From Branchiostoma floridae (Eukaryota > Chordata > Leptocardii > Amphioxiformes > Branchiostomatidae): a DNA stretch of 64,000 nucleotides. The first letter of the stretch is position 1; every line of letters begins with the position of its first letter. A program made the translations under genes and the position numbers. The DNA lies in NCBI RefSeq assembly GCF_000003815.2, contig NC_049993.1:1667275-1731274 (forward strand), written 5' to 3'. Below are positions 1 to 64,000 of the stretch, one piece after another. The notes below the pieces were generated by a model. The model was not told the DNA's origin. It saw only the letters and a list, made by a program, of their open reading frames with translations, and did not search any database.

Positions 1-1
1 T

Positions 2-1831
2 GGTGCCGTGGGTAGAGGGCGGACGGTAGACCTCTACGAAGTAATCAGGCAGACGAGAGCTGCCCGAGTTGGTATGTTTTCCCGAAGGAATCGTAAGGCG
101 GGATCGGTTCCATATGATCGGCCATGGGCAACCGTTGTTGAAGGAGAAGATTATTCTTACCGGCCCAGAAACTTTGTACCACCCGGGCCAGTCGGACTGG
201 TGCGAACAGAGATCGGCCGAAATGAGCTGTCCTTTTTTCTGGAGCTAGTAGACGAGGACTTGTTGCGTTATGTTGTAAGATGCACCAACAAGTATGCTAC
301 CGAGAGGAGGAGTTATTTCCGTAAAGAAAGGCGCTCTCCTTGGTATAGGACCACGACGACCGAGCTCAAAGCCTTTCTTGGCTGCATGATTTGTGCCGGC
401 TACACGCATCAACCGTCTTTGGAGTCGTATTGGTCCACTGAGGAGGACTTTGGTTGTGAACTGCTGAAGCAGACATTCCCCGTCTTACGCTTTAAGCAAA
501 TTCTGCGCTACTTGCACTATTCTTCAGAGGGGTTTCTTCCGCCTCGTAGCCAGAGACTGAAGTATTTCAAAGAACGTGAACGGCAAGACCAGGTTCGGAA
601 AGTTCGGACCGTGATGAGTAGGGTAATCCGGAACAGCTGCTTGGCCCGAAACGTTGGCGGACATCTCGCCGTGGACGAGGCTATGGTATCTTTCCGAGGT
701 CGACACCACCTCAGACGGTATAATCCAGCCAAACCTACCAGGTATGGCTATTGTATCCGAGTGTTGGCCGAACCAGATGGGTATATTCTAAGGGATGAGG
801 TGTGCGGCGCTCGCCGGGACCCCGAAGACATGCCAGCTGAAGAGAGAGCCTGGCACAGGATCGAGCAGGACGAAGTCTGCGACCTTGATAGCAAGCCGGC
901 CCGAATCGTTCACAGGCTTACGGTTCCCTTTCAAGGGTCGTTTCGCACAGTCTATTGCGATTCTTTCTATACCGGCCTGCAACTAGCAGACCATCTGTTT
1001 GCCCATGACACCTACCTTTGCGGTACGGTGAGGAAAAATGCGCTGGGCCTGCCTAACGTCAAGCATTCATACCCACAACCTGTCAGGGTAGGCAGGAATA
1101 GGAAGCTGGATTTCCGGGCTCCATATCCAGCGTCGGTACCAAAAGGGACGTCCACTAAGTTCCATGACGGACCTGTAACTGTCGTCAAGTGGAAGGACAG
1201 CAAGACACTGATACTACTCTCCACGGCAACAAGGGTTGATGCTCCCGATAAACCTGTCACTAGGCGGTGCAAGTCTGTTGGGGACCGTGTTCACCAAAAT
1301 CTGCGGTGTCCGGCGGCGGTGGCCAGGTACCAGTCCTACTACAAAGCCGTTGATCTTGCTGACCAGCTCCGCGGATCGTACGAATTTGGCCGTCCGTCCA
1401 AAAAATGGCACAGACAACTTTTTTGGTTTGTCTTAAATAAGGCTGTTGTGAACGCCTTCCTGAACTGGAAATTATATATTGCGAACGTAAAACCCGCACC
1501 TAGCGCAAACAAGACTGCTCAGCTGAGTTTCCGTCGGGAGTTGGTGAAACAGCTCGTGGCAAACTTTACCGCCAGACAAAGAGAAGCTACCGTTCCGGCC
1601 ATTGCGAGACCACCTGGGAGCGATGTCACGGAAGAGCATCGACAAGTGAGCCGAGGGAAGCCGTCCAAAGCCTGCCACTACTGCAGGACAGCGCGCCGCT
1701 TGATGTCGGGAGCTAAACGTCCAAGGCCACACGAGACCGTTTTTGCATGCAGTAGCTGTCACCTTTATATTTGTAGCACACTCGTCCGTCCGCAGTGCTG
1801 GAGAGAACATTTGGAGGCAGTGAATAAATGA
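2..1831 (+). CDS. piggyBac-family transposase, 5' end cut by the window edge
   Basis: This is a DDD transposase of the piggyBac (DDE_Tnp_1_7) type, which moves TIR elements by cut-and-paste into TTAA. Numbering the frame from a GTG at position 8, the three catalytic aspartates fit AVDEAM (D223), YCDSFY (D318) and AVDLADQ (D449). The region around SKKWHRQLFWFVLNKAV (464-480) matches the conserved end of the catalytic core. A C-terminal Cys/His cluster (CHYC 556-559, CSSC 581-584, C597) is the usual zinc-binding domain. The frame is open to the left edge, GTG is not a normal animal start, and the first in-frame ATG is at 74. The N-terminus therefore probably lies outside the window. No internal stop is present, so the copy is young or domesticated. 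Its TIRs were not identified. Confidence 0.9.
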   Translation, partial: GAVGRGRTVDLYEVIRQTRAARVGMFSRRNRKAGSVPYDRPWATVVEGEDYSYRPRNFVPPGPVGLVRTEIGRNELSFFLELVDEDLLRYVVRCTNKYATERRSYFRKERRSPWYRTTTTELKAFLGCMICAGYTHQPSLESYWSTEEDFGCELLKQTFPVLRFKQILRYLHYSSEGFLPPRSQRLKYFKERERQDQVRKVRTVMSRVIRNSCLARNVGGHLAVDEAMVSFRGRHHLRRYNPAKPTRYGYCIRVLAEPDGYILRDEVCGARRDPEDMPAEERAWHRIEQDEVCDLDSKPARIVHRLTVPFQGSFRTVYCDSFYTGLQLADHLFAHDTYLCGTVRKNALGLPNVKHSYPQPVRVGRNRKLDFRAPYPASVPKGTSTKFHDGPVTVVKWKDSKTLILLSTATRVDAPDKPVTRRCKSVGDRVHQNLRCPAAVARYQSYYKAVDLADQLRGSYEFGRPSKKWHRQLFWFVLNKAVVNAFLNWKLYIANVKPAPSANKTAQLSFRRELVKQLVANFTARQREATVPAIARPPGSDVTEEHRQVSRGKPSKACHYCRTARRLMSGAKRPRPHETVFACSSCHLYICSTLVRPQCWREHLEAVNK

Positions 1832-2422
1832 CTTGGGTCTGGGCAAAGTTTTTTCAGCGATGTGAAGTAGACAAAATATAGGTTGCTTTAGGGGTAGAGT
1901 GTTATAAAGTTACCGGGGTAAGACGAGCTTCTGACCGGTAAAGAGTTAACAGACATGTTTGGTACAGTTTTGGTATTAGTTGATGTTTTTCCCCTTATTT
2001 TTGTTAAAGATGTGCAAATCATATATTGGGATAGATTGAGTTGTATCGATATTTACGTGATTTGGGTGGCAGTCAAGTAAAGTCTTAACGTTTCTTTTGC
2101 ATGCCGTCCGCTCGTAATTTTTCGCAAATCGCCGCTATATTCTCTGTAATTTGGATAGTTTGGATTTCGGTTTGTTCTTTTTGTTCATCATATTCGATGT
2201 TTGGGACTGTCAATTTCATCGGTGTTGAAATATAGTTATAACTGACGAGGCGGAAGTTGCAGATGTCCTTGAACAGATGTTCGTCGAATTATGTGTGGTG
2301 TAACGATAACAGCTGACATCGTGGACCAACCAACTGTTGAAATTACATTGAGCCAACCCTCTAGGTGCAAACATCTAGAAATTACAAGCTAACTCATATG
2401 CTATAAGTTTATATTTAAACTC
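1832..2422. other. Non-coding flank of the piggyBac gene
   Basis: No coding sequence or RNA gene was recognised. Several TTAA sites occur, but no convincing inverted terminus could be tied to the transposase gene. Confidence 0.4.
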
Positions 2423-2612
2423 ACAATAGAAAGTACAGAGCCAATGACAATTTGTCTTAACTTATTTCCAGATGTCCGAGGATTGTGATCACTGCAATTG
2501 CCGTTGCAAATAAAATTTGGCTGGAAGGGTTTTCTTTATGCAGTTGAATATTTGGAACCACTGCCAAGACGGATCAGACTGCTATATACAACTTATAGAA
2601 TAGAGAGGCCAA
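2423..2612. repeat. Dispersed repeat, copy A (uninterrupted)
   Basis: This starts CAATAGAAAGTAC and contains GAGGATTGTGATCACT, the junction TATGCAGTTGAATATTTGG and TAGAATAGAGAGGCCAA. It aligns with a second copy at 3587-4260 and gives the empty-site version of the insertion at 3703-4197. Confidence 0.7.
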
Positions 2613-2739
2613 AGATATTCTGCAAATGAATGAATGAATTCCAAATATAATTTTTGTTGTTTTGTACAGTACAATCTACAGAACACGAAGCCACCAAACG
2701 TGTCATTTCAACTGTAACTCTTAAAGCAAGGAAAGTATT

Positions 2740-3586
2740 TTGGGTGAAAAAAACATAAATCTCTAAGAAAATATCTCTAGGTAATAGGACTTCAGTTCTT
2801 AAAGTAAGAAATATTCATGGTGTAAGAATATCAATCATGGAAATAATAAAATATTTGAACTGTGCTCTCGATGTAAGAAAAACAATGGTGTGGGAACGTC
2901 AATGATAAAGTAAGAAATCATTTCTAGGCAATAAGATTTTTACTTTTGAGGTGAGTAGTCTTTGTGTAAGAATATTAATCTTACAAGTAAGAAAATATTT
3001 CTAGGCATTGTTAGGAAAAATATTCTTCGCATAAGAATATCAATCTTAGACGTAAGAAAATATTTCTAGGGATTAAGAATTTTTGCCCTTGATGTAAGAA
3101 AAGTGTAAGAATATTAATCTTAAGGTAAGAAAATATTTCTAGGCAATAAGATTTTTATTCTTGAGGTGAAAAAAAGTATTCTTGTGCAAGAACGTCAATC
3201 TTAAAAGGAACAAAACATTTCTAGACAGTAAGAATTTTTGCTCTGGATGTAAGAAAAGTATTCTTGGTGTAAGAATACTAATCTTAGAAGTAAGAAAGAG
3301 TTCCTTGGCAATACAGCAATTTTCTCTTGAAGTAAAATTATTTATGGTGTAAGAACATCTAATCTCTTAGAACTAAGAAAATACTTCTAGGCAATACGAT
3401 TTTTACTCTTTAGGTGAGAAACGTTTTCTTAGTGTAAGAAAAGTCAATCATAGAAGTAAGAAAACGTTTCTAGACAATAGCAATTTTCTCTTGAAGTAAG
3501 AAAATAGTTCATGGTGTAAGAACATCTTAAAATTTTCTGTGAGGAAGCAAAACAAGATAAACAAGAAAAGGCATTTTTGGCAGTGC
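2740..3586. repeat. TAAGAA-type degenerate tandem repeat, first block
   Basis: Loose units of about 65-85 bp repeat the modules GTAAGAAAATATTTCTAGG, CAATAAGATTTTT, TTGATGTAAGAAAAG and TTCTTGGTGTAAGAA. Many modules are quasi-palindromic (TTCTT...AAGAA). The block ends in CATTTTTGGCAGTG (3573-3586), which resembles the right terminus of the CACTA-like element downstream, so at least part of it is transposon interior. No coding capacity is seen. Confidence 0.6.
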
Positions 3587-4260
3587 AATAGAAAGTACAT
3601 ATTCACTAATTACATAGTCTTCACTTATTTCCGGATGTCAGAGGATTGTGATCACTCCAATTGCCGTTGGAAATAGAACTGGGGTGGAAGGGTTATGCAG
3701 TTCACTACCAAAATTTTTTTCTTGTTTATTTTGTTTTCCTTCACTGAAAATTTATATTCCAGGACGAAAGTTAATCTGTCCCAAGAATTTTTTAAAAACG
3801 TGCTTGTCCATGGAGCAAGCTAATTTTTGCTTTAATTTTTTAGAAATTTTTGAGATTAATATTCGTACACCAAGAATACTTTTCTTACATCAAGAGCAAA
3901 AATTCTTGTACTTCTTAAGAGTTATAAAAAAGCAAGCAATTTTATATTTTTTTCTTGCATCATAAGGAAAAATAAGAAGATTTTGCTTAAAGTTCTAGAA
4001 AATTCTTAGGTGTGAAAATCTTTCAGAAAAATTTTCTTCACCAAAGAAGAGTAAGAAAATTGTTCTTCGCATGAGAATTAAGATTTTTACTGCAGTTTGT
4101 TTTGCTTGAATCTAATTCTACATTTTCTTCTTGCAAGAATATTTTCTTCATATAAGATTTGTCCATGGGGTAAGCAAAACAAGCATCTTTGGCAGTGTTG
4201 AAATTGATATCTGGAAGCATTGCCAAGTCAGATGACATTTTATATACCGCATATAGAATA
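3587..4260. repeat. Dispersed repeat, copy B, split by an insertion
   Basis: Positions 3587-3702 and 4198-4260 together align with copy A at 2423-2612. The break falls exactly at TATGCAGTT, where the element at 3703-4197 is inserted. Confidence 0.65.
3703..4197. mobile_element. Non-autonomous CACTA-like element (495 bp)
   Basis: The left end is CACTACCAAAAT and the right end is ATCTTTGGCAGTG, giving imperfect TIRs (CACTRCCAAA) followed on both sides by CTTGTTT...TTGCTT-like subterminal sequence. Compared with copy A (2423-2612), the filled site reads GCAGTT-element-TTGAA against GCAGTTGAA, which implies a 2-bp TT duplication. The interior is TAAGAA-type sequence in the opposite orientation to the flanking blocks. 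No ORF is present. The CACTR start and 2-bp duplication suggest the CACTA/EnSpm group. Confidence 0.6.
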
Positions 4261-5757
4261 GAGAGGCCAAGAAAAGAAGAAAAAATATCCTTGGTGTAAG
4301 AATATCAATATTTCTAGACATTATTACCTATGCTCTTGATGTAAGAAAATTATACTTGGTGCAAGCACGTCAATCTTAAAAATATTTCTAGACAGAATGC
4401 TTGCTCTTGGTGTAAGAAAAGTATTTTTGTTGTAAAATATTAATCTTATGTAAGACTTTCTTGGCAATAAAACAATTTTCACTTGAAGTAAGAAAATCAT
4501 TCTTGGTGTAAGAGCATCAATATCGTAGAAATAATAACACATTTCTATGTATTATAATAACATTTATACTTTTGACGCGAGAAAAGTATTCTTGGTGTTA
4601 CGATGTCAATCTTAGAAGTAAGAGAATTTTTTTCGAGACAATAGGAATTTCTATGTGGAAGAAAAACAAGAAAAGTCATTTTTGGTATATAGAGGTAAGA
4701 AAACATTTTTAGGCAATATGAATTTTCACTCTTGAAGTAAGAAAAGTATTGTTGATGTAAGTACATAAATATTTGAGGTCAAAAAACATTTTAGGCAGTA
4801 AGAATGTTGGAGTGAGAAAAGATTCCTCACTGGTAAAGTATGAAACTGCATTTAAGTATAAATGCTACAATAACAGGCTTGAATATTTTTTCAGTATCAA
4901 GAAACTTTGAGAAAGGGAAGTCTCATAATTCTTCATAACAGTGAGAACAGTGTTTTTATGTAAGAACATAAATCTTAGAAGTAAAAAATCTAATTCAGTC
5001 CTTAAGCAATGCCAAAGGGAGAGGGAATTTCGATTTGAGAACATGCATCTTAGAATTTTTTGTTGTGAGGATTTATAACTATCATCAAGTTATATAGAAG
5101 TATAGTAAAGATATTAAAATCCCCGAATCTTGATGCAATAATTACTTTCATGATAGAATATTCAAGTTCTTGTATTTTCAAATTCTTGCAGTTAGAATTT
5201 ATGGAATACTCGTAATATTTTTTAGTTCATCAGAGGAAATTAATCTTATAGGAAGATTAAAACATTTTTTCTTAATTTTTTTTAGAAAATTTTTGTTGCC
5301 TAGTATCATGATAGAAATACTTTCTTAAGAATAAAAGAGAAAGCTCAATCTATAAGGAATGACATGAAGAGATTGTGCACATTTTCTTAATTTCCTTCAC
5401 GTAAGAAAAGCTTTCCATAAGAAAAGAAGCAAATGAGAAAAACCATTTTCGGTGAGGCAGTCCAATGAGAAAGTAATCTTAAAAACGCAAGAACCCAGAT
5501 GCAAATATCTGTAGTAACTTAAAAGCCTTACAACAAGAATACCATTCTGGATGTAACATTAGTTTACAAAGTAGAAGTGTGTAAGCAGAATAATCTTACA
5601 GAAAAATTCTGTAACAAAACTTTACTTCAGAAAAAAATGTTAACTCGTGCTGGACACAATGTTCTTCAGATACAGAAAGCTTGTTTTAAGAATTTTTTCT
5701 GTGTTTAATCAAGAAAAAAAAAACAAGAAAGATAATGAAATGTTTTTGGTAGTGTAT
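4261..5757. repeat. TAAGAA-type degenerate repeat, second block
   Basis: Same modules as 2740-3586, in the same orientation, progressively more degenerate after about 4900. It ends in GTTTTTGGTAGTG (5745-5757), again like a CACTA-type right terminus. The partner left terminus was not found. Confidence 0.5.
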
Positions 5758-5831
5758 TTAAAGTGATCTACGAAACAACTTTATGTCAAATTTTATACTT
5801 TTTTTTTCCAATATACATTTTTGACAACCAA

Positions 5832-5966
5832 CAGAATGTTGCAGATTTGGAAGTTTTAGATAACCCTTCTTGTGAATATTGTAAAGAAGAACTAGAAACA
5901 CCTAGGTATGCTCTCTTGGACTCTCAAGTCTACGTACTTTTTGAACGAAATAAAATAACGGTTTGA
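5832..5966 (+). pseudogene. Possible LINE C-terminal relic
   Basis: A short open stretch reads LDNPSCEYCKEELETP followed by a degenerate LLDSQVY. This resembles the C-x2-C...H-x4-C knuckle at the C-terminus of many LINE reverse transcriptases (NPSC.YC.EELET..H.LL.C..Y), with the later His and Cys lost. The support is one motif only. Confidence 0.2.
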
Positions 5967-6807
5967 ACAACAGTCAAGTGAACTTTTACCTTCAGATGTC
6001 TTCAATGTAATACTTGGAGACACAAACAGCTCAATACGCAAGTATGTCATGATACCAGTTGCAGAATATCATATTTTTAACCAAAGGGCCTTTTCTTACA
6101 CCACTACATGTCATATGTCATTTACAACAAAAACGGGTAGGATCATCTTTACGTGTACCGATACTTTTTTGCTCTGATTCTTATATACATGTATTTACAT
6201 GTATTTTTGACATATTGCTTGAGTTTATTCTCTATTACTATTGTTTATTTTACGAATAGTATGACATATCATGGCAACTTCCATTCGTATACACATTGCA
6301 TTGTGGATTGTATTGATTGTACATATCACTGTACTGTTGTTCCTGACGTTTTTGTTCCAGCTTATTCCTTATTTCAGGAAAAGGTTAATCAGAATGGCCT
6401 CAAGTGTTCCTAACATCCTGGTTTTATCAATAATCCTATAATTCCTTAATTGGTTTACACTTCCTTGTTTACAACTGGTAACCTTCAATTTGTGACTTAT
6501 ATCCATCAATTATTACCTTAGTTATGGTTAATTATTTAGTGTAAGGTGTTTTCATTCTATTGGTTTCTTTAATTTATATACATTGTAATAAGTTAGTAAA
6601 GGAAGGCCTTCTCATAAGCAGAAGCTTTTGATCTCCCCTGCACTTGTTATGTTCTTTATAATCCTTTTTCATTTATTTATTTTTGTTCTTTTAAGAGCGA
6701 AACAAATAAATAAATGAAAAAGAAATAAAATTATTGTTACATGTCATTCTACTGTTCTTTTATAGGTCCGTAACGTTATAAACTCTCAATTGCAAACAAA
6801 AAATGAC
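5967..6807. other. AT-rich intergenic sequence
   Basis: No gene, array or element boundary was recognised. Short open frames here have no recognisable composition or motif. Confidence 0.4.
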
Positions 6808-7102
6808 ACGTGCCTCCGTGGCGTAGCGGTCTACGACAGCACCGAGTTGGGGAAGATAGAGGTGTAATGGCGTGAGATCGAAGCCGTACGAAATCTTTAA
6901 TTTTTTTCAACCAAATCTGATATGTGTTCTTTACGTGTCAACCTCACTTTAAAAGTGTTAAAAAAAAACTTATACTTAATGAAGACTTGTTCGCAAAAAA
7001 AAAAAAATGTGTATTGTTGGATTCGATCCTACGCCCTCATACCTCCATTTTCCAACGCAGTATTTCAACGCTGTCATATTCCGCTACACCACGGGGGCAC
7101 GT
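6808..7102. mobile_element. Element with two inverted tRNA-like heads
   Basis: ACGTGCCTCCGTGGCGTAGC (6808 on) is repeated inverted at 7081-7102. Each outer end reads like a Pol III box A (GTGGYGTAGCGG). A box-B-like GATCGAATCC lies inside the right copy on the minus strand, and a weaker GAGATCGAAGCC lies inside the left copy. A-rich tracts sit in the middle. It is best read as two tRNA-derived SINE heads in opposite orientation or a fold-back element, not as functional tRNA genes, because no acceptor stem closes. Confidence 0.4.
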
Positions 7103-7975
7103 TTATCTCATTTATTTGAAATTATTAGTTTACAAACTTGGCAATGCGATATTGTACAACGAATACAGAAATATTTTTACTCAAGCTGAAGCGTTCTTTA
7201 CACTGTAAAGATAAAAATCCCAGATGGCTTTTTGAAAACATTTTACCTTGTGGGTTGCTTCCTTCAAGTGATATCTCTGTCGTCAGCAACACTGGTTGAA
7301 TTTACCGATGCTGTGCATGCTGGGACCGTCAGCCACGTGAACCGCCATTTGTGTTGTTTCCATGTACTTTCCCTGACTTACCTGCTCTAAATTGTTTAGT
7401 TACGCTGATGGCTTGCTAATTGATACCTTATTTGGATGTACTGATGCTTAACACATCTACTTGTACCGTTTTATTCTTCTTAATAACGTGTACTAGTAGT
7501 TATATGATTCTTTGGCGATGTAATCTACTGATCCTTGGAAGCTCCCTACATGTAACTCGTTAGCTTTATTTGCCTGCATCATTATTACTAAGCTTTACAA
7601 ACTTGTGAGTTGTCTATCATTGTAGTAAGGTGTTAGGAACAAGAACAGGAACGTGTTAATAAAACAGGAATTAAAAAATTGAACAAAAAAAAATCATGAA
7701 AAAAACAACTTCAGAACAATAGATTAGGACAAGAACAATATAGGAATAATTGTGCCCGGCGAACTGCAGCCCAAAGCATGATTCTACGAAATTGATCCTG
7801 AAAAATAAAATTAAGAATATTTGTTAAATCATTTTCCCTTCTTTCTGCTAGAACTATGCAAAAGAGGAAAATAGCAGACTTGAATGCCTTACTCACCTGA
7901 CTAACCTACGTTTCATTTCATATTTGGGTAATCAGGACGTAACTCACATTATGACCTCAGCTGACCTCCCCACGG
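7103..7975. other. Intergenic sequence
   Basis: No gene recognised on either strand. A short A-rich run lies near 7670-7710. Confidence 0.4.
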
Positions 7976-8199
7976 GTACGCGACCAGAATACGACTAATA
8001 CGACTGATTATCGACCGACGTAGTAAATAGGTCGGAAATTGGTCGTATTGTAGTCGATAGGAACCATATGGATTTAGCCTGCGGTCGTGTTTGAGTCGCT
8101 GCATGAGTCGTAAAATAGTCGTTCAAAAATAAACGACTCGTTCCATGCTTGATTTCGACCCAAGTTCTACCGATCAACGACCTCCCTGTGCACTGTGTG
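7976..8199. repeat. CGACT/AGTCG-rich segment
   Basis: Dense short direct and inverted CGAC-containing words (for example ATACGACTAATACGACTG and GGTCGTATTGTAGTCG) occur with irregular spacing. It resembles the degenerate hairpin arrays elsewhere in the window, but no terminal repeats were found. Confidence 0.35.
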
Positions 8200-8573
8200 A
8201 AGTCACGACGGCTTCGAGTCAGAACAAAGATGGCTGACACGGAAATGATGCAGAGGTCAAGGGTCATCAGTGGTCAGACCCACTGATTACCCAACTACCA
8301 TGCTGAAAAAGCCGCACAATTACACACCCAATTTTCCAGTGCATTTCGTTCAATTATCCGAAGGGTGCAACAAAAAGAAGATATTAAGCTGGAACGCATC
8401 ATCACGAGATTCGAGGATTTAGTGCAATTAACAGAAGTGTACGATTATAAGTTGTGTAATTAACTGGCTTCCACTGTAGTATGATAGCAAGAGGAAGTAC
8501 TAGTATCTATATAAAGTGATATATTTCTGCCTATCTCTACATATGACAGTTTTGTATCTATATAAAAATATAG
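8200..8573 (-). repeat. Left arm of a large inverted repeat; family A promoter in reverse
   Basis: On the minus strand this matches 13017-13892 (interrupted there by the element at 13279-13758). It includes the DR1-like AGGTCAAGGGTCA (8254-8266) and the YY1-like AAAGATGGCTG. The first exon region of a family A gene therefore points away from the adjacent pseudogene at 8716. Confidence 0.7.
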
Positions 8574-8715
8574 ATAACGTTACATCGAATCGTCGAATTT
8601 GAACTTTTACAATGGTTTTCAGCAGAATACCATAGTCCCTTTCGACAAGGTTCTTTACTTTCGTTCTTTGAGTATAATTTACATTTCATAACACTTATTT
8701 TATGTGTCCTTTAGC

Positions 8716-9469
8716 ATGCTCAGACAACAGGAGTTCATCTGTGGCCTCTCGCAAGAGGTGACCATAGCAGTCCTCCCCAGACTGAGCATGGAGGAGCTGA
8801 TGTTTGAACTTAACAGAAGAATTCAAAACTTGGACAAAGAGAACAGCATTAAGGACAAGCTGGTCAGTATCCTTAGGGACGTGATGTTAGAGGAATACCG
8901 GCAGTTGGAAAGGAGTTAAAAAGTCAGTTTCCCAGACGAAACGACCATACTAGTACCTGTGCAAAATCAGACATCAACCATGCAAGAGAATGTTCTGACT
9001 ACGTACGCTGGAACAAATTAGTATCGGAGACTTCAAGTCCTGACAACTCACAGCAGAGTTCTGGACAGGACATTGTGATCAAGAAGGAACGCGATGCTAG
9101 CAGTGACTTGCCCGTGCCCCAGTTTGATACAGAGCAGGTGCAGCTGACTGTTCCACAACAAGATCAACCTCATAACATTCCCAGTCCACTGACAGGTTCA
9201 CCAACGATTCCTTCATGTCAAACACCCTTGACATAAATGAATACCATAACGGACTCTTGCATTAAAAAAGAAGACGTTGCTATGCCGACTGAGGATGAAG
9301 CAGTTAGAGCTTGTCATGATGACCTCAACATACACACTCCTATATCCAGTACTCAGGAGCCTGATACAATTAATCTGATGAATACTTCTACTAGATCTAG
9401 GGCTGACAATCCCGTGGAAAGCGATACACCCACAACTTCTTGTCAACTGCCTCCCAACCACGGTGATGT
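8716..9469 (+). pseudogene. Family A zinc-finger pseudogene A1, 5' part
   Basis: The acceptor-like TTTAG at 8710-8714 precedes ATG at 8716, as in the intact paralogues. The N-terminal helical domain (ICGLSQEVTIAVLPRLSMEE, then MFELNRRIQNLDKENSIKD) is intact for about 67 residues. An in-frame TAA (8917-8919) replaces an AGG-AGATCA type junction. Further lesions include a CAA-to-TAA change in CCCTTGACATAAATG near 9234 and small indels around 8950-9030. The acidic linker is otherwise recognisable to 9469, where a LINE interrupts it. The reading frame is dead although the N-terminal domain could still be made as a 67-aa peptide. Confidence 0.85.
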
Positions 9470-10898
9470 CCTGCCTACCTGCCTAAGTGCCTAGGCCAGT
9501 GACTGGCCCCTTGCTCCCTCCGTGATATTTCTCCAGACTGCACGATTCGCCGCACTTCTCTCCGCCAACTTAATACTTTGTCCGATGTCCTTTTCTATCT
9601 GGTCTCTCCATCGTTTCGGGGGTCTGCCCCGTGGCCTGGGCTTTTGGAAATCTTGATAGTATGCTTTGTGGACAAGTGTGTGTGGAGGTCTTCTCACAAC
9701 GTGACCAAACCACCTTAGTCTTCTGAGTCTGATGGAATCGATAATGGTGTTTTCTATACCCAGTCTCGCTCTTATTTCCACATTCGGAATTCGGTGGCGA
9801 AGTGAAACACTGAGGGTCGCCCGTAGGCATCTCATCTCGAAAGCCAACAGGAGAGACTCATCAGACTTTTTTAGAGTCCAAGTTTCACATGCATAAGTGG
9901 CAATTGGTAGTATGAGTGCTCGGAAGAGACGCATTTTAAGACATCTACTGAAACTTTTGCAGTTCCATACTGTTTTTCTTAGCCTACCAAATGCGGATGC
10001 GGCCAGAGAGATCCTTCTCTTTATATCATTTGTGGTGCCAGGTACAACACTTCCTAGGAAAACAAACTCAGGGACTTTTTCAACATTTTTACCCTCTATG
10101 AAGATGTTTTCTTGTTCTATACTAGAGATGACTTAACATTTTGCAGCATTCACTTTCAGGCCCCATTTCTTGCATGCTACTTCGAGCTCTTTTGTCGAGA
10201 GCTGAAGTTTACTGAATATGGCTGCTATAAGTGTGGTGTCATCTGCATACCTTTCCTCTGTGGATAAGTTATCATGGAGTTGAAAAGTTATGTCAAGACT
10301 TTTCAGCTCATCCATAACAAACTCCAGGAATATGTTGAACAGGACTGGGGACATGAGGCAACCCTGTCTGACTCCTACACCGACTTGGAACCAGTTTGTG
10401 ATCTGTCTATTGATTGTTATTGCACATTGAGTGTTTCTGTACAGTTCTTCAATAATATTTACAATTTTTGCCTCTACCCCAATCGCTCTCATCATTTTCC
10501 ATAGAGCTTTCCTCCATACTGTATCAAAGGCGGCCTTAAAGTCAATAAGATGGAAGTGAAGATTAACCTTTCTTTCCTTTAATAGCTTTCTCCAGGATTT
10601 GTCTTACAACAAATATGGCACCAACTGTGCCTCTACCACTTCTGAAACCAAACTGGGATTCCTTGAAGTGAGCTTCTGTTTTTTCCTTCATTCTGTCAAG
10701 AAGTATCCTAGAGAAAACCTTACCCGGAATTGACAAAAGTGAGATGGCCCTGTAATTCGCAGGGTCCATCTTACTTCCCTTCTTATGCACGGGTATGACC
10801 AGCATTTTAGACCATTCTTTTGGTGGAATTTCCTCATTCCAGACTTTGTGAAGATAAGGTATAACATGTCAAGCATAGCTTCTCCCCCACTCGCTAGA
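9470..10898 (-). mobile_element. 5'-truncated LINE inserted in pseudogene A1
   Basis: The minus-strand fragments spell a reverse transcriptase: ANYRAISLLSIPGKVFSRIL and FGFRSGRGT (10563-10805), VRQGCLMSPVLFNIFLE and the catalytic YADD (10238-10249), then a C-terminal region with YACETWTLKKSDE, LRRLRWFGHVVRR and RGRPPKRWRDQIEKDI (9491-9934). Frameshifts separate the pieces. The exact 10-bp target duplication ACGGTGATGT flanks it at 9460-9469 and 10899-10908. Its 3' end (left side) is an 8-mer TAGGCAGG-type tandem rather than poly(A), as in several RTE/CR1-like clades. The clade is not settled. The copy is dead and 5'-truncated. Confidence 0.88.
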
Positions 10899-10908
10899 AC
10901 GGTGATGT

Positions 10909-11740
10909 AACATTACATATAAAGGTGGAATACCATGTGTCTGAGGATGATAAGAACGGACAAATTTCTCACCCGTCAAACCCGGATCAAACTGAACACT
11001 ATACCGATGACAGAGACACTGGTATGACTAACAACGGACAAGAGCAGAGTAGAAAAGACAGTAGTGAGAAAACACCTTTGGCTTCCTGTCAACCGACTCC
11101 AGACCAGAATTGTGAGAGCATGGCGTCCCTTCCTCCTAACAATGACTCACAAATCGGTTCCAAACGCAACATGTGCGCATCCGAAACATCATTCGTAAAC
11201 AGCTCCTCCAAGCATAGGCAAGGTCACAAAGGCGAAAAACCTTTCATGTGTGGCGAATGTGGTTACAGGGCATGCAAGAAGTCCAGGCTTGTTGAGCACA
11301 TGAGAAGACACACTGGCGAGAAGCCGTCCAAGTGTAATCACTGCAACTACAAGACGTCATTAAAAAGAACTCTAGTCGAGCATATGAAATCACACTCAGA
11401 CGCAGAACCTTACATATGTGAAATCTGTGACTACCAGGCCTACAAGAGGTCATACTTTGAGAGACACATGATGTGTCACGCTGGTGTGAAACCCTACAAA
11501 TGTGAGGAATGTGACTACAGAACAATTTACAAGGGCCATCTTACTATTCACATGAGGCATCACACCGACGAGAGACCCTACAGTTGTCAAGAGTGTGACT
11601 ACAAGACAGCTCGAAAGGCCAATCTTATCAGACACAGCAGGCTTCACACCGGTGAGAGACCCTACAGTTGTAAAGAGTGTGACTACAAGGCAAGAGAGAA
11701 GGGCAACCTCCTCAGGCATACGAGAAGGAAACATCAGTGA
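10909..11740 (+). pseudogene. Family A zinc-finger pseudogene A1, 3' part with six fingers
   Basis: After the LINE, the linker resumes (AGGTGGAATACCATGTGTC, from about 10924) and is open to the stop at 11738-11740. Six C2H2 fingers follow GEKP linkers: [95 protein letters not shown] and [19 protein letters not shown], the last with H-x4-H spacing. It has one more finger than the intact paralogues. The finger block has no stop, so it decayed later than the 5' half or is transcribed from elsewhere. Confidence 0.85.
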
Positions 11741-11807
11741 CATCAGTTACCAACCAGAAATAACACGTCATAGTTAATTAACATTGTAGAAGCTCTCCTT
11801 TTTTTAC

Positions 11808-12143
11808 TTATTCCAAGGTCTACTGTCTATACATACTTAGAAGTGAAATACCGACAGTTGGAAACAAAGTCAGAGGCCAGTTCTCTTGACAAAATGACCA
11901 TACCTGTGCAAAATTTAGGAGATCGTTGTGACTGCGAACACTGAAACATTGTTATCAGAGACTTCATGTCCGGACCCCTCACAGCAGAGTTCTGGATTGG
12001 ACATTGTTATTAAGAACGAAAACGATGCAATCAGTGAAATGCTCGTGTATACAAAGGAGCGCGAGTTTGATACAGAGAAGGTACATCTGACTCTTCCACA
12101 ACAAAATCAACTTCATAACATACCTAGTCCATCTCGACAAGTA
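11808..12143 (+). pseudogene. Family A gene fragment (N-terminal domain end and linker)
   Basis: This aligns with the coding exons of A2-A4 from the end of the N-terminal domain (TACCGACAGTTGGAAAC) through SETS, SGLDIVIKNEN and QQNQL. It lacks a start, has frame breaks near 11925-11945, and then runs into unrelated or decayed sequence. It is a truncated tandem duplicate. Confidence 0.75.
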
Positions 12144-12159
12144 AAAAGGACGACAACAA

Positions 12160-12510
12160 AAACGAAGCGTTCTTAGAAGTACCGTTTGGTTTGTCAATAC
12201 TGCGTTTACCGTACCAAAATATGAGTGATCTCAAGAGGCACGTGCAGGTGCACGTATTGTGAATACAGGGCGACCCGCCCTGACTTCTATAAGGTTCTCA
12301 CAGTGCTCCAATCGGGAAAGAGATCTTATTTGTGGTGTAGTGATTGCAGCATCAAGGCGGCACATAAAGCCAGTTAGTTTAAAGCAAACGAGGAAACATT
12401 CTATGGACAAATTGTTCGTACTAGTAATCATGGCTTTAAGTCAGTCCAGAACAAACGACTACAAAGCCAATAAACGCCACAATTGCACAAAATATGATGG
12501 GCATCAGTTT
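12160..12510 (+). pseudogene. Decayed zinc fingers
   Basis: Read across frames, the sequence gives CQYCVYRTK, SDLKRHVQVH and CEYRAT, then a degenerate second finger and SIKAAHKAS. It aligns at DNA level with 16945-17265 downstream of gene A2. These are fossil fingers in what is now 3' flanking sequence. Confidence 0.6.
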
Positions 12511-13016
12511 GGGCAGTAGCTGATGTGGATACATGACAGCACCTAATCATTTAGATAAGCTGTACTTAGGTGGTAAACCATATCGCAATGTGCCGGACTG
12601 CCAGTACAATGATTAGACAGAAGTCATACATAATTTAGTTTGTCCATCCATCATCAGAATACGCACTGCATTCTGAAAGCCTTTTTAGTTGCAAGGTTTG
12701 TTTGTACATAAGTGAAGGACGAAACTGTCAGAAATTAAGAGATCGAAAGTTTGCATTGGTTTCCGGTGATGTTAATCATTATGCTACATATTGTTTTGTT
12801 CCTTTAATTTTCATACGTATTGATAGCAATAAAGTTGAACATCGGCACAGTTGTATACTGCTTTGACAAGAAAAATACATCTATAGTTCCACGGCCTCAT
12901 ACTTTCTCCACATGATATTTATCTTTAGGACTTAAACATACCTTTTCAAAAACTATAAACTATGAACCAAAAGCGAACTACCACGATCCGTCCTGGGGAG
13001 TTACTTTTTCTCTGTC
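12511..13016 (+). other. Family A 3' flank with AATAAA
   Basis: Homologous to the 3' region of A2 (17270-17712). The poly(A) signal AATAAA lies at 12828-12833 in the conserved context AGCAATAAAGTTGAACATCGG, split here as AGCAATAAAG and TTGAACATCGG. Confidence 0.6.
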
Positions 13017-13892
13017 AAAATATTTTTATATAGATATAAAACTGTCATATGTAGAGAGGCAGAAATATATCACTTTATATAGATACATGTACTAGTACTT
13101 TCTCTTGCTATCATACTACAGTGGAAGCAAGTTAATTGCACAACGGATAATCGCACACTTCTGTTAATTGCACGAAATCCTCAAATCCATTGATGATGCG
13201 TTCCAGCTTAATATCTTCGTTTTGTTGCACCCTTCGGATAATTGAACGAAATGCACTGGCAAATGGGGTGTACAATTAAGGTCTCATTGATGTATTACTC
13301 CGCGAGTGGGTACCCTAAAAGAGATCCGAGCCAAAAATGAACGGCTGCACGGACGCATGCTTTTAGCGGTGAAAAATTCCTTTTTAGCCAGCGGAACTGA
13401 TCTCAAAAGTTAGATTGGTGAAAGCTTATTTGTAACTGAAGAAATTAGCAGGTAAAGTTTTGCAGCCGCGCGCTAGGTCGGAGGTACACAGTCGTGGGTT
13501 CTGAGTGGTGCGGTTGTACAATAGCAGCGAAAAAGTGCCTTTTGTGGGGATTGACTAATCGTAGTTTGTAATTGCTATAAAAAAGTTCCTACGTATAGTT
13601 TACATTGGCAATTTTTTCCCACGATATAGGGTAAATGTACTCGACATAGAATGAAAAATCTGCAGAAATTTCACGTAGCTTCATTATGAACGCGCCCATT
13701 TAAACCACGAATTATAACATAGAAGTCTATGGGAGGAAGAAACTCATCAATGAGACCTTACGCGGCTTTTTTTGATTATCAACATGATATTAGTTGGGTA
13801 ATCAGTGGGTCTGACCACTGATGACCCTTGACCTCTGCATCATTTCCGTCCCAGCCATCTTTGTTCTGACTCGAACCGTCGTGACTTCAGGG
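13017..13892 (+). repeat. Right arm of a large inverted repeat
   Basis: Reverse complement of 8200-8573, with the 480-bp element at 13279-13758 inserted. The two arms bracket the pseudogene A1 region. The arm contains the A2 promoter motifs. Confidence 0.7.
13279..13758. mobile_element. TA-flanked MITE (480 bp)
   Basis: Perfect 14-bp TIRs AGGTCTCATTGATG / CATCAATGAGACCT are flanked by TA on each side (13277-13278, 13759-13760). The inverted-repeat partner near 8310 is the empty site (TAATTGTGCGGC), matching the flanks here. A TA duplication suggests a Tc1/mariner-type non-autonomous element. No ORF. Confidence 0.75.
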
Positions 13893-13943
13893 AAGAAATC
13901 CTTCTACCCCTCTTCCCTCATACGGTCTGACTATAAACAAGGT
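13822..13943 (+). promoter_or_regulatory. Gene A2 promoter motifs and 5' non-coding exon
   Basis: DR1-like TGACCCTTGACCT (13822-13834) and a YY1-like CAGCCATCTTTG (13852-13863) precede an exon that ends AAACAAG at 13941 with donor GTAAGA. The same order is seen before A3 and A4. The donor pairs logically with the acceptor at 15321-15322. The transcription start is not determined. Confidence 0.6.
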
Positions 13944-14337
13944 AAGAAATTGAAGCTTATCAAGCTAAGCTAGACTTCAATACTCAGTACTTTTTTTTAG
14001 TAGATCGCATATTAAAATGAAGTCTGTTTATGAGCTGATGATAGCTGTGGGGAGGGGACTGGCATCCAAATACGGAACAACAGATCACGCAGTTTTGATT
14101 TTCGTGTTAATCTCAGTTTATGTAACGCCACCCATGTTGGTTTATGTTGTATTTAGTTAGAATAACACCCCTATGTTATTGTTTGTTCGGTCCTATAGTT
14201 AGTCGATCCGACCACCGACTCCTACTCTATCGCCATGTTGGAATAAAGGTCCTCGATATAGTTGCATCGTGTGCCCAAGAGTCATTCCCTTATAGCGATC
14301 CTTGTCCATACTGGCGTAACCTTTTTCTGAGAATAAC

Positions 14338-15065
14338 GCAAAACTACCGAGGTCACGGGTAAATTTCTCATCACTCGGTATCCAGTGATGAAGTCGCGTC
14401 GTCACTGGCTTACCAGTGGGGAATATCTATCGTCACTAGTTTTCCAGTGATGAGGAAACTTCAGCTGGTAAACCAGTGACGAAAATATTCAGTTTACTGA
14501 AGAAAAAGGAATCATCGTTTCAGTTGAGGGTATTTCAAAGTTAGCACTGAAAGTTATACTAACGTCGCCTCTGCAAGTCCTCACACTCCCGGACCGTAAA
14601 TCTAACAGTAACACGGCTATGGCGACATGTGAATTAGGGTACTGTTTTTGTTGCACATCAAACTCAGCACTGGAACGTTCTAGTGCTATTAGAACATGGT
14701 CACTGGAAGCCCAGTGCCGAAATAATTTCATCACTCGGTGTCCAGTGCCGAACAGTCACCCATCACTGGAAAACCCAGTGAGGAACCGGTGACCGCGATG
14801 GTTCCACACCCGGTGTCCAGTGACAAATGACGTTCATCACTGGGCCCCGAGTGAAGAGCGGAGTTCATCACTGGAAACAGAGTGACGAGTCAAGGTTCAT
14901 CACTGGAATTCCAGTGCCGAGGGAGCTTCATCACTGGAACAAAGCAATTAATCACTGGGAAACCACGAGCTTTCTTCGTCACTGGGCGTACAGTGATGAC
15001 GCCATTTTGAATATATTTTCGTCACTGGAAGCCCAGTGAGGAACCCGTGACCCGCGTAGGCTTGC
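14338..15065. mobile_element. Hairpin-array TIR element M1 (728 bp) in A2 intron
   Basis: It begins GCAAAACTACC and ends GCGTAGGCTTGC. The inverted termini share GCAA-N2-CTAC and then GGTCACGGGT. The target duplication GAGAATAAC (9 bp, perfect) lies at 14329-14337 and 15066-15074. The A4 intron carries the unoccupied site CTGAGAATAACTTCCTC near 23220. The interior has many short hairpins, TCACTGG-loop-CCAGTGA, around a 200-bp array-free centre. No ORF. The 9-bp duplication points to the Mutator (MULE) superfamily. Confidence 0.85.
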
Positions 15066-15323
15066 GAGAATAACTTCCTCATTTTCGGATTTAAGATTTA
15101 TACTGTTAGATCAGTACTATTCCAGAGTTGATTTTGTTAACATACTATCATATCAGTCATTACATTTCGATAAAATCAATTAAGGCACATGTTATATACA
15201 ATCTGAACTTTTTAAACGATGTTCAGCATTGTCCATTCCGACGAGATGTTTGACTTTTAGTTTAGTTCTTTGAGACAAATATGCATTTCTTATCGCGTAT
15301 TTATATCTATGTGTTCCTCCAGC

Positions 15324-16844
15324 ATGCCCATACAACAGCAGGAGTTCATATGTGGCCTCTCGCAAGAGGTGACCATAGCAGTCCTCCCCAGACTGACCAT
15401 GGAGGAGCTGATGTTTGAACTGAACAGAAGGATTCAAAACCTGGACAAAGAGAACAGCATCAAGGACAGACTAGTCAGTATCCTTAGGGACGTGATGTTG
15501 GAGGAATACCATCAGTTGGAAAGGAGATCACATGTCAGTTTTCCAGGCGAAACCGCCATATTTGGGCAAAATCATGGGACAGCTACCATGCAAGAGAACA
15601 TTTTGATTACGTACGCTGAAACAATGTTATCAGAAACTTCAAGTCCCGTCACCTCACAGCAAAGTTCTGGACTGGACATTGTGATTAAGAAGGAACGCGA
15701 TACAAGCAGAGAAGTGCTCATGCATACAGAGCCAAAGGATTTCGACTTGGATACAGACCAAATACAAACGACTGTTTCGGAACAAGATCGACTTTGTAAC
15801 ACGCCCGGTCCAGGCTCACAAACGTTTCCCTCGTTCAAAACCTCCCTGACACAAATGAATGTCACAGCAGACTCTCTCATTAAAGAAGAAGACATTGATA
15901 TGTCAGATGAGGACGCAGCATGTAGAGCTCGCCATGACGAGCTTGACATCGACACTTCTACATTTAGTATGCAGGTCTTGGATACACTCAATTCAATGAA
16001 TACGTCTTACTCAGAGACTCCAGTGGAAAGCAAAACAACCCGTGAGGAAGAACCTTCGGCTTCTTGTTATCTGCCTCCCGACAACGGTGACTTACATTTA
16101 AAAATGGAATGCCATGTGTCCCAGGATGATCAGAACAGGCAGATTTCTCAACCTTCAAACCCGGATCACACTGAACACTATACTGATGTCAGAGACACTG
16201 GTATAACTAACAACGGACACGAGCAGAGTAGAAAAGACAGTAGTGAGGAAACACCTTTGGCTCCTTCAGACCAGGATTGCGAGAGCATGGCGTCCCTTCA
16301 TCCTGACAATGGCTCACAAATCGGTTCCAAACGCCACATGTGCGAATTGAAAACATCATTTGTAAACAGCACCTCCAAGCGCAGAAAACGTCAAAAACCT
16401 TTCATGTGCGACGAATGTGGTTATAGGGCACGTCATAAGTACCGGCTTGTTGCACACATGAGAACACACACTGGCGAGAAACCGTTTAAATGTAATCAAT
16501 GCAACTTCAAGACGTCACATAAAAAATGTCTAGTCCAGCATATGAAAAGACACACGGACGCAGAACCTTACAGCTGCGAGCTTTGTGACTACCAGGCCTA
16601 CCAAAAGTCTCACATGGAAAGGCATATGATGTGCCACTCTGGTGTGAAATCCTTTAAATGTGAGGAATGTAACTACAGAACCACGCATAAGGGCGATCTT
16701 ATTAAACACATTAGACGTCACACCGGTGAGAGACCATACAGTTGTCAAGTATGTGACTACAAGGCAAAGGAAAGGGGAAAACTCAATCGTCATATGAGAC
16801 TCAAACACCCTCATGACTGTCAAAAGTCAAAACCAGCAAAATGA
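15324..16844 (+). CDS. Family A zinc-finger protein A2 (506 aa)
   Basis: Probable DNA-binding nuclear regulator. The start is the ATG right after the acceptor CCAG (15319-15322); the open frame upstream is intronic. Residues 7-66 form a conserved helical domain (FICGLSQEVTIAVLPRLTM, then ENSIKDRLVSILRDVMLEEY) of unknown family. Residues 67-340 are an acidic, Ser/Thr-rich linker with SUMO-type psi-K-x-E sites: IKKE (121-124), IKEE (186-189) and LKME (259-262). A basic patch KRRKR (352-356) may be a nuclear signal. Five C2H2 fingers occupy 360-495, joined by TGEKP-like linkers; the last has H-x4-H. Helix contacts (-1,2,3,6) are HYRA, HKCQ, QSHR, HGDK and EGKR. Intact and single-exon coding. The target is unknown. 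Confidence 0.88.
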   Translation: MPIQQQEFICGLSQEVTIAVLPRLTMEELMFELNRRIQNLDKENSIKDRLVSILRDVMLEEYHQLERRSHVSFPGETAIFGQNHGTATMQENILITYAETMLSETSSPVTSQQSSGLDIVIKKERDTSREVLMHTEPKDFDLDTDQIQTTVSEQDRLCNTPGPGSQTFPSFKTSLTQMNVTADSLIKEEDIDMSDEDAACRARHDELDIDTSTFSMQVLDTLNSMNTSYSETPVESKTTREEEPSASCYLPPDNGDLHLKMECHVSQDDQNRQISQPSNPDHTEHYTDVRDTGITNNGHEQSRKDSSEETPLAPSDQDCESMASLHPDNGSQIGSKRHMCELKTSFVNSTSKRRKRQKPFMCDECGYRARHKYRLVAHMRTHTGEKPFKCNQCNFKTSHKKCLVQHMKRHTDAEPYSCELCDYQAYQKSHMERHMMCHSGVKSFKCEECNYRTTHKGDLIKHIRRHTGERPYSCQVCDYKAKERGKLNRHMRLKHPHDCQKSKPAK

Positions 16845-16944
16845 CATAGGACTAGTTCCATTTGCAACGGAAATGACTTAATTGCTTCTGGAAAATCTCA
16901 GCATTTATTATTTTGCAAAGGAGATGGCAGCAAAAACAAATTCA

Positions 16945-17265
16945 CTCCTACTGTATTAACTGTACAGAAATACGAGTGATCTGAAGAGGCTCGTCATTAC
17001 CAACCCAACCGAGAGAAAACCTACTGGTGCACTTGCTGTGATTACCCTGACTGTTATAAGGCTCACATAATGTGCCAGAGACAGAGACCTTTTTCATACA
17101 GCGATTTTAGCATCAAGGCTCGTTTGGTTAAGAAATGAGGTGACATACTGGGGAGAAACCGTTCATATATAGTGATATTGGGTTTAAATCAATCCAGAAC
17201 AAACAACTAACAAAGCCAATAGAACGCTACACTTACACAAGATGTAATGGGCAACATTTTGGGCA
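16945..17265 (+). pseudogene. Decayed fingers in the A2 3' region
   Basis: Across frames one reads YWCTCCDYPDCYKAH, a degenerate RPFSYSDFSIKARLVKK and GEKPF-like remnants. It is homologous to 12160-12510. An ancestral longer finger array was cut back, leaving these in the 3' UTR. Confidence 0.6.
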
Positions 17266-17578
17266 CTAACCGATGTAAATACATGAGAGCACAAAATCCT
17301 TTAGATAAGCTGTGCTAGGTTGGTAATCCATTTCCTAATGTGTCAGACTGCCAGTGTAATGATTAGACGGAAGTCATGCAGGATTTCTTCTGTCAATCCA
17401 TTGTTGGAATACACACTCCATTCTGAAAGCGTTTTTAGTTGCAATGTTTGTTTGTAGTATAGAAGTTAAGTACAAAACTGTCGTAAATGAAGAGATCGAA
17501 ATTTTGCATTGGTTTCCGGCGATGCTAGTCATCATGCTTTATAGTTTTGTTCCTTTAATTTTCATACTTATTGATAGC

Positions 17579-17584
17579 AATAAA
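17579..17584 (+). terminator. Candidate poly(A) signal of gene A2
   Basis: AATAAA sits in a context (ATAGCAATAAAGTTGAACA) conserved in the 3' flanks at 12828 and, in part, 22532. Confidence 0.6.
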
Positions 17585-17720
17585 GTTGAACATCGGTACA
17601 GTTGTATATTCATTTGTCAAGAAAAATACAACTAGAGTTCCACAACCTCATACTTTCTCTACATGGTGTTTATCTTTAGGACTTTAACATACCTTTACAA
17701 AAACTATGTACCAAAAGCAA

Positions 17721-18236
17721 TTTTTTTGTGGTTCTCCTGTCGATTGGACAGATGAGGAGGCAGACAGGCTTTTTGCCTGTTTGCCTGACCTGCACATTAC
17801 TTTTTATGGTGAAGGAGGGGTGTGCAATTCCTTCTCCACCCTCTCGTCTACTGGAGCACTAAGTTTCACAGGGGCAACCGTATGCAACGTGTGAGTCGGC
17901 TCCAGCAGATGCAGCTTTGTTGTTCGGAGTATCCGTCTCCTAGGAGGACTTCCAACCAAGGATGTAAGGGGTTCCTCCTACCCCCGACTCGTGTGCCATG
18001 GCGGGTGCCACTCATGCCCGAACATGCCCCTAAAGCCTGTCTCGGTTACAAAGCCCCACCAAGGCCACACAACGCCACTAGCCGCAGCTAGATACTAATT
18101 TACACCTGAGTGAAGTGAGGAAAGTGGTGTAAAGTGCCTTTCCCAATGGCACAAGATCGGTGACACGGAAGCTGGATTCGAACCCGCAACCTCTCGGTCT
18201 CGAGCCGCAAATGCTGCCACTGCGCCGCGCGGTCCC
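17721..18236 (-). mobile_element. Full-length tRNA-derived SINE (516 bp)
   Basis: Minus strand: a tRNA-like head at the right end with box A (GGCGCAGTGGCAGC) and box B (GGGTTCGAATCC), a long body, and an A-rich tail (CACAAAAAAA) at the left end. The target duplication AAAAGCAA is at 17713-17720 and 18237-18244. The paralogous 3' flank near 12966 (CCAAAAGCGAACTACC) is the empty site. It is long for a SINE. No ORF with recognisable motifs. Confidence 0.8.
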
Positions 18237-18785
18237 AAAAGCAAACTACGACGATCCTTAATGGGGAGTTATTTTTTCTCTGTCCAAATATGTTTTTAAT
18301 AAAACTGATATAGAGAGAGGGAGAAGTATATCATCGTTAAGTTTATATACATAATTTCAAACAAAGTTGAACACGACATATGAAAACCGGGAGGTCTGCT
18401 GCAGTAGGACAAAATGTCATTAGTACTGACATAATCCATGACCGAAATTTTTCTTCATTTTGGTGACTTCTAACCACATACTAAATATTATCAATATCCA
18501 CCCACGGATCGAGTTATGCTGTCAAGAAATACAACCACTCTCCCATAAACAAATGGCAAGTGTAACGCAACTGCGAAGGCATTAAGCTTCGAATCAGATC
18601 ATTTCTTTTGATTCAGTTAAAAAAGAAAGAACGATCGGTATGATAGGTTTTTTTAAACATGGGCATTCTGCATTATGAGTACGTAGATATAAATTTAGTA
18701 GGTGAAAATGTAGAACCTCAATACTGTGTCAGCTCTATATACTGATACTATTTGGATAACCGGGTTGGTGCGTCTGACCCTGATT

Positions 18786-18909
18786 CTAACCTTTGACCCA
18801 GCTTGATGTTTTTGTTTCTGTCAGCCATTTTTGTTCGAAATTTTGCGGGCATCTAAGGAAGAGTCAATTTACCCCACATTCCGTCTGATGTTTCGGCTAG
18901 AAAGCAGGT
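18786..18909 (+). promoter_or_regulatory. Gene A3 promoter motifs and 5' non-coding exon
   Basis: A diverged DR1-like TAACCTTTGACCC (18786-18798) and YY1-like CAGCCATTTTTG (18821 on). The exon ends GAAAGCAG at 18907 with donor GTAGGG. Element M2 begins only 17 bases beyond the donor GT. Confidence 0.55.
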
Positions 18910-18925
18910 AGGGGATAAACGCAGT

Positions 18926-20130
18926 GCAAGTCTACGAAAACCTCGCCTTCCGCACTGGTGTTCCAGTGCTGATTCAATTGCCTGAACGGCCTCAGCACTG
19001 GTTTTCCTGAAATTATTTCAGCACTCGTTTTCCAGTGCTGATCGGCCTTGTTCGAGTACTGAAACTCCCTCAGCACTGGTTTTACAGTGCTGAATTCGTT
19101 TTCCAGTGCTGAACTTCTGTCAGCACTCGTTTTCCAGTGCTGAAATGCCGCCAGCACTCGGTTACCAGTGCTGAAATCCGGGGATATCGGGGCCGGCCAG
19201 GTCAAATGTCATTCAGCACTGGGTAACCAGTGCTGAAACTGCCGTCCGCACTGGAACCGAGTGCTGATATACAAAAACCTCGCCTTCCGCACTGGATTTA
19301 CCAGTGCTCGTGAAATCTTCAGCACTGGAAAACCAGTGCTGACGTCTTTTAAGGACTGGAACGATGTGCGAACCAGTGCTGACGTCCTTCCAGCACTGGC
19401 ATCTCCCAGTGCTGAGAGGGGTACAAGACGTAAATTCGAAGGAAAAATAAGTTATTTCGTGCAAAGAAAATTGTAGTTGTGCTATCCATTCTTTATGTAA
19501 TTGAATATATGTATACTGTATAAGGGATATATATCATTTATAAAATGAATGAATGAATGAAGACCTTTATTGCACTTTTTTTTATAAAGTGCTGATAGCG
19601 GTACTAGTAAAAGGACGCAAATTTGATTAAAGTTACTTCGTGCAAAGAAAACTTCGTGTAAAGTTGTGTATTTTATTCGTTGTACATGTGTAACTGAAAA
19701 GTAGATATATGTATATGTGTAGGAGGTGTTTAAGGGATAGCTATCATTATAACAATAAGCAACTTTTCAGTATAATCCAGCAATGTCTTAAGTTTTAGTA
19801 GTAGAGCAAAGGACGTATCGTAATTCCGAATTACTGTATACTTAGTATCTCGGAGTCTCCCGATCTCTCAGCACTCGGTTTCCAGTGCTGAATGTTCTTC
19901 ACTGCACTAGGTTTCCAGTGCTGAATGTTCGTCAGCACTGGAAATCCAGTGCTGAATGTTCGTCAGCACTCGGTTTCCAGTGCTGAAGCCGGCGTTTCGA
20001 GTGCTGAGGGCGCGTCAGCACTGGTTTTCCAGTGCTGACGAACATTCAGCACTGGAAATCCAGTGCTGACGCCATCTTCAGCACTGGGTCCCAGTGCTGA
20101 GAAAGGAGGGCGAGGTTTTCGTAGTTTTGC
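18926..20130. mobile_element. Hairpin-array TIR element M2 (1205 bp) in A3 intron
   Basis: Termini GCAAGTCTACGAAAACCTCG and its imperfect inverse ending CGTAGTTTTGC. The perfect 9-bp target duplication AAACGCAGT is at 18917-18925 and 20131-20139. Two hairpin arrays (about 18950-19420 and 19865-20105) carry roughly 20 copies of CAGCACTGG-loop-CCAGTGCTG, with frequent CACTCG/CGAGTG arm variants and loops of about 3-6 bases. The AT-rich centre (19430-19860) lacks hairpins and ORFs. A partial internal copy of the subterminal sequence (AAAACCTCGCCTTCCGCACT) lies at about 19273. MULE-like by its 9-bp duplication. Confidence 0.88.
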
Positions 20131-20534
20131 AAACGCAGTTGCTTACGCAGATTTGAAAGAAATATGTGGTAGTTTTGGTTTGCCAATTTCTAGGACGTAA
20201 ATGTGAGGAGGGTGGGGGGAGGGGGGTGTTGTGGGTAACCACTGCAATTATGTTCCATACTCACTCCATGCAATCTTTTATGTAACGTTCCGAATGGTAG
20301 ATTTTCATTTAGTTGTACAACGTAACATTATGATCAGATCACACTCAGTAATACAACGATTATAACCATAAGTGTTAAATTTGGGAATCATGAACACTGA
20401 TGGCGAATTCCAACATGGGAATAGAAGTTTTCTGCATTCATTTACATTCTGTAATAGATTTAGTCTAATAGAGGTTTTCCCGTTGTGCATGTGCATCCTA
20501 ATGTATGCTTACGTTTATGGACATGTCTTTCAGC

Positions 20535-22043
20535 ATGTCCAGACAACAGGAGTTCATCTGTGGCCTCTCCCACGAGGTGACCATAGCAGTCCTCCCCAGA
20601 CTGACCATGGATGAGCTAATGATTGAACTCAACAGAAGAGTTCAAAACATGGACAAAGAGAACAGCATCAAGGACAGGCTGATCAATTTCCTTAGGGACG
20701 TGATGTTGGAGGAATATCGTCAACTGGAAAGAGTATCAGAAGTAAGTTCTCCAGAGGAAACGAGCATACCCTTGCGAGACCAGGAGACAGCTACCATGCA
20801 AGAGAATGTTCTGAGTGCGTACACTGAAACAATGTTATCAGAGACGTCAAGTCCTGACACCTCACAACAGAGTTCTGGACTGGACATTGTGATAAAGAAG
20901 GAACGCAGTGACTTGTTCGTGCCCCAGTTTGATACAGCGCCAAGTGGCGCAGAGCAGGTGCAGCTGACTGTTCCACAACAAGATCAACTTTGTAACATTC
21001 CCAGTCCACTGACAGGTTCACCAACGATTCCTTCATGCGAAATACCCTTGACACAAATGAATACCATAACTGACTCTTGCATTAAAGAAGAAGATGTTGC
21101 TATGCCAACTGAGGATGAAGCAGTTAGAGCTTGTCATGGTGACCTCAACATTCACACTCCTATATCCAGGTCTCAGGAGCCCGATACACTTAATCTGATG
21201 AATACTTCTACTTGTTCTAGGACAGATAGCCACGTGGAAAGCGATACATGCCTGGCTTCTTGTCAACTGCCTCCAAACCACGGTTACGTACATACATGTA
21301 TAAAGATGGAATACCATGTGTCTGAGGATGATCAGAACGCACAAATTTCTCAACCGTCAAACCCGGTTCAAACTGAACACTATACCGATGACAGAGACAC
21401 TGGTATAATCAACAGCGGACACGAGAAACGACAGACTAGAAAAGACAGTAGTGAGGAAACACCTTTGGCTCCTTGTCAACCGACTTCAAACCAGGATTGT
21501 GAGAGCATGGCGACTCTTCGTCCTGACAATGACTCACAAATCGGTTCCAAACGCCACATGTGCGAATTGAAAACATCATTTGTAAACAGCTCCTTCAAGC
21601 GCAGAAAACGTAATAAAGGAGAAAAACCTTTTACGTGTGGGGAATGTGGTTACAGGGCACGTCATCAGCGTCGTCTTGTCGAACACATGAGAACACACAC
21701 CGGCGAGAAACCTTTTAAATGTAATCAATGCAACTACAAGACGTCATTCAAAACGAATCTTGGCCAGCATATGAAAAGACACACGGACGCAGAACCTTAC
21801 AGCTGCGAGCTTTGCGACTACCAGACCTATCGAAAGTCTCACATTGAAAGGCATATGATGGGCCACTCTGGTGTAAAATCCTACAAATGTGAAGAATGTG
21901 AGTATCGAACAGCTGACAAGGCCAATTTTTACAGACACAGCAGGCTTCACACCGGTGAGAAACCCTACAGTTGTCAAGAGTGTGACTACAAGGCAAGACA
22001 GAAGTTCAACCTCCTCAGGCATGTGAAAAGGAAACACCTGTGA
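20535..22043 (+). CDS. Family A zinc-finger protein A3 (502 aa)
   Basis: Same architecture as A2. ATG follows the acceptor TTTCAG (20528-20533). Residues 7-65 are the conserved N-terminal helical domain (ICGLSHEVTIAVLPRLTMDE on). Residues 66-345 are an acidic linker with psi-K-x-E sites IKKE (120-123), IKEE (183-186) and IKME (256-259). A basic stretch KRRKR lies at 355-359. Five C2H2 fingers span 366-501 ([19 protein letters not shown] through [19 protein letters not shown]). Contacts (-1,2,3,6) are HRRE, FTNQ, RSHR, DANR and QFNR. They differ from A2 at most positions while the framework is nearly unchanged. Intact. A poly(A) signal AATAAA lies at 22532-22537. Confidence 0.88.
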   Translation: MSRQQEFICGLSHEVTIAVLPRLTMDELMIELNRRVQNMDKENSIKDRLINFLRDVMLEEYRQLERVSEVSSPEETSIPLRDQETATMQENVLSAYTETMLSETSSPDTSQQSSGLDIVIKKERSDLFVPQFDTAPSGAEQVQLTVPQQDQLCNIPSPLTGSPTIPSCEIPLTQMNTITDSCIKEEDVAMPTEDEAVRACHGDLNIHTPISRSQEPDTLNLMNTSTCSRTDSHVESDTCLASCQLPPNHGYVHTCIKMEYHVSEDDQNAQISQPSNPVQTEHYTDDRDTGIINSGHEKRQTRKDSSEETPLAPCQPTSNQDCESMATLRPDNDSQIGSKRHMCELKTSFVNSSFKRRKRNKGEKPFTCGECGYRARHQRRLVEHMRTHTGEKPFKCNQCNYKTSFKTNLGQHMKRHTDAEPYSCELCDYQTYRKSHIERHMMGHSGVKSYKCEECEYRTADKANFYRHSRLHTGEKPYSCQECDYKARQKFNLLRHVKRKHL

Positions 22044-22531
22044 AACTACTAGTACTGTCAGTTAAAGCCAGAGATAATATCACATATGTTTATTTACGTT
22101 TAATATTTCCTTTTTTTTTGCTGCATAAAAAACAGATATAAAACGTGATAAACATTTCTTGTAGCAACCATTTATTTGTTCGTTTATCTTATGTATTTAT
22201 TCAATTATGTTTTGCTTATTTCTGTTTTTCTTGGCCAGGATAGACTAGCACAGTGACTTGTACTGGTCTAAGGTGGTGTCTTGAAAAATGATAATTGGAC
22301 AATTTCAAAGTGTTCGTAGTGGTGCTTTTGGGGCTAGAGAGTAGTTTTAGAACTTGTATTTTAAGTCCAACTCCAAATATTTAGTACAAAATTTCTGTTT
22401 GTTTTGTTTACAGAAAGGTAAAGGAAGCAAAATAGAACAATGCTTAAGACTGCATACTAGTATATTCTAGTATTCATTTCCAATAATGCTTCATAGCATG
22501 TGTCTGTGTGTCCCCATACTTTCCAACAGAA

Positions 22532-22537
22532 AATAAA
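22532..22537 (+). terminator. Candidate poly(A) signal of gene A3
   Basis: AATAAA in AAAATAAAGTTGAACAT, sharing the downstream GTTGAACAT with the A2 signal. Confidence 0.55.
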
Positions 22538-22670
22538 GTTGAACATGTATGCCCACTACTGTGTAAATATCTTGTGAAAAATCAAGCTATAAAGTGTTTT
22601 TCCAGACCCGTAGAGTTGGTCTATGTACATGTAAGTCTATCATTTGGGTAATCAGTGGGCACAACCATAA

Positions 22671-22799
22671 TGACCTTTGACCTCAGCACATTTTCTGTGT
22701 CAGCCATATTTCCTTTGTTCGAACTCCAAGCCAAGAAGAGGTCTTGGCTTCAAAGGAAGAAATCATTTCACCCTCATCCGGCAAGGATTTAAACCAGGT
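22671..22799 (+). promoter_or_regulatory. Gene A4 promoter motifs and 5' non-coding exon
   Basis: A perfect DR1 arrangement TGACCTTTGACCT (22671-22683; two AGGTCA half-sites with one spacer on the other strand), then YY1-like CAGCCATATT (22701 on). The exon ends TTTAAACCAG at 22797 with donor GTGGG. The intron runs to the acceptor at 23469-23470 and has a GTGGGGAGGGGGGCATCC tract near 22914. Confidence 0.6.
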
Positions 22800-23471
22800 G
22801 GGATTCTAAACCTCATCATGCTAAACAAGACTTCAAGAATCGACTTAAAATTCAGATTTTTCGTAAATAGATCGCTTATTAATAAATGAAGTCTGTTTGT
22901 GGGTGTTGATCGATGTGGGGAGGGGGGCATCCAAACGAAACAGAATTCGCAGTTTTGTTCCTCGCGTAAAGCTTGTTTCACCTTTTAGGTTACTTAGTAT
23001 TGAATTAGGCAGAGACCTCGATGCTAATAAACAATCTAGTTCTGTGTAGGATAAGTACTGTGTAAATGTACGCTGTGCTCAATTTCGAATCTATTAGTGG
23101 AAGAAGAGGTCGTATTACACCATATTCAATATTCATGTTGGGATATACTAAGTTACATAGACTGGAGGGGTACTAACAGCTGTCATACTCTTGTAACATT
23201 TCACTTCATGTAAACCTTCTCTGAGAATAACTTCCTCATTTGCAGACGTATTTTTGCTGTTAGATGAGTACTATTCCAGGTTGATATACTGTTCACATAC
23301 CATCAGATTTCTTCTTCTTCAATTGAGGTCATATGGTTTAACTGGTGGATTTGAACGCTAACATTTTAGCAGAAGAATTTCCATTCCGCCAAGGTGTTCA
23401 GCTTTAGTTCTCTGAGAAAAATGTACATTTCATAAAAACTCGCTTTTCTTATATCAATGTTGTCCTTCAGC

Positions 23472-25271
23472 ATGTCCAGACAACAGTTCATCTGTGGCCT
23501 CTCGCACGAGGTGACCATAGCAGTCCTCCCCAGACTGAACATGGAGGAGCTGATGTTTGAACTCAACAGAAGGATTCAAAACCTGGACAAAGAGAACAGC
23601 ATCAAGGACAGGCTGGTCAGTATCCTTAGGGGCGTGATGTTAGAGGAATACCGCCAGTTGGAGAAGAAGTCAGAAGTCAGTTCTCCAGACGAAACGACCA
23701 TACCTGTGCAAAATCAGGATAACGTTCTGACTATGTACGCTGAAACAATGTTGTCAGAGACTTCAAGTTCTGACGCCTCACAGCAAAGGTTAGGACTGGG
23801 CATTGTGATAAAGAAGGAACGCCATTCAAGCATTGAAATGCTGATGAACGCAGAGCAAAAGTATCTCGGCTTGGATTCAGACCAAGTACAGCTGATTGTT
23901 TTGGAACGAGATGAACTTAGTAACACGCCCATGCTAGGCTCATCAACAATTTCTTCATGCGAAGCCTCCCTGCCACAAATGTATAGCACAGATGGGTGTC
24001 CCATTAAAGAAGAAGATGTTGCTATGGCGACTACGGATGAAGCAGCTAGAGCTTGTCATGATGAGCTTAACAAGAAAGAAAGGAATACAAGCAGTGATGT
24101 GCTCATGTATACAAGAGAGCCCGAGTTTGATACAGACCAGGTACAGCTGACTGTTCCACAACAAGATCAACTTTGTACCATGCCAAGTCAATGTTCACCA
24201 ACACTTCCTCCATGCGATGCCACTCCGATACACATGAATAACACAACAGACTTTCGCATTAAAGAGGAAGACTTTGATATGCTTCCTGGGGATGAAGCAC
24301 GTAGAACTCACCATGACGAGCTTAACATTGACACTTCTACATTCAGTATACAGGTGCAGGATACAAGAAATTCAATGAATACCCCTTACTCAGAGACGCC
24401 TGCAGAAAGCAATACACCCGGAGAGGAAGCACCTTCGGCTTCTTGTCATCTGCCTTCCGACCACGGTGATGCACATTTAAATATAGAATGCCATGTGTCC
24501 CATGATGGTCAAATCGGGCAAACGTCTCAACCTTCAAACCCGATTCAAACCGAACACTACACTGGTGACAGGGACTTTGGTTTCATCAACAACGGACATA
24601 AGCAAAGTGGAAAATACACTAGTAGTGAGCAAACGCCTCAGCCTTCCTCTCAACCTACTGCAGGGAAGGATTGTGAGAACATGGCGTCCCTTCTACCTGC
24701 CAATGGCTCACAAATCGAGTCCAAACGGCACGAATGTGACGCATATGGATTTAAAACGTCACTGGCACACAGTTTCTCCCAGCATAGGCAAAGCCACAAA
24801 GGAGAAAAACCTTTCATGTGCGACGAATGTGGTTACAGGGCACGCCGTAAGTACCAGCTTGTCGGACACATGAGAAGACACACTGGCGAGAAACCGTTCA
24901 AGTGTAATCGATGCAGCTACAAGGCGTCATTAAAAAGTTTGCTTGTCGAGCATATGATAAGGCACACGAAAGCCGAATTACCTTACAGCTGTGAAATTTG
25001 TGATTACAAGACCTATCGAAAGTCGAATCTTACGAGACATTTGAAGTGCCACGCTGGTGTGAAACCTCACAAATGTGAAGAATGTGGCTACAGCACAGTT
25101 GAAAAGGGCAATCTTATTAAACACAGGAGGTGTCACACCGGTGAGAGACCCTACAGTTGTCACAAATGTGACTACAAGGCAAAGGATAAGGGAAAACTGA
25201 GCCGGCATATCAGATGCAAACACCCTTCAGACTGTCATAAGTCAAAACCAGCTGAAATAACGTCATTTTAG
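23472..25271 (+). CDS. Family A zinc-finger protein A4 (599 aa)
   Basis: ATG follows the acceptor CCTTCAG (23464-23470). Residues 6-64 are the family N-terminal helical domain. The linker is longer than in A2 and A3 because a segment of about 85 residues (114-200 and 201-285, both beginning KKER and ending HDELN) is duplicated. psi-K-x-E sites: IKKE (113-116), IKEE (178-181) and IKEE (263-266); the IKME site of the paralogues is lost (LNIE). A degenerate finger (HECDAYGFKTSL, second Cys replaced by Tyr) precedes five good fingers (448-584). Contacts (-1,2,3,6) are RYQG, LSLE, RSNT, EGNK and DGKS. Intact, C-terminal tail SDCHKSKPAEITSF. Confidence 0.88.
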   Translation: MSRQQFICGLSHEVTIAVLPRLNMEELMFELNRRIQNLDKENSIKDRLVSILRGVMLEEYRQLEKKSEVSSPDETTIPVQNQDNVLTMYAETMLSETSSSDASQQRLGLGIVIKKERHSSIEMLMNAEQKYLGLDSDQVQLIVLERDELSNTPMLGSSTISSCEASLPQMYSTDGCPIKEEDVAMATTDEAARACHDELNKKERNTSSDVLMYTREPEFDTDQVQLTVPQQDQLCTMPSQCSPTLPPCDATPIHMNNTTDFRIKEEDFDMLPGDEARRTHHDELNIDTSTFSIQVQDTRNSMNTPYSETPAESNTPGEEAPSASCHLPSDHGDAHLNIECHVSHDGQIGQTSQPSNPIQTEHYTGDRDFGFINNGHKQSGKYTSSEQTPQPSSQPTAGKDCENMASLLPANGSQIESKRHECDAYGFKTSLAHSFSQHRQSHKGEKPFMCDECGYRARRKYQLVGHMRRHTGEKPFKCNRCSYKASLKSLLVEHMIRHTKAELPYSCEICDYKTYRKSNLTRHLKCHAGVKPHKCEECGYSTVEKGNLIKHRRCHTGERPYSCHKCDYKAKDKGKLSRHIRCKHPSDCHKSKPAEITSF

Positions 25272-25289
25272 TGGTTGCTAGTGTAAAAG

Positions 25290-25425
25290 AAAAAATAGTG
25301 CACTGAGTTTGTCAATAGCATGGCTATTGGCACACTGAGTGTGCTAATAGCCTGTTTAGGCTATTGACACAGTGAGTGTGTCAATAGCCTGTTTAGGCTA
25401 TTGACACACTTTAGTTTATATTCCA
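25290..25425. repeat. Fragment of a GGCTATTGACACA hairpin array
   Basis: Three to four palindromic modules built from GGCTATTGACACA and TGTGTCAATAGCC, separated by CTGAG or TGTTTA. The same module makes up the ends of the element at 54495-55537. No flanking duplication was found here. Confidence 0.7.
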
Positions 25426-25690
25426 TGTAAATTTCAAATAGCAGAACAAGTTTGCTTTGGGACTTATGATGGTTCAAAGAGGGCACAATATGACATTTTG
25501 TCAACATCATGACAATTGACTCCTAGATGTGTAAAGTTAGCAACAAAATAAGAAATTTAACTTAACAAGCCTGAGTTTGATAGACAAGAATATTTGTTAG
25601 TATTCCATGTAAATTTCAATATTACAGAGCAAGTTTGGTTTGGAACGTATGGTAGTTCAAGTAGAGCACTATATGAGATATTATCAAAAA
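25417..25690. repeat. Two-copy direct repeat, about 178-bp offset
   Basis: TATTCCATGTAAATTTCAA followed by AGCAAGTTTGSTTTGG-type sequence occurs at about 25420 and 25597. Confidence 0.6.
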
Positions 25691-25699
25691 CATGATTCA

Positions 25700-26539
25700 A
25701 GCATTAAATTTCTTACCAAGGTCACTCCGTGTCTCCGATCTGTGTGTGAGTGCAGATAATTGTCTCCCTTGGAATTAACTCTTGGTGTCCGGATAAAAAC
25801 TATACTTAAGTCAGTACTTACCAAGGTACGCTGATGCTCCAAACTATTACACGGTGTACATGTTTTCACAGCGACACAGATCCTCACGGCTTCAGAGTCG
25901 GTACTGACAGAGTAGTCAATTATAAATGACCGAATAGGGGATCCGGGAAGGGGACTGAAACCGGTTCGGCTGGTTTTAGGCAGCAGAACACAGCATTTAT
26001 GCTCGAACTCGGGTACATAAAGTAGTACGGATAAAACTGTTGAAACTGTTGAGAGTTATATAGCCTTATTTGAGAGGCAGCCAGATATAAGCTACTATAC
26101 GCTGCGTGGTCACGGAAGGTGTTGCCTCTGAGACTGTATAGTTTGGATTGTGAAAGTCTTATATCAAGTTCGTGTATATATAAGTGCGCCCCATTATGCA
26201 ACTGACCTTCTAGTGTGAGCCGGCTGCAGTTATTTGACCTCCGCAGAGCAGCGTTTCAAAGTGAGCGTCAGAAGGCGATACGCCGACAGGATTTTGATTT
26301 TGATTTTGACCCTGAAAGAGGAGAACCTAGCGAGAACTCAAGTTTTTTTAATCATCCACGGCGCGTGGCACTGCAACTTGGCTCACCGTGTCACACCGCG
26401 CCTCAGAGGTTAATCTAGGTCTCGGAGACTGTTTACATTCGAGGCGTAAGAATGAGTAAATGTCTGCCTGACCTGGCATGATAGCCAGGTCAGGTAGACA
26501 GGCCAGGTAGAAAGGCCAGGGCCCAGCCCAGGTCTTTCA
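25700..26539. other. Intergenic sequence without recognised genes
   Basis: A minus-strand open stretch (25920-26201) has no motif I recognise. A hairpin-prone GCCAGGTCAGG-rich segment lies at 26465-26530. Confidence 0.35.
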
Positions 26540-26860
26540 TCGAACCCGTAAGAAAGGTGTATGGCAATTTCAGTTGAATGTTTCAACCAGATTGTCTGGC
26601 AGACAAGAGGTTGTTCCTTGTCAGAAACTGATAAACCTGTGTATTTACTGTCCGTTCAATGATCTTAGAGACTGCCGGTAGATCACTGACCGGTCTATAA
26701 TTATCCGCCTCCGTCCTGCACCCCAATCTGGGAAATTGACAATGACAAATTCGGAATGGAGGTTAACGATGGAGCAATGACAGGAGCAGCTGCTCTAAGT
26801 AGTCGACAATTTAGCCCATCCAACCCACTGGCTTCGTTGACTTTCATGGTTAGGTTCAAT
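26540..26860 (-). pseudogene. LINE reverse-transcriptase fossil
   Basis: Minus-strand translation across a small break gives ASGLDGLNCRLLRAAAPVIA, then NYRPVSDLPAVSKIIERTV and FLTRNNLLSARQSGW. These are reverse-transcriptase blocks of CR1/L2/Jockey-type LINEs (NYRPVS.LP..SKI.ER...Q...FL). The catalytic YxDD region is absent. It is a short dead fragment. Confidence 0.7.
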
Positions 26861-27112
26861 CAAGACAAATGATTCAAAGATAGGTTGGAAACTAAAACAT
26901 AACCCTACTATGTAGTAATAATTGCAATGGGTGAAAGAGAGACGTGCATCTCTGTATCACATCAGCTGCATGGCCAAAAATGAGTAATTGTTGTGTTCTT
27001 TCGCTATATTCTTAGACTCTATTCTACCACCGCTGTTTACCAAGCTGGGTATTTTAGAGGAATTCAGTGTTTGTCTTTTTGTACATTGATGATTATACTG
27101 AACCTGTCCAGG

Positions 27113-27480
27113 GGAATTCAGAACATCACGTGGGGTAAACAAGGACGATGTTTCGTCCCTCACCTCTTAGCGACAAATCGCATTCCATGCCGTATTGCAT
27201 ACCTTCAAACCTTGGGTGGTGTACGTATATATAAAATTGAAACCAACTGTGAAACACCAGCACTGGCTAACATCTAAGGTTCCAAATTCAGATTTAAAGT
27301 CGATAAGGGCACCTTTTTCAATAGTGTAGGTTGAACGTTCTACACAATAAAGGGTAAGCAGGTTTCACATGACCTTTCCCCTCACAGTTCCTGTCACCTT
27401 TCATCCCTTGCTGCTCCAGACAGACGGCAAGCTTGCAGAACGATTGTGCAGAGGTAATAATCAACACTGGAAGCGGGTAA
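27113..27480 (+). promoter_or_regulatory. Gene B1 upstream region and 5' non-coding exon
   Basis: Homologous to 42838-43192 before B3. DR1-like TGACCTTTCCCCT lies at 27370-27382. The exon ends at GGAAGCGG (27476) with donor GTAAGAACG, conserved in all five B units. A second donor-like GAGGTAATAATC lies about 25 bases upstream and is also conserved. TATATATAAAA at 27226-27236 could be a TATA box but is not kept in B3. Confidence 0.55.
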
Positions 27481-28229
27481 GAACGATATTTACGTACAAC
27501 ATAACTGCAGTATCATGAACCATAGGGGGTAGAGGTCATTTCTATGGTATGTGGGCTACATTAAGCAGGATGCAAGACTTTTCGGGGTGACGAAGATGGG
27601 GCTGGGGAGGGGGGGGGGCATCCTTTACTTTCACGGAAACAAAAGAAGCACTATCACCATGGTAACTGGAGGTGTAGCAGACATCCTGTGGTGTTCGGTT
27701 ACATGTATAAAGTGCCAGGACAAAGCTCGAGGGGCTGGATCATGAATGTGTTTATGTAAGACTAAACAGATCTTGTTTCAAACGGCTAGTCTATTGGAAA
27801 GGCCACCTATAAATCTACTCAAGATGTCACTGAGGTCATTTAGGTCATTGGGAGAGTCTACTATAATATGGGTAACACTCTTATGAGGGGTAATTAGATA
27901 TGAGATGTAGCCAATCACAAAAATCTTAGAACTAAAATGCACGATAAAAAATAATCCCTTCTTAGGAATAAATTGCTTATTAATCATCTTTATCACCCCC
28001 TGTCCCTTCATAGTAAACATGTGTAGTAATGACATGAAACATATTTATTGGACAAATATATATTTTGTAATTGGAAAATCACAACAAACAGAACCAGCAG
28101 AAAAAGATAGAAAATAGCCTGTTAGGCTAGTCCATGTTGAGATAAACATCATTTGCTTGAATTAAACTATCTAGTCTAGATTGTTCTATTTCTTCTTTTC
28201 TAATATATTTTTATTCAGTTAGGTATGCC

Positions 28230-29159
28230 ATGGCAGAGGCAGGCAAAAGGTCGCCTACTGCTGTTCCCCAGAACATCTGTGATGGGTCTCCTACTTGCGT
28301 TTTGTGTGGCAGGGAGGCAAACATAACCAAAGACGAAACCGCGGCGAACAACACCAGTTTGGTCAGTCAACCGGAAGCAAATAGTGATGAGAAACCCTAC
28401 ATGTGTGGGGAGTGTGGGTACAGGACAGCCAGAGAGTCTCAGTTATCCCGACACATGAAGACACACACAGGGGGAAAACCACTCAAGTGTGACCAGTGTG
28501 ACTATTCTGCTGCACAAAAATGCACTTTGGACCGGCATCTAGCCAATCACACGGGTGATAAGCCCTACATGTGTGGGGAGTGTGGGTACAGGACAACACA
28601 GAAGTCCGATTTATCCACACATATGAGGACTCACACTGGTGAAAGACCATACAAGTGTGACAAGTGTGATTATTCTGCTGCAGTGAAATCCACTTTGGAC
28701 AGGCATCTGGCCAAGCATACTGGTGACAAACCCTACATGTGTGGGGAGTGTGGGTACAGGGCAACTCAGAAGTCTCATTTATCTGTACATATGAGAACTC
28801 ATACCGGTAGAAAACCCTACAAGTGTGACCAGTGTGACTATTCTGCTGCACACAAATTGAGTTTAGATCAACATCTAGCCAGACACACTGGTGATAAGCC
28901 CTTCATGTGTGGTGAGTGTGGATACCGGGCAGCTCAGAAATCTGATTTATCGAGACATATGAGAACTCACACGGGTGACAAACCCTACAAGTGTGATCAG
29001 TGTGATTATTCCACTGCAAGAAAATCCTCATTGGACAGACATCTAGCAAAACACACTGGTGATAAGCCCTACATATGTGGGGAGTGTGGGTATAGGACAA
29101 CTAAAAAATCTGCATTATCCCTACACATGATTAGAACCCACACAGGAGAAAAACCGTAA
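28230..29159 (+). CDS. Family B zinc-finger protein B1 (309 aa, 9 fingers)
   Basis: Probable nuclear DNA-binding protein. ATG is 12 bases after the acceptor TTATTCAG (28211-28218). A divergent leader of about 57 aa (MAEAGKRSPTAVPQN...) is followed by nine C2H2 fingers in strict alternation: odd type [19 protein letters not shown] and even type YKCDQCDYSAA.KS.LDRHLAKH. Even fingers are followed by TGDKP, odd ones mostly by a TGEKP-like linker. Contacts (-1,2,3,6): RSQR, QCTR, QSDT, VSTR, QSHV, HLSQ, QSDR, RSSR and KSAL. The last finger has H-x4-H. The stop (CCGTAA) replaces the Tyr of the next GEKPY. Decayed fingers continue to about 29400. Confidence 0.88.
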   Translation: MAEAGKRSPTAVPQNICDGSPTCVLCGREANITKDETAANNTSLVSQPEANSDEKPYMCGECGYRTARESQLSRHMKTHTGGKPLKCDQCDYSAAQKCTLDRHLANHTGDKPYMCGECGYRTTQKSDLSTHMRTHTGERPYKCDKCDYSAAVKSTLDRHLAKHTGDKPYMCGECGYRATQKSHLSVHMRTHTGRKPYKCDQCDYSAAHKLSLDQHLARHTGDKPFMCGECGYRAAQKSDLSRHMRTHTGDKPYKCDQCDYSTARKSSLDRHLAKHTGDKPYICGECGYRTTKKSALSLHMIRTHTGEKP

Positions 29160-29400
29160 AAGTTTGACAAGTGTGACTTTCTGCTTCACAAAAATCAACC
29201 TTGTAGCAACATCTAGCCATGCGTACCGATGGGAAACCCTACTAGAGAGGTGGGTACAGGACGACTCGGAAGTCTGACTTGCCGAACATTCAGAGAATTC
29301 ATAGAGGAGAGAAAAAAAACTTTAAATGTGACCAGTGCAACTATCCTACAGCACATGAAAAATCTTCTTTGGACAAGCATTGTAAAGCACGCCTAAGAGA
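29160..29400 (+). pseudogene. Decayed fingers after B1
   Basis: Remnants such as FDKCDF, a broken GYRTTRKSDL and FKCDQCNYPTAHEKSSLDKH, with stops and frameshifts. It is homologous to 45467-45700 after B3, so the loss predates the B1/B3 duplication. Confidence 0.7.
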
Positions 29401-30546
29401 AACACAACATTTTTTCGTCATGTGATGTCATAACATCTAAAAAAAATCTTTTATCCGACCAGACATTGTACCAATGTTGTATGTCATCTAGCTGTATTAA
29501 CACTCAAGGTAAAATCTGTATGTGTAGTCTGTGGAAGAATAACTTTACAACGAAATCCTTATACTAAATACTAGTAGAAATATACCGTATGTTTTTGCAA
29601 CATGCATGCATAAGAAGACAATACCATGCTGCTTGACTAAGTTGGGGCATTGACCTTGTTTTGTGAAGTGAGATTCTGTGACATAAAATGATGTTTCAGT
29701 TACTCATGGCTGATATGTAAGATCATATTAACTAATTAGTGAATATAAAGAAACTTTGATAAAAGTACACATTCATGCGACGTGTGCATCTGTGACATAG
29801 AATGTAGTTTTAGTGACTGTCATGTCTGATATGTACATAATTGATTCAATTCTAATTCCATTTCATTGTCTCTTGTGTAGTAGATGCACAGTATTGTGCT
29901 GGCCGTACAATTCCACAGGTCAATTTTATGTTCATAATAGGTCACATTAATGTTGTTGGTAATAAGGGCCACAGGACATATCTTTACTGCCTGACTAGGT
30001 TCCAAATAATAATGCAACATGAAATAAGAGACTATGATTATTATTTAAACACTATATAACGAACTTACACTATATGTTAGTATCACCGGTATTGAATATA
30101 TAATAGTAAATTGACGCTTATCCTGAATCTGTGTTCAACATTGTGAAAAAAATACAATGATGCTTGTGTAACATGAAACGTGTTCTCTTTGAGTGAAAGA
30201 TGATCAGGCGAAATACCATCTGCATTTGCAGGTAAGTGCAGGTAAAATTGGACCTGTGCTGGTATTTCTGGTGTCTACCTGCACAATCCCGCACTGGTCC
30301 ATGTACTGGGATTTCTACAACAGTCATAAATGTCCTGTGATGTAAGTGCATGTGGATAAGCTGCATAGACTTTTACTACCAATCAAGTATAAAAGAAAAG
30401 TAGCAGTAGTTCCTTAAACAATTCCATCATGATCCATACTTCCTAAATTCAGAGTGGTGCAGGTAAAGTTTTTCTGGTGTAGGCAATTAATTTGCGAACA
30501 CTAATTCAACAGAAACACAGAAAAAGTATCCCGAGCCCAGATGATG
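29401..30546. other. Family B 3' flank
   Basis: Non-coding sequence shared with the region after B3 (45700-46640). It contains an internal diverged repeat around GTGACATA-GAATGT. No gene seen. Confidence 0.5.
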
Positions 30547-30559
30547 TATAGATAGCATT

Positions 30560-31952
30560 TTTTTTATTGAAGAACATGCAAAATTACACACACAGTGGTG
30601 CCGCACTCAAGCTAAAGGCTTATGTTCACGGCACCACTAACGAAATACAATAAATAAAACACAACTAAAACACAAAAGTACGGGAATCGCCATTATAACA
30701 GACAAAATAAACGTAATAATAATACAAGTTAATAATACAAACATGGTGCCGATATTGCACAATACAGTATTGGAGTTATGACAAAAGAAAGTTATTATAC
30801 AAAACGTTTGGTTTCTAATAAATACATCTGGGCAATATACAGTACATTAGAATTGTCAGTGGAAGAGAGGAGGGGTGAACCCCTAATCAATGAATTTATA
30901 ACAGCTGTTTCAGACAAGGCATCAATATTGAGAGTTGAAATATTCAAATCTTTTATCCTGTCAAATAAAAGCAAACGTTGATTAACATAGTTGGGGCAGT
31001 GCAATAGGAAGTGAGAAATACTTTCACATCGACACCCGCAGGTACAGGAAGGGTTATCAACTAAGTTACGAACAGATAAACTATAATTTAGACTGTGGGT
31101 GCCGACACGAAGGCGCGTAAGAAGGACACAGGAGTACCTAGGACCGGAACTATAATATGTTGGAACAACAGGACGTACAGACTTGATTAAATGATTCTTG
31201 AATAAATGGAGGCTCAATGAGCAAATACTTAAATTAAGACAGTTCCACTGCTGAATTGAGTATGGTACAAAAGATTTTAGAAAACGATTGGTATTACAAA
31301 CTGGCATTTGATTTGTTACGAAGGTTGTATGACGTTGCCTCCGAAACAGCCGGTGGTAACAAGTCAGTCAAATACCGTCGGGTTAGCCCATTGGCAATCT
31401 TATAAAATAAAAGAAGAGAATGGACATAACGTCGCTCGGATAGTTTTTCCCAGCCAAGTTCCTGAAGGACGGAAGAATATGATGACCCCCTCACGGCGCC
31501 AGATACCGTGAGGGAGCATTCATATTGCAGCCGCTCGATAAGTTTAGAGTCAGAATCAGAGCAGCTGTGCCAAACAACATCGGCATATTCTAGATACGGT
31601 CTTATAAAAGTCTTCTAAATAGTTTTCAAAATTTGGCGTGGGAGCTTAAATTTTAAGTTTTTAATAATGGATACTTTTTTTGAAAACCTTCGCAACCGTT
31701 TGGGTAATATGAGTACTGAATATGACATGTTGGACGTTGGAACAACACCAATATGCTTATGATGTTTCACCGTTTGAATAACTGAATTAACAAGAAAGAG
31801 AGGAGGGTGCATTGGTGGAACTTTTTTCTTTGAAATACAGATTTCTTCTGTTTTTGAAGGGTTAAGTTCCATCAACCACATGTTTGACCAGGAAAGAATA
31901 CGTTTCAGATCTGAGTTAAGTCTTATGGACGTAAGTATGGGATTTTCAACAA
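30560..31952 (-). mobile_element. 5'-truncated LINE upstream of B2
   Basis: Minus-strand pieces: LMELNPSKTEEICISKKK and VNSVIQTVKHHKHIGVV (31615-31881), LQELGWEKLSERRYVHSLLL (31294-31494), and a C-terminal region with LRVGTHSLNYSL and the knuckle CTCGCRCESISHFLLHC (30795-31307). This is the region after the catalytic site of a CR1/L2-like reverse transcriptase, broken by frameshifts. The tail is AATAAAAAAAA (minus strand). The target duplication TATAGATAGCATT (13 bp) lies at 30547-30559 and 31953-31965. Confidence 0.85.
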
Positions 31953-32302
31953 TATAGATAGCATTGGCTATAAGAAGCTCGGTTAATTCAAGATATTTTC
32001 ATTCATGGCAAGTGAGAGCTGGTGTTATCAAAAGTAGAAGTTACAGTATATTTTGTTTCATTTGGAAACATTTGATTGATTGTGTCGACCATAAAAAATC
32101 AGATCTTTTATTGTTAATTTTATTTTTACGATGTACATATAATCAGACGATAAACTAAAATTCCCTTATAACTATAATGATAATCCGTATACATTTGTTT
32201 GAGAAGGAAAGAAAGAAAACTGACCAAATATGAGACGGGAGTGGCCTCCTGTCATGTAGGCAGCGCTTTTAGCACATTAAATGGGTAACGAGGTAAACAA
32301 AA

Positions 32303-32412
32303 TGACCTTTAACCCTCAGATTGTTCACCTTTCATCCCTTGGAGATTCAGACAAAGGCTTGCAGGATTGGAAGATTGCGAGGAGGTGAAAATCAAAACTG
32401 GAAGCAGGTAAG
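32303..32412 (+). promoter_or_regulatory. Gene B2 promoter motif and 5' non-coding exon
   Basis: DR1-like TGACCTTTAACCC (32303-32315). The exon ends CTGGAAGCAG at 32407 with donor GTAAGAACG. A GTGGGGAGGGGGG tract follows at 32532-32544 in the intron. Confidence 0.6.
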
Positions 32413-32565
32413 AACGCGTAATTTACAAGAAATAACGCTCTTATCATGAAGCAGAGATTGCATAGGTCATTTTATGGTGTATGGGCCGCATCAGGATAAT
32501 ATGTGTCACTTTTCTTGGTTACGAAATAGATGTGGGGAGGGGGGCCAAGTCACACGCCAAGTATA

Positions 32566-32948
32566 GGGGTGACGTAACCATTAGCACATGCGCCTAGAGC
32601 CCCCGGAAAGACCCTATTAATATTCTTGTTGAATTAGTTGTGAAAAATGACCTTTCTCCATCGAGGGGATTTCCGCACCCCCCTGAAATAGTGGTATCGT
32701 CGTCAGATAGCTGTTTTGAGCCAAACGGGCCAATCCAAGGGCTCTAATTAGGGGGTGTATCAAACGTTTAGCCGTATAGAAATTCTTGCAAATGAATTCC
32801 ATGAGACTGGACTTAGGAGGCTATCATTTGAGGGTAAGTTTATATGGCTTTAACTTTTTATTCTTGAGATAATAGCATATTTGTTTCCTCAACTCTCCCA
32901 TTGGAACGCATGTATTACTGGGGGAAATTCTAATGGCATCGTCTCCCC
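32566..32948. mobile_element. GGGG-TIR element, copy 1 (383 bp)
   Basis: Ends GGGGTGACG / CGTCTCCCC, flanked by TATA on both sides (32562-32565, 32949-32952). A longer, near-identical direct copy lies at 34792-35257; copy 1 lacks about 84 bp after AGAGCCCCCGG. No ORF. The superfamily is not assigned. Confidence 0.65.
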
Positions 32949-32973
32949 TATAGGAATTCAGGTATTCAGTAGC

Positions 32974-34108
32974 AAACCATCAGTCCTGGAATGCCACTGT
33001 CAGTGGCTGGGCAGGCACTGACAGAGGCATTTCAGACACAAATCAGCAGAAGACCTCCACTGACAGGCCTGCAATACGTCTGGCAAGTACAAATCGGGCT
33101 CTGCACAGATCTGGGACTGTCTTGACAGGCCTGAAAGAGCTCTGAACTGATTAGGACTGTCTTGACAGGCCTGAAAATACGACTGTCGATGATAGTCCCA
33201 CCACTGTCAGCCATGGCCAATCACAGTCTTGGATTAATTAGGCATCTAGCGAATCAGATATCAGCTCCTTAATTGCTTGCAGGGCAGGAAATTTTGAATT
33301 TTACAGTTAGGTTTTTGAGGAAATTAAGAGAATGGACAGCAGGGATATTTACACTGTATCCAGGCCTCCATCTCCCAGACTTTGCAGGTTGGAAAGGAGA
33401 TTAATTGACATAACTATTGTTTGGAAGTACTGTGGATGTGGGGGAAAGTGTACATCATGTTTCTGAGGTAAGATATTTAGTGACAAACGGCCACATTTTG
33501 AATTTTGACAATTGTTGGGAGGGGGGCATGGCAGACTGTGCTATAGACTGGGTGTACAGTCAGTTGTTGTCTTGTTCTTTAAGAGACTTGTTTGGTTGTG
33601 GTTTCAGAAATTCAGATTATATAAGCATTTTAAAATTGTCAAATCAATGACAGAGGAGGTATTGACGATGCCCCATTCTTGTCTATAATGTTTCTGCTTC
33701 TGTTACTTTTTGAAGCATTTTGCAGTTGCATAAATTTCTGTACTCTATGTAGATAGAGCCTAGTTAGCCAAAATCTTTCTATTGTTCAGTTTTTGTATAA
33801 TTTTTACCTCCAAAATCTAGTACATGAGCAGAAGTGTTTTGTTATGTAAGAGCATATCTACGACTGTCAGCCTCTGGGAATCCACGACTGTCAGTCATGA
33901 TTCAACGACTGTTTTACGACTGTCCTACGACTGTCAGCCACTGGGAATCTATGACTGTCAGTCATGATTTAACGACTGTTTCTACGACTGAAAATTTGCA
34001 TATTTTGTGAATAATTAAAGGCTGATACAGTCACTGACAGCCCCTGATCAGAGGCAAAACAGTGCTGTCTGACAGTCACTGACGGTGCCAATCCAGGACT
34101 GATAGTTT
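32974..34108. mobile_element. Hairpin-array TIR element with CTGTCAG modules (1135 bp)
   Basis: Inverted termini AAACYATCAGTCCTGG (left AAACCATCAGTCCTGGAATG; right is its inverse, ending CCAGGACTGATAGTTT). The interior repeats CACTGTCAGTG, TTGACAGGCCTGAAA and CGACTGTCAG-CC modules (32990-33230, 33860-33990, 34020-34100). A target duplication was not evident. It lies between the two GGGG-TIR copies. Confidence 0.65.
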
Positions 34109-34791
34109 ATTTAGGCCATTCCTCTTCATTTTAAGGGCTTTTTTTGCCATGGATCTGTTACCTAAGCAATGGATAGGGTTCAGGTGACTGTCATTTACTT
34201 GTGATTTACCCCATTTTTTGTTATTTTTGGCCCTCTACCTTGTTTTTTAGCCCTCCCTCCAATCAGTGCCAGACTGCAGAACAGAGACAGTGTCCAGAGG
34301 ACTTGATTTTGGTATTCTGGGGGTAAATTGTTGGGGGGGGGGGGTGATTTCCCTCGGGAGGGGTCTGAGACCAGGTGAATGTTGTGTTTTAGCCTTTTCA
34401 CACTCTTTTTCATTCTTTTTGCCTTGTCTATGATTGTCCCTATCCATACGAGTAACCAATATAGACCTTTCAGGGCCCTTGGATAGACTTTTGGTCTGCC
34501 TTGGCAGTGTCTGGAAAGGTGATGTAGGAGTCTAAGTGCAGGAAATAATGTCTCCATTAACTTAGGTGACCATCTTTTGGGTTTATGCACTTCTTTCTAT
34601 CAAATTTCACCTGTAGCCAGCATCCCTACCCCAGGTGTACAGTGCCTGGCCTGGCACCAGTAGTTCATCAACTCCCAGGGGACTGTTTCTTGTCAGAGTT
34701 CTTTGATATTGATGATTTTTACTTCCCCCGCCTACCCCGCATTGGGTGATATGATTGACATCTGTCAATTGTGAACTTGATTTTACTAGAA
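34109..34791. other. Sequence between elements in the B2 intron
   Basis: Absent from the paralogous introns, so it is probably part of the same insertion complex. A poly-G tract lies at about 34334. No gene recognised. Confidence 0.4.
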
Positions 34792-35257
34792 GGGGTGACG
34801 TAACCATTAGCACATGCGCCTAGAGCCCCCGGTGAGAGATCTCAAATAAAACAAGGCTTTAAACCATTGAAAAGCCTTTCTTGGTTGGATTTTATGTGAA
34901 ATCTTGGCATTTGGGGAAAGACCTATACTTGTTGAATTAGTTGTGAAAAATGACCTTTCTCCATCAAGGGGGTTTCCGCACCCCCCTGAAATAGTGGTAT
35001 CGTCGTCAGATAGCTGTTTTGAGCCAAACGGGCCAATCCAAGGGCTCTAATTAGGGGGGCGTATCAAAAGTTTAGCCATATAGAAATTCTTGCTAATGAA
35101 TTTCATGAGACTGGACTTACTGTAGTAGGCTATCATTTGACGGTAAGTTTATATGGCTTGGACTTTTTATTCTTGAGATAATTGCATATTTGTTTCCTCA
35201 ACTCTCCCATTGGAACGCATGTATTACTGGGGGAAATTCTAATGGCATCGTCTCCCC
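34792..35257. mobile_element. GGGG-TIR element, copy 2 (466 bp)
   Basis: Ends GGGGTGACG / CGTCTCCCC as in copy 1, same orientation. Its immediate flanks (AGAA / AATA) are not a duplication. The outermost flanks of the two-copy complex (TATA at 32562, AATA at 35258) nearly match, so the whole 2.7 kb may have entered as one unit between CACACGCCAAGT and ACGATACAAAA. Confidence 0.6.
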
Positions 35258-36004
35258 AATACGATACAAAATATAGGGCTGTTCAACTATTGTAAGTTAG
35301 CACCATAGTATTATAAATGTGATCGAAACAATGTTAAAAGAGAAAGGGGAAACGAATATTGAGGTAGCCTGGATACCATACCCCAACCTCAAAAATATCT
35401 TTGTGTTGGGGTCTGGCAGGATGCCTGTAGAAAGGTTCTCGAAGGCCCTTGATCAAAGGGAGGAGAACCTAAGATTTATGACCACTCACACCACAGGTAG
35501 CCAGCTACAACACACCACAGTTGGTCATGCAGCAGGCTATCATATATCACAGTAGGGAATCAGGTACTTAGTGGCCACTGTTATTGATTCAAAAAGTACA
35601 GTTGGGGGTATTTAACCTCCTGCTGAACCTGCTGCTGTTCTATTGGTGGAGTTTTACTTACTATAAGGGGCAAAATTGAGAAGCCGGCCTACACCATCCG
35701 GCCAGACCCCTGCACGATAGATTCTTGAGATCGGGCTGTGGTTTGGTAACCAGGTCAATATTCAGGTGTGGTACATGTCAGGACAAGATTTGTGCAAGGA
35801 TTGTGGAATTCAGGAAAGGACTTGCAAAATTGTAAAGGGGGAGGTGGTGGTAAGACTGAGCGTTTAGATTTTAATGTAAGAATGGAAATTTGTTTTGGCA
35901 GTTGTTTGATAAAGTTTTCAATGCTTTATTCTAAGATTTAACATAAAGCGTTCGACTTATTTGTCAACTTTCCTCGATTTAAATCTGTGTCCATTAGGTT
36001 AGGT

Positions 36005-37087
36005 ATGGCTCAGGCAGGATATGGGTCTCCTACTGATGTTCCCCTGAAGCTCGGTGATGGGTCTCCTGTTGGAGTTTCATGTGACAGAAATGCAGGCAGT
36101 GGTAGAGACGAACAGACAGCATGCAAAAATAGTTTGGAATGTCAACAAGGAGCACAAACTGATAAAAAACCTTATCTATGTGAGGATTGTGGTTACAGGA
36201 CATCACGGAAGGACCACTTATTGCAACATATGAGAATCCATACCGGTGAAAAAACCTATAAGTGTGACCAGTGTAATTATTCTGCCACACGGAAATCAAC
36301 CTTAAATGATCATCTACTCAAACATACCGGTGAGAAACCCTACTTGTGTGGGGAATGTGGGTACAGGACAGCTGAAAGACGTAACTTTTACAGACATATG
36401 AAAATTCATACCGGTGAAAAACCCTACAAGTGTGACCAGTGTGATTATTCTGCAGGACTGAAACAGCTTTTGGACAGACATCTAGCAAAACACACCGGTG
36501 ACAAACCCTTCATGTGTGGGGAGTGCGGGTACAGAACAACTCAAAAGTCTGCCTTATCCATACATATGAGGACCCATACCGGTATAAAACCATACAAATG
36601 TGACCAGTGTAATTACTCTGCAGCGCGGAAAAGTCATTTGAATATCCATCTTGCAAAGCACTCCAATAACAAACCATTCATGTGTGGGGAATGTGGATTC
36701 AGGACAAATGATAGGAGTTCCCTATCCAGGCATATGAAAATACATACTGGTGAAAAAACCTTCAAGTGTGACCAGTGTGATTATTCAGCTGCAAGGAAAC
36801 ACCATTTGGACAGACATCTTGCAAAGCACACCGGTGACAAACCCTACATTTGTGGAGATTGTGGGTACAGGGCAACTCAATGGTGTCACTTATCCGAACA
36901 CATGAGAACACATACCGGCGAAAAACCCTACAAGTATGACCAGTGTGATTATTCTTCGGCACAGAAATTCATTTTGGACAGACATCTTGCAGAAAACGCC
37001 GTTAAAAAAACTACAAGTGACCAGTGCGACTATTCTGCTTCACAGAAAATCCTCATTGGACGGACATCTAGCACAAAAGACCGGTGA
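36005..37087 (+). CDS. Family B zinc-finger protein B2 (360 aa, 9 good fingers)
   Basis: ATG lies shortly after the acceptor TCCATTAG (35991-35998); the upstream open frame is intronic. A leader of about 56 aa (MAQAGYGSPTDVPLKLGDG...) precedes alternating fingers. Contacts (-1,2,3,6) for fingers 1-9: RDHQ, RSTD, ERNR, LQLR, QSAI, RSHI, DSSR, RHHR and QCHE. Finger 10 is broken: YKYDQC loses its first Cys and the last His is Asn. The frame then slips, so the end SASQKILIGRTSSTKDR is aberrant. The other frame continues finger remnants to about 37430. Probably expressed as a C-terminally truncated protein. Confidence 0.8.
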   Translation: MAQAGYGSPTDVPLKLGDGSPVGVSCDRNAGSGRDEQTACKNSLECQQGAQTDKKPYLCEDCGYRTSRKDHLLQHMRIHTGEKTYKCDQCNYSATRKSTLNDHLLKHTGEKPYLCGECGYRTAERRNFYRHMKIHTGEKPYKCDQCDYSAGLKQLLDRHLAKHTGDKPFMCGECGYRTTQKSALSIHMRTHTGIKPYKCDQCNYSAARKSHLNIHLAKHSNNKPFMCGECGFRTNDRSSLSRHMKIHTGEKTFKCDQCDYSAARKHHLDRHLAKHTGDKPYICGDCGYRATQWCHLSEHMRTHTGEKPYKYDQCDYSSAQKFILDRHLAENAVKKTTSDQCDYSASQKILIGRTSSTKDR

Positions 37088-37430
37088 CAAACCCTTTATG
37101 TGTGAAAAGTGTGGGTACAGAACAACTCAAAAGTCTGAATTATCGATATCCAGACATATGAGAACCAATACCGGTGAAAATACCCTACGAATGTGACCAA
37201 TGTAATTATTCTGCTGTACCGAAATCTACATTTGACAGCCATTTAGCAAAACACAGCGATGAGAAATCTTCATGCGTGCATGACAACTCATACGTACGAC
37301 ATATCCAATCATATGAGAAGCCATACCGATAAACATTCTACACATGTGACCAGTATGATAATTCTGCTGTTTAGAAATCCACATTAGACCGCTATTTAGT
37401 AAAGATTCACTCTAGAATGTAGAAAGAAAC
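37088..37430 (+). pseudogene. Frameshifted fingers after B2
   Basis: The shifted frame gives SLDGHLAQKTGDKPFMCEKC, then GYRTTQKSELS and further remnants, ending CDQYDNSAV-stop. That half-finger end is shared with B5 and, in part, B4. Confidence 0.75.
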
Positions 37431-38596
37431 ATTTTACAGGAAACGTGAGTACAAGACTTTAGAGATATCTCACTAACATTGCATTTTCTTTTTGTGAACC
37501 AAACAAGAGAGAAAACATTATAAGATAGTTAGTTAGTTAGTCCCATAGCCTTTTAATCAGACGTAGGCTGATTAATCAGCCGTAGGGGCAGCACAACAAT
37601 AAAGTGGTTTAATAGAGTAACATTAATACAGTAGTGTGAGTAATCGCCACCTTATGTGTTGTCTGTCTTTAGCTAATTATGCTGATATTAAATTCTAAAA
37701 ATGCTTTTTTCTAGTGCATGTACAAAGTTACAATAGAAGTTTCATGTTTTTACTATCTTGCTACAGGTATTACACGTTTCCTAAACTGATGTCCGAAAGT
37801 AAGCTTCGTCACAGTTTTGATTGCGCATTATTGTGCTTTTAGGTCCAAGTTTACTTGTATATAATTATTTAATAAGATGTATTTTTAACCAACGCTTTAA
37901 TATATTTGAACAGTGTAATGTCTTATGCCTACAGTTAAGGTATCTCAACAAATTTGATAATACTATTCGGTACCTGTATCTGTACCGTATATAAGTGAAT
38001 ATTTATCAGATGGGAAGGAGAAAGGCATGTACAAAAGAAATCTCGCGTACTTCAGGATAGTGGCAAAGAAACCTACAAGTGATATGGAGTACCATGACTT
38101 TTAATATTAAGGAAGATTCAAAAATAGATAAAGACAATTCCTTTTAACTTAAGGTAGGCTACCAGAGCAGCTGACGTCCTAGACAATTTTGATATTTAAT
38201 CAGAATATTAGGAGCACAATCGAATGTAATCACATGTAAAATGAAAAGAAAGACTGCTATGCTTACTTAAACACGTATTTACTAAACTATACAGTATGCA
38301 CTATATATAAGTATTTATGTCATACCTGTGACGTGAAAACGTTCGATACGGGAGTTCCGGACCGTGTGATAACTTTCCGTATCACACAGGCTCGAAGTTG
38401 TATCACACAGGCTTCGAATTCCTTCAAGTAAATCGAACCATTTCGAGCTGCAATTTGAATACCTAATTCGGGATCGGAGTTGGAACATAGCTGTTTCTGT
38501 TTTTGTTCGAGGGCACCAAATTTGTTCAACTTCTTTCGCATTTTGCATCAAAGCATGGGTTTTGATGCAAAGTGCCTTCGGCCGTGTTGTATTCTA
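37431..38596. other. B2 3' flank
   Basis: Non-coding. It shares AGAGCAGCTGACGTCCTAGA-like sequence with the 3' flanks of B3, B4 and B5. No gene recognised. Confidence 0.45.
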
Positions 38597-38626
38597 CAAG
38601 GACGTTATTGTGATATAACGTCCTTG
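38597..38626. repeat. Short perfect hairpin
   Basis: CAAGGACGTTAT-6 nt-ATAACGTCCTTG, 12-bp perfect stem. Confidence 0.7.
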
Positions 38627-38928
38627 ATTCTATATATAGAATAGATATTGATGATTTTGTTAACGTACGGAAATAACGGAAGCCAGGGAAACAGGAATGT
38701 AGTTTTTATTACTGATAGCTAACGAATTTTCGTTTTTTTTTAATGCTAGACATAGACATAGATAAAATTGGCTATATGGAGCTCAGTTAAGTTAACTTAA
38801 TATATATCTAAGTCATTAAAGTACAGGTTACATGATATTATCATATAGCCAGGCGCCGCGGACCAATCGGAAGGCCCCGTTCCACGTTGGTCATGACGCC
38901 GTAATACTTAGATTCCCGCAAGCCCGGC

Positions 38929-39063
38929 GTGTATCGCCCTTCTGATTGGTCAGAATGAATCGACACCGGCACCGGTGTCGATTTGCATCGACATCGCCAC
39001 CAGTGTTGATGCAAATCGACACCGGTGTCGATTCATTCTAACCAATCAGAAGGAGCGATACAC
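38929..39063. repeat. Long imperfect palindrome (about 65-bp arms)
   Basis: GTGTATCGCCCTTCTGATTG... is mirrored by ...CAATCAGAAGGAGCGATACAC. The centre has nested CGACACCGG-CA-CCGGTGTCG and TGCATCGACA/TGTTGATGCA hairpins. Probably a fold-back MITE. No flanking duplication was assigned. Confidence 0.7.
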
Positions 39064-39377
39064 AAAGGATATGAAGGCATTGGCCAATCAAATGGAGCGA
39101 AACATATTCCAGAGCAGAGGGAATAAGTACAGACTGCAAGAAGAGGGGAAGGGCTCCTTCTGTTAACATTGATAATGTTTTGTTCTAAAGAGCCAAAGAC
39201 TACAATGTTTCAAATATTTTCTGTGGGAATTTTGGTTTCAAAATGCAATCTGTAATCTCCTTTTAAATGTATGTTCCAAAGAACAAATTCGACAAAGGAA
39301 TTCCCACGTATGGTACCAAGGGATCTATGCGTCATACAGGAGTTTGTAAGTTTGGGTAGGCTATATGATAATAACGT

Positions 39378-39546
39378 TAATAACCCACCTGTTCCTCGGT
39401 GTATATGGTGTCATAATGCCTGGTCCTTTGCTATAACCACCTCATAAAACCACCTCGTTCGCTTTGCTCACTCGGTAGTTTTATTCGGTGGTTATAGCAA
39501 AGGACCAGGCATTATGGCACCATATACACCTCGGGGCGGGTCGTTA
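39378..39546. mobile_element. Fold-back MITE
   Basis: Arms of about 55 bp (GGTGTATATGGTGTCATAAT... mirrored by ...ATTATGGCACCATATACACC) with weaker outer pairing out to TTAA at each side. No ORF. A TTAA duplication is possible. Confidence 0.65.
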
Positions 39547-40334
39547 ACCCTTAATTATTTCGTGTGTATGTAATTGTTCGTTTATGCATGGTTTAGGCTA
39601 TGAAATTTTAGAGAACGTTGTACGAATCTTCATGAATATTATCTTCATTATACGTAGAGGATCAGGAAAACTGGTGGATGCCAGCCAGATATACCGTCTG
39701 ACCGTTTCCAAGCCCAGTTACTCGAGTAACTACTTTGGGGCTTATCTTGTTACCTGAATGTCTAAGCTTCATCGACGTAAGGCAAATATTAGTAGATTTA
39801 CATGTTATCGTAGTAAAGTCATCGCTTAATAACCTTGATTTTATTACTCGACATGATTTATTTACAAGGAATTATTTTAAGTCAGTGTTCCAATACAAGC
39901 AGCCAATTGTTGAAAATGTATGAATTTGATTTTGTAACCAGTAGCAAAGTAGCAAAAATTTATCAATACCGGTTTTTGAAAAATGATGCCGTATTCAAAT
40001 AATGTTATCTTTATAAATTGGAGCGTAATTCAGTGTCTAAATGTAAATACTATAACGTTTGACGGAATAAAACAGTCACGTAAAAACAAATCTGCACGTG
40101 CCCTATTTGATATTTGACAATAAGCCATCTCACAGTTTCCAAGTGCGTTTATGCTGTGATAATGTGATCAGTAATCGACCCATGTGCGGTCTTATGTCTT
40201 CCAGCTTTTTAACCTTTAAGACTTTGTCGAACGCAAAGAAAGAACAGATGAAAGAAGAATGAATTAATCAATTGATTTATTTATTATATTTCAGCTATAC
40301 CATAGGTATGGTGAAATATATTGTATTCGTAATG
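39547..40334. other. AT-rich intergenic sequence
   Basis: Nothing recognised on either strand. Confidence 0.4.
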
Positions 40335-40529
<195 letters not shown>

Positions 40530-40569
40530 CCTGTCAAATCTTCAGAACACGGTATCTCCCTTGTTCCTC

Positions 40570-41160
40570 AAACGAATGACTTGAAATTTGGCACAAGGGT
40601 AGAGTGGGCCAATACCCTCGGAATTTTTCATTTTTTCCATATCTGTCTCTTAAATGATTTTATTAAGGTTTTTTGGTCATCTTAAGACCAAAACTGTATA
40701 TTTGGGCCCCCTGTACCCTTGTATTATAACCGAATGAGCTGAAATTTGGTACAGATGTGCCTTGATAAGTCCCCCATATAGATTCAATATCAGTTTTGGT
40801 GTACAGTATAACGAAATACTTATTTTTGCGATTTTTTGGTCATTTTTTTACCAAAAAAGGACACTTTTGGCTCCTGTACCTTGGTTTTAGAACCGGATGA
40901 CCTGAAATTTAGTATAGGAGTGCCCTAGACATATGCGCACATGGATTCAATAACACTTGAGGCATACGGTACAATAAAATGCTCAATTTTGCGATTATTT
41001 GGCCATTTTATGACCAAAAAGTACACTTTTGGCTCTTGTGCTCTGGTTTTAAAACTTTTGGTAAAATGGTGCACTAGATATTTATTCAAATGACACATGT
41101 ATAATTTTTGTCATAGACTACGTCAAAATGATATATTTGGGGATTTTTTGTCATTTTCCA
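40570..41160. repeat. Diverged tandem repeat, period about 160 bp
   Basis: Three to four copies of a unit with GACCTGAAATTTGGTA, TTTTTGGTCATTTT, GACCAAAA and ACACTTTTGGCTC. Key words recur at 40577, 40741 and about 40903. Confidence 0.7.
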
Positions 41161-41289
41161 ATAGCCAGAGGGGTCAATGACCTTAATGTCGTTGACCCCC
41201 AGCTGCAGATTGCACCTACTGGCATATATGTCTATTCAATCTAATTAGATAGGTAACCAATCACTTAGCCTGAATCTATATCCTAAAGA

Positions 41290-41905
41290 GGGGGCGTGGC
41301 AGCCAATCAGCGAGCCCGGTGTTATCTGGAAGAGTCCATTCTTACACGGAGGGGTTCATTTTTTACAGAATGTGTGCTGGAAGAGTCTATTCTCGCACGG
41401 AGGGGGGATTTTTCAAAATTCATATTTTGGACTTTGGTGACTTCTAGTTTGTCAAAGTCTTTCAGTAGGGTTATTTTTGGACTGGTCTAATTTGCAATTT
41501 TACATGGGTGTTCTGGAAGAGTCCATTCTTGCATAGAGGGGGCTTTTTTTTAAATCCATTTTTTGGACTTCAGTGATTATGTCAAAGTCCTATTTTAGCG
41601 GATGTATTTTTGGACTGCTCTACTTTACATGGAAGAGTCCATTTTTTGCACACGGAAGGGGGATTTTTTCAAATTCAGTTTTGAACGGGTGATGATTCAA
41701 AATTCAATTTTAGTGGAAGTGTTTTTAGACTGGTCTATTATACCTTTTTATGCACTGGGACCTTTTTTGCTAAATTCAATTTTGGATTTGGTTTCTTATT
41801 CAAAAGGCCAAGGTTTCAGTGGGAGTATTTCTGGACTGGTCTATTGTGCAAATTCACATAGGGTGCACTGGAGTCCATTCTTGAACGGGGGAATTTTGTA
41901 AGACT
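41290..41905. repeat. Diverged tandem repeat with GGAAGAGTCCATTCTTGC
   Basis: Copies begin near 41325, 41382, 41515, 41633 and 41870, with CACGGAGGGGG and GGACTGGTCTA modules between. The period varies from about 57 to 240 bp. Confidence 0.65.
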
Positions 41906-42029
41906 CATTTTTGGGTTAAACCGTCATTAGTAAAAGTGATTTTTCAAATGGGTGATTTTGAAATAGCCTATTGTTGCATGGGGAGGGAGATGGCTGAAAT
42001 ATGCTGTATTTGCTCTCAAGCAAATGTCG

Positions 42030-42790
42030 GCCTTTCTAGTTTATTTATTGATCTTTAGGGTAGTCCCTTCAGTTAACGTAGTAACTGATTTCCAAGGGAG
42101 CCCTATAACAATAATAATAACTCAACGTACAAAAGATAACTACTAACATAGGATTGAGCATAACAAAGCAACAATCAAATTCGGGTTTGTAAATCATATA
42201 AGCAACTTAGGAACACTCAAAAGAAAAACAAAAACAACTCAAGATCACAAACTCATAGGGTCATTGGACGGTCATTGCGGTCAGAGGTCAGTGCCATTTG
42301 TCCTGATCAATCGGACTGAACATAAGAAAGAATAATCCAATTCGGATCAGTAAATCATATACGCAACTTACTAATAGCAACTCATACACAATAACAACTC
42401 AACATCACAAAAATCATAAGGTAATTGAACAGTCATTGGGATCAGAGGTCAGCGTTATGATATCAGAGACTGTTTAAAGGCTTTAAGAGTAGTTGCTTGT
42501 TTTGTCTCAGGTTTAAGTGTATTATATATTTCAGCTGCCCTGCATGCAAATGTGCGTTGACCTGCTCTTGAAGTGTAGTTAGGTTTATGTAGGAGTTGTG
42601 CTTGTCTGGTGTTATGACTGTGGATTTGGTTATTGAAACGAAATGTGTTGAGTAGGTAGTTGGGTGCTAGGCCATGAAGGCATTTGTACACCATAATGCA
42701 GATCTGCCGAGTTCTTCGCTCCTGCAGCAGACTCCAACCCAGTGTCTGATGCAGCTCCCCAACATTCGACCTCGGCTCACGTCGGAGGAT
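42030..42790 (-). mobile_element. LINE 3' fragment
   Basis: Minus strand 42694-42455 reads MVYKCLHGLAPNYLLNTF, then HNTRQAQLLHKPN and LKPETKQATTLKAFKQSL, the C-terminal end typical of many CR1/L2/Crack-like reverse transcriptases. Upstream the frame is recognisable as LGWSLLQERR to about 42790. The 3' UTR extends to about 42040. No catalytic domain. Confidence 0.75.
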
Positions 42791-42837
42791 GATTCGAATT
42801 AATTAATGAATTAGAAGAAGAAATGTGGCGTGTCAAG

Positions 42838-43192
42838 GGAATTCAGAACATCACGTGGGTGAACAAAGACGATGTTTAGTTACTCACCTCTTGGCGACAA
42901 ACGTCATCCATGCTGTATTACCAACTTCAAACCTTGGGTGGTGGTGTATGTATATGTATAGGTGAAACCAACTGTGAAACACCAGCAGTGGCTAACATCT
43001 AAGGGGCCAAATTCAGATTTAAATAAAACGGGCACCTTTTTCAATAGTGTAGGCGGAACGTTCTACACAATAAAGGGTAAGGAGGTTTCTCATTACCTTT
43101 CGCCTCACAGTTTCTGTCACCCCTTGGTGCTCCACACAGACGCAAAGCTTGTAGATTGTGCGGAGGTAATAATCATAACTGGAAGCAAGTAA
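42838..43192 (+). promoter_or_regulatory. Gene B3 upstream region and 5' non-coding exon
   Basis: Homologous to the B1 upstream region. A decayed DR1-like TTACCTTTCGCCT (43093-43105). The exon ends GGAAGCAA at 43188 with donor GTAAGAACG. A GGTGGGGAGGGGG tract follows at 43321 on. Confidence 0.5.
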
Positions 43193-43576
43193 GAACGAGA
43201 TTTACGCACAACATGACTACGTTATCATGAACCAAAGGGGGTATACATGTAGGTCATTTCAGTGTTATGTGAGCTACAATTTGGGCGAAATGAAAGATTT
43301 TTCGGAGTAGCGAAAATAGGGGTGGGGAGGGGGTCATCTTTACCTTCAAGTTAACAAAAGAAAACATTGTTTTTGCTTCGTGTATTCTAATTCTACCGCT
43401 TCTTCTTCGCCAAAAGATAGGGTAAGTAAATTGGCAAGACCACTAGCTGTCACTATGGTAGCTGGAGGTGTAGCAGACATCCCGTTTTGTTAGGTTGCAT
43501 GTAGCAAGTATCAGGACGGAGATCGAGGGGCTGGATTATGAATGTGTTTCTGTAAGACTTAACAGATCTTCTTTAA

Positions 43577-44515
43577 CCCTCAAGCACCGGACCTTTTTTT
43601 GCGACTAAAATGACCGAGTGGGGTCCAAACGGACCCCAAAATATTTTGTTCATAAAATCTCAGTACCATTTCTTATCGGCGATCATTGTATATACATTGC
43701 TTTGTCAATGTAAGAGGAAGATTTTGAGATGTTAAGGTGTTGCTAATTCCAACCCATCATCATAATTTATGCAAAAGTTCAGAAGGACCACGTTTTGCAC
43801 TAAACCTATTCCGACCATGTGCATAACTCATGAACGGCTAGAGCTAAAGCTACGAAACTTGGTAATTTATCACAAAATATTGTTTGCAAAAGTTTTTGGT
43901 CAATAAAGTACGTTTATCATTTTTGTGGGTTGCCATGGCAACCATATTCTAACAGGCATATTTTTTGCCAAATTTGACAATTTCAATTTAAACAAGGTTT
44001 TCTTGGTAAACTACACCTGTTTTCTGACAACAATTAAATTCTATGAAATTCAATGTAATTTTCATGACTTAAAATTTTTAAATTTTGCTAATTCCATGAC
44101 GTCATTGGTCAAATCCAAGATGGCCGCCCTGATTAGGCAAATGACGTCATAATGTCGTCACATTACATGTTGATGACACAGAAATTTTTTGTGATGATTT
44201 AGGTGTACATTCCTATTATTGTCTGAATGTTTGGTAGTCTTACTGTAAGTGGTTAAGGAGTTAGCCTCCAAAGTTTGTTTTAAAAAACTGCACATTTTTG
44301 CTGGGGTCCGTTTGGACCCCAGAGGGACTGAACACAAGCTTTCTTTATAATTTCCACATCATTGTACCAATCGTTGCGAAAACATAGGAGAAGATATAAG
44401 ACATATTGACTGACAAAGTCACGGAAGGATTTTTTATTCAGATCAAAAAAGGTTCAAATGGCACTTCAAAATGTACGCCTGGGGTCCAAATGGACCTCAC
44501 TCGGGTGTTTGAGGG
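43577..44515. mobile_element. TTAA-flanked, CCCT-ended element, probably a piggyBac MITE (939 bp)
   Basis: Left TTAA-CCCTCAAGCACC, right GGGTGTTTGAGGG-TGAA. Subterminal palindromes GGGGTCCAAACGGACCCC (about 43620) and GGGGTCCGTTTGGACCCC (about 44303). The B1 intron near 27778 is the unoccupied homologue. CCCT ends and TTAA targets are the piggyBac signature; the right duplication is TGAA, presumably mutated. No ORF of note. Confidence 0.65.
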
Positions 44516-44875
44516 TGAAAACGGCAAGTCTATTGGAAAGGCGACCTATAAATCTACTCAAGATGCCACTAAAGGCACTTAGGTTATTGGGAGGCTCTAC
44601 TGTAAAGTGAATGGCACTTTTATGACGGGTGATTTACTATGAGCTAGCTGGAGCCAATCACAAAAGCTTATGGAAGCTGTAAGGATATGATAAACTATCC
44701 CTTGTAATGAATACATTACTTATATCATCTTTACCAAATCCTGTCTCTTTGTGGTGAACTTGACTAGTATATTTAAAACAACGAACAGTAAAAGGAAACA
44801 ACACCTAACCATAAATAGCTTGTTAGGCTTGATTATTTAATCCTTTCTGATATTTTCTGTTCCATTAGGTACACA

Positions 44876-45466
44876 ATGGCAGAGGCAGGTAATGGGTCTC
44901 CTACTGCTGATTACCAGCGTTTCAGCGAGAAGTATCCTACTGGTGTTTTATACAATGATGCAAGCAAAGCCAAAAACCAGCCAACAACGAGCAAAACCAG
45001 TTTGGTCAATCATCCGGAAGCAAACACTGATGGGAAACCCTACATGTGTGGGGAGTGTGGTTACAGAGCGGTTCAAAAATCTACCTTATACTTACATATG
45101 AGAACACATACTGATGACAAACCCTACAAGTGTGACCAGTGTGACTATTCTGCTTCAAGAAAATCCAGTTTGGACCAACATCTAGCCAAACACACTGGTG
45201 ATAAGCCCTACATGTGTGGGGAGTGTGGGTATAGGACATCTCAGAAATCTTATTTATCCAGACACATGAGGACTCACACGGGCGACAAACCCTACAAGTG
45301 TGACCAGTGTGACTATTCTGCTGCACAAAAATCCAACTTGGACAGACATCTAGCAAAGCACACTGGTGATAAGCCATACATGTGTGAGGGATGTGGGTAC
45401 AGTACAAGTAAAAAATCTGCCTTATCCCTACACATGATGAGAACCCACCCAGGAGAGAACCTCTGA
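44876..45466 (+). CDS. Family B zinc-finger protein B3 (196 aa, 5 fingers)
   Basis: ATG follows the acceptor TTCCATTAG (44861-44869). The leader (MAEAGNGSPTADYQRF...) is related to that of B1. Five fingers alternate the odd and even types, the last H-x4-H (LSLHMMRTH). Contacts (-1,2,3,6): QSTL, RSSQ, QSYR, QSNR and KSAL. The final finger has the same helix as the final finger of B1. The frame ends PGENL-stop where B1 ends TGEKP-stop, and both are followed by homologous decayed fingers. Shortest intact member of the family. Confidence 0.85.
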   Translation: MAEAGNGSPTADYQRFSEKYPTGVLYNDASKAKNQPTTSKTSLVNHPEANTDGKPYMCGECGYRAVQKSTLYLHMRTHTDDKPYKCDQCDYSASRKSSLDQHLAKHTGDKPYMCGECGYRTSQKSYLSRHMRTHTGDKPYKCDQCDYSAAQKSNLDRHLAKHTGDKPYMCEGCGYSTSKKSALSLHMMRTHPGENL

Positions 45467-45700
45467 AAGTTTGACCTGACTTTGTGACTTTCTGCTTCTT
45501 AAAGGAACGTCTAGCCATGCGTAAGTTTGAGAAACCCTACTCGAGGGTCAAGAACAGGACAGCTCGGAAGTCTACGTTGCCGAAAATATGAAAATTCATA
45601 AATGGGGAAACTCTACAAATATGGCCAGCGGGACTATATTCTGCAGCACACAAAACATCTTCTTGGATAAACATTGTAAAGCACTCCCTTTCAAAAACAC
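45467..45700 (+). pseudogene. Decayed fingers after B3
   Basis: Homologous to 29160-29400: remnants of CDF, HLAMR, GEKPY and a last SSLDKHCKA-like end, with stops and frameshifts. Confidence 0.65.
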
Positions 45701-46690
45701 CACATTTCTTTATTATGTGATTTCATAACATCTAAAAAAAGCTCCTTTATCCGAACAGACAGCACACCAGTGATGTATGTCATCTAGCTGTAATGAACAA
45801 TTATGGTTAAATCTAAATGCGTAGTCGGTGGAAGAATAACTCTACAACGAAATCATTTACTCGTAGAGATATACCGTTTTTTTGTAACATGCATGTTAGA
45901 AGAACACAATACAATGCTATTTGACTAAGTTGGGGCATTGATCTTGTTTTGTGAAGTGAGCTTCTGTGACATAAAATGTTGTTTTAGTTATTAATGGCTG
46001 ATATGTAAGAACATATCAACTAATTAGTGAAAATAAAGTTTGATAAAAGGACACATTCTTGTGAAGTGTGCCTATGTGACATGGAATGTATTTTCAGTGA
46101 TGTCTGATATGTAAGCACATGATTTATTAGTGAACATAAGTAAGTTTGATTCCATTCTAATTCCATTCCATTGTCTCTTGTGTGGTAGGTGGCACAGTGT
46201 GGTGCTGGTCGTACAATTTCACAGGTCAGATTCATTTTCATAATACAAAACTGTAGTTCACAATTATGTTGTTGGTAATAACTAATGGGCCAAAGTACAT
46301 ATCTCTACCGCCTAATTAGGTACCAATTAAGTCACGTTACATAGATCAGAACGCACGTGAGGTGACTGGAATTCTTAAGCAGCTAACTTTGTGCCATAAT
46401 CCTTGAACTTTTGAGCTTCAATCAGAATGACAGGTGCACAATGTAGCTTGAAATGAGAGACTGTGATGATTATTTAAACACTGTTTCACTAACCTATAAA
46501 TCATACACCATATATTAGTATCGCCAGCATTGAATATGTAATAGTATATTGATGATTATGCTGAACCTGTGTTAAACATTTTAAAAATATTTAGTGATCA
46601 ATGTGTTAAATAAAACGTAGTTTGTATGAATAGTAGATAATGTAGTTGTGTGACTTGCATGTTTGTAATAACAACTTTCGACGACCTCAT
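45701..46690. other. B3 3' flank
   Basis: Shared with 29401-30110. It also contains GCAGCTAACTTTGTGCCATA followed by CTTCAATCAGAA, which recurs after B4 and B5. No gene. Confidence 0.5.
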
Positions 46691-47774
46691 ACCTCCATGA
46701 AATATTGAGACCTTTTGTAAATGTCATGCAAATGACTAACCATTTACATAATTTATGTATGGCGATGTTCGTTATTGACTAACGTACACATGTCACAAGT
46801 ATAAAATTCCCATCATGAGTCATTATGCGGATTTGCTATTTTTGTATATATTATGCAAATCAGTTCCTCATTTGCATATTTGGTATCTGCTTATGTTTCA
46901 CCTATCATAATTACATGTTACATTTACTGAAGTTCAGCTATTAAAAACAATGGAATTGTACAATTTCTTCATTAATCATGCAAATTAAGTCCTCATATGC
47001 ATAAAATGTATATCATTATGAACATCTTTGCTTAAGCTACCTGCATGCCAAAAATGATGTCAATCCATCATTCCTTTCTATAGTTATCCTCTTTGGAGTG
47101 TCTTGACAAAAACGCCCCTGCAGTTCCAAAATTAAGTGTTAGGAGGCTGAAACTTGCCCCACTTTGTCATGACGTTAAAAGCTATCTACCACCCACATGT
47201 CAAAACCATATTATGTCCGGTACAAGAGATGCATTAAAAAACTGCTATGATAGAATAAACTCATTTATTATGCAAATGTAATCTAATTTTGCATGATTAG
47301 TTTATGCAAATGTATCTAATTTTGCATGATTAGTATTTTATCTTGTATAACATTGTCTAAGGTACCTACATACCAAAAATCATGAAAATCCATTGTTCCC
47401 TTCTTGAGTTATCCACTTCAGAAGTTTTTTAACAAAAATGCCCCTGCTATCGCCAAACTTGACGCTAGGGTGCCCAAAATTATGTCACTTATTCCTGAGC
47501 ACAAGAGCTATCTAACACCTAAAAATTGGGACCATATCTTGTTCGGAACATGAGATAACAAAACCAGAAGTTGCGCTGCAGTACCAAGGATAGCCGCTAG
47601 GGGGCCCAAAATCTAATCACTTTCAGCTTTCATCACACCTCACCAACACACCAAGTATGAACCTAATCCATCCAGCCATTCTTGAGTTATCTTGTTGACA
47701 GACAGACAGACAGACACACACACACACACACAAACGCTGGTGAAAATATAACCTCCATGACATTTCATGGAGGT
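46691..47774. mobile_element. TIR-bounded repeat element with internal tandem units (1084 bp)
   Basis: Termini ACCTCCATGAAAT / ATTTCATGGAGGT (13 bp perfect). Three diverged internal units each contain CCATT-TTGAGTTATC-like and AAAATGCCCCTGC-like words. A (GACA)n(CA)n tract lies at 47696-47732. The right end is a small hairpin (ACCTCCATGACATTTCATGG on). No ORF. Confidence 0.65.
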
Positions 47775-47795
47775 AAATATAGATAACATTGACTA

Positions 47796-48672
47796 ACATC
47801 CATTGGCATAATACCGGCAGGTTTACTGAAATTTCTCAAGCAATACTAATTTGGCAAATGATCAACGCATCATTTTCTCCAGTTACATGTTGCTGTTACA
47901 GCTTACCTTTGCCACTTCTTCTGTGTATATTTTTTTGTCTCTCTTGTCCTGCTAAAAACATAATATCGTAATTGGAACACACCGCGGAATCGCACGGAGA
48001 ACGGGCGCGTGGTTGGAAGGGGGTGCAATAATACCGGCAGAACGAAACACGGCACAATTTACTGCCGCTATGTACCTTTAGTTTATACATCCTTCCTTTC
48101 CTGTTAGTAATTGCACAAAACAAAAACCTGCGTGAGCATACAAAAAGTCAAGAGAAAATTGGCGTATACTGACAAGAATTTTCATTTACTTTTGGTCCGT
48201 CACAACCGCTATGACGTAAAACTTTACTGCTGGCGTAGCATTAAAAATGGCGGGAAAATGGCGGCGTACGTTCAATTTGACCAATTCAGCCGTAGATCCG
48301 GGCGATAATGCAACGGTTCTTCACCCTTTTACACGAGTTGTTGGTCAGCAAAAGAAATTCAAGATTGCTGTTGAATCATGCTCGTCTTGTGCCGTGAGCA
48401 CGTGTGATTATTATCCACAAATCTTGCGATGAACTTGACAGTGTGTTCGTCCAACGACGAGCTCGCCTGCCCCGATGAACTGCAAACTTTTAGCCTCGTT
48501 GTCTTCGAATGCACTGTTTTCGAAGCCTTTTTGAAAATGTGTGAAATACGTGGGTGTCTGAAGTGTGCATACCTCGGAAATTACTGTTGCTACGCTAGTG
48601 GATCACCGAAAATTTATCGTTTATGTCATTTGCCGGTATAAGTATTACTGCCGGTATTATGCCAATGGATGT
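47796..48672. mobile_element. TA-flanked TIR element (877 bp)
   Basis: Ends ACATCCATTGGCATAATACC (then GGCAG) with a perfect inverse on the right, flanked by TA on both sides (47794-47795, 48673-48674). The B5 upstream region (AGCATTGTAAATGTAGATTAG) is the empty site. Tc1/mariner-type by its TA duplication. No recognisable transposase. Confidence 0.75.
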
Positions 48673-48991
48673 TATATGTAGATCGGTTAATTCAAGATAT
48701 GTCCATTCATAGAAAGTGAGAGATGGTGTTATTAAAAGTACAAGTTACAGTATATTTTGTTTTGTTTGAAACGTTTGATTTATTGTGTCGGCCCTAAAAT
48801 GTCAACTCTTTTATAATTATTTTTTCTTTACGATGTATGTATCAGTCGATAGACTAAGAATTCCTTATGGCTACAATGATAATCCTTGTACATTTTTTTT
48901 TTAGAAGGAAAGAGAGAAAACCGAAGGGAAGTGTCTTCTGTCATGTCCGCAGCGGATTTAGCACATGAAATGGGTAATGAGGAACACAAAA

Positions 48992-49099
48992 TGACCTTTA
49001 ACCCTCAGATGTTAACCTTTCACCCCTTGCTGCTTCAGACGAACGCTTGCAGGATCGGAAGATTGTGTGGAGGTAACAATCAACACTGGAACAGGTAAG
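48992..49099 (+). promoter_or_regulatory. Gene B4 promoter motif and 5' non-coding exon
   Basis: DR1-like TGACCTTTAACCC (48992-49004). The exon ends CTGGAACAG at 49094 with donor GTAAGAACG. M3 lies 67 bases further on, inside the intron. Confidence 0.6.
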
Positions 49100-49161
49100 A
49101 ACGCGTAATTTACAAAAAATAACGCTCTTATCGTGAAGCAAAGACTGTATAGGTCATTTTT

Positions 49162-50727
49162 GCAAAACTACGAAAGCTTCACCCTCCTTTTTCAGCACTG
49201 GAAACCAGTGCTGAAGATGGCTTCAGCACTGGAAACCGAGTGCTGAATGTTCGTCAGCACTGGAAAACCAGTGCTGACGCGCTCTCAGCACTGGAGACGC
49301 CGGCTTCAGCACTGGAAACCGAGTGCTGAATGTTCGTCAGCACTGGAAACCGAGTGCTGACGCTCTCAGCACTGGAAACGCCGGCTTCAGCACTTCAATG
49401 CGTTTATATTGAGTGGGTCAGTTTACCTGACACCATTAGTATTCACCAGAATCGACATGGCTACTGCGATATCTATCACAAATTGACACAATAAATTTGT
49501 TTGCAATCCCGTTTTAATGATATCCATTCCTTATACATTTCAATTATACAAAACAACACAAATTCAGGCTTTTTTTGCATCTGTATCTATCTTACGTTAT
49601 ATCAAAACCGCCGTTCGGCGTAACACACCAGCTAAAACTGCATAAACTTGAAAAATCATCTTCGTTGCTGTGGAGACCACCAACCACTTCCTGTACCACT
49701 GCCCTCGCTATGAAAAGGAAAGACAACACATGCTGCTAGAATTCGAAGTGGAGAATATATATGAGACATACAACACAGCAGAGGACAGCAGAGACACGGA
49801 CATCACTACGCTTGCTGGAATGAGAGAAGACCGTTCAGAAGGAATCAACAAACAGATGTACATGGCCTTCTCCCAGTACATTGAGAGTACACACCGTTTC
49901 GACATGCTCTCCTAGAAACTCCTCCAGCAACTCTCAAGCACAAGGAACCAAGAGTTAAATACCAAGAGAGACTATTGACTCAAATGCAAGCCATGTGTTA
50001 CTCAGCACCAAGAGGCCACGTCTAGCGAAATAATAGACGTTAAACGAGGACAACAACAACAACAATTAGTACCGTATATAGTACCGCTTTCAGTACTTTG
50101 TATCTATACTCTATACATACACCAAGTTACACATTAAATTGAATAGCACAACCAAAAGTTTAACTTTATATTTAATCAGTATACGTCAAGTACCGCTCTC
50201 AGCACTAGGACACTCCAGTGCTCGAAAGACTTCGGCACTGGTTTGAAGAACGTTCCAGTGCTGAAAAGACGTCAGCACTCGTTTTCCTGTGCTGAAGATT
50301 TCTCAGCACTGGTGTTCCAGTGCTGAAGTGCCCCTGAGCACTGGAAAATCGAGTGCGGAAGGCGAAGCTTTTGTATATCAGCACTCGGTCCCAGTGCTGA
50401 CGGCGGTTTCAGCACTGGGTAACCAGTGCTGAGTGACCTTTGACCTGACCCGTCGCCGCCAGGGCCGCGAGTTCAGCACTGGAGCCGAGTGCTGACGAAC
50501 ATTCAGCACTGGAAAACGTCTTTTCAACACTGGAAAACGAGTGCTGACGTCTTTTCAGCTCTGGAAAACGAGTGCTGAGGGAGCTTCAGCACTGGAGAAA
50601 GGCCGATCAGCACTGGAAAACGAGTGCTGAACATTCTTCAGCACTGGGCGCCGAGTGCTGAGGCCGATTCGACCATTGTTTTCAGCACTCGGTTCCAGTG
50701 CGGAAGGTGAAGCTTTCGTAGACTTGC
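49162..50727. mobile_element. Hairpin-array TIR element M3 (1566 bp) in B4 intron
   Basis: Termini GCAAAACTACGAAAGCTTCA and the inverse of GCAAGTCTACGAAAGCTTCA (about 26 bp, 3 mismatches). The perfect 9-bp duplication GTCATTTTT is at 49153-49161 and 50728-50736. The B2 intron near 32470 (AGGTCATTTTATGGTGTATG) is the empty site. Arrays of CAGCACTGG-loop-CCAGTGCTG (49193-49395, 50195-50710) match M2. A LINE fragment is nested in the centre. Confidence 0.88.
49655..50070 (+). mobile_element. LINE 3' fragment nested in M3
   Basis: ETTNHFLYHCPRYEKERQHM is the C-terminal knuckle of a LINE reverse transcriptase (H-x4-C). It ends in an (ACA)n tail (GACAACAACAACAACAA). 5'-truncated; target duplication not resolved. 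Confidence 0.65.
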
Positions 50728-50793
50728 GTCATTTTTATGGTGTATGGGCCGCATTAAGATAATATGTGTCACTTTTCGAGGTTACGAAATAGA

Positions 50794-50808
50794 TGTGGGG
50801 AGGGGGGC
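50794..50808 (+). promoter_or_regulatory. Conserved G-tract of ZnF first introns (B4 copy)
   Basis: TGTGGGGAGGGGGG. Equivalent tracts lie at about 14047 (A2), 20206 (A3), 22914 (A4), 27604 (B1), 32532 (B2), 43322 (B3) and 54092 (B5). It is kept although surrounding intron sequence has diverged. MAZ/Sp1-like by composition; function not shown. Confidence 0.5.
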
Positions 50809-51187
50809 GAAGTCACACGCCAAGTCCTACGATACAAAAGATAGGGCAGTTCAACTATAGTAAGTTAGCACCATATTATTATAAATGTAACAAAACGGCA
50901 ATCGAAACAATGTAAGGGGAAACGAATATTCAGGTGATACAAGGAGTGTGAGGACAAGGTTTGTGGAATTCAGGAATGGACTCAATGCAAAATCTGAAGG
51001 AAAAGTTTTAAAGAGGGAGGGGGCGGTAAGGGACGTCTGGGCAGATTTTAATATTAAGATGGAAATTAAGTTTTGCATTAGACAGTTGTTTGATGAAATG
51101 TTCAGTAATGGAGATAAAGATTTAACAGAAAAAGTTCGGCTTATTTGTCAATTTCATCCATTTAAATTTGTGTCCAATAGGTTGGCC

Positions 51188-52567
51188 ATGGCTGAGGCAG
51201 GATATGGGTCTCCTACTGATGTTCCCCTCAAGCTTGGTGATGGGTATCCTGTTGAAGTTTTAAGTGACAGAGATGCAGGCAATGGTGGAGACAAGCAGAC
51301 AGCAAGTGAAAACAGTTTAGAATGTCAACAAGGAGCACATACTGATGAAAAACCTTATCTGTGTGTGGATTGTGGCTACAGGACATCCCGGAAGTCCAAC
51401 TTATTCCAACATATGAGAATCCATACCGGTGAAAAACCCTACAAGTGTGACCAGTGTGATTATTCTGCTTCACGGAAACGCAATTTGGACATACATGTTG
51501 CAAAACATACCGGTGACAAACCCTTCATGTGTGGGGAGTGTGGGTACAGGACAACTCAAAAGTATGACTTATCCATACATATGAGAACACATACTGGTGA
51601 AAAACCCTACAAGTGTGACCAGTGTGATTATTCTGCTGCACAGAAATCCTTATTGGACCACCATCTAGCAAAACACAGTGGTGACAAACCCTTCATGTGT
51701 GGGGAATGTGGGTACAGGACAACTCTCATGTCTACCTTATCCACCCATATGAGAACCCATACAGGGGAAAAACCCTACAAGTGTGACCAGTGCGATTATT
51801 CTGCAGCACAGAAACACCATTTGGACATCCATCTTGCAAAACATACTGGCGACAAACCATTCATGTGTGGGGAGTGTGGGTACAGGACAACTCAAAAGTA
51901 TGACTTATCCAGACATATGAGAATCCATACTGGAGAAAAACCCTACAAGTGTGACCAGTGCGATTATTCTGCAGCTCGGAAACACCATTTTGACATCCAT
52001 CTTGCAAAGCACACCGGTGACAAACCCTTCATGTGTGGGGAGTGTGAGTACAGAACAACTCAAGAGTGTGACTTATCGAAACATATGAGAACACATACAG
52101 GAGAAAAACCCTATAAGTGTGACCAGTGTGATTATTCTGCTGCACAGAAATCCACATTGGACAGCCACCTTGCAACACACTCCGGTAAAAAACCCTACAT
52201 GTGTGGGGAGTGTGGATACAGGACAACTGAAAAACGTTACCTATCCAGACATATAAGAATCCATACTGGTGAAAAACCCTACAAGTGTGACCGGTGTGAT
52301 TATTCTGCTGCACAGAAAAGCACATTGGACCGCCATCTATTGAAACACAGCAGTGAGAAGCCCTACCTGTGTGAAGAATGTGGTTACAGAACAGCTGATA
52401 GACGTTGCCTATACAGACATAAGAGAATTCATATTGGTGAGAAACCCTACGTTTGTGTGGAGTGTGGGTACAGGGCGACTCAAAAGTCTGCCTTATCCAA
52501 ACATATGAGAACCCATACCAGTAAAGCACCCTACAACTGTGTTCGGCATGATAATACTGTAGTATAG
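51188..52567 (+). CDS. Family B zinc-finger protein B4 (459 aa, 14 fingers)
   Basis: ATG follows the acceptor GTCCAATAG (51172-51180). The 80 upstream open codons resemble intron sequence of B2 and B5 and are excluded. A 56-aa leader (MAEAGYGSPTDVPLKLGDG...) is close to that of B2. Fourteen fingers mostly alternate odd/even types; TGEKP linkers follow odd fingers and TGDKP-like ones even fingers. Contacts (-1,2,3,6): RSNQ, RRNI, QYDI, QSLH, LSTT, QHHI, QYDR, RHHI, QCDK, QSTS, ERYR, QSTR, DRCR and QSAK. The protein ends in a half finger (YNCVRHDNTVV), homologous to CDQYDNSA-stop in B2 and B5. Longest intact array in the window. Confidence 0.9.
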   Translation: MAEAGYGSPTDVPLKLGDGYPVEVLSDRDAGNGGDKQTASENSLECQQGAHTDEKPYLCVDCGYRTSRKSNLFQHMRIHTGEKPYKCDQCDYSASRKRNLDIHVAKHTGDKPFMCGECGYRTTQKYDLSIHMRTHTGEKPYKCDQCDYSAAQKSLLDHHLAKHSGDKPFMCGECGYRTTLMSTLSTHMRTHTGEKPYKCDQCDYSAAQKHHLDIHLAKHTGDKPFMCGECGYRTTQKYDLSRHMRIHTGEKPYKCDQCDYSAARKHHFDIHLAKHTGDKPFMCGECEYRTTQECDLSKHMRTHTGEKPYKCDQCDYSAAQKSTLDSHLATHSGKKPYMCGECGYRTTEKRYLSRHIRIHTGEKPYKCDRCDYSAAQKSTLDRHLLKHSSEKPYLCEECGYRTADRRCLYRHKRIHIGEKPYVCVECGYRATQKSALSKHMRTHTSKAPYNCVRHDNTVV

Positions 52568-53865
52568 AGATCCACATTAGACTGATGTCTAGCAAAATTT
52601 CACAGTTGAATATACAAAGAAATATTATACGGGAAACGTGAGCATAGGGACGTAAGGGATATCTCGCTTGACCCTACATTGTCTTTTTGTGAACCAAAAG
52701 AAAGGAGAAAACTGTGTAATAGTAAGTAGTGTGAGTAACCATCAGCTTATCAAGTGTTACACTTTTAGTTAAGGAGACACTGATGCCAGAATCAAAAGGT
52801 GTGTTTGTATAATGCATGTACAAATTTACAATAGAATTTTGTTGTATTCGTTATCTGAGAACATTTATTACAGGTGTCCTAAACTTATGTCTGAAAGTAA
52901 GCTTCTTCACAGCTTAAGTGCATTATTGTGGTTTTAGGTCCATGTTTACTTGAATTCTTTAATTAGTTGTATTTGTAATCAGTGTTTTAATATTTGCTTG
53001 AACTGCGTGATTTCTTATTCAAACAGTAGAAAGATGAGACCATACGTCATATATATCTCTGCCCTTGCCTTTAAATATAAATAAGCATATATCAAACTGT
53101 ACCAACAAAGACATACACAGTAGAGATCTCAAGTTTCCATTGGCATCGCTAAAACAATCTACAACAGTGACATGGAAAACCATGGCTTATGAGAAACAGT
53201 ATAATGATTGAGGACGTTTTTAAAACTAGATAAGGTTAATCACATCAAACTTCAGGTAAGCTAGTCGAGCAGCTAACTTTGTACCGACATCCTAGAAAAT
53301 TTAAGCTTCAGTCAGAAATAACATGCGTACAATCAGTGTAACATATAATGATTGAAACACTGTGAAGCCTAATTAAATAGTTATTTAGTAGCCTCTACAT
53401 GTATTGGTATATATGAGAGTATATTGATGATTATGTTGAATCCATATTGGACACATTGGAAACATATAATGATGCTTTTCTAACATGAACAATTTCTGTG
53501 AATTTGACTGAAATGTTTATTATAACAGACATAGATAGCATTGTAAATGTAGATTAGTAAATTCAATGTATGCTTTTTTTCAGGCAAAAGAGGTTATTAA
53601 AACCACAGAAACCGCAATAGATTGTCTTTTTTTATGTGTGAAACATTTGATTTATTGGCGGTCTTGGCCATAAAGGGTCAGATATTCTATTATCAATTTT
53701 ATTTTGGCGATGTACATATGATCAGACGATACACTATAAATCCCCAATAACAAGAATGGCAATCCTTCTACATTTGTTTAAAAAGGAAAGAAAGAAAACC
53801 GAACAACATAAGAAGAGGAGTGGCGGCGGTTTCAACACAGTAAATGGATAATGAGGAGCTCAACT
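52568..53865. other. B4 3' flank and B5 upstream sequence
   Basis: Non-coding, shared with the flanks of B2 and B5. It includes GCAGCTAACTTTGTACCGAC (53270 on) and the unit-start block near 53530. No gene. Confidence 0.5.
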
Positions 53866-53966
53866 TGACCTTTAACCCTCAGATCGTTAACCTTGCTGCT
53901 TCAGACGAACGCTTGCAGGATCGAAAGATTGTCTGGAGGCAACAATCAGCACTGGAAGCAGGTAAG
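53866..53966 (+). promoter_or_regulatory. Gene B5 promoter motif and 5' non-coding exon
   Basis: DR1-like TGACCTTTAACCC (53866-53878). The exon ends CTGGAAGCAG at 53961 with donor GTAAGAACG. A TGTGGGAGGGGGG tract lies at 54092 on. Confidence 0.6.
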
Positions 53967-54494
53967 AACGTGTAATTTACAAAAAAAGAAATCTTATAAT
54001 GAACCATTATATTACGAATGTATACGGCATTTCTGTGTGATATATGGGCCGCATTAGTACGATATGCCGGTATTTTAGGTTACGAAATATATGTGGGAGG
54101 GGGGCGAAATCACACACCAGGTCCTTCGAGACAAAACAAAGGGCAGTTCTACTTAAGTAGGTTAGCACCATCGTTTAATATAACAAAAAGAATCGAAGGG
54201 GAAGGGGAACGAATATTCAGGTGATACACGTGAGTACGTAGCCTGATTTAAATCACGCTTCATATGTCCGTCCTACATTGCGGGGTGAGGAGTCTACAAG
54301 CTCCGGATAGCGGAGTTTGCGTTACACAGACTAGTGAGGACGAGGTTTGTGGAATTCAGGAATGAACTCATGGCAAAGTTGTAAAGGGGTGGGGGCTGTA
54401 GGAATAACTGGGCAGATTTTAATGTTAGGATGGAAATTGAGTTTTGCATTTGACAGTTGTTTGATGAAATGTTCACTGCTTGATTTTAAGATTT

Positions 54495-55537
54495 GAGCGA
54501 GGCTATTGACACACCCAGTGTGTCATTAGCCTAAACAGGCTATTACCACACTCAGTGTGTCGATAGCCTAAACAGGCTATTGGCACACTCAGTGCGAACT
54601 TTTTCACGCGTTTACGGTAAAGTCCGCAAGTAGCCAGTCACAAGTATGCAAATGAGCTAACAATATGTAGTGCCGTGCAAACACTGCATGTGATCATGTT
54701 GGCTCGATTTTGGAACACGTTTTCAGCTGTGTTTACCGACGAATTCCTGCCGTTTGGGAGAATTTGCGGCTTCAAAACTTATATCACATGTAAAGCGAAG
54801 TTATAGTTGTTGTTTTACTTCCATCATTTTTAATGTGAAAGAACTTTGTAGCGTCATAGCGAGATCGACCGATATGTTTATATATTATACGAGTACCGCG
54901 TAACCGCTAGGCTGTTTGGATGACATAGCGGTGGGGAAATCCGGTTAGAAAAAATATGGTTAGAAAAACCCACAAGTGATTATTTCAAGGGTCCCTGGTC
55001 CAGTTTAGAAAAAAAAAAATAAGTGTACAAAATAAGAACGTAGCGGGTGGATTCTGCCGATCTGCGGCTGAAAAAAAAAAAAAGGACCTAAACATGCACT
55101 CTTGAAAATGCAGATCAAAAAGATTCAAAGGTGGGTTTTGCTGGTTCTGGTCGCAAGACGAAAATATTCTTATATCAAATGGATTTTTTTAAAAGGTAAA
55201 AGGACAATTGAAAAAAAAATTCCAGCTCGGACTCGAGTCGGAACTGGCAACAAAGGTTCGTAGGTCAACGCTCTCCCCACTACGCTACGGCCAACATAGA
55301 CGATAACAGTCGGCATTTACAGGTATTCAAATGTAGGGCATAACATGAATACGTCTGTTCATTCGAAGATTCAAAGATTCCAATGTCTAATCCCTCGAAC
55401 AATGTCTAATCAACTGTTGCTTGTGTAAAATAATGTTGGGAAAGTCATGTTACAAGTTCTGATTGGCTGGTTGGCATCTCGGTGGGTCAATAGCCTGTTT
55501 GGCTATGAGCACACTCAGTGTGTCAATAGCCATAGTG
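54495..55537. mobile_element. Hairpin-array element M4 (1043 bp) in B5 intron
   Basis: Flanked by the 9-bp direct repeat TTAAGATTT (54486-54494, 55538-55546). Homologous introns have a single (T)AAGATTTAAC (near 35934 and 51117). Near both ends lie modules of the palindrome GGCTATTGACACACT-AGTGTGTCAATAGCC (three at the left, one to two at the right). The extreme 6 bp at each end (GAGCGA / ATAGTG) do not pair. A tRNA-like SINE is nested inside. No ORF. Confidence 0.75.
55215..55300 (-). mobile_element. tRNA-derived SINE head nested in M4
   Basis: Minus strand box A (TAGCGTAGTGGGGAGAGCG) and box B (TTCCGACTCGAGTCC) with tRNA-like spacing, followed by an A/T-rich run. Not a full tRNA cloverleaf. 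Confidence 0.5.
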
Positions 55538-55614
55538 TTAAGATTTAACAGAAAACGTTAAGCTTATTTGTCATACTTATCCCCCGTTCAAATTTGTGTC
55601 CATTAGGTTTAGGC

Positions 55615-56567
55615 ATGGCTGTGGCAGGATTTGGGTCTTCCATTGATGTTCCCTTCAAGCTCGGTGATCGTGATGGGTCTCCTGAAGGAGTTTCATGTGC
55701 CAAAGATGCAGGCAATGGCGGAGAAGAGAAGACAGCAAGCAAAAACACATTGAAACAAGAAGCACATACTGATGAAAAACCTTATCTGTGTGAGGATTGT
55801 GGTTACAGGACATCCCAGAATGCCCACTTATTCCGACATTTAAGAACTCATACCGGTGAAAAACCCTACAAGTGTGACCAGTGTGATTATTCTGCAGCAC
55901 GGAAATCCTCATTTGACAGACATCTAGCAAAACACACCGGTGACAAACCCTTTATGTGTGGGGGATGCGGTTACAGGACAGCTTTAAAGAGTGACATGTC
56001 CATACATATGAGAAGCCATACAGGTGAAAAACCCTACAAGTGTCACCATTGTGATTATTCTGCTGCAACGAAATCCTCATTGGACTTACATATAGCAAAA
56101 CACACTGGTGACAAACCATTTATTGTGGGAAATGCGGGCAAAGGACAATTCAAAAGGCTGACCTATCCAAACATATGAGAACCCATACCGGTGAAAAACC
56201 CTACAAGTGTGACCAGTGTGATTATTCTGCTGCACGGAAACAATATTTGGATATCCATTCAGCAATTCACACCGGCGACAAACCCTACATGTGTGGGGAA
56301 TGTGGGTATAGAACAGCTCAAAAGGGTAACTTATCAAAACATTTGAGAAAACATTCTGGTGAAAAACCCTACAATTGTGACCAGTGTGATTTTTCTGCTG
56401 CATGGAAAACCTCATTTGACAGACATCTAGCAAAACACAGCGATGAGAAACCTTCACGTGTGGGGATTGTGGGTACAGGACAACTCAAAAGTCTGACTTA
56501 TCCAAGCAGAAGCCATAACGATGAAACACCCCACAAATGTGACCAGTATGATAATTCAGCTGCATAG
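55615..56567 (+). pseudogene. Family B zinc-finger gene B5, frameshifted
   Basis: ATG follows the acceptor GTCCATTAG (55595-55603). The leader (MAVAGFGSSIDVPFKLGDR...) and four intact fingers are followed by a 1-nt deletion near 56131 (KPFIVGNAGK instead of KPFMCG.CG). That ends the first frame at 56178 after 187 aa. Fingers 6-8 are intact in the next frame (56175-56455). A second break near 56450 (KPSRVGIVGT) is later restored before CDQYDNSAA-stop. Contacts of the first four fingers (-1,2,3,6): QAHR, RSSR, LSDI and TSSL. A 4-finger product remains possible. Confidence 0.85.
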
Positions 56568-58590
56568 AAATCCACATTAGACAGCTAAAAATTCAGATTA
56601 GAATTAAGAAGGAATTATTTTACTGGAAATGTGAGTACAGGACATGAGGGATATCTAAACATTACATTTTCTTTTTAGGATCCAAGACAAGAGATAAAAC
56701 TTTATAAGATTAAGTAGTGTGAGTAATATTCACCCTATTATGTGTTATCTGTCTTTTAGCTGAATATGCTGATATGAAATTCTGAATATGTTTGTTTTAA
56801 GTGCATGTGCAAAGTTACAATAGAAGTTTCTCATTTTTGCTATCTCGTTACACGTATTACAAGTGTCCTAAACTGATGTCTGAAAGTAAGCTTCCTAACA
56901 GTTTTGAGTGTGCATTTATTGTGGTTTTAGGTCAAAGCTTACTTGTATATAATTTGATAATATATTTCTAATCAGTTCTTTAATATTTGCTTGAGCTGTG
57001 CGATGTATTAACATAGTAGAAATCTCGACATATGTGCAACACTGTACGGCATCTGTATGTGTAACTTTGCTTGTCAATTTGTCCCCATCAAAGACATGTA
57101 CAGCAGAGATCTCAAGTCCTATTGGCCAGTGGCAAAGAAATCTACATCAGTGATATGGCGAACCGTATGGCTTGTTAAAAAAATGGCGCTATGAATGTCA
57201 AGAATATAGGAGGTTTCACAACTAGTTAAAGATATCAATTTTTAGGTTCATTAGCCGAGTATTAGACTTTGTGCCGACATCCTAGAAAACTTTTGAGTTT
57301 CAATCAGATTAACAGGTGCGCAATCAGTGTATCATATAAAGCTTACTTTGAACACTTCTTTACTAATCTACAATATCATATGTTAGTACAAGTAATAGTA
57401 TATTTATGATTATGCTTAATTTGTGTTTCATTTTGGTCATTACAAACAGAAAAATATATGATAATCTTTTATGACATAAAATATAATATCCATGTCTAAT
57501 AGATAACATAGTTTCGAGCTTTAGGTAGTGATAGACATATATAATACGGGCTATATGGAGCTCATTTAATTCAATATATGTTTATTCCCGGCAAGCAAAA
57601 GGAACTAATGATCAAAGTTATATATTTTTTTTACGTGCAGACGTTTTTATTTATTGTGTTGGTCATTGAAGGTCAGAGCGTTTTACCTGTTGTTATTAAA
57701 TATGGGCCAAACACTTATAAAACAAGACTTACCCCTACTCATGCAGAGCAAGTCAGATAAAACTGACCTAGACTCCCACTGAGGGATAACTCTGTTTACC
57801 TTGTTGATGCTGCCGTAAGAGAGTAAGAGTGCATTACACGGGTGATACTAGTATATGTAACACGTGTCAGAATTACAATAGAAACCATCCTATTGTTGAA
57901 AATGTCATGCATGCGTGACAAATTTTGGAACAGCAGTTTTCTTCATTCCAACAGATAAATACATAACATGATGGCGACACACTCAAGCTCAACACGCTTG
58001 TTTTCGTGCCGTCATCAAATACAAACTGAGAGTACAAAAGAACATTGTAACAATCAAAGACAAGCAAAGGATATAACAAAGGTAATGTTGAGTAATGCCA
58101 CCTAACGAAATCATAGAATATTAGAAAATACATTAAATTACGTGGATATTCGGACAGGTACTCCGGGCCAAGCTGGTAGGAAAAAAGTTCAGTTATATAT
58201 ATATATAAGTCAGGCATGCCTAAAAAAACTCAATCGACATGAAACATTTAAGTTACCAACAATAATTCGTAACGGCAAACACATGATTTATTCTCTGCCC
58301 AGCCCTCGGTTTCAAAATATCTCCAAAATACGCACCAGCCAGTTTTTTTAAAAAGCTTTCTTGTTACATCCAAGACAGAGACATTCAACTTGATAGTTTT
58401 TTTTTCAATACACAAGGATTAAAATCATCTCATTAACGTTTATTTTCGTACAGAGCCCCTGTGTTCTGATGTTACAAGATAATAACCTGAAATTTGGTAG
58501 AAATTGCATTAAATATGTAAATATGTTTATAGGCCTTTATGGACTATTTCAAATTGAGTAACGATTTTTGGCCATCTTTAGACTAGGTGT
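56568..58590. other. B5 3' flank and start of a further unit
   Basis: It shares sequence with the B2, B4 and B3 flanks (for example TTGTGCCGACATCCTAGAAA at 57280 on). The block GGCTATATGGAGCTCATTTA (57550 on) matches 38774 after B2. No finger gene follows before 58.6 kb, so the array ends here. Confidence 0.5.
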
Positions 58591-58620
58591 GTATCTTTTC
58601 TTCTAGCTCTACGTCACTTG

Positions 58621-58720
58621 TCTGGTTCCATATAAGGAGGATATGGCTTAGAAATTCCGACTTTGGTTGCTAAAAGTAATCATCGCCTGCTGCAGACGAC
58701 TAAGACTAATATGCTTTTGT
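58621..58720 (+). promoter_or_regulatory. Promoter region of secreted peptide gene S1
   Basis: CATATAAGGAGGATATG (TATA-like TATAAG at 58631), then TTCCGACTTTGGTTG and ATCGCCTGCTG-AGACGAC. The same order is conserved at 62515-62600 before S2. The ATG is about 500 bp further on, so an upstream exon or intron is likely. Confidence 0.5.
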
Positions 58721-58879
58721 TTCGTTTCTTCGTATTTGTGATGATCGAAGCCTTTTTTTGGACCATGATGTCAAGATTTCACAAGGATTATATTGATGAA
58801 AAACATAACTAAGTTGGCACTAAGTAAAAGCATGGCTACTGCCCACTTGGCTACTGCTGATGTACTTTCTCTATCGTAG

Positions 58880-59070
58880 TAATACACCCCTCAAATTAGG
58901 CGAAAATCGATCGGACGACGAGTCTGCGAGCTTTAAATTACGAGGAGGCATGACCCTGACGGAACATGACCCTGCCATTTCTTCGTCGGCAGCAGGGTCA
59001 TGCCTCCTCGTAATTTAAAGCCCGCATACTCGTCGTCCGATCGATTTTCGCCTAATGTGAGGGGGTATTA
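58880..59070. mobile_element. Fold-back MITE in the S1 5' region
   Basis: Long inverted arms (about 80 bp): TAATACACCCCTCAAATTAG on, mirrored by CTAATGTGAGGGGGTATTA. The S2 upstream sequence (CCGTAGTTATGATGTATC near 62812) is the empty site. No ORF. Confidence 0.75.
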
Positions 59071-59138
59071 TGACGTATTGATATCGCGTCAGCACTCCAG
59101 GACTAAACCCTTCCATAAAATGTACTCGTAGGTGAAAC

Positions 59139-59339
59139 ATGAAAGGAACCATGAAACTCCTGCTCCTGTTGATCGTGTTGGTGGCCATGGTGCCTGATGA
59201 TGTTGTTGGCTATGCCTTGTGTCCTTGCCCACCAAGATGCATGTGTGAAGTTGATGAGGACTTTAACCGAGCTGCACGAGAGCGCAAACCACGAGACCTG
59301 GCATCAGGTACTACCACTGTGGTATATGACAGACTATGA
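59139..59339 (+). CDS. Small secreted Cys-rich peptide S1 (66 aa)
   Basis: Function unknown; probably secreted. Residues 1-24 are a classical signal peptide (MKGTM, then LLLLLIVLVAMV, ending VVG before Y25). The mature part begins YALCPCPPRCMC, four cysteines in a C-x-C-x3-C-x-C cluster, followed by a charged segment EVDEDFNRAARERKPRD and a short tail ending YDRL. A near-identical paralogue (S2) lies 3.7 kb downstream, which supports coding status. An AATAAA signal is at 59636-59641. A donor-like CAG/GTACTA at 59307 could splice to an acceptor at 60355, replacing the last residues. No family recognised. Confidence 0.75.
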   Translation: MKGTMKLLLLLIVLVAMVPDDVVGYALCPCPPRCMCEVDEDFNRAARERKPRDLASGTTTVVYDRL

Positions 59340-59635
59340 ATATTGCTGACTGAAAAAAAATCATTTACCTATGTTTCGTGCATATACATGGGGTACACAG
59401 TGGGTACACATAAGTTTAGCCCCACCTGAATTGTATGGAGGTTTTTTCTTATTATCTAAATTGTTTAATTAGTAGAATTGTAAGGAGGTTTTTTCTTATT
59501 ATCTAAATGGTTTAATTGGTAGAATCTTATCATCCTATATTATTAAAAAAGTAGAGTTACAAGATGTATTCTTTATCTTTTTTGTTGCAGTTTATAGTTG
59601 ACGATACAAAAGTAACTGTATTTTTTTGTCGTGTC

Positions 59636-59641
59636 AATAAA
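59636..59641 (+). terminator. Candidate poly(A) signal of S1
   Basis: AATAAA in GTGTCAATAAACCTTGCATG. The S2 counterpart is TATAAA (63342-63347) in the same context. Confidence 0.5.
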
Positions 59642-59859
59642 CCTTGCATGTTATCTGTATAAAAATCTAAAAAAAAACAGGATGTTGACCGGCTGAATCT
59701 TCGGGAAAAGTTCGCGCTATGAAAACACCTATGTCCAGTTTTCTCCTCATATGATTATTCGTATGACGTAACAGCGAAATCTGTCCTTACGTGAACTAAA
59801 CCGTTCTGGACTGAGCAAGTTCTGACAATACAGCAAAGCTGAGACTCTATTAGTTCCTT

Positions 59860-60356
59860 ATAATCCCAAACTTCCTAAGATTGAGCCAAAATGCTCGTGG
59901 AAAAAATATAGGATTGTCCAGGGTTTAAGGTGGCACCACAACTGTATTCCCATTGTGTGTCCTCTATTGCGCAACTCAACTCTGGCGTCTGCACTAGATA
60001 TCAATTTGTTCATAGCCATGTTACAGTGGTCTGCCACTCTGGCACTCAGCCAAATTGCACAATTTCTGTGGATCCTGAGGTATGAGTTTGACTTCGACCA
60101 CTTGGCAGGAATGATGTGTTTATTCAGTCTATCGGTTCTTTGGAGGTGTATTGATTTAGCCTCATGCGTTAAAAAATCTAGCTGCATGAAAAGTTCACAA
60201 CACACTTATCACGAAGAGCAGGGTTTACATAAGCAACAACATGGATGTTTACGCCACCTTTGCCATCAGTCGTCAATTTTCTTTGAATAGGTTCTAACAT
60301 CATTGGGAGCGTGCTAAATAATGTGTATATAAGCCATTTTTTTCGTGTTTTTGCAG
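59860..60356. repeat. Conserved block after S1
   Basis: Very similar to 63590-64000 after S2, including CTCAACTCTGGCGTCTGCAC and an open plus-strand stretch STLASALDINLFIAMLQWSA. Whether it is coding, regulatory or recent duplication cannot be told here. Confidence 0.5.
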
Positions 60357-60424
60357 ATGTTGCTTCGATCAAGACAGTGAATGAGGCACATGAAAACGGA
60401 ACCCTTCACCGTCCTCTTATCTGA
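60357..60424 (+). other. Possible alternative last exon of S1
   Basis: Follows a strong acceptor (TTTTTTTCGTGTTTTTGCAG, then ATGTTG). Joined in phase to the donor at 59307 it encodes DVASIKTVNEAHENGTLHRP then LI and a stop, giving a 78-aa form. The S2 equivalent would lie beyond the window. Confidence 0.3.
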
Positions 60425-61717
60425 CATTGACGTGGATACAGCGCACGCAGCAGTAGGTACTGCCGAGAATTTATCCAATAGTAATTATCTCTGTCAAACA
60501 GCAGGAAATCGCCATGTTGAAGAATCTTGGTGCTCTAAATTCATAAACATTTTCGCAGCAATACGTCCGTCGTTTTCTTTAATATTGTGGAAATTTAAAG
60601 GTTTACTGAGGTTCACAAGTCACTGAGTCCGTCGTGTGATTTGTAGGTGAAAAGTCCGCTATAGTTAGACTGCCGTCTTTAAAGTCCGACGACCCTGTTG
60701 CAATTCAAAGCCGTAGTGTCGCCAACAGTATGACAGGGTTTGATATTTTAGACATTTTGCCTATCTGCTGCAGTATTTCATATCAATTGTTTGTTTGCAA
60801 TCAACTTTGGAATTTGGATTTTCGTCGACATCAATTTCATCACTGTTTCTTTCTTAGATTACTGCGTTAGCTGTGAGTACAGTTACCGGATGGTGAGACA
60901 TCGCCACTGATACTTACTTGAGAGATCGTCTGCTTGCGATGCAGCCACAATCTATGATTTACACCTTGAACGCTCGTGTAGTTGTAGCTCAAATCTTATT
61001 CTGAGTGACCCCTCCCAAAATTTAACTCAAATTTAACTGAGCACTATGTTACAGCACGAATCAGTGCCCAGGTGCTCTCAACATTGGACGAGATTTAGAC
61101 CAAAAATTCAAAAGGAAAGTTCAAGAAAGTGTATCTATATGAGCCATAAAATCTTTCTTGCATGTAGCTATGTTGATTTTAGTGCTTGAAACAAAATGTC
61201 CCAGTCAATTTCACGAGATACAGCAGCAACTAGCGCTAAACTGGTCCGGAGTCAGCGGTACCACTAGTAGTTAAACATGAAAACTGTGACTGTGACAATG
61301 ATACACAGTTTTGCTAGACCAACTTTATGTTTAATTTCCAAGTCACACCTAATATAGGCAACACTCTGTGCACTGTGGCTTGATTTCGAAATGCATGAAA
61401 GGAGTTTAATGGGGTCGGTATAAAGCTGAATAAAAAGCTATGCGTGGTAGGCATGCATGTAGATGAACTCAATGTGTCTTTTCTGTCAATAAATGCCATA
61501 GCAGTTAATGCAGGGTAGCACTGTAATACAAAAAAGACTTGTTCACTTATAATTATTTGACCAACCTATCTGTGGGAGACGCGCTTTCTCAGTTACATAT
61601 GTGACAAGTTTGAAGGGCCCATCATGGAACGCAGTGGAACCCCAGTTATTTACTATACAAATCATCTATTTATTTCACGATAAGCATTTTATTATGTGCG
61701 CTAGGATATCTACATAC
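60425..61717. other. Intergenic sequence
   Basis: No gene, array or element recognised. Confidence 0.4.
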
Positions 61718-61880
61718 GCATATACATATAAATACACTTACACTCACATACACACATACACAAACATACACAGATATATATACACACAAATACACACACT
61801 AACGCAAACACACATACACATACACACACTAACACAGATACACACACACAAATACACACACACATGAGCGCGCGCGCGCG
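61718..61880. repeat. (CA)n-rich tract ending in (CG)n
   Basis: ACACA-rich imperfect repeat (61718-61867) followed by GCGCGCGCGCGCG (61868-61880). Alternating purine-pyrimidine DNA is prone to Z-form. Confidence 0.9.
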
Positions 61881-61920
61881 TGTAACACATTGAATGGACA
61901 GAACCCCGCCATCTGCTTGG

Positions 61921-61942
61921 ATTTATTTATTTATTTATTTAT
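61921..61942. repeat. (ATTT)n microsatellite
   Basis: Five perfect ATTT units plus a partial one. Confidence 0.9.
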
Positions 61943-62511
61943 TGAGATTACTGGATAATGTTATTTGTAATATATCATATATCACCAAGTTAAGCCGGAC
62001 TGGTCTACGTCGACGTTGATCCCACGTGACTATTTCGACCTATCAGACCCTCTATCTCTCTTTTGCATGCAAAGTCATGGCAAAGTTTCAAAGTTCGCAT
62101 TGGTGAACACTTTTGTCGTACAACGCTGAGGTAGCAGGCTTAGACAGCTTCGACGCTTTGTAACACAAACAAAATCGTCACTTAACCCTTTCACAGAAAC
62201 ATTGGTCGGCTGAACCGATTTCCCAGGTAGGTTTTACGATTTAGATAGTTAGATATTTTGTGCATAAAAACGTTGGGTTGTGTTTTATGTAAATATAATA
62301 AAAGGTTGGATCACAAAGACTGTGAAGCACGCAGATAGAGCACAGTCTGAACTTCCATGAATTTGCTCGCAGCCCGTCCCCTACAAAGGACGGCGCGGCG
62401 TTACAAGTAGCCCCGAATGCATATATTCTAGCTCTGTTCTAATTTGAATCCATATATAGTTCTATTTCACTCCAGATCCATATATTTAGCTCTCTGGTTT
62501 CCTTGTCAGGT

Positions 62512-62605
62512 TGCATATAAGGAGGATATGAGATAAACTTTCCGACTTTGGTTGGTAAATTTCATAATCGCCTGCTGTAGACGACACTAAGACTAGTACG
62601 CAACC
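62512..62605 (+). promoter_or_regulatory. Promoter region of secreted peptide gene S2
   Basis: GCATATAAGGAGGATATGAG with TATAAG at 62517, then TTCCGACTTTGGTTGG and CGCCTGCTGTAGACGAC, as at S1. Confidence 0.5.
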
Positions 62606-62883
62606 ACATGTAGGCCTAATTCCAACCATACTTTGGCGATCGCCGATGGTTGAAAAAGCCATAGTCGCTTCTGTACGACGACGGTCTTTTTGTTGTGCAG
62701 ATATGCAAATGTGCTCTTTGAATTAAGCTTTTTTTTAGTTTCGTGAAACAAAAAAAAATGACTGAGTAAAAGTATGTATTTTGCTTGAGTATTTTATTTA
62801 TTTCTACCGTAGTTATGATGTATCAGCATCGTGTCAGCACTCCTGGACCTAACACATTCCATGAATGTACTTGTAGGTGAAAG

Positions 62884-63084
62884 ATGAAAGGAACCATGAA
62901 CGTCCTGCTCCTGTTGATCGTGTTGGTGATGATGGTGCCTGATGATGTTGTCGGCTACCCTAAATGTCAATGTCCCCCAGAATGCGTGTGTGAAGTTGAT
63001 GAGGACTTTAACCGAGCTGCACGAGAGCGCAAACCACGAGACCTGGCAGCAGGTACTACCACTATGGCATATGACAGATTATGA
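62884..63084 (+). CDS. Small secreted Cys-rich peptide S2 (66 aa)
   Basis: Paralogue of S1 with the same length and layout: signal peptide (MKGTMNV, then LLLLIVLVMMV, ending VVG), a Cys cluster YPKCQCPPECVC, then EVDEDFNRAARERKPRD and a YDRL end. The leader and charged tail are nearly unchanged, but the Cys cluster differs at five of its eight non-Cys positions while all four Cys and the Pro-Pro are kept. Basic Arg in S1 is acidic Glu here. A donor-like CAG/GTACTA is conserved at 63052. Function unknown; a secreted effector or signalling peptide is possible. Confidence 0.75.
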   Translation: MKGTMNVLLLLIVLVMMVPDDVVGYPKCQCPPECVCEVDEDFNRAARERKPRDLAAGTTTMAYDRL

Positions 63085-63589
63085 ATATTGCTAACTGAAA
63101 AAAATATATTTTATAGATGTTTCGCGCGGTTAAAGGGATTATACATAGAGTACGCAGTGGGTATACTTAAGTTAAGCCCCACCTGATTGCATGGAGGTTT
63201 TTCTTATTGTCCTACATGGTTTAATTAGTAGAATCGTATTATCCTATATTGTTTAATTAGTAGACTTACAAGATGTATTCTGTATTCTTCCTTTTTTTTA
63301 TTGTTAACCATACAAAAGTAACTGTACTTTTTTGGCGTGTCTATAAAGCTTGCATGTTATCTGACATGTATGAACAAAAAACAAGATGTTGACTGACTGA
63401 ATCTTCTAGAAAAAATCGCTCTATAACAAACAACCTTTGACCCGATTTCTCCTGATATGACCATCCGTATGACGTAACAACGAAATCTGTCCTTACGCCA
63501 ACTATTACATAAAACCGTTCGTTCTGTACTGAGCAAGTTCTGACCGAAACAGCAAAGCTTAGACTCTATTAGTACCTTTAAGTTATAAA

Positions 63590-64000
63590 CACAAATGTCT
63601 CAAGATTGGGCCAAAATGTTCGTGGAATAAAATATAGGATTGTCCAGAATTTTAGGTGGCACTACAACTGTATTCCCATTGTGTGTCCTCTATTGGAAAA
63701 CTCAACTCTGGCGTCTGCACTAGATATCAATTTGTTCATAGCCATGTTACAGTGGTCTGCCACTCTGGCACTCAACCAAATTGCGCAATTTCTGTGGCTC
63801 CTGAGGTATGAGCCTGACTTTGGCCACTAAATTAATGTTGACATGCACATTTTATGTATTAAGTCTATCGGTTCTTTGGAGGCTAGTGTATTGGTCTTGC
63901 CTCATACGTTGAAAAATCTAGCTGCATGTAAAGAACACAACACACTTATTGCGAAGAGCGGGGTTTACATCAGCAACAACAGGGATGTTTACGCCACCTT
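63590..64000. repeat. Conserved block after S2 (copy of 59860-60245)
   Basis: Continues to the window edge. The open stretch NSTLASALDINLFIAMLQWS is conserved, but the frame stops soon after (FGH-stop), unlike the S1 copy. Confidence 0.5.

Follow-up and report, generated by a model that had tools for sequence, protein, structure and literature searches.

Subfamily-specific half-site arrays in the arms of a lancelet DNA transposon family are putative protein-docking sites

Three elements (M1, M2 and M3) in a 64,000-nucleotide stretch of Branchiostoma floridae contig NC_049993.1, hereafter the window, are copies of a DNA transposon that lack a transposase gene. They belong to a single family, whose main subfamilies are S1, S2 and S3. 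Their arms consist of a 10-bp half-site, TCA[T/G]CACT[G/C]G, repeated in alternating orientation. As base 4 of this half-site switched between subfamilies at most sites while the spacing was nearly kept, the arrays look like protein-docking sites rather than hairpins. We give a probability of about 0.6 to the reading that they are docking sites for the element transposase or for an accessory DNA-binding protein of shifted specificity.

Three elements and their family in the genome

M1 (S1, 14338-15065, 728 bp) is assigned to the minus strand because its R end (GCAAGCCTAC) sits at the right. M2 (S2, 18926-20130, 1205 bp) lies on the plus strand with its R end (GCAAGTCTAC) at the left, and M3 (S3, 49162-50727, 1566 bp) on the minus strand with its R end at the right. 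These coordinates, the GCAA-NN-CTAC termini and three perfect 9-bp target duplications had been reported in an earlier note on this DNA and are all exact. The duplications are GAGAATAAC for M1 (14329-14337 and 15066-15074), AAACGCAGT for M2 (18917-18925 and 20131-20139) and GTCATTTTT for M3 (49153-49161 and 50728-50736). Each element carries two distinct ends, R (GCAAG) and L (GCAAAA). The sequence GCAANNCTAC occurs six times in the window, on both strands, and all six occurrences are element ends. Comparison within the window confirmed the unoccupied paralogous sites claimed for M1 and M3. The homologous empty site for the M1 insertion point is at 23213-23305 (plus strand) and that for M3 at 32164-32562 (plus strand, 85% identity across the junction), with a second, more diverged paralogous site for M3 at 53823-54235 (plus strand) and a further weak one at 27396-27614. 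For M2, no empty site was found within the window.

The 513-Mb genome contains 159 exact M2/M3-type ends and, at up to one mismatch, 165 M1-type ends, while controls gave none for either type. A 9-bp duplication (at most one mismatch) flanks 42 of the 55 end pairs read, or 28/34, 13/20 and 1/1 by batch; the 13 pairs without one include two short, doubtful pairs of 111 and 161 bp. The genome-wide check proposed earlier thus found further copies with 9-bp duplications, which supports a single transposon family. Among the titles listed by searches of the open-access PMC literature, none describes these lancelet elements. Scanning viral and bacterial collections for the pattern gave 1 and 8 single matches, about what chance would give (bacterial expectation estimated at 7-8); these were not used.

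The family had been called MULE-like. Its 9-bp duplication, found at 42/55 end pairs, lies within the 8-11 bp of MULEs, and it is on this duplication that membership is judged consistent; it is unproven, as none of the 27 MULE-domain (PF10551) matches in the genome is tied to these ends. No autonomous copy was found. Of the 76 S2/S3 R ends, judged by eye, none has a PF10551 match within 20 kb. One match (C9:5211586) is flanked by an exact S1 R end (C9:5201605, at 10 kb) and an S1b L end (C9:5228736, at 17 kb), but these end blocks are of different types, and the sequence read from the R end reaches N. An 11.8-kb S3 copy (L059+L060) has a perfect target duplication, and a six-frame scan of each half on its own yielded only a Myb_DNA-bind_4 fragment, so this copy is not established as autonomous. 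In a 4.2-kb copy (L046), a reverse-transcriptase domain lies in an open frame of 600 aa.

Array architecture and divergence between subfamilies

In M1 the L arm covers approximately 14361-14488, with the half-site TC[A/G]TCACT[G/C]G, and the R arm, which is collinear with its counterparts in M2 and M3, approximately 14661-15043. Within M1, a unit at 14763-14803 repeats the R terminus in degenerate form. The approximate limits in M2 are 18948-19418 for the R arm, with the half-site TCAGCACT[G/C]G, and 19868-20103 for the L arm; the internal degenerate copy of its R terminus is at 19270-19308 (plus strand). M3 comprises an L arm (approximately 49191-49394) that includes an 83-bp tandem duplication, a middle (49420-50190) and an R arm (approximately 50200-50704) with the internal degenerate terminus copy at 50349-50380 (minus strand). 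By eye we take 49664-49912 to resemble the tail of a LINE protein, followed by a ACAACAACAACAA run; a Pfam search of 49664-49912 gave no match. The arrays of M2 are homologous along their length to those of M3 in reverse complement.

Half-site spacing mostly alternates between 16 and 15 bp, giving a period of 31 bp, so the array described earlier as hairpins at roughly 30-45 bp stands but is more regular than that. The earlier picture of interiors made mostly of hairpins fails in the element middles, where the longest site-free gap has a median of 205 bp for the M1-type (12 copies) and 555 bp for the M2/M3-type (31 copies). By a set criterion the window holds 59 hairpins, whereas the two Markov controls held 7 and 11, and 23 of the 59 fall inside the three elements. 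Inverted pairs between the M3 arms reach 91 nt at 78%; with the 31-bp repeats, they give the long, mutually inverted arms of short tandem repeats that characterize foldback elements.

Subfamily consensus sequences were built from 45 of 54 elements: 12 S1 (at least 680 bp), 12 S2 and 21 S3 (both at least 850 bp). At the level of sequence, the subfamily arrays are homologous. With half-sites masked, the order of spacers still matched better than shuffles (4/5000 as good for M1-M2, 0/5000 for M1-M3), and the homology is therefore independent of the motif. Re-amplification of one unit per subfamily is disfavoured by this common spacer order. Intervals between shared core sites, both arms included, are equal in 21/25 cases for S1-S2, 17/23 for S1-S3 and 24/27 for S2-S3. 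Nine of the 13 unequal intervals differ by 1 bp and the other four by 21, 21, 32 and 33 bp, approximately two or three helical turns.

Against this preserved map, sequence changed unevenly. S1 and S2/S3 disagree at 4-9 of 104-108 positions of the core CACT, a conservation to be read knowing that the alignment itself tends to stack cores in one column, and loops and spacers differ at 80-82 of 149-155 (~53%). For the comparison of homologous sites, half-sites were defined in one subfamily only, which avoids core-based selection bias. Base 4 is T in the M1-type and G in the M2/M3-type at 20-22 of 26-27 homologous half-sites, and is unlike between S1 and S2/S3 at 22-23 of them. Base 3 is also unlike at 14-15 of 26-27, and base 4 is mixed within S1 (T 81%, G 15%), so the switch is neither complete nor confined to a single base.

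The irregular spacings bear on helical phase. In the final test, on clusters over 54 elements, spacings common to at least three elements and with no decayed site inside are in phase (mean cosine 0.59; matched or bettered by 76/20000 random sets), in a set that is small (n=10) and has a best period of 11.0, not 10.5. Spacings common to at least two elements gave a mean cosine of 0.48 (n=12, 189/20000), and those private to one element are not in phase (n=26, mean cosine -0.06). An earlier test on hand-deduplicated events had given P 0.004-0.01.

A docking array and its alternatives

These data uphold the earlier suggestion that the arrays resemble a working part. We propose that a protein working as a dimer or oligomer would contact each half-site through one of its DNA-binding domains. 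The 31-bp repeat, approximately three helical turns, would bring equivalent sites onto the same face of the DNA. The arms might then serve the transposase, or an accessory protein encoded by the element, as a docking filament and help to unite the ends. The difference at base 4 would then record a shift in the specificity of the binding protein to which most sites adapted. Whether the subfamilies are the fossil of one such shift, which some 20 dispersed sites followed one by one, with their spacing and helical phase preserved, is a more tentative matter, to which we give slightly less than an even chance. There are precedents, as far as the cited sections go: tandem repeats of Galileo with secondary transposase-binding sites, cited there as submitted work (PMC3573991), and VANDAL tandem repeats with VANC-binding motifs that differ between related elements (PMC5735166).

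Arrays could also arise without function. Tandem duplication would have built them, as the 83-bp duplication in M3 illustrates, and short-patch conversion or quasi-palindrome template switching would have spread each subfamily's motif; such conversion between half-sites might pass for selection. The class of the terminal block is identical at both ends in 39/39 M2/M3-type elements and equals that of the internal copy in all 30 elements where the pattern detected one, so something keeps copies in step. We nevertheless consider this account unlikely: sequence just a few bases distant, in spacers and loops, escaped homogenisation (~53% different), the predicted private variants common to paired arms are not in excess, and interval lengths would drift, yet they were mostly kept. 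Replication slippage, offered earlier as a source, probably built the array but is insufficient alone because spacing is near-constant while the spacers diverged.

The array may instead bind a host protein, a transcription, chromatin or silencing-related factor, and serve expression or escape from silencing. We hold this to be about as improbable as the functionless account. The VANC-bound arrays of plant VANDAL elements offer a parallel, being dense and diverging together between related elements (PMC5735166), but VANC is encoded by the element and its motifs, as described in that part of the source, share one orientation, whereas lancelet half-sites alternate. Nor would a host factor readily account for a base-4 change that runs through a whole subfamily.

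The earlier note had stressed the hairpin design. Hairpins could work as extruded DNA cruciforms or as folded RNA, and single strands do form much more stable folds than their shuffled versions (z -10.9 for 49191-49380, -6.9 for 14698-14999). The arms, however, show no compensatory changes beyond chance: 0-2 per element and pair type in M1, M2 and M3, compared with 0.26-2.47 in permuted data. Pooled over the three elements and over inward and outward pairs, where one half-site may enter both pair types, 3 changes are compensated and 99 one-sided. Arm complementarity, in the consensus and in 54 elements, is no higher than in permuted arms; S1 arms are even less complementary than these and systematically unlike at base 3 (G first, A second; 6/12 consensus units). 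Half-sites without an inward partner retain the subfamily base all the same (T in 82/94 for S1, G in 256/270 for S2/S3), and we regard functional hairpins as the least probable of the alternatives.

Relation to known elements and meaning

Among known elements, foldback-type members of the Mutator superfamily come closest, namely Tm1 of root-knot nematodes (8-10 bp duplications in 45/53) and Tetris of Drosophila virilis (8-10 bp duplications; PMC3169594, PMC4079207). In the portions of these reports cited here, they share with the lancelet family mostly 9-bp duplications, tandem-repeat arms and non-autonomous copies. Tm1 also resembles the lancelet elements, with their two ends, in having a pair of distinct terminal motifs (A1 and A2). 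Its repeats, however, are 13-15 bp and described as tandem, and the Tetris repeats are named TIR-220, whereas the lancelet unit is an inverted pair with a period of 31 bp. The near-constant spacing, the subfamily base switch and the lack of a linked transposase set the lancelet family apart from both, to the extent of those descriptions.

Other systems resemble it in part, again within the sections cited. Rehavkus has a 9-bp duplication, inverted repeats of 26-400 bp and a minisatellite before its 3' end, together with a PHD-finger transposase, and is listed for arthropods and annelids (PMC6446971); here too a 9-bp duplication and a minisatellite beside the end are found, with arrays adjoining both ends, not just the 3' one. 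VANDAL elements of Arabidopsis likewise carry repeats of a short non-coding motif that varies between relatives (PMC5735166, PMC10398659). Their VANC motifs, in one orientation, evolve by gain and loss of repeats, whereas the lancelet motif changed on a mostly kept interval map. Galileo shares the tandem repeats in long arms with reported secondary transposase-binding sites, but belongs to another superfamily (P) and has a repeat of ~210 bp (PMC3573991). Plant MULEs with tandem terminal repeats have, as here, an extra internal terminus in amplified copies (PMC3310237); the lancelet copy differs in that it is seen in the R arm and lacks the outermost bases.

The long repetitive arms of many transposons still call for an explanation. 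Here half-site identity and geometry are better supported than hairpin pairing, and the ~320 ends counted in this one genome are natural replicates in which sequence, spacing and orientation can be told apart. The effects of phase and of base 4 predicted here are directly testable. If true, the specificity shift would be a record of cis-trans co-evolution inside a DNA transposon.

Ends, target duplications and affiliation

The earlier note had described three transposon copies with 9-bp target duplications, and M1 (14338-15065), M2 (18926-20130) and M3 (49162-50727) are indeed each flanked by perfect ones. The unoccupied paralogous sites claimed for M1 and M3 were likewise found, and in them the 9-mer, or a sequence close to it, is present once. 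All six occurrences of the terminal 10-mer GCAANNCTAC in the 64 kb are ends of M1, M2 and M3. Searching the 513-Mb genome, whose contig C15 contains the window, by end patterns, with reversed patterns as controls, we obtained the further copies that the note had looked to: 159 exact matches to the M2/M3-type pattern and 165 matches to the M1-type pattern with at most one mismatch, against 0 for the reversed controls.

M2, M3 and 32 further paired M2/M3-type elements, all picked for an exact match at both ends, make up a first set of 34; in 28 of these a 9-bp duplication is present with no more than one mismatch. Each of the 34 combines one GCAAGT with one GCAAAA end, thus displaying two end kinds, R and L, like M1, M2 and M3. 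In a second set of 20 end pairs (15 M1-type and 5 M2/M3-type, 2 of the latter short and doubtful) the duplication is present in 13, and it is perfect in a further M1-like copy outside both sets. The terminal block adjoining GCAANNCTAC is specific to the subfamily, S1 for M1, S2 for M2 and S3 for M3. Its class is identical at both ends in 39/39 M2/M3-type elements and matches the internal copy in all 30 where the search pattern detected one. A further subfamily, S1b, is represented by the copy L117 (C17:15153354-15154114), with the R-end block GAAAGTCACGGGT and S1-like half-sites.

A 9-bp duplication is compatible with Mutator and Rehavkus alike. The genome contains 27 MULE-domain matches, some within long open frames, which is notable because MULE transposases were not detectable in B. 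floridae in a 2019 survey (PMC6446971). We sought a link between these 27 matches and the ends of the family, and none could be tied to them. A candidate is the match at C9:5211586, which has an S1 R end on one side and an S1b L end on the other; these two ends point towards each other across 27 kb (C9:5201605-5228736) and differ in type, and the sequence between them consists partly of N. An 11.8-kb S3 copy with a perfect 9-bp duplication (L059+L060, C5:19152023-19164092) carries a Myb/SANT-like fragment, and Pfam detected no transposase domain in it. We file the elements as foldback-like and probably of the Mutator group, not as proven MULEs.

M1, M2 and M3 each end 164-372 bp upstream of a C2H2 zinc-finger open frame (starts at 15261, 20502 and 50891), a proximity matched by 22 of 100000 random triples, at a distance picked after seeing the data. 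Also present in the window are a near-perfect, MITE-like 116-bp palindrome (38938-39053) and a minus-strand reverse-transcriptase fragment (10136-10603; RVT_1, 5.4e-23).

Half-sites and hairpins

Information in the arrays is focused in a 10-bp half-site, TCA[T/G]CACT[G/C]G, plus its mirrored partner; spacing in the window mostly alternates between 16 and 15 bp (period 31). Among 54 elements we counted 360, 461 and 751 sites carrying a CACT[G/C]G core in S1, S2 and S3, where about 10, 16 and 39 are expected. The median number of core sites is 20 in the R arm and 6 in the L arm for 12 S1 copies, and 25 and 11 for 31 S2/S3 copies. M2 and M3 also contain, in their R arms, AGGTCAAATGTCA and AGGTCAAAGGTCA (19170-19212 and 50433-50470), which resemble a DR1 nuclear-receptor site.

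Single strands of the arrays fold well because the repeats alternate. Were pairing important, changes in either arm should be accompanied by matching ones in the partner arm. Inward pairs show 2, 0 and 0 compensated changes in M1, M2 and M3, and outward pairs 0, 1 and 0, neither in excess of permuted partners, compared with 99 one-sided changes over all pairs of the three elements. Neither in the subfamily consensus nor across all 54 elements did arm complementarity exceed that of permuted arms, and S1 arms are less complementary than permuted ones. The hairpin as working design, as first proposed, is therefore not borne out. A different 37-bp hairpin repeat, AGGCTATTGACACACTSAGTGTGTCAATAGCCT, forms two arrays at 25322-25410 and 54500-54594.

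Constraint on core and spacing

The reverse complement of M1 aligns collinearly with M2 and with M3 (for each, 1/300 unit shuffles did as well), and spacer order alone supports this when half-sites are masked. When the sites are defined from a single subfamily, S1 has T at base 4 of the half-site where S2 or S3 has G in 20-22 of 26-27 homologous positions; base 3 differs at 14-15 of 26-27. The core is nearly unchanged between S1 and S2/S3, and spacers are ~53% different. Of the intervals separating shared core sites, 21/25 are identical in length for S1 and S2 and 17/23 for S1 and S3, the unequal ones being off by 1 bp or near two or three helical turns. These comparisons show that core and spacing have been constrained and that base 4 has changed.

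Conversion without function possibly produced this pattern; yet it would have had to work on patches of ~10 bp and spare their neighbours.

Helical phasing of the shared spacings is suggestive. Irregular spacings common to at least 3 elements group near a 10.5-bp ladder (n=21; 0/20000 random sets as good). Removing those that hide a decayed site leaves n=10, with 76/20000 random sets as good and a best period of 11.0; spacings common to at least 2 elements give 189/20000 (n=12). Private, single-copy irregular spacings (n=26) show no clustering near the ladder and, being probably mostly later damage, serve as internal control.

The simplest account is that a putative DNA-binding protein of the element would dock along the arrays, with inverted pairs of it lying along a single face of the DNA.
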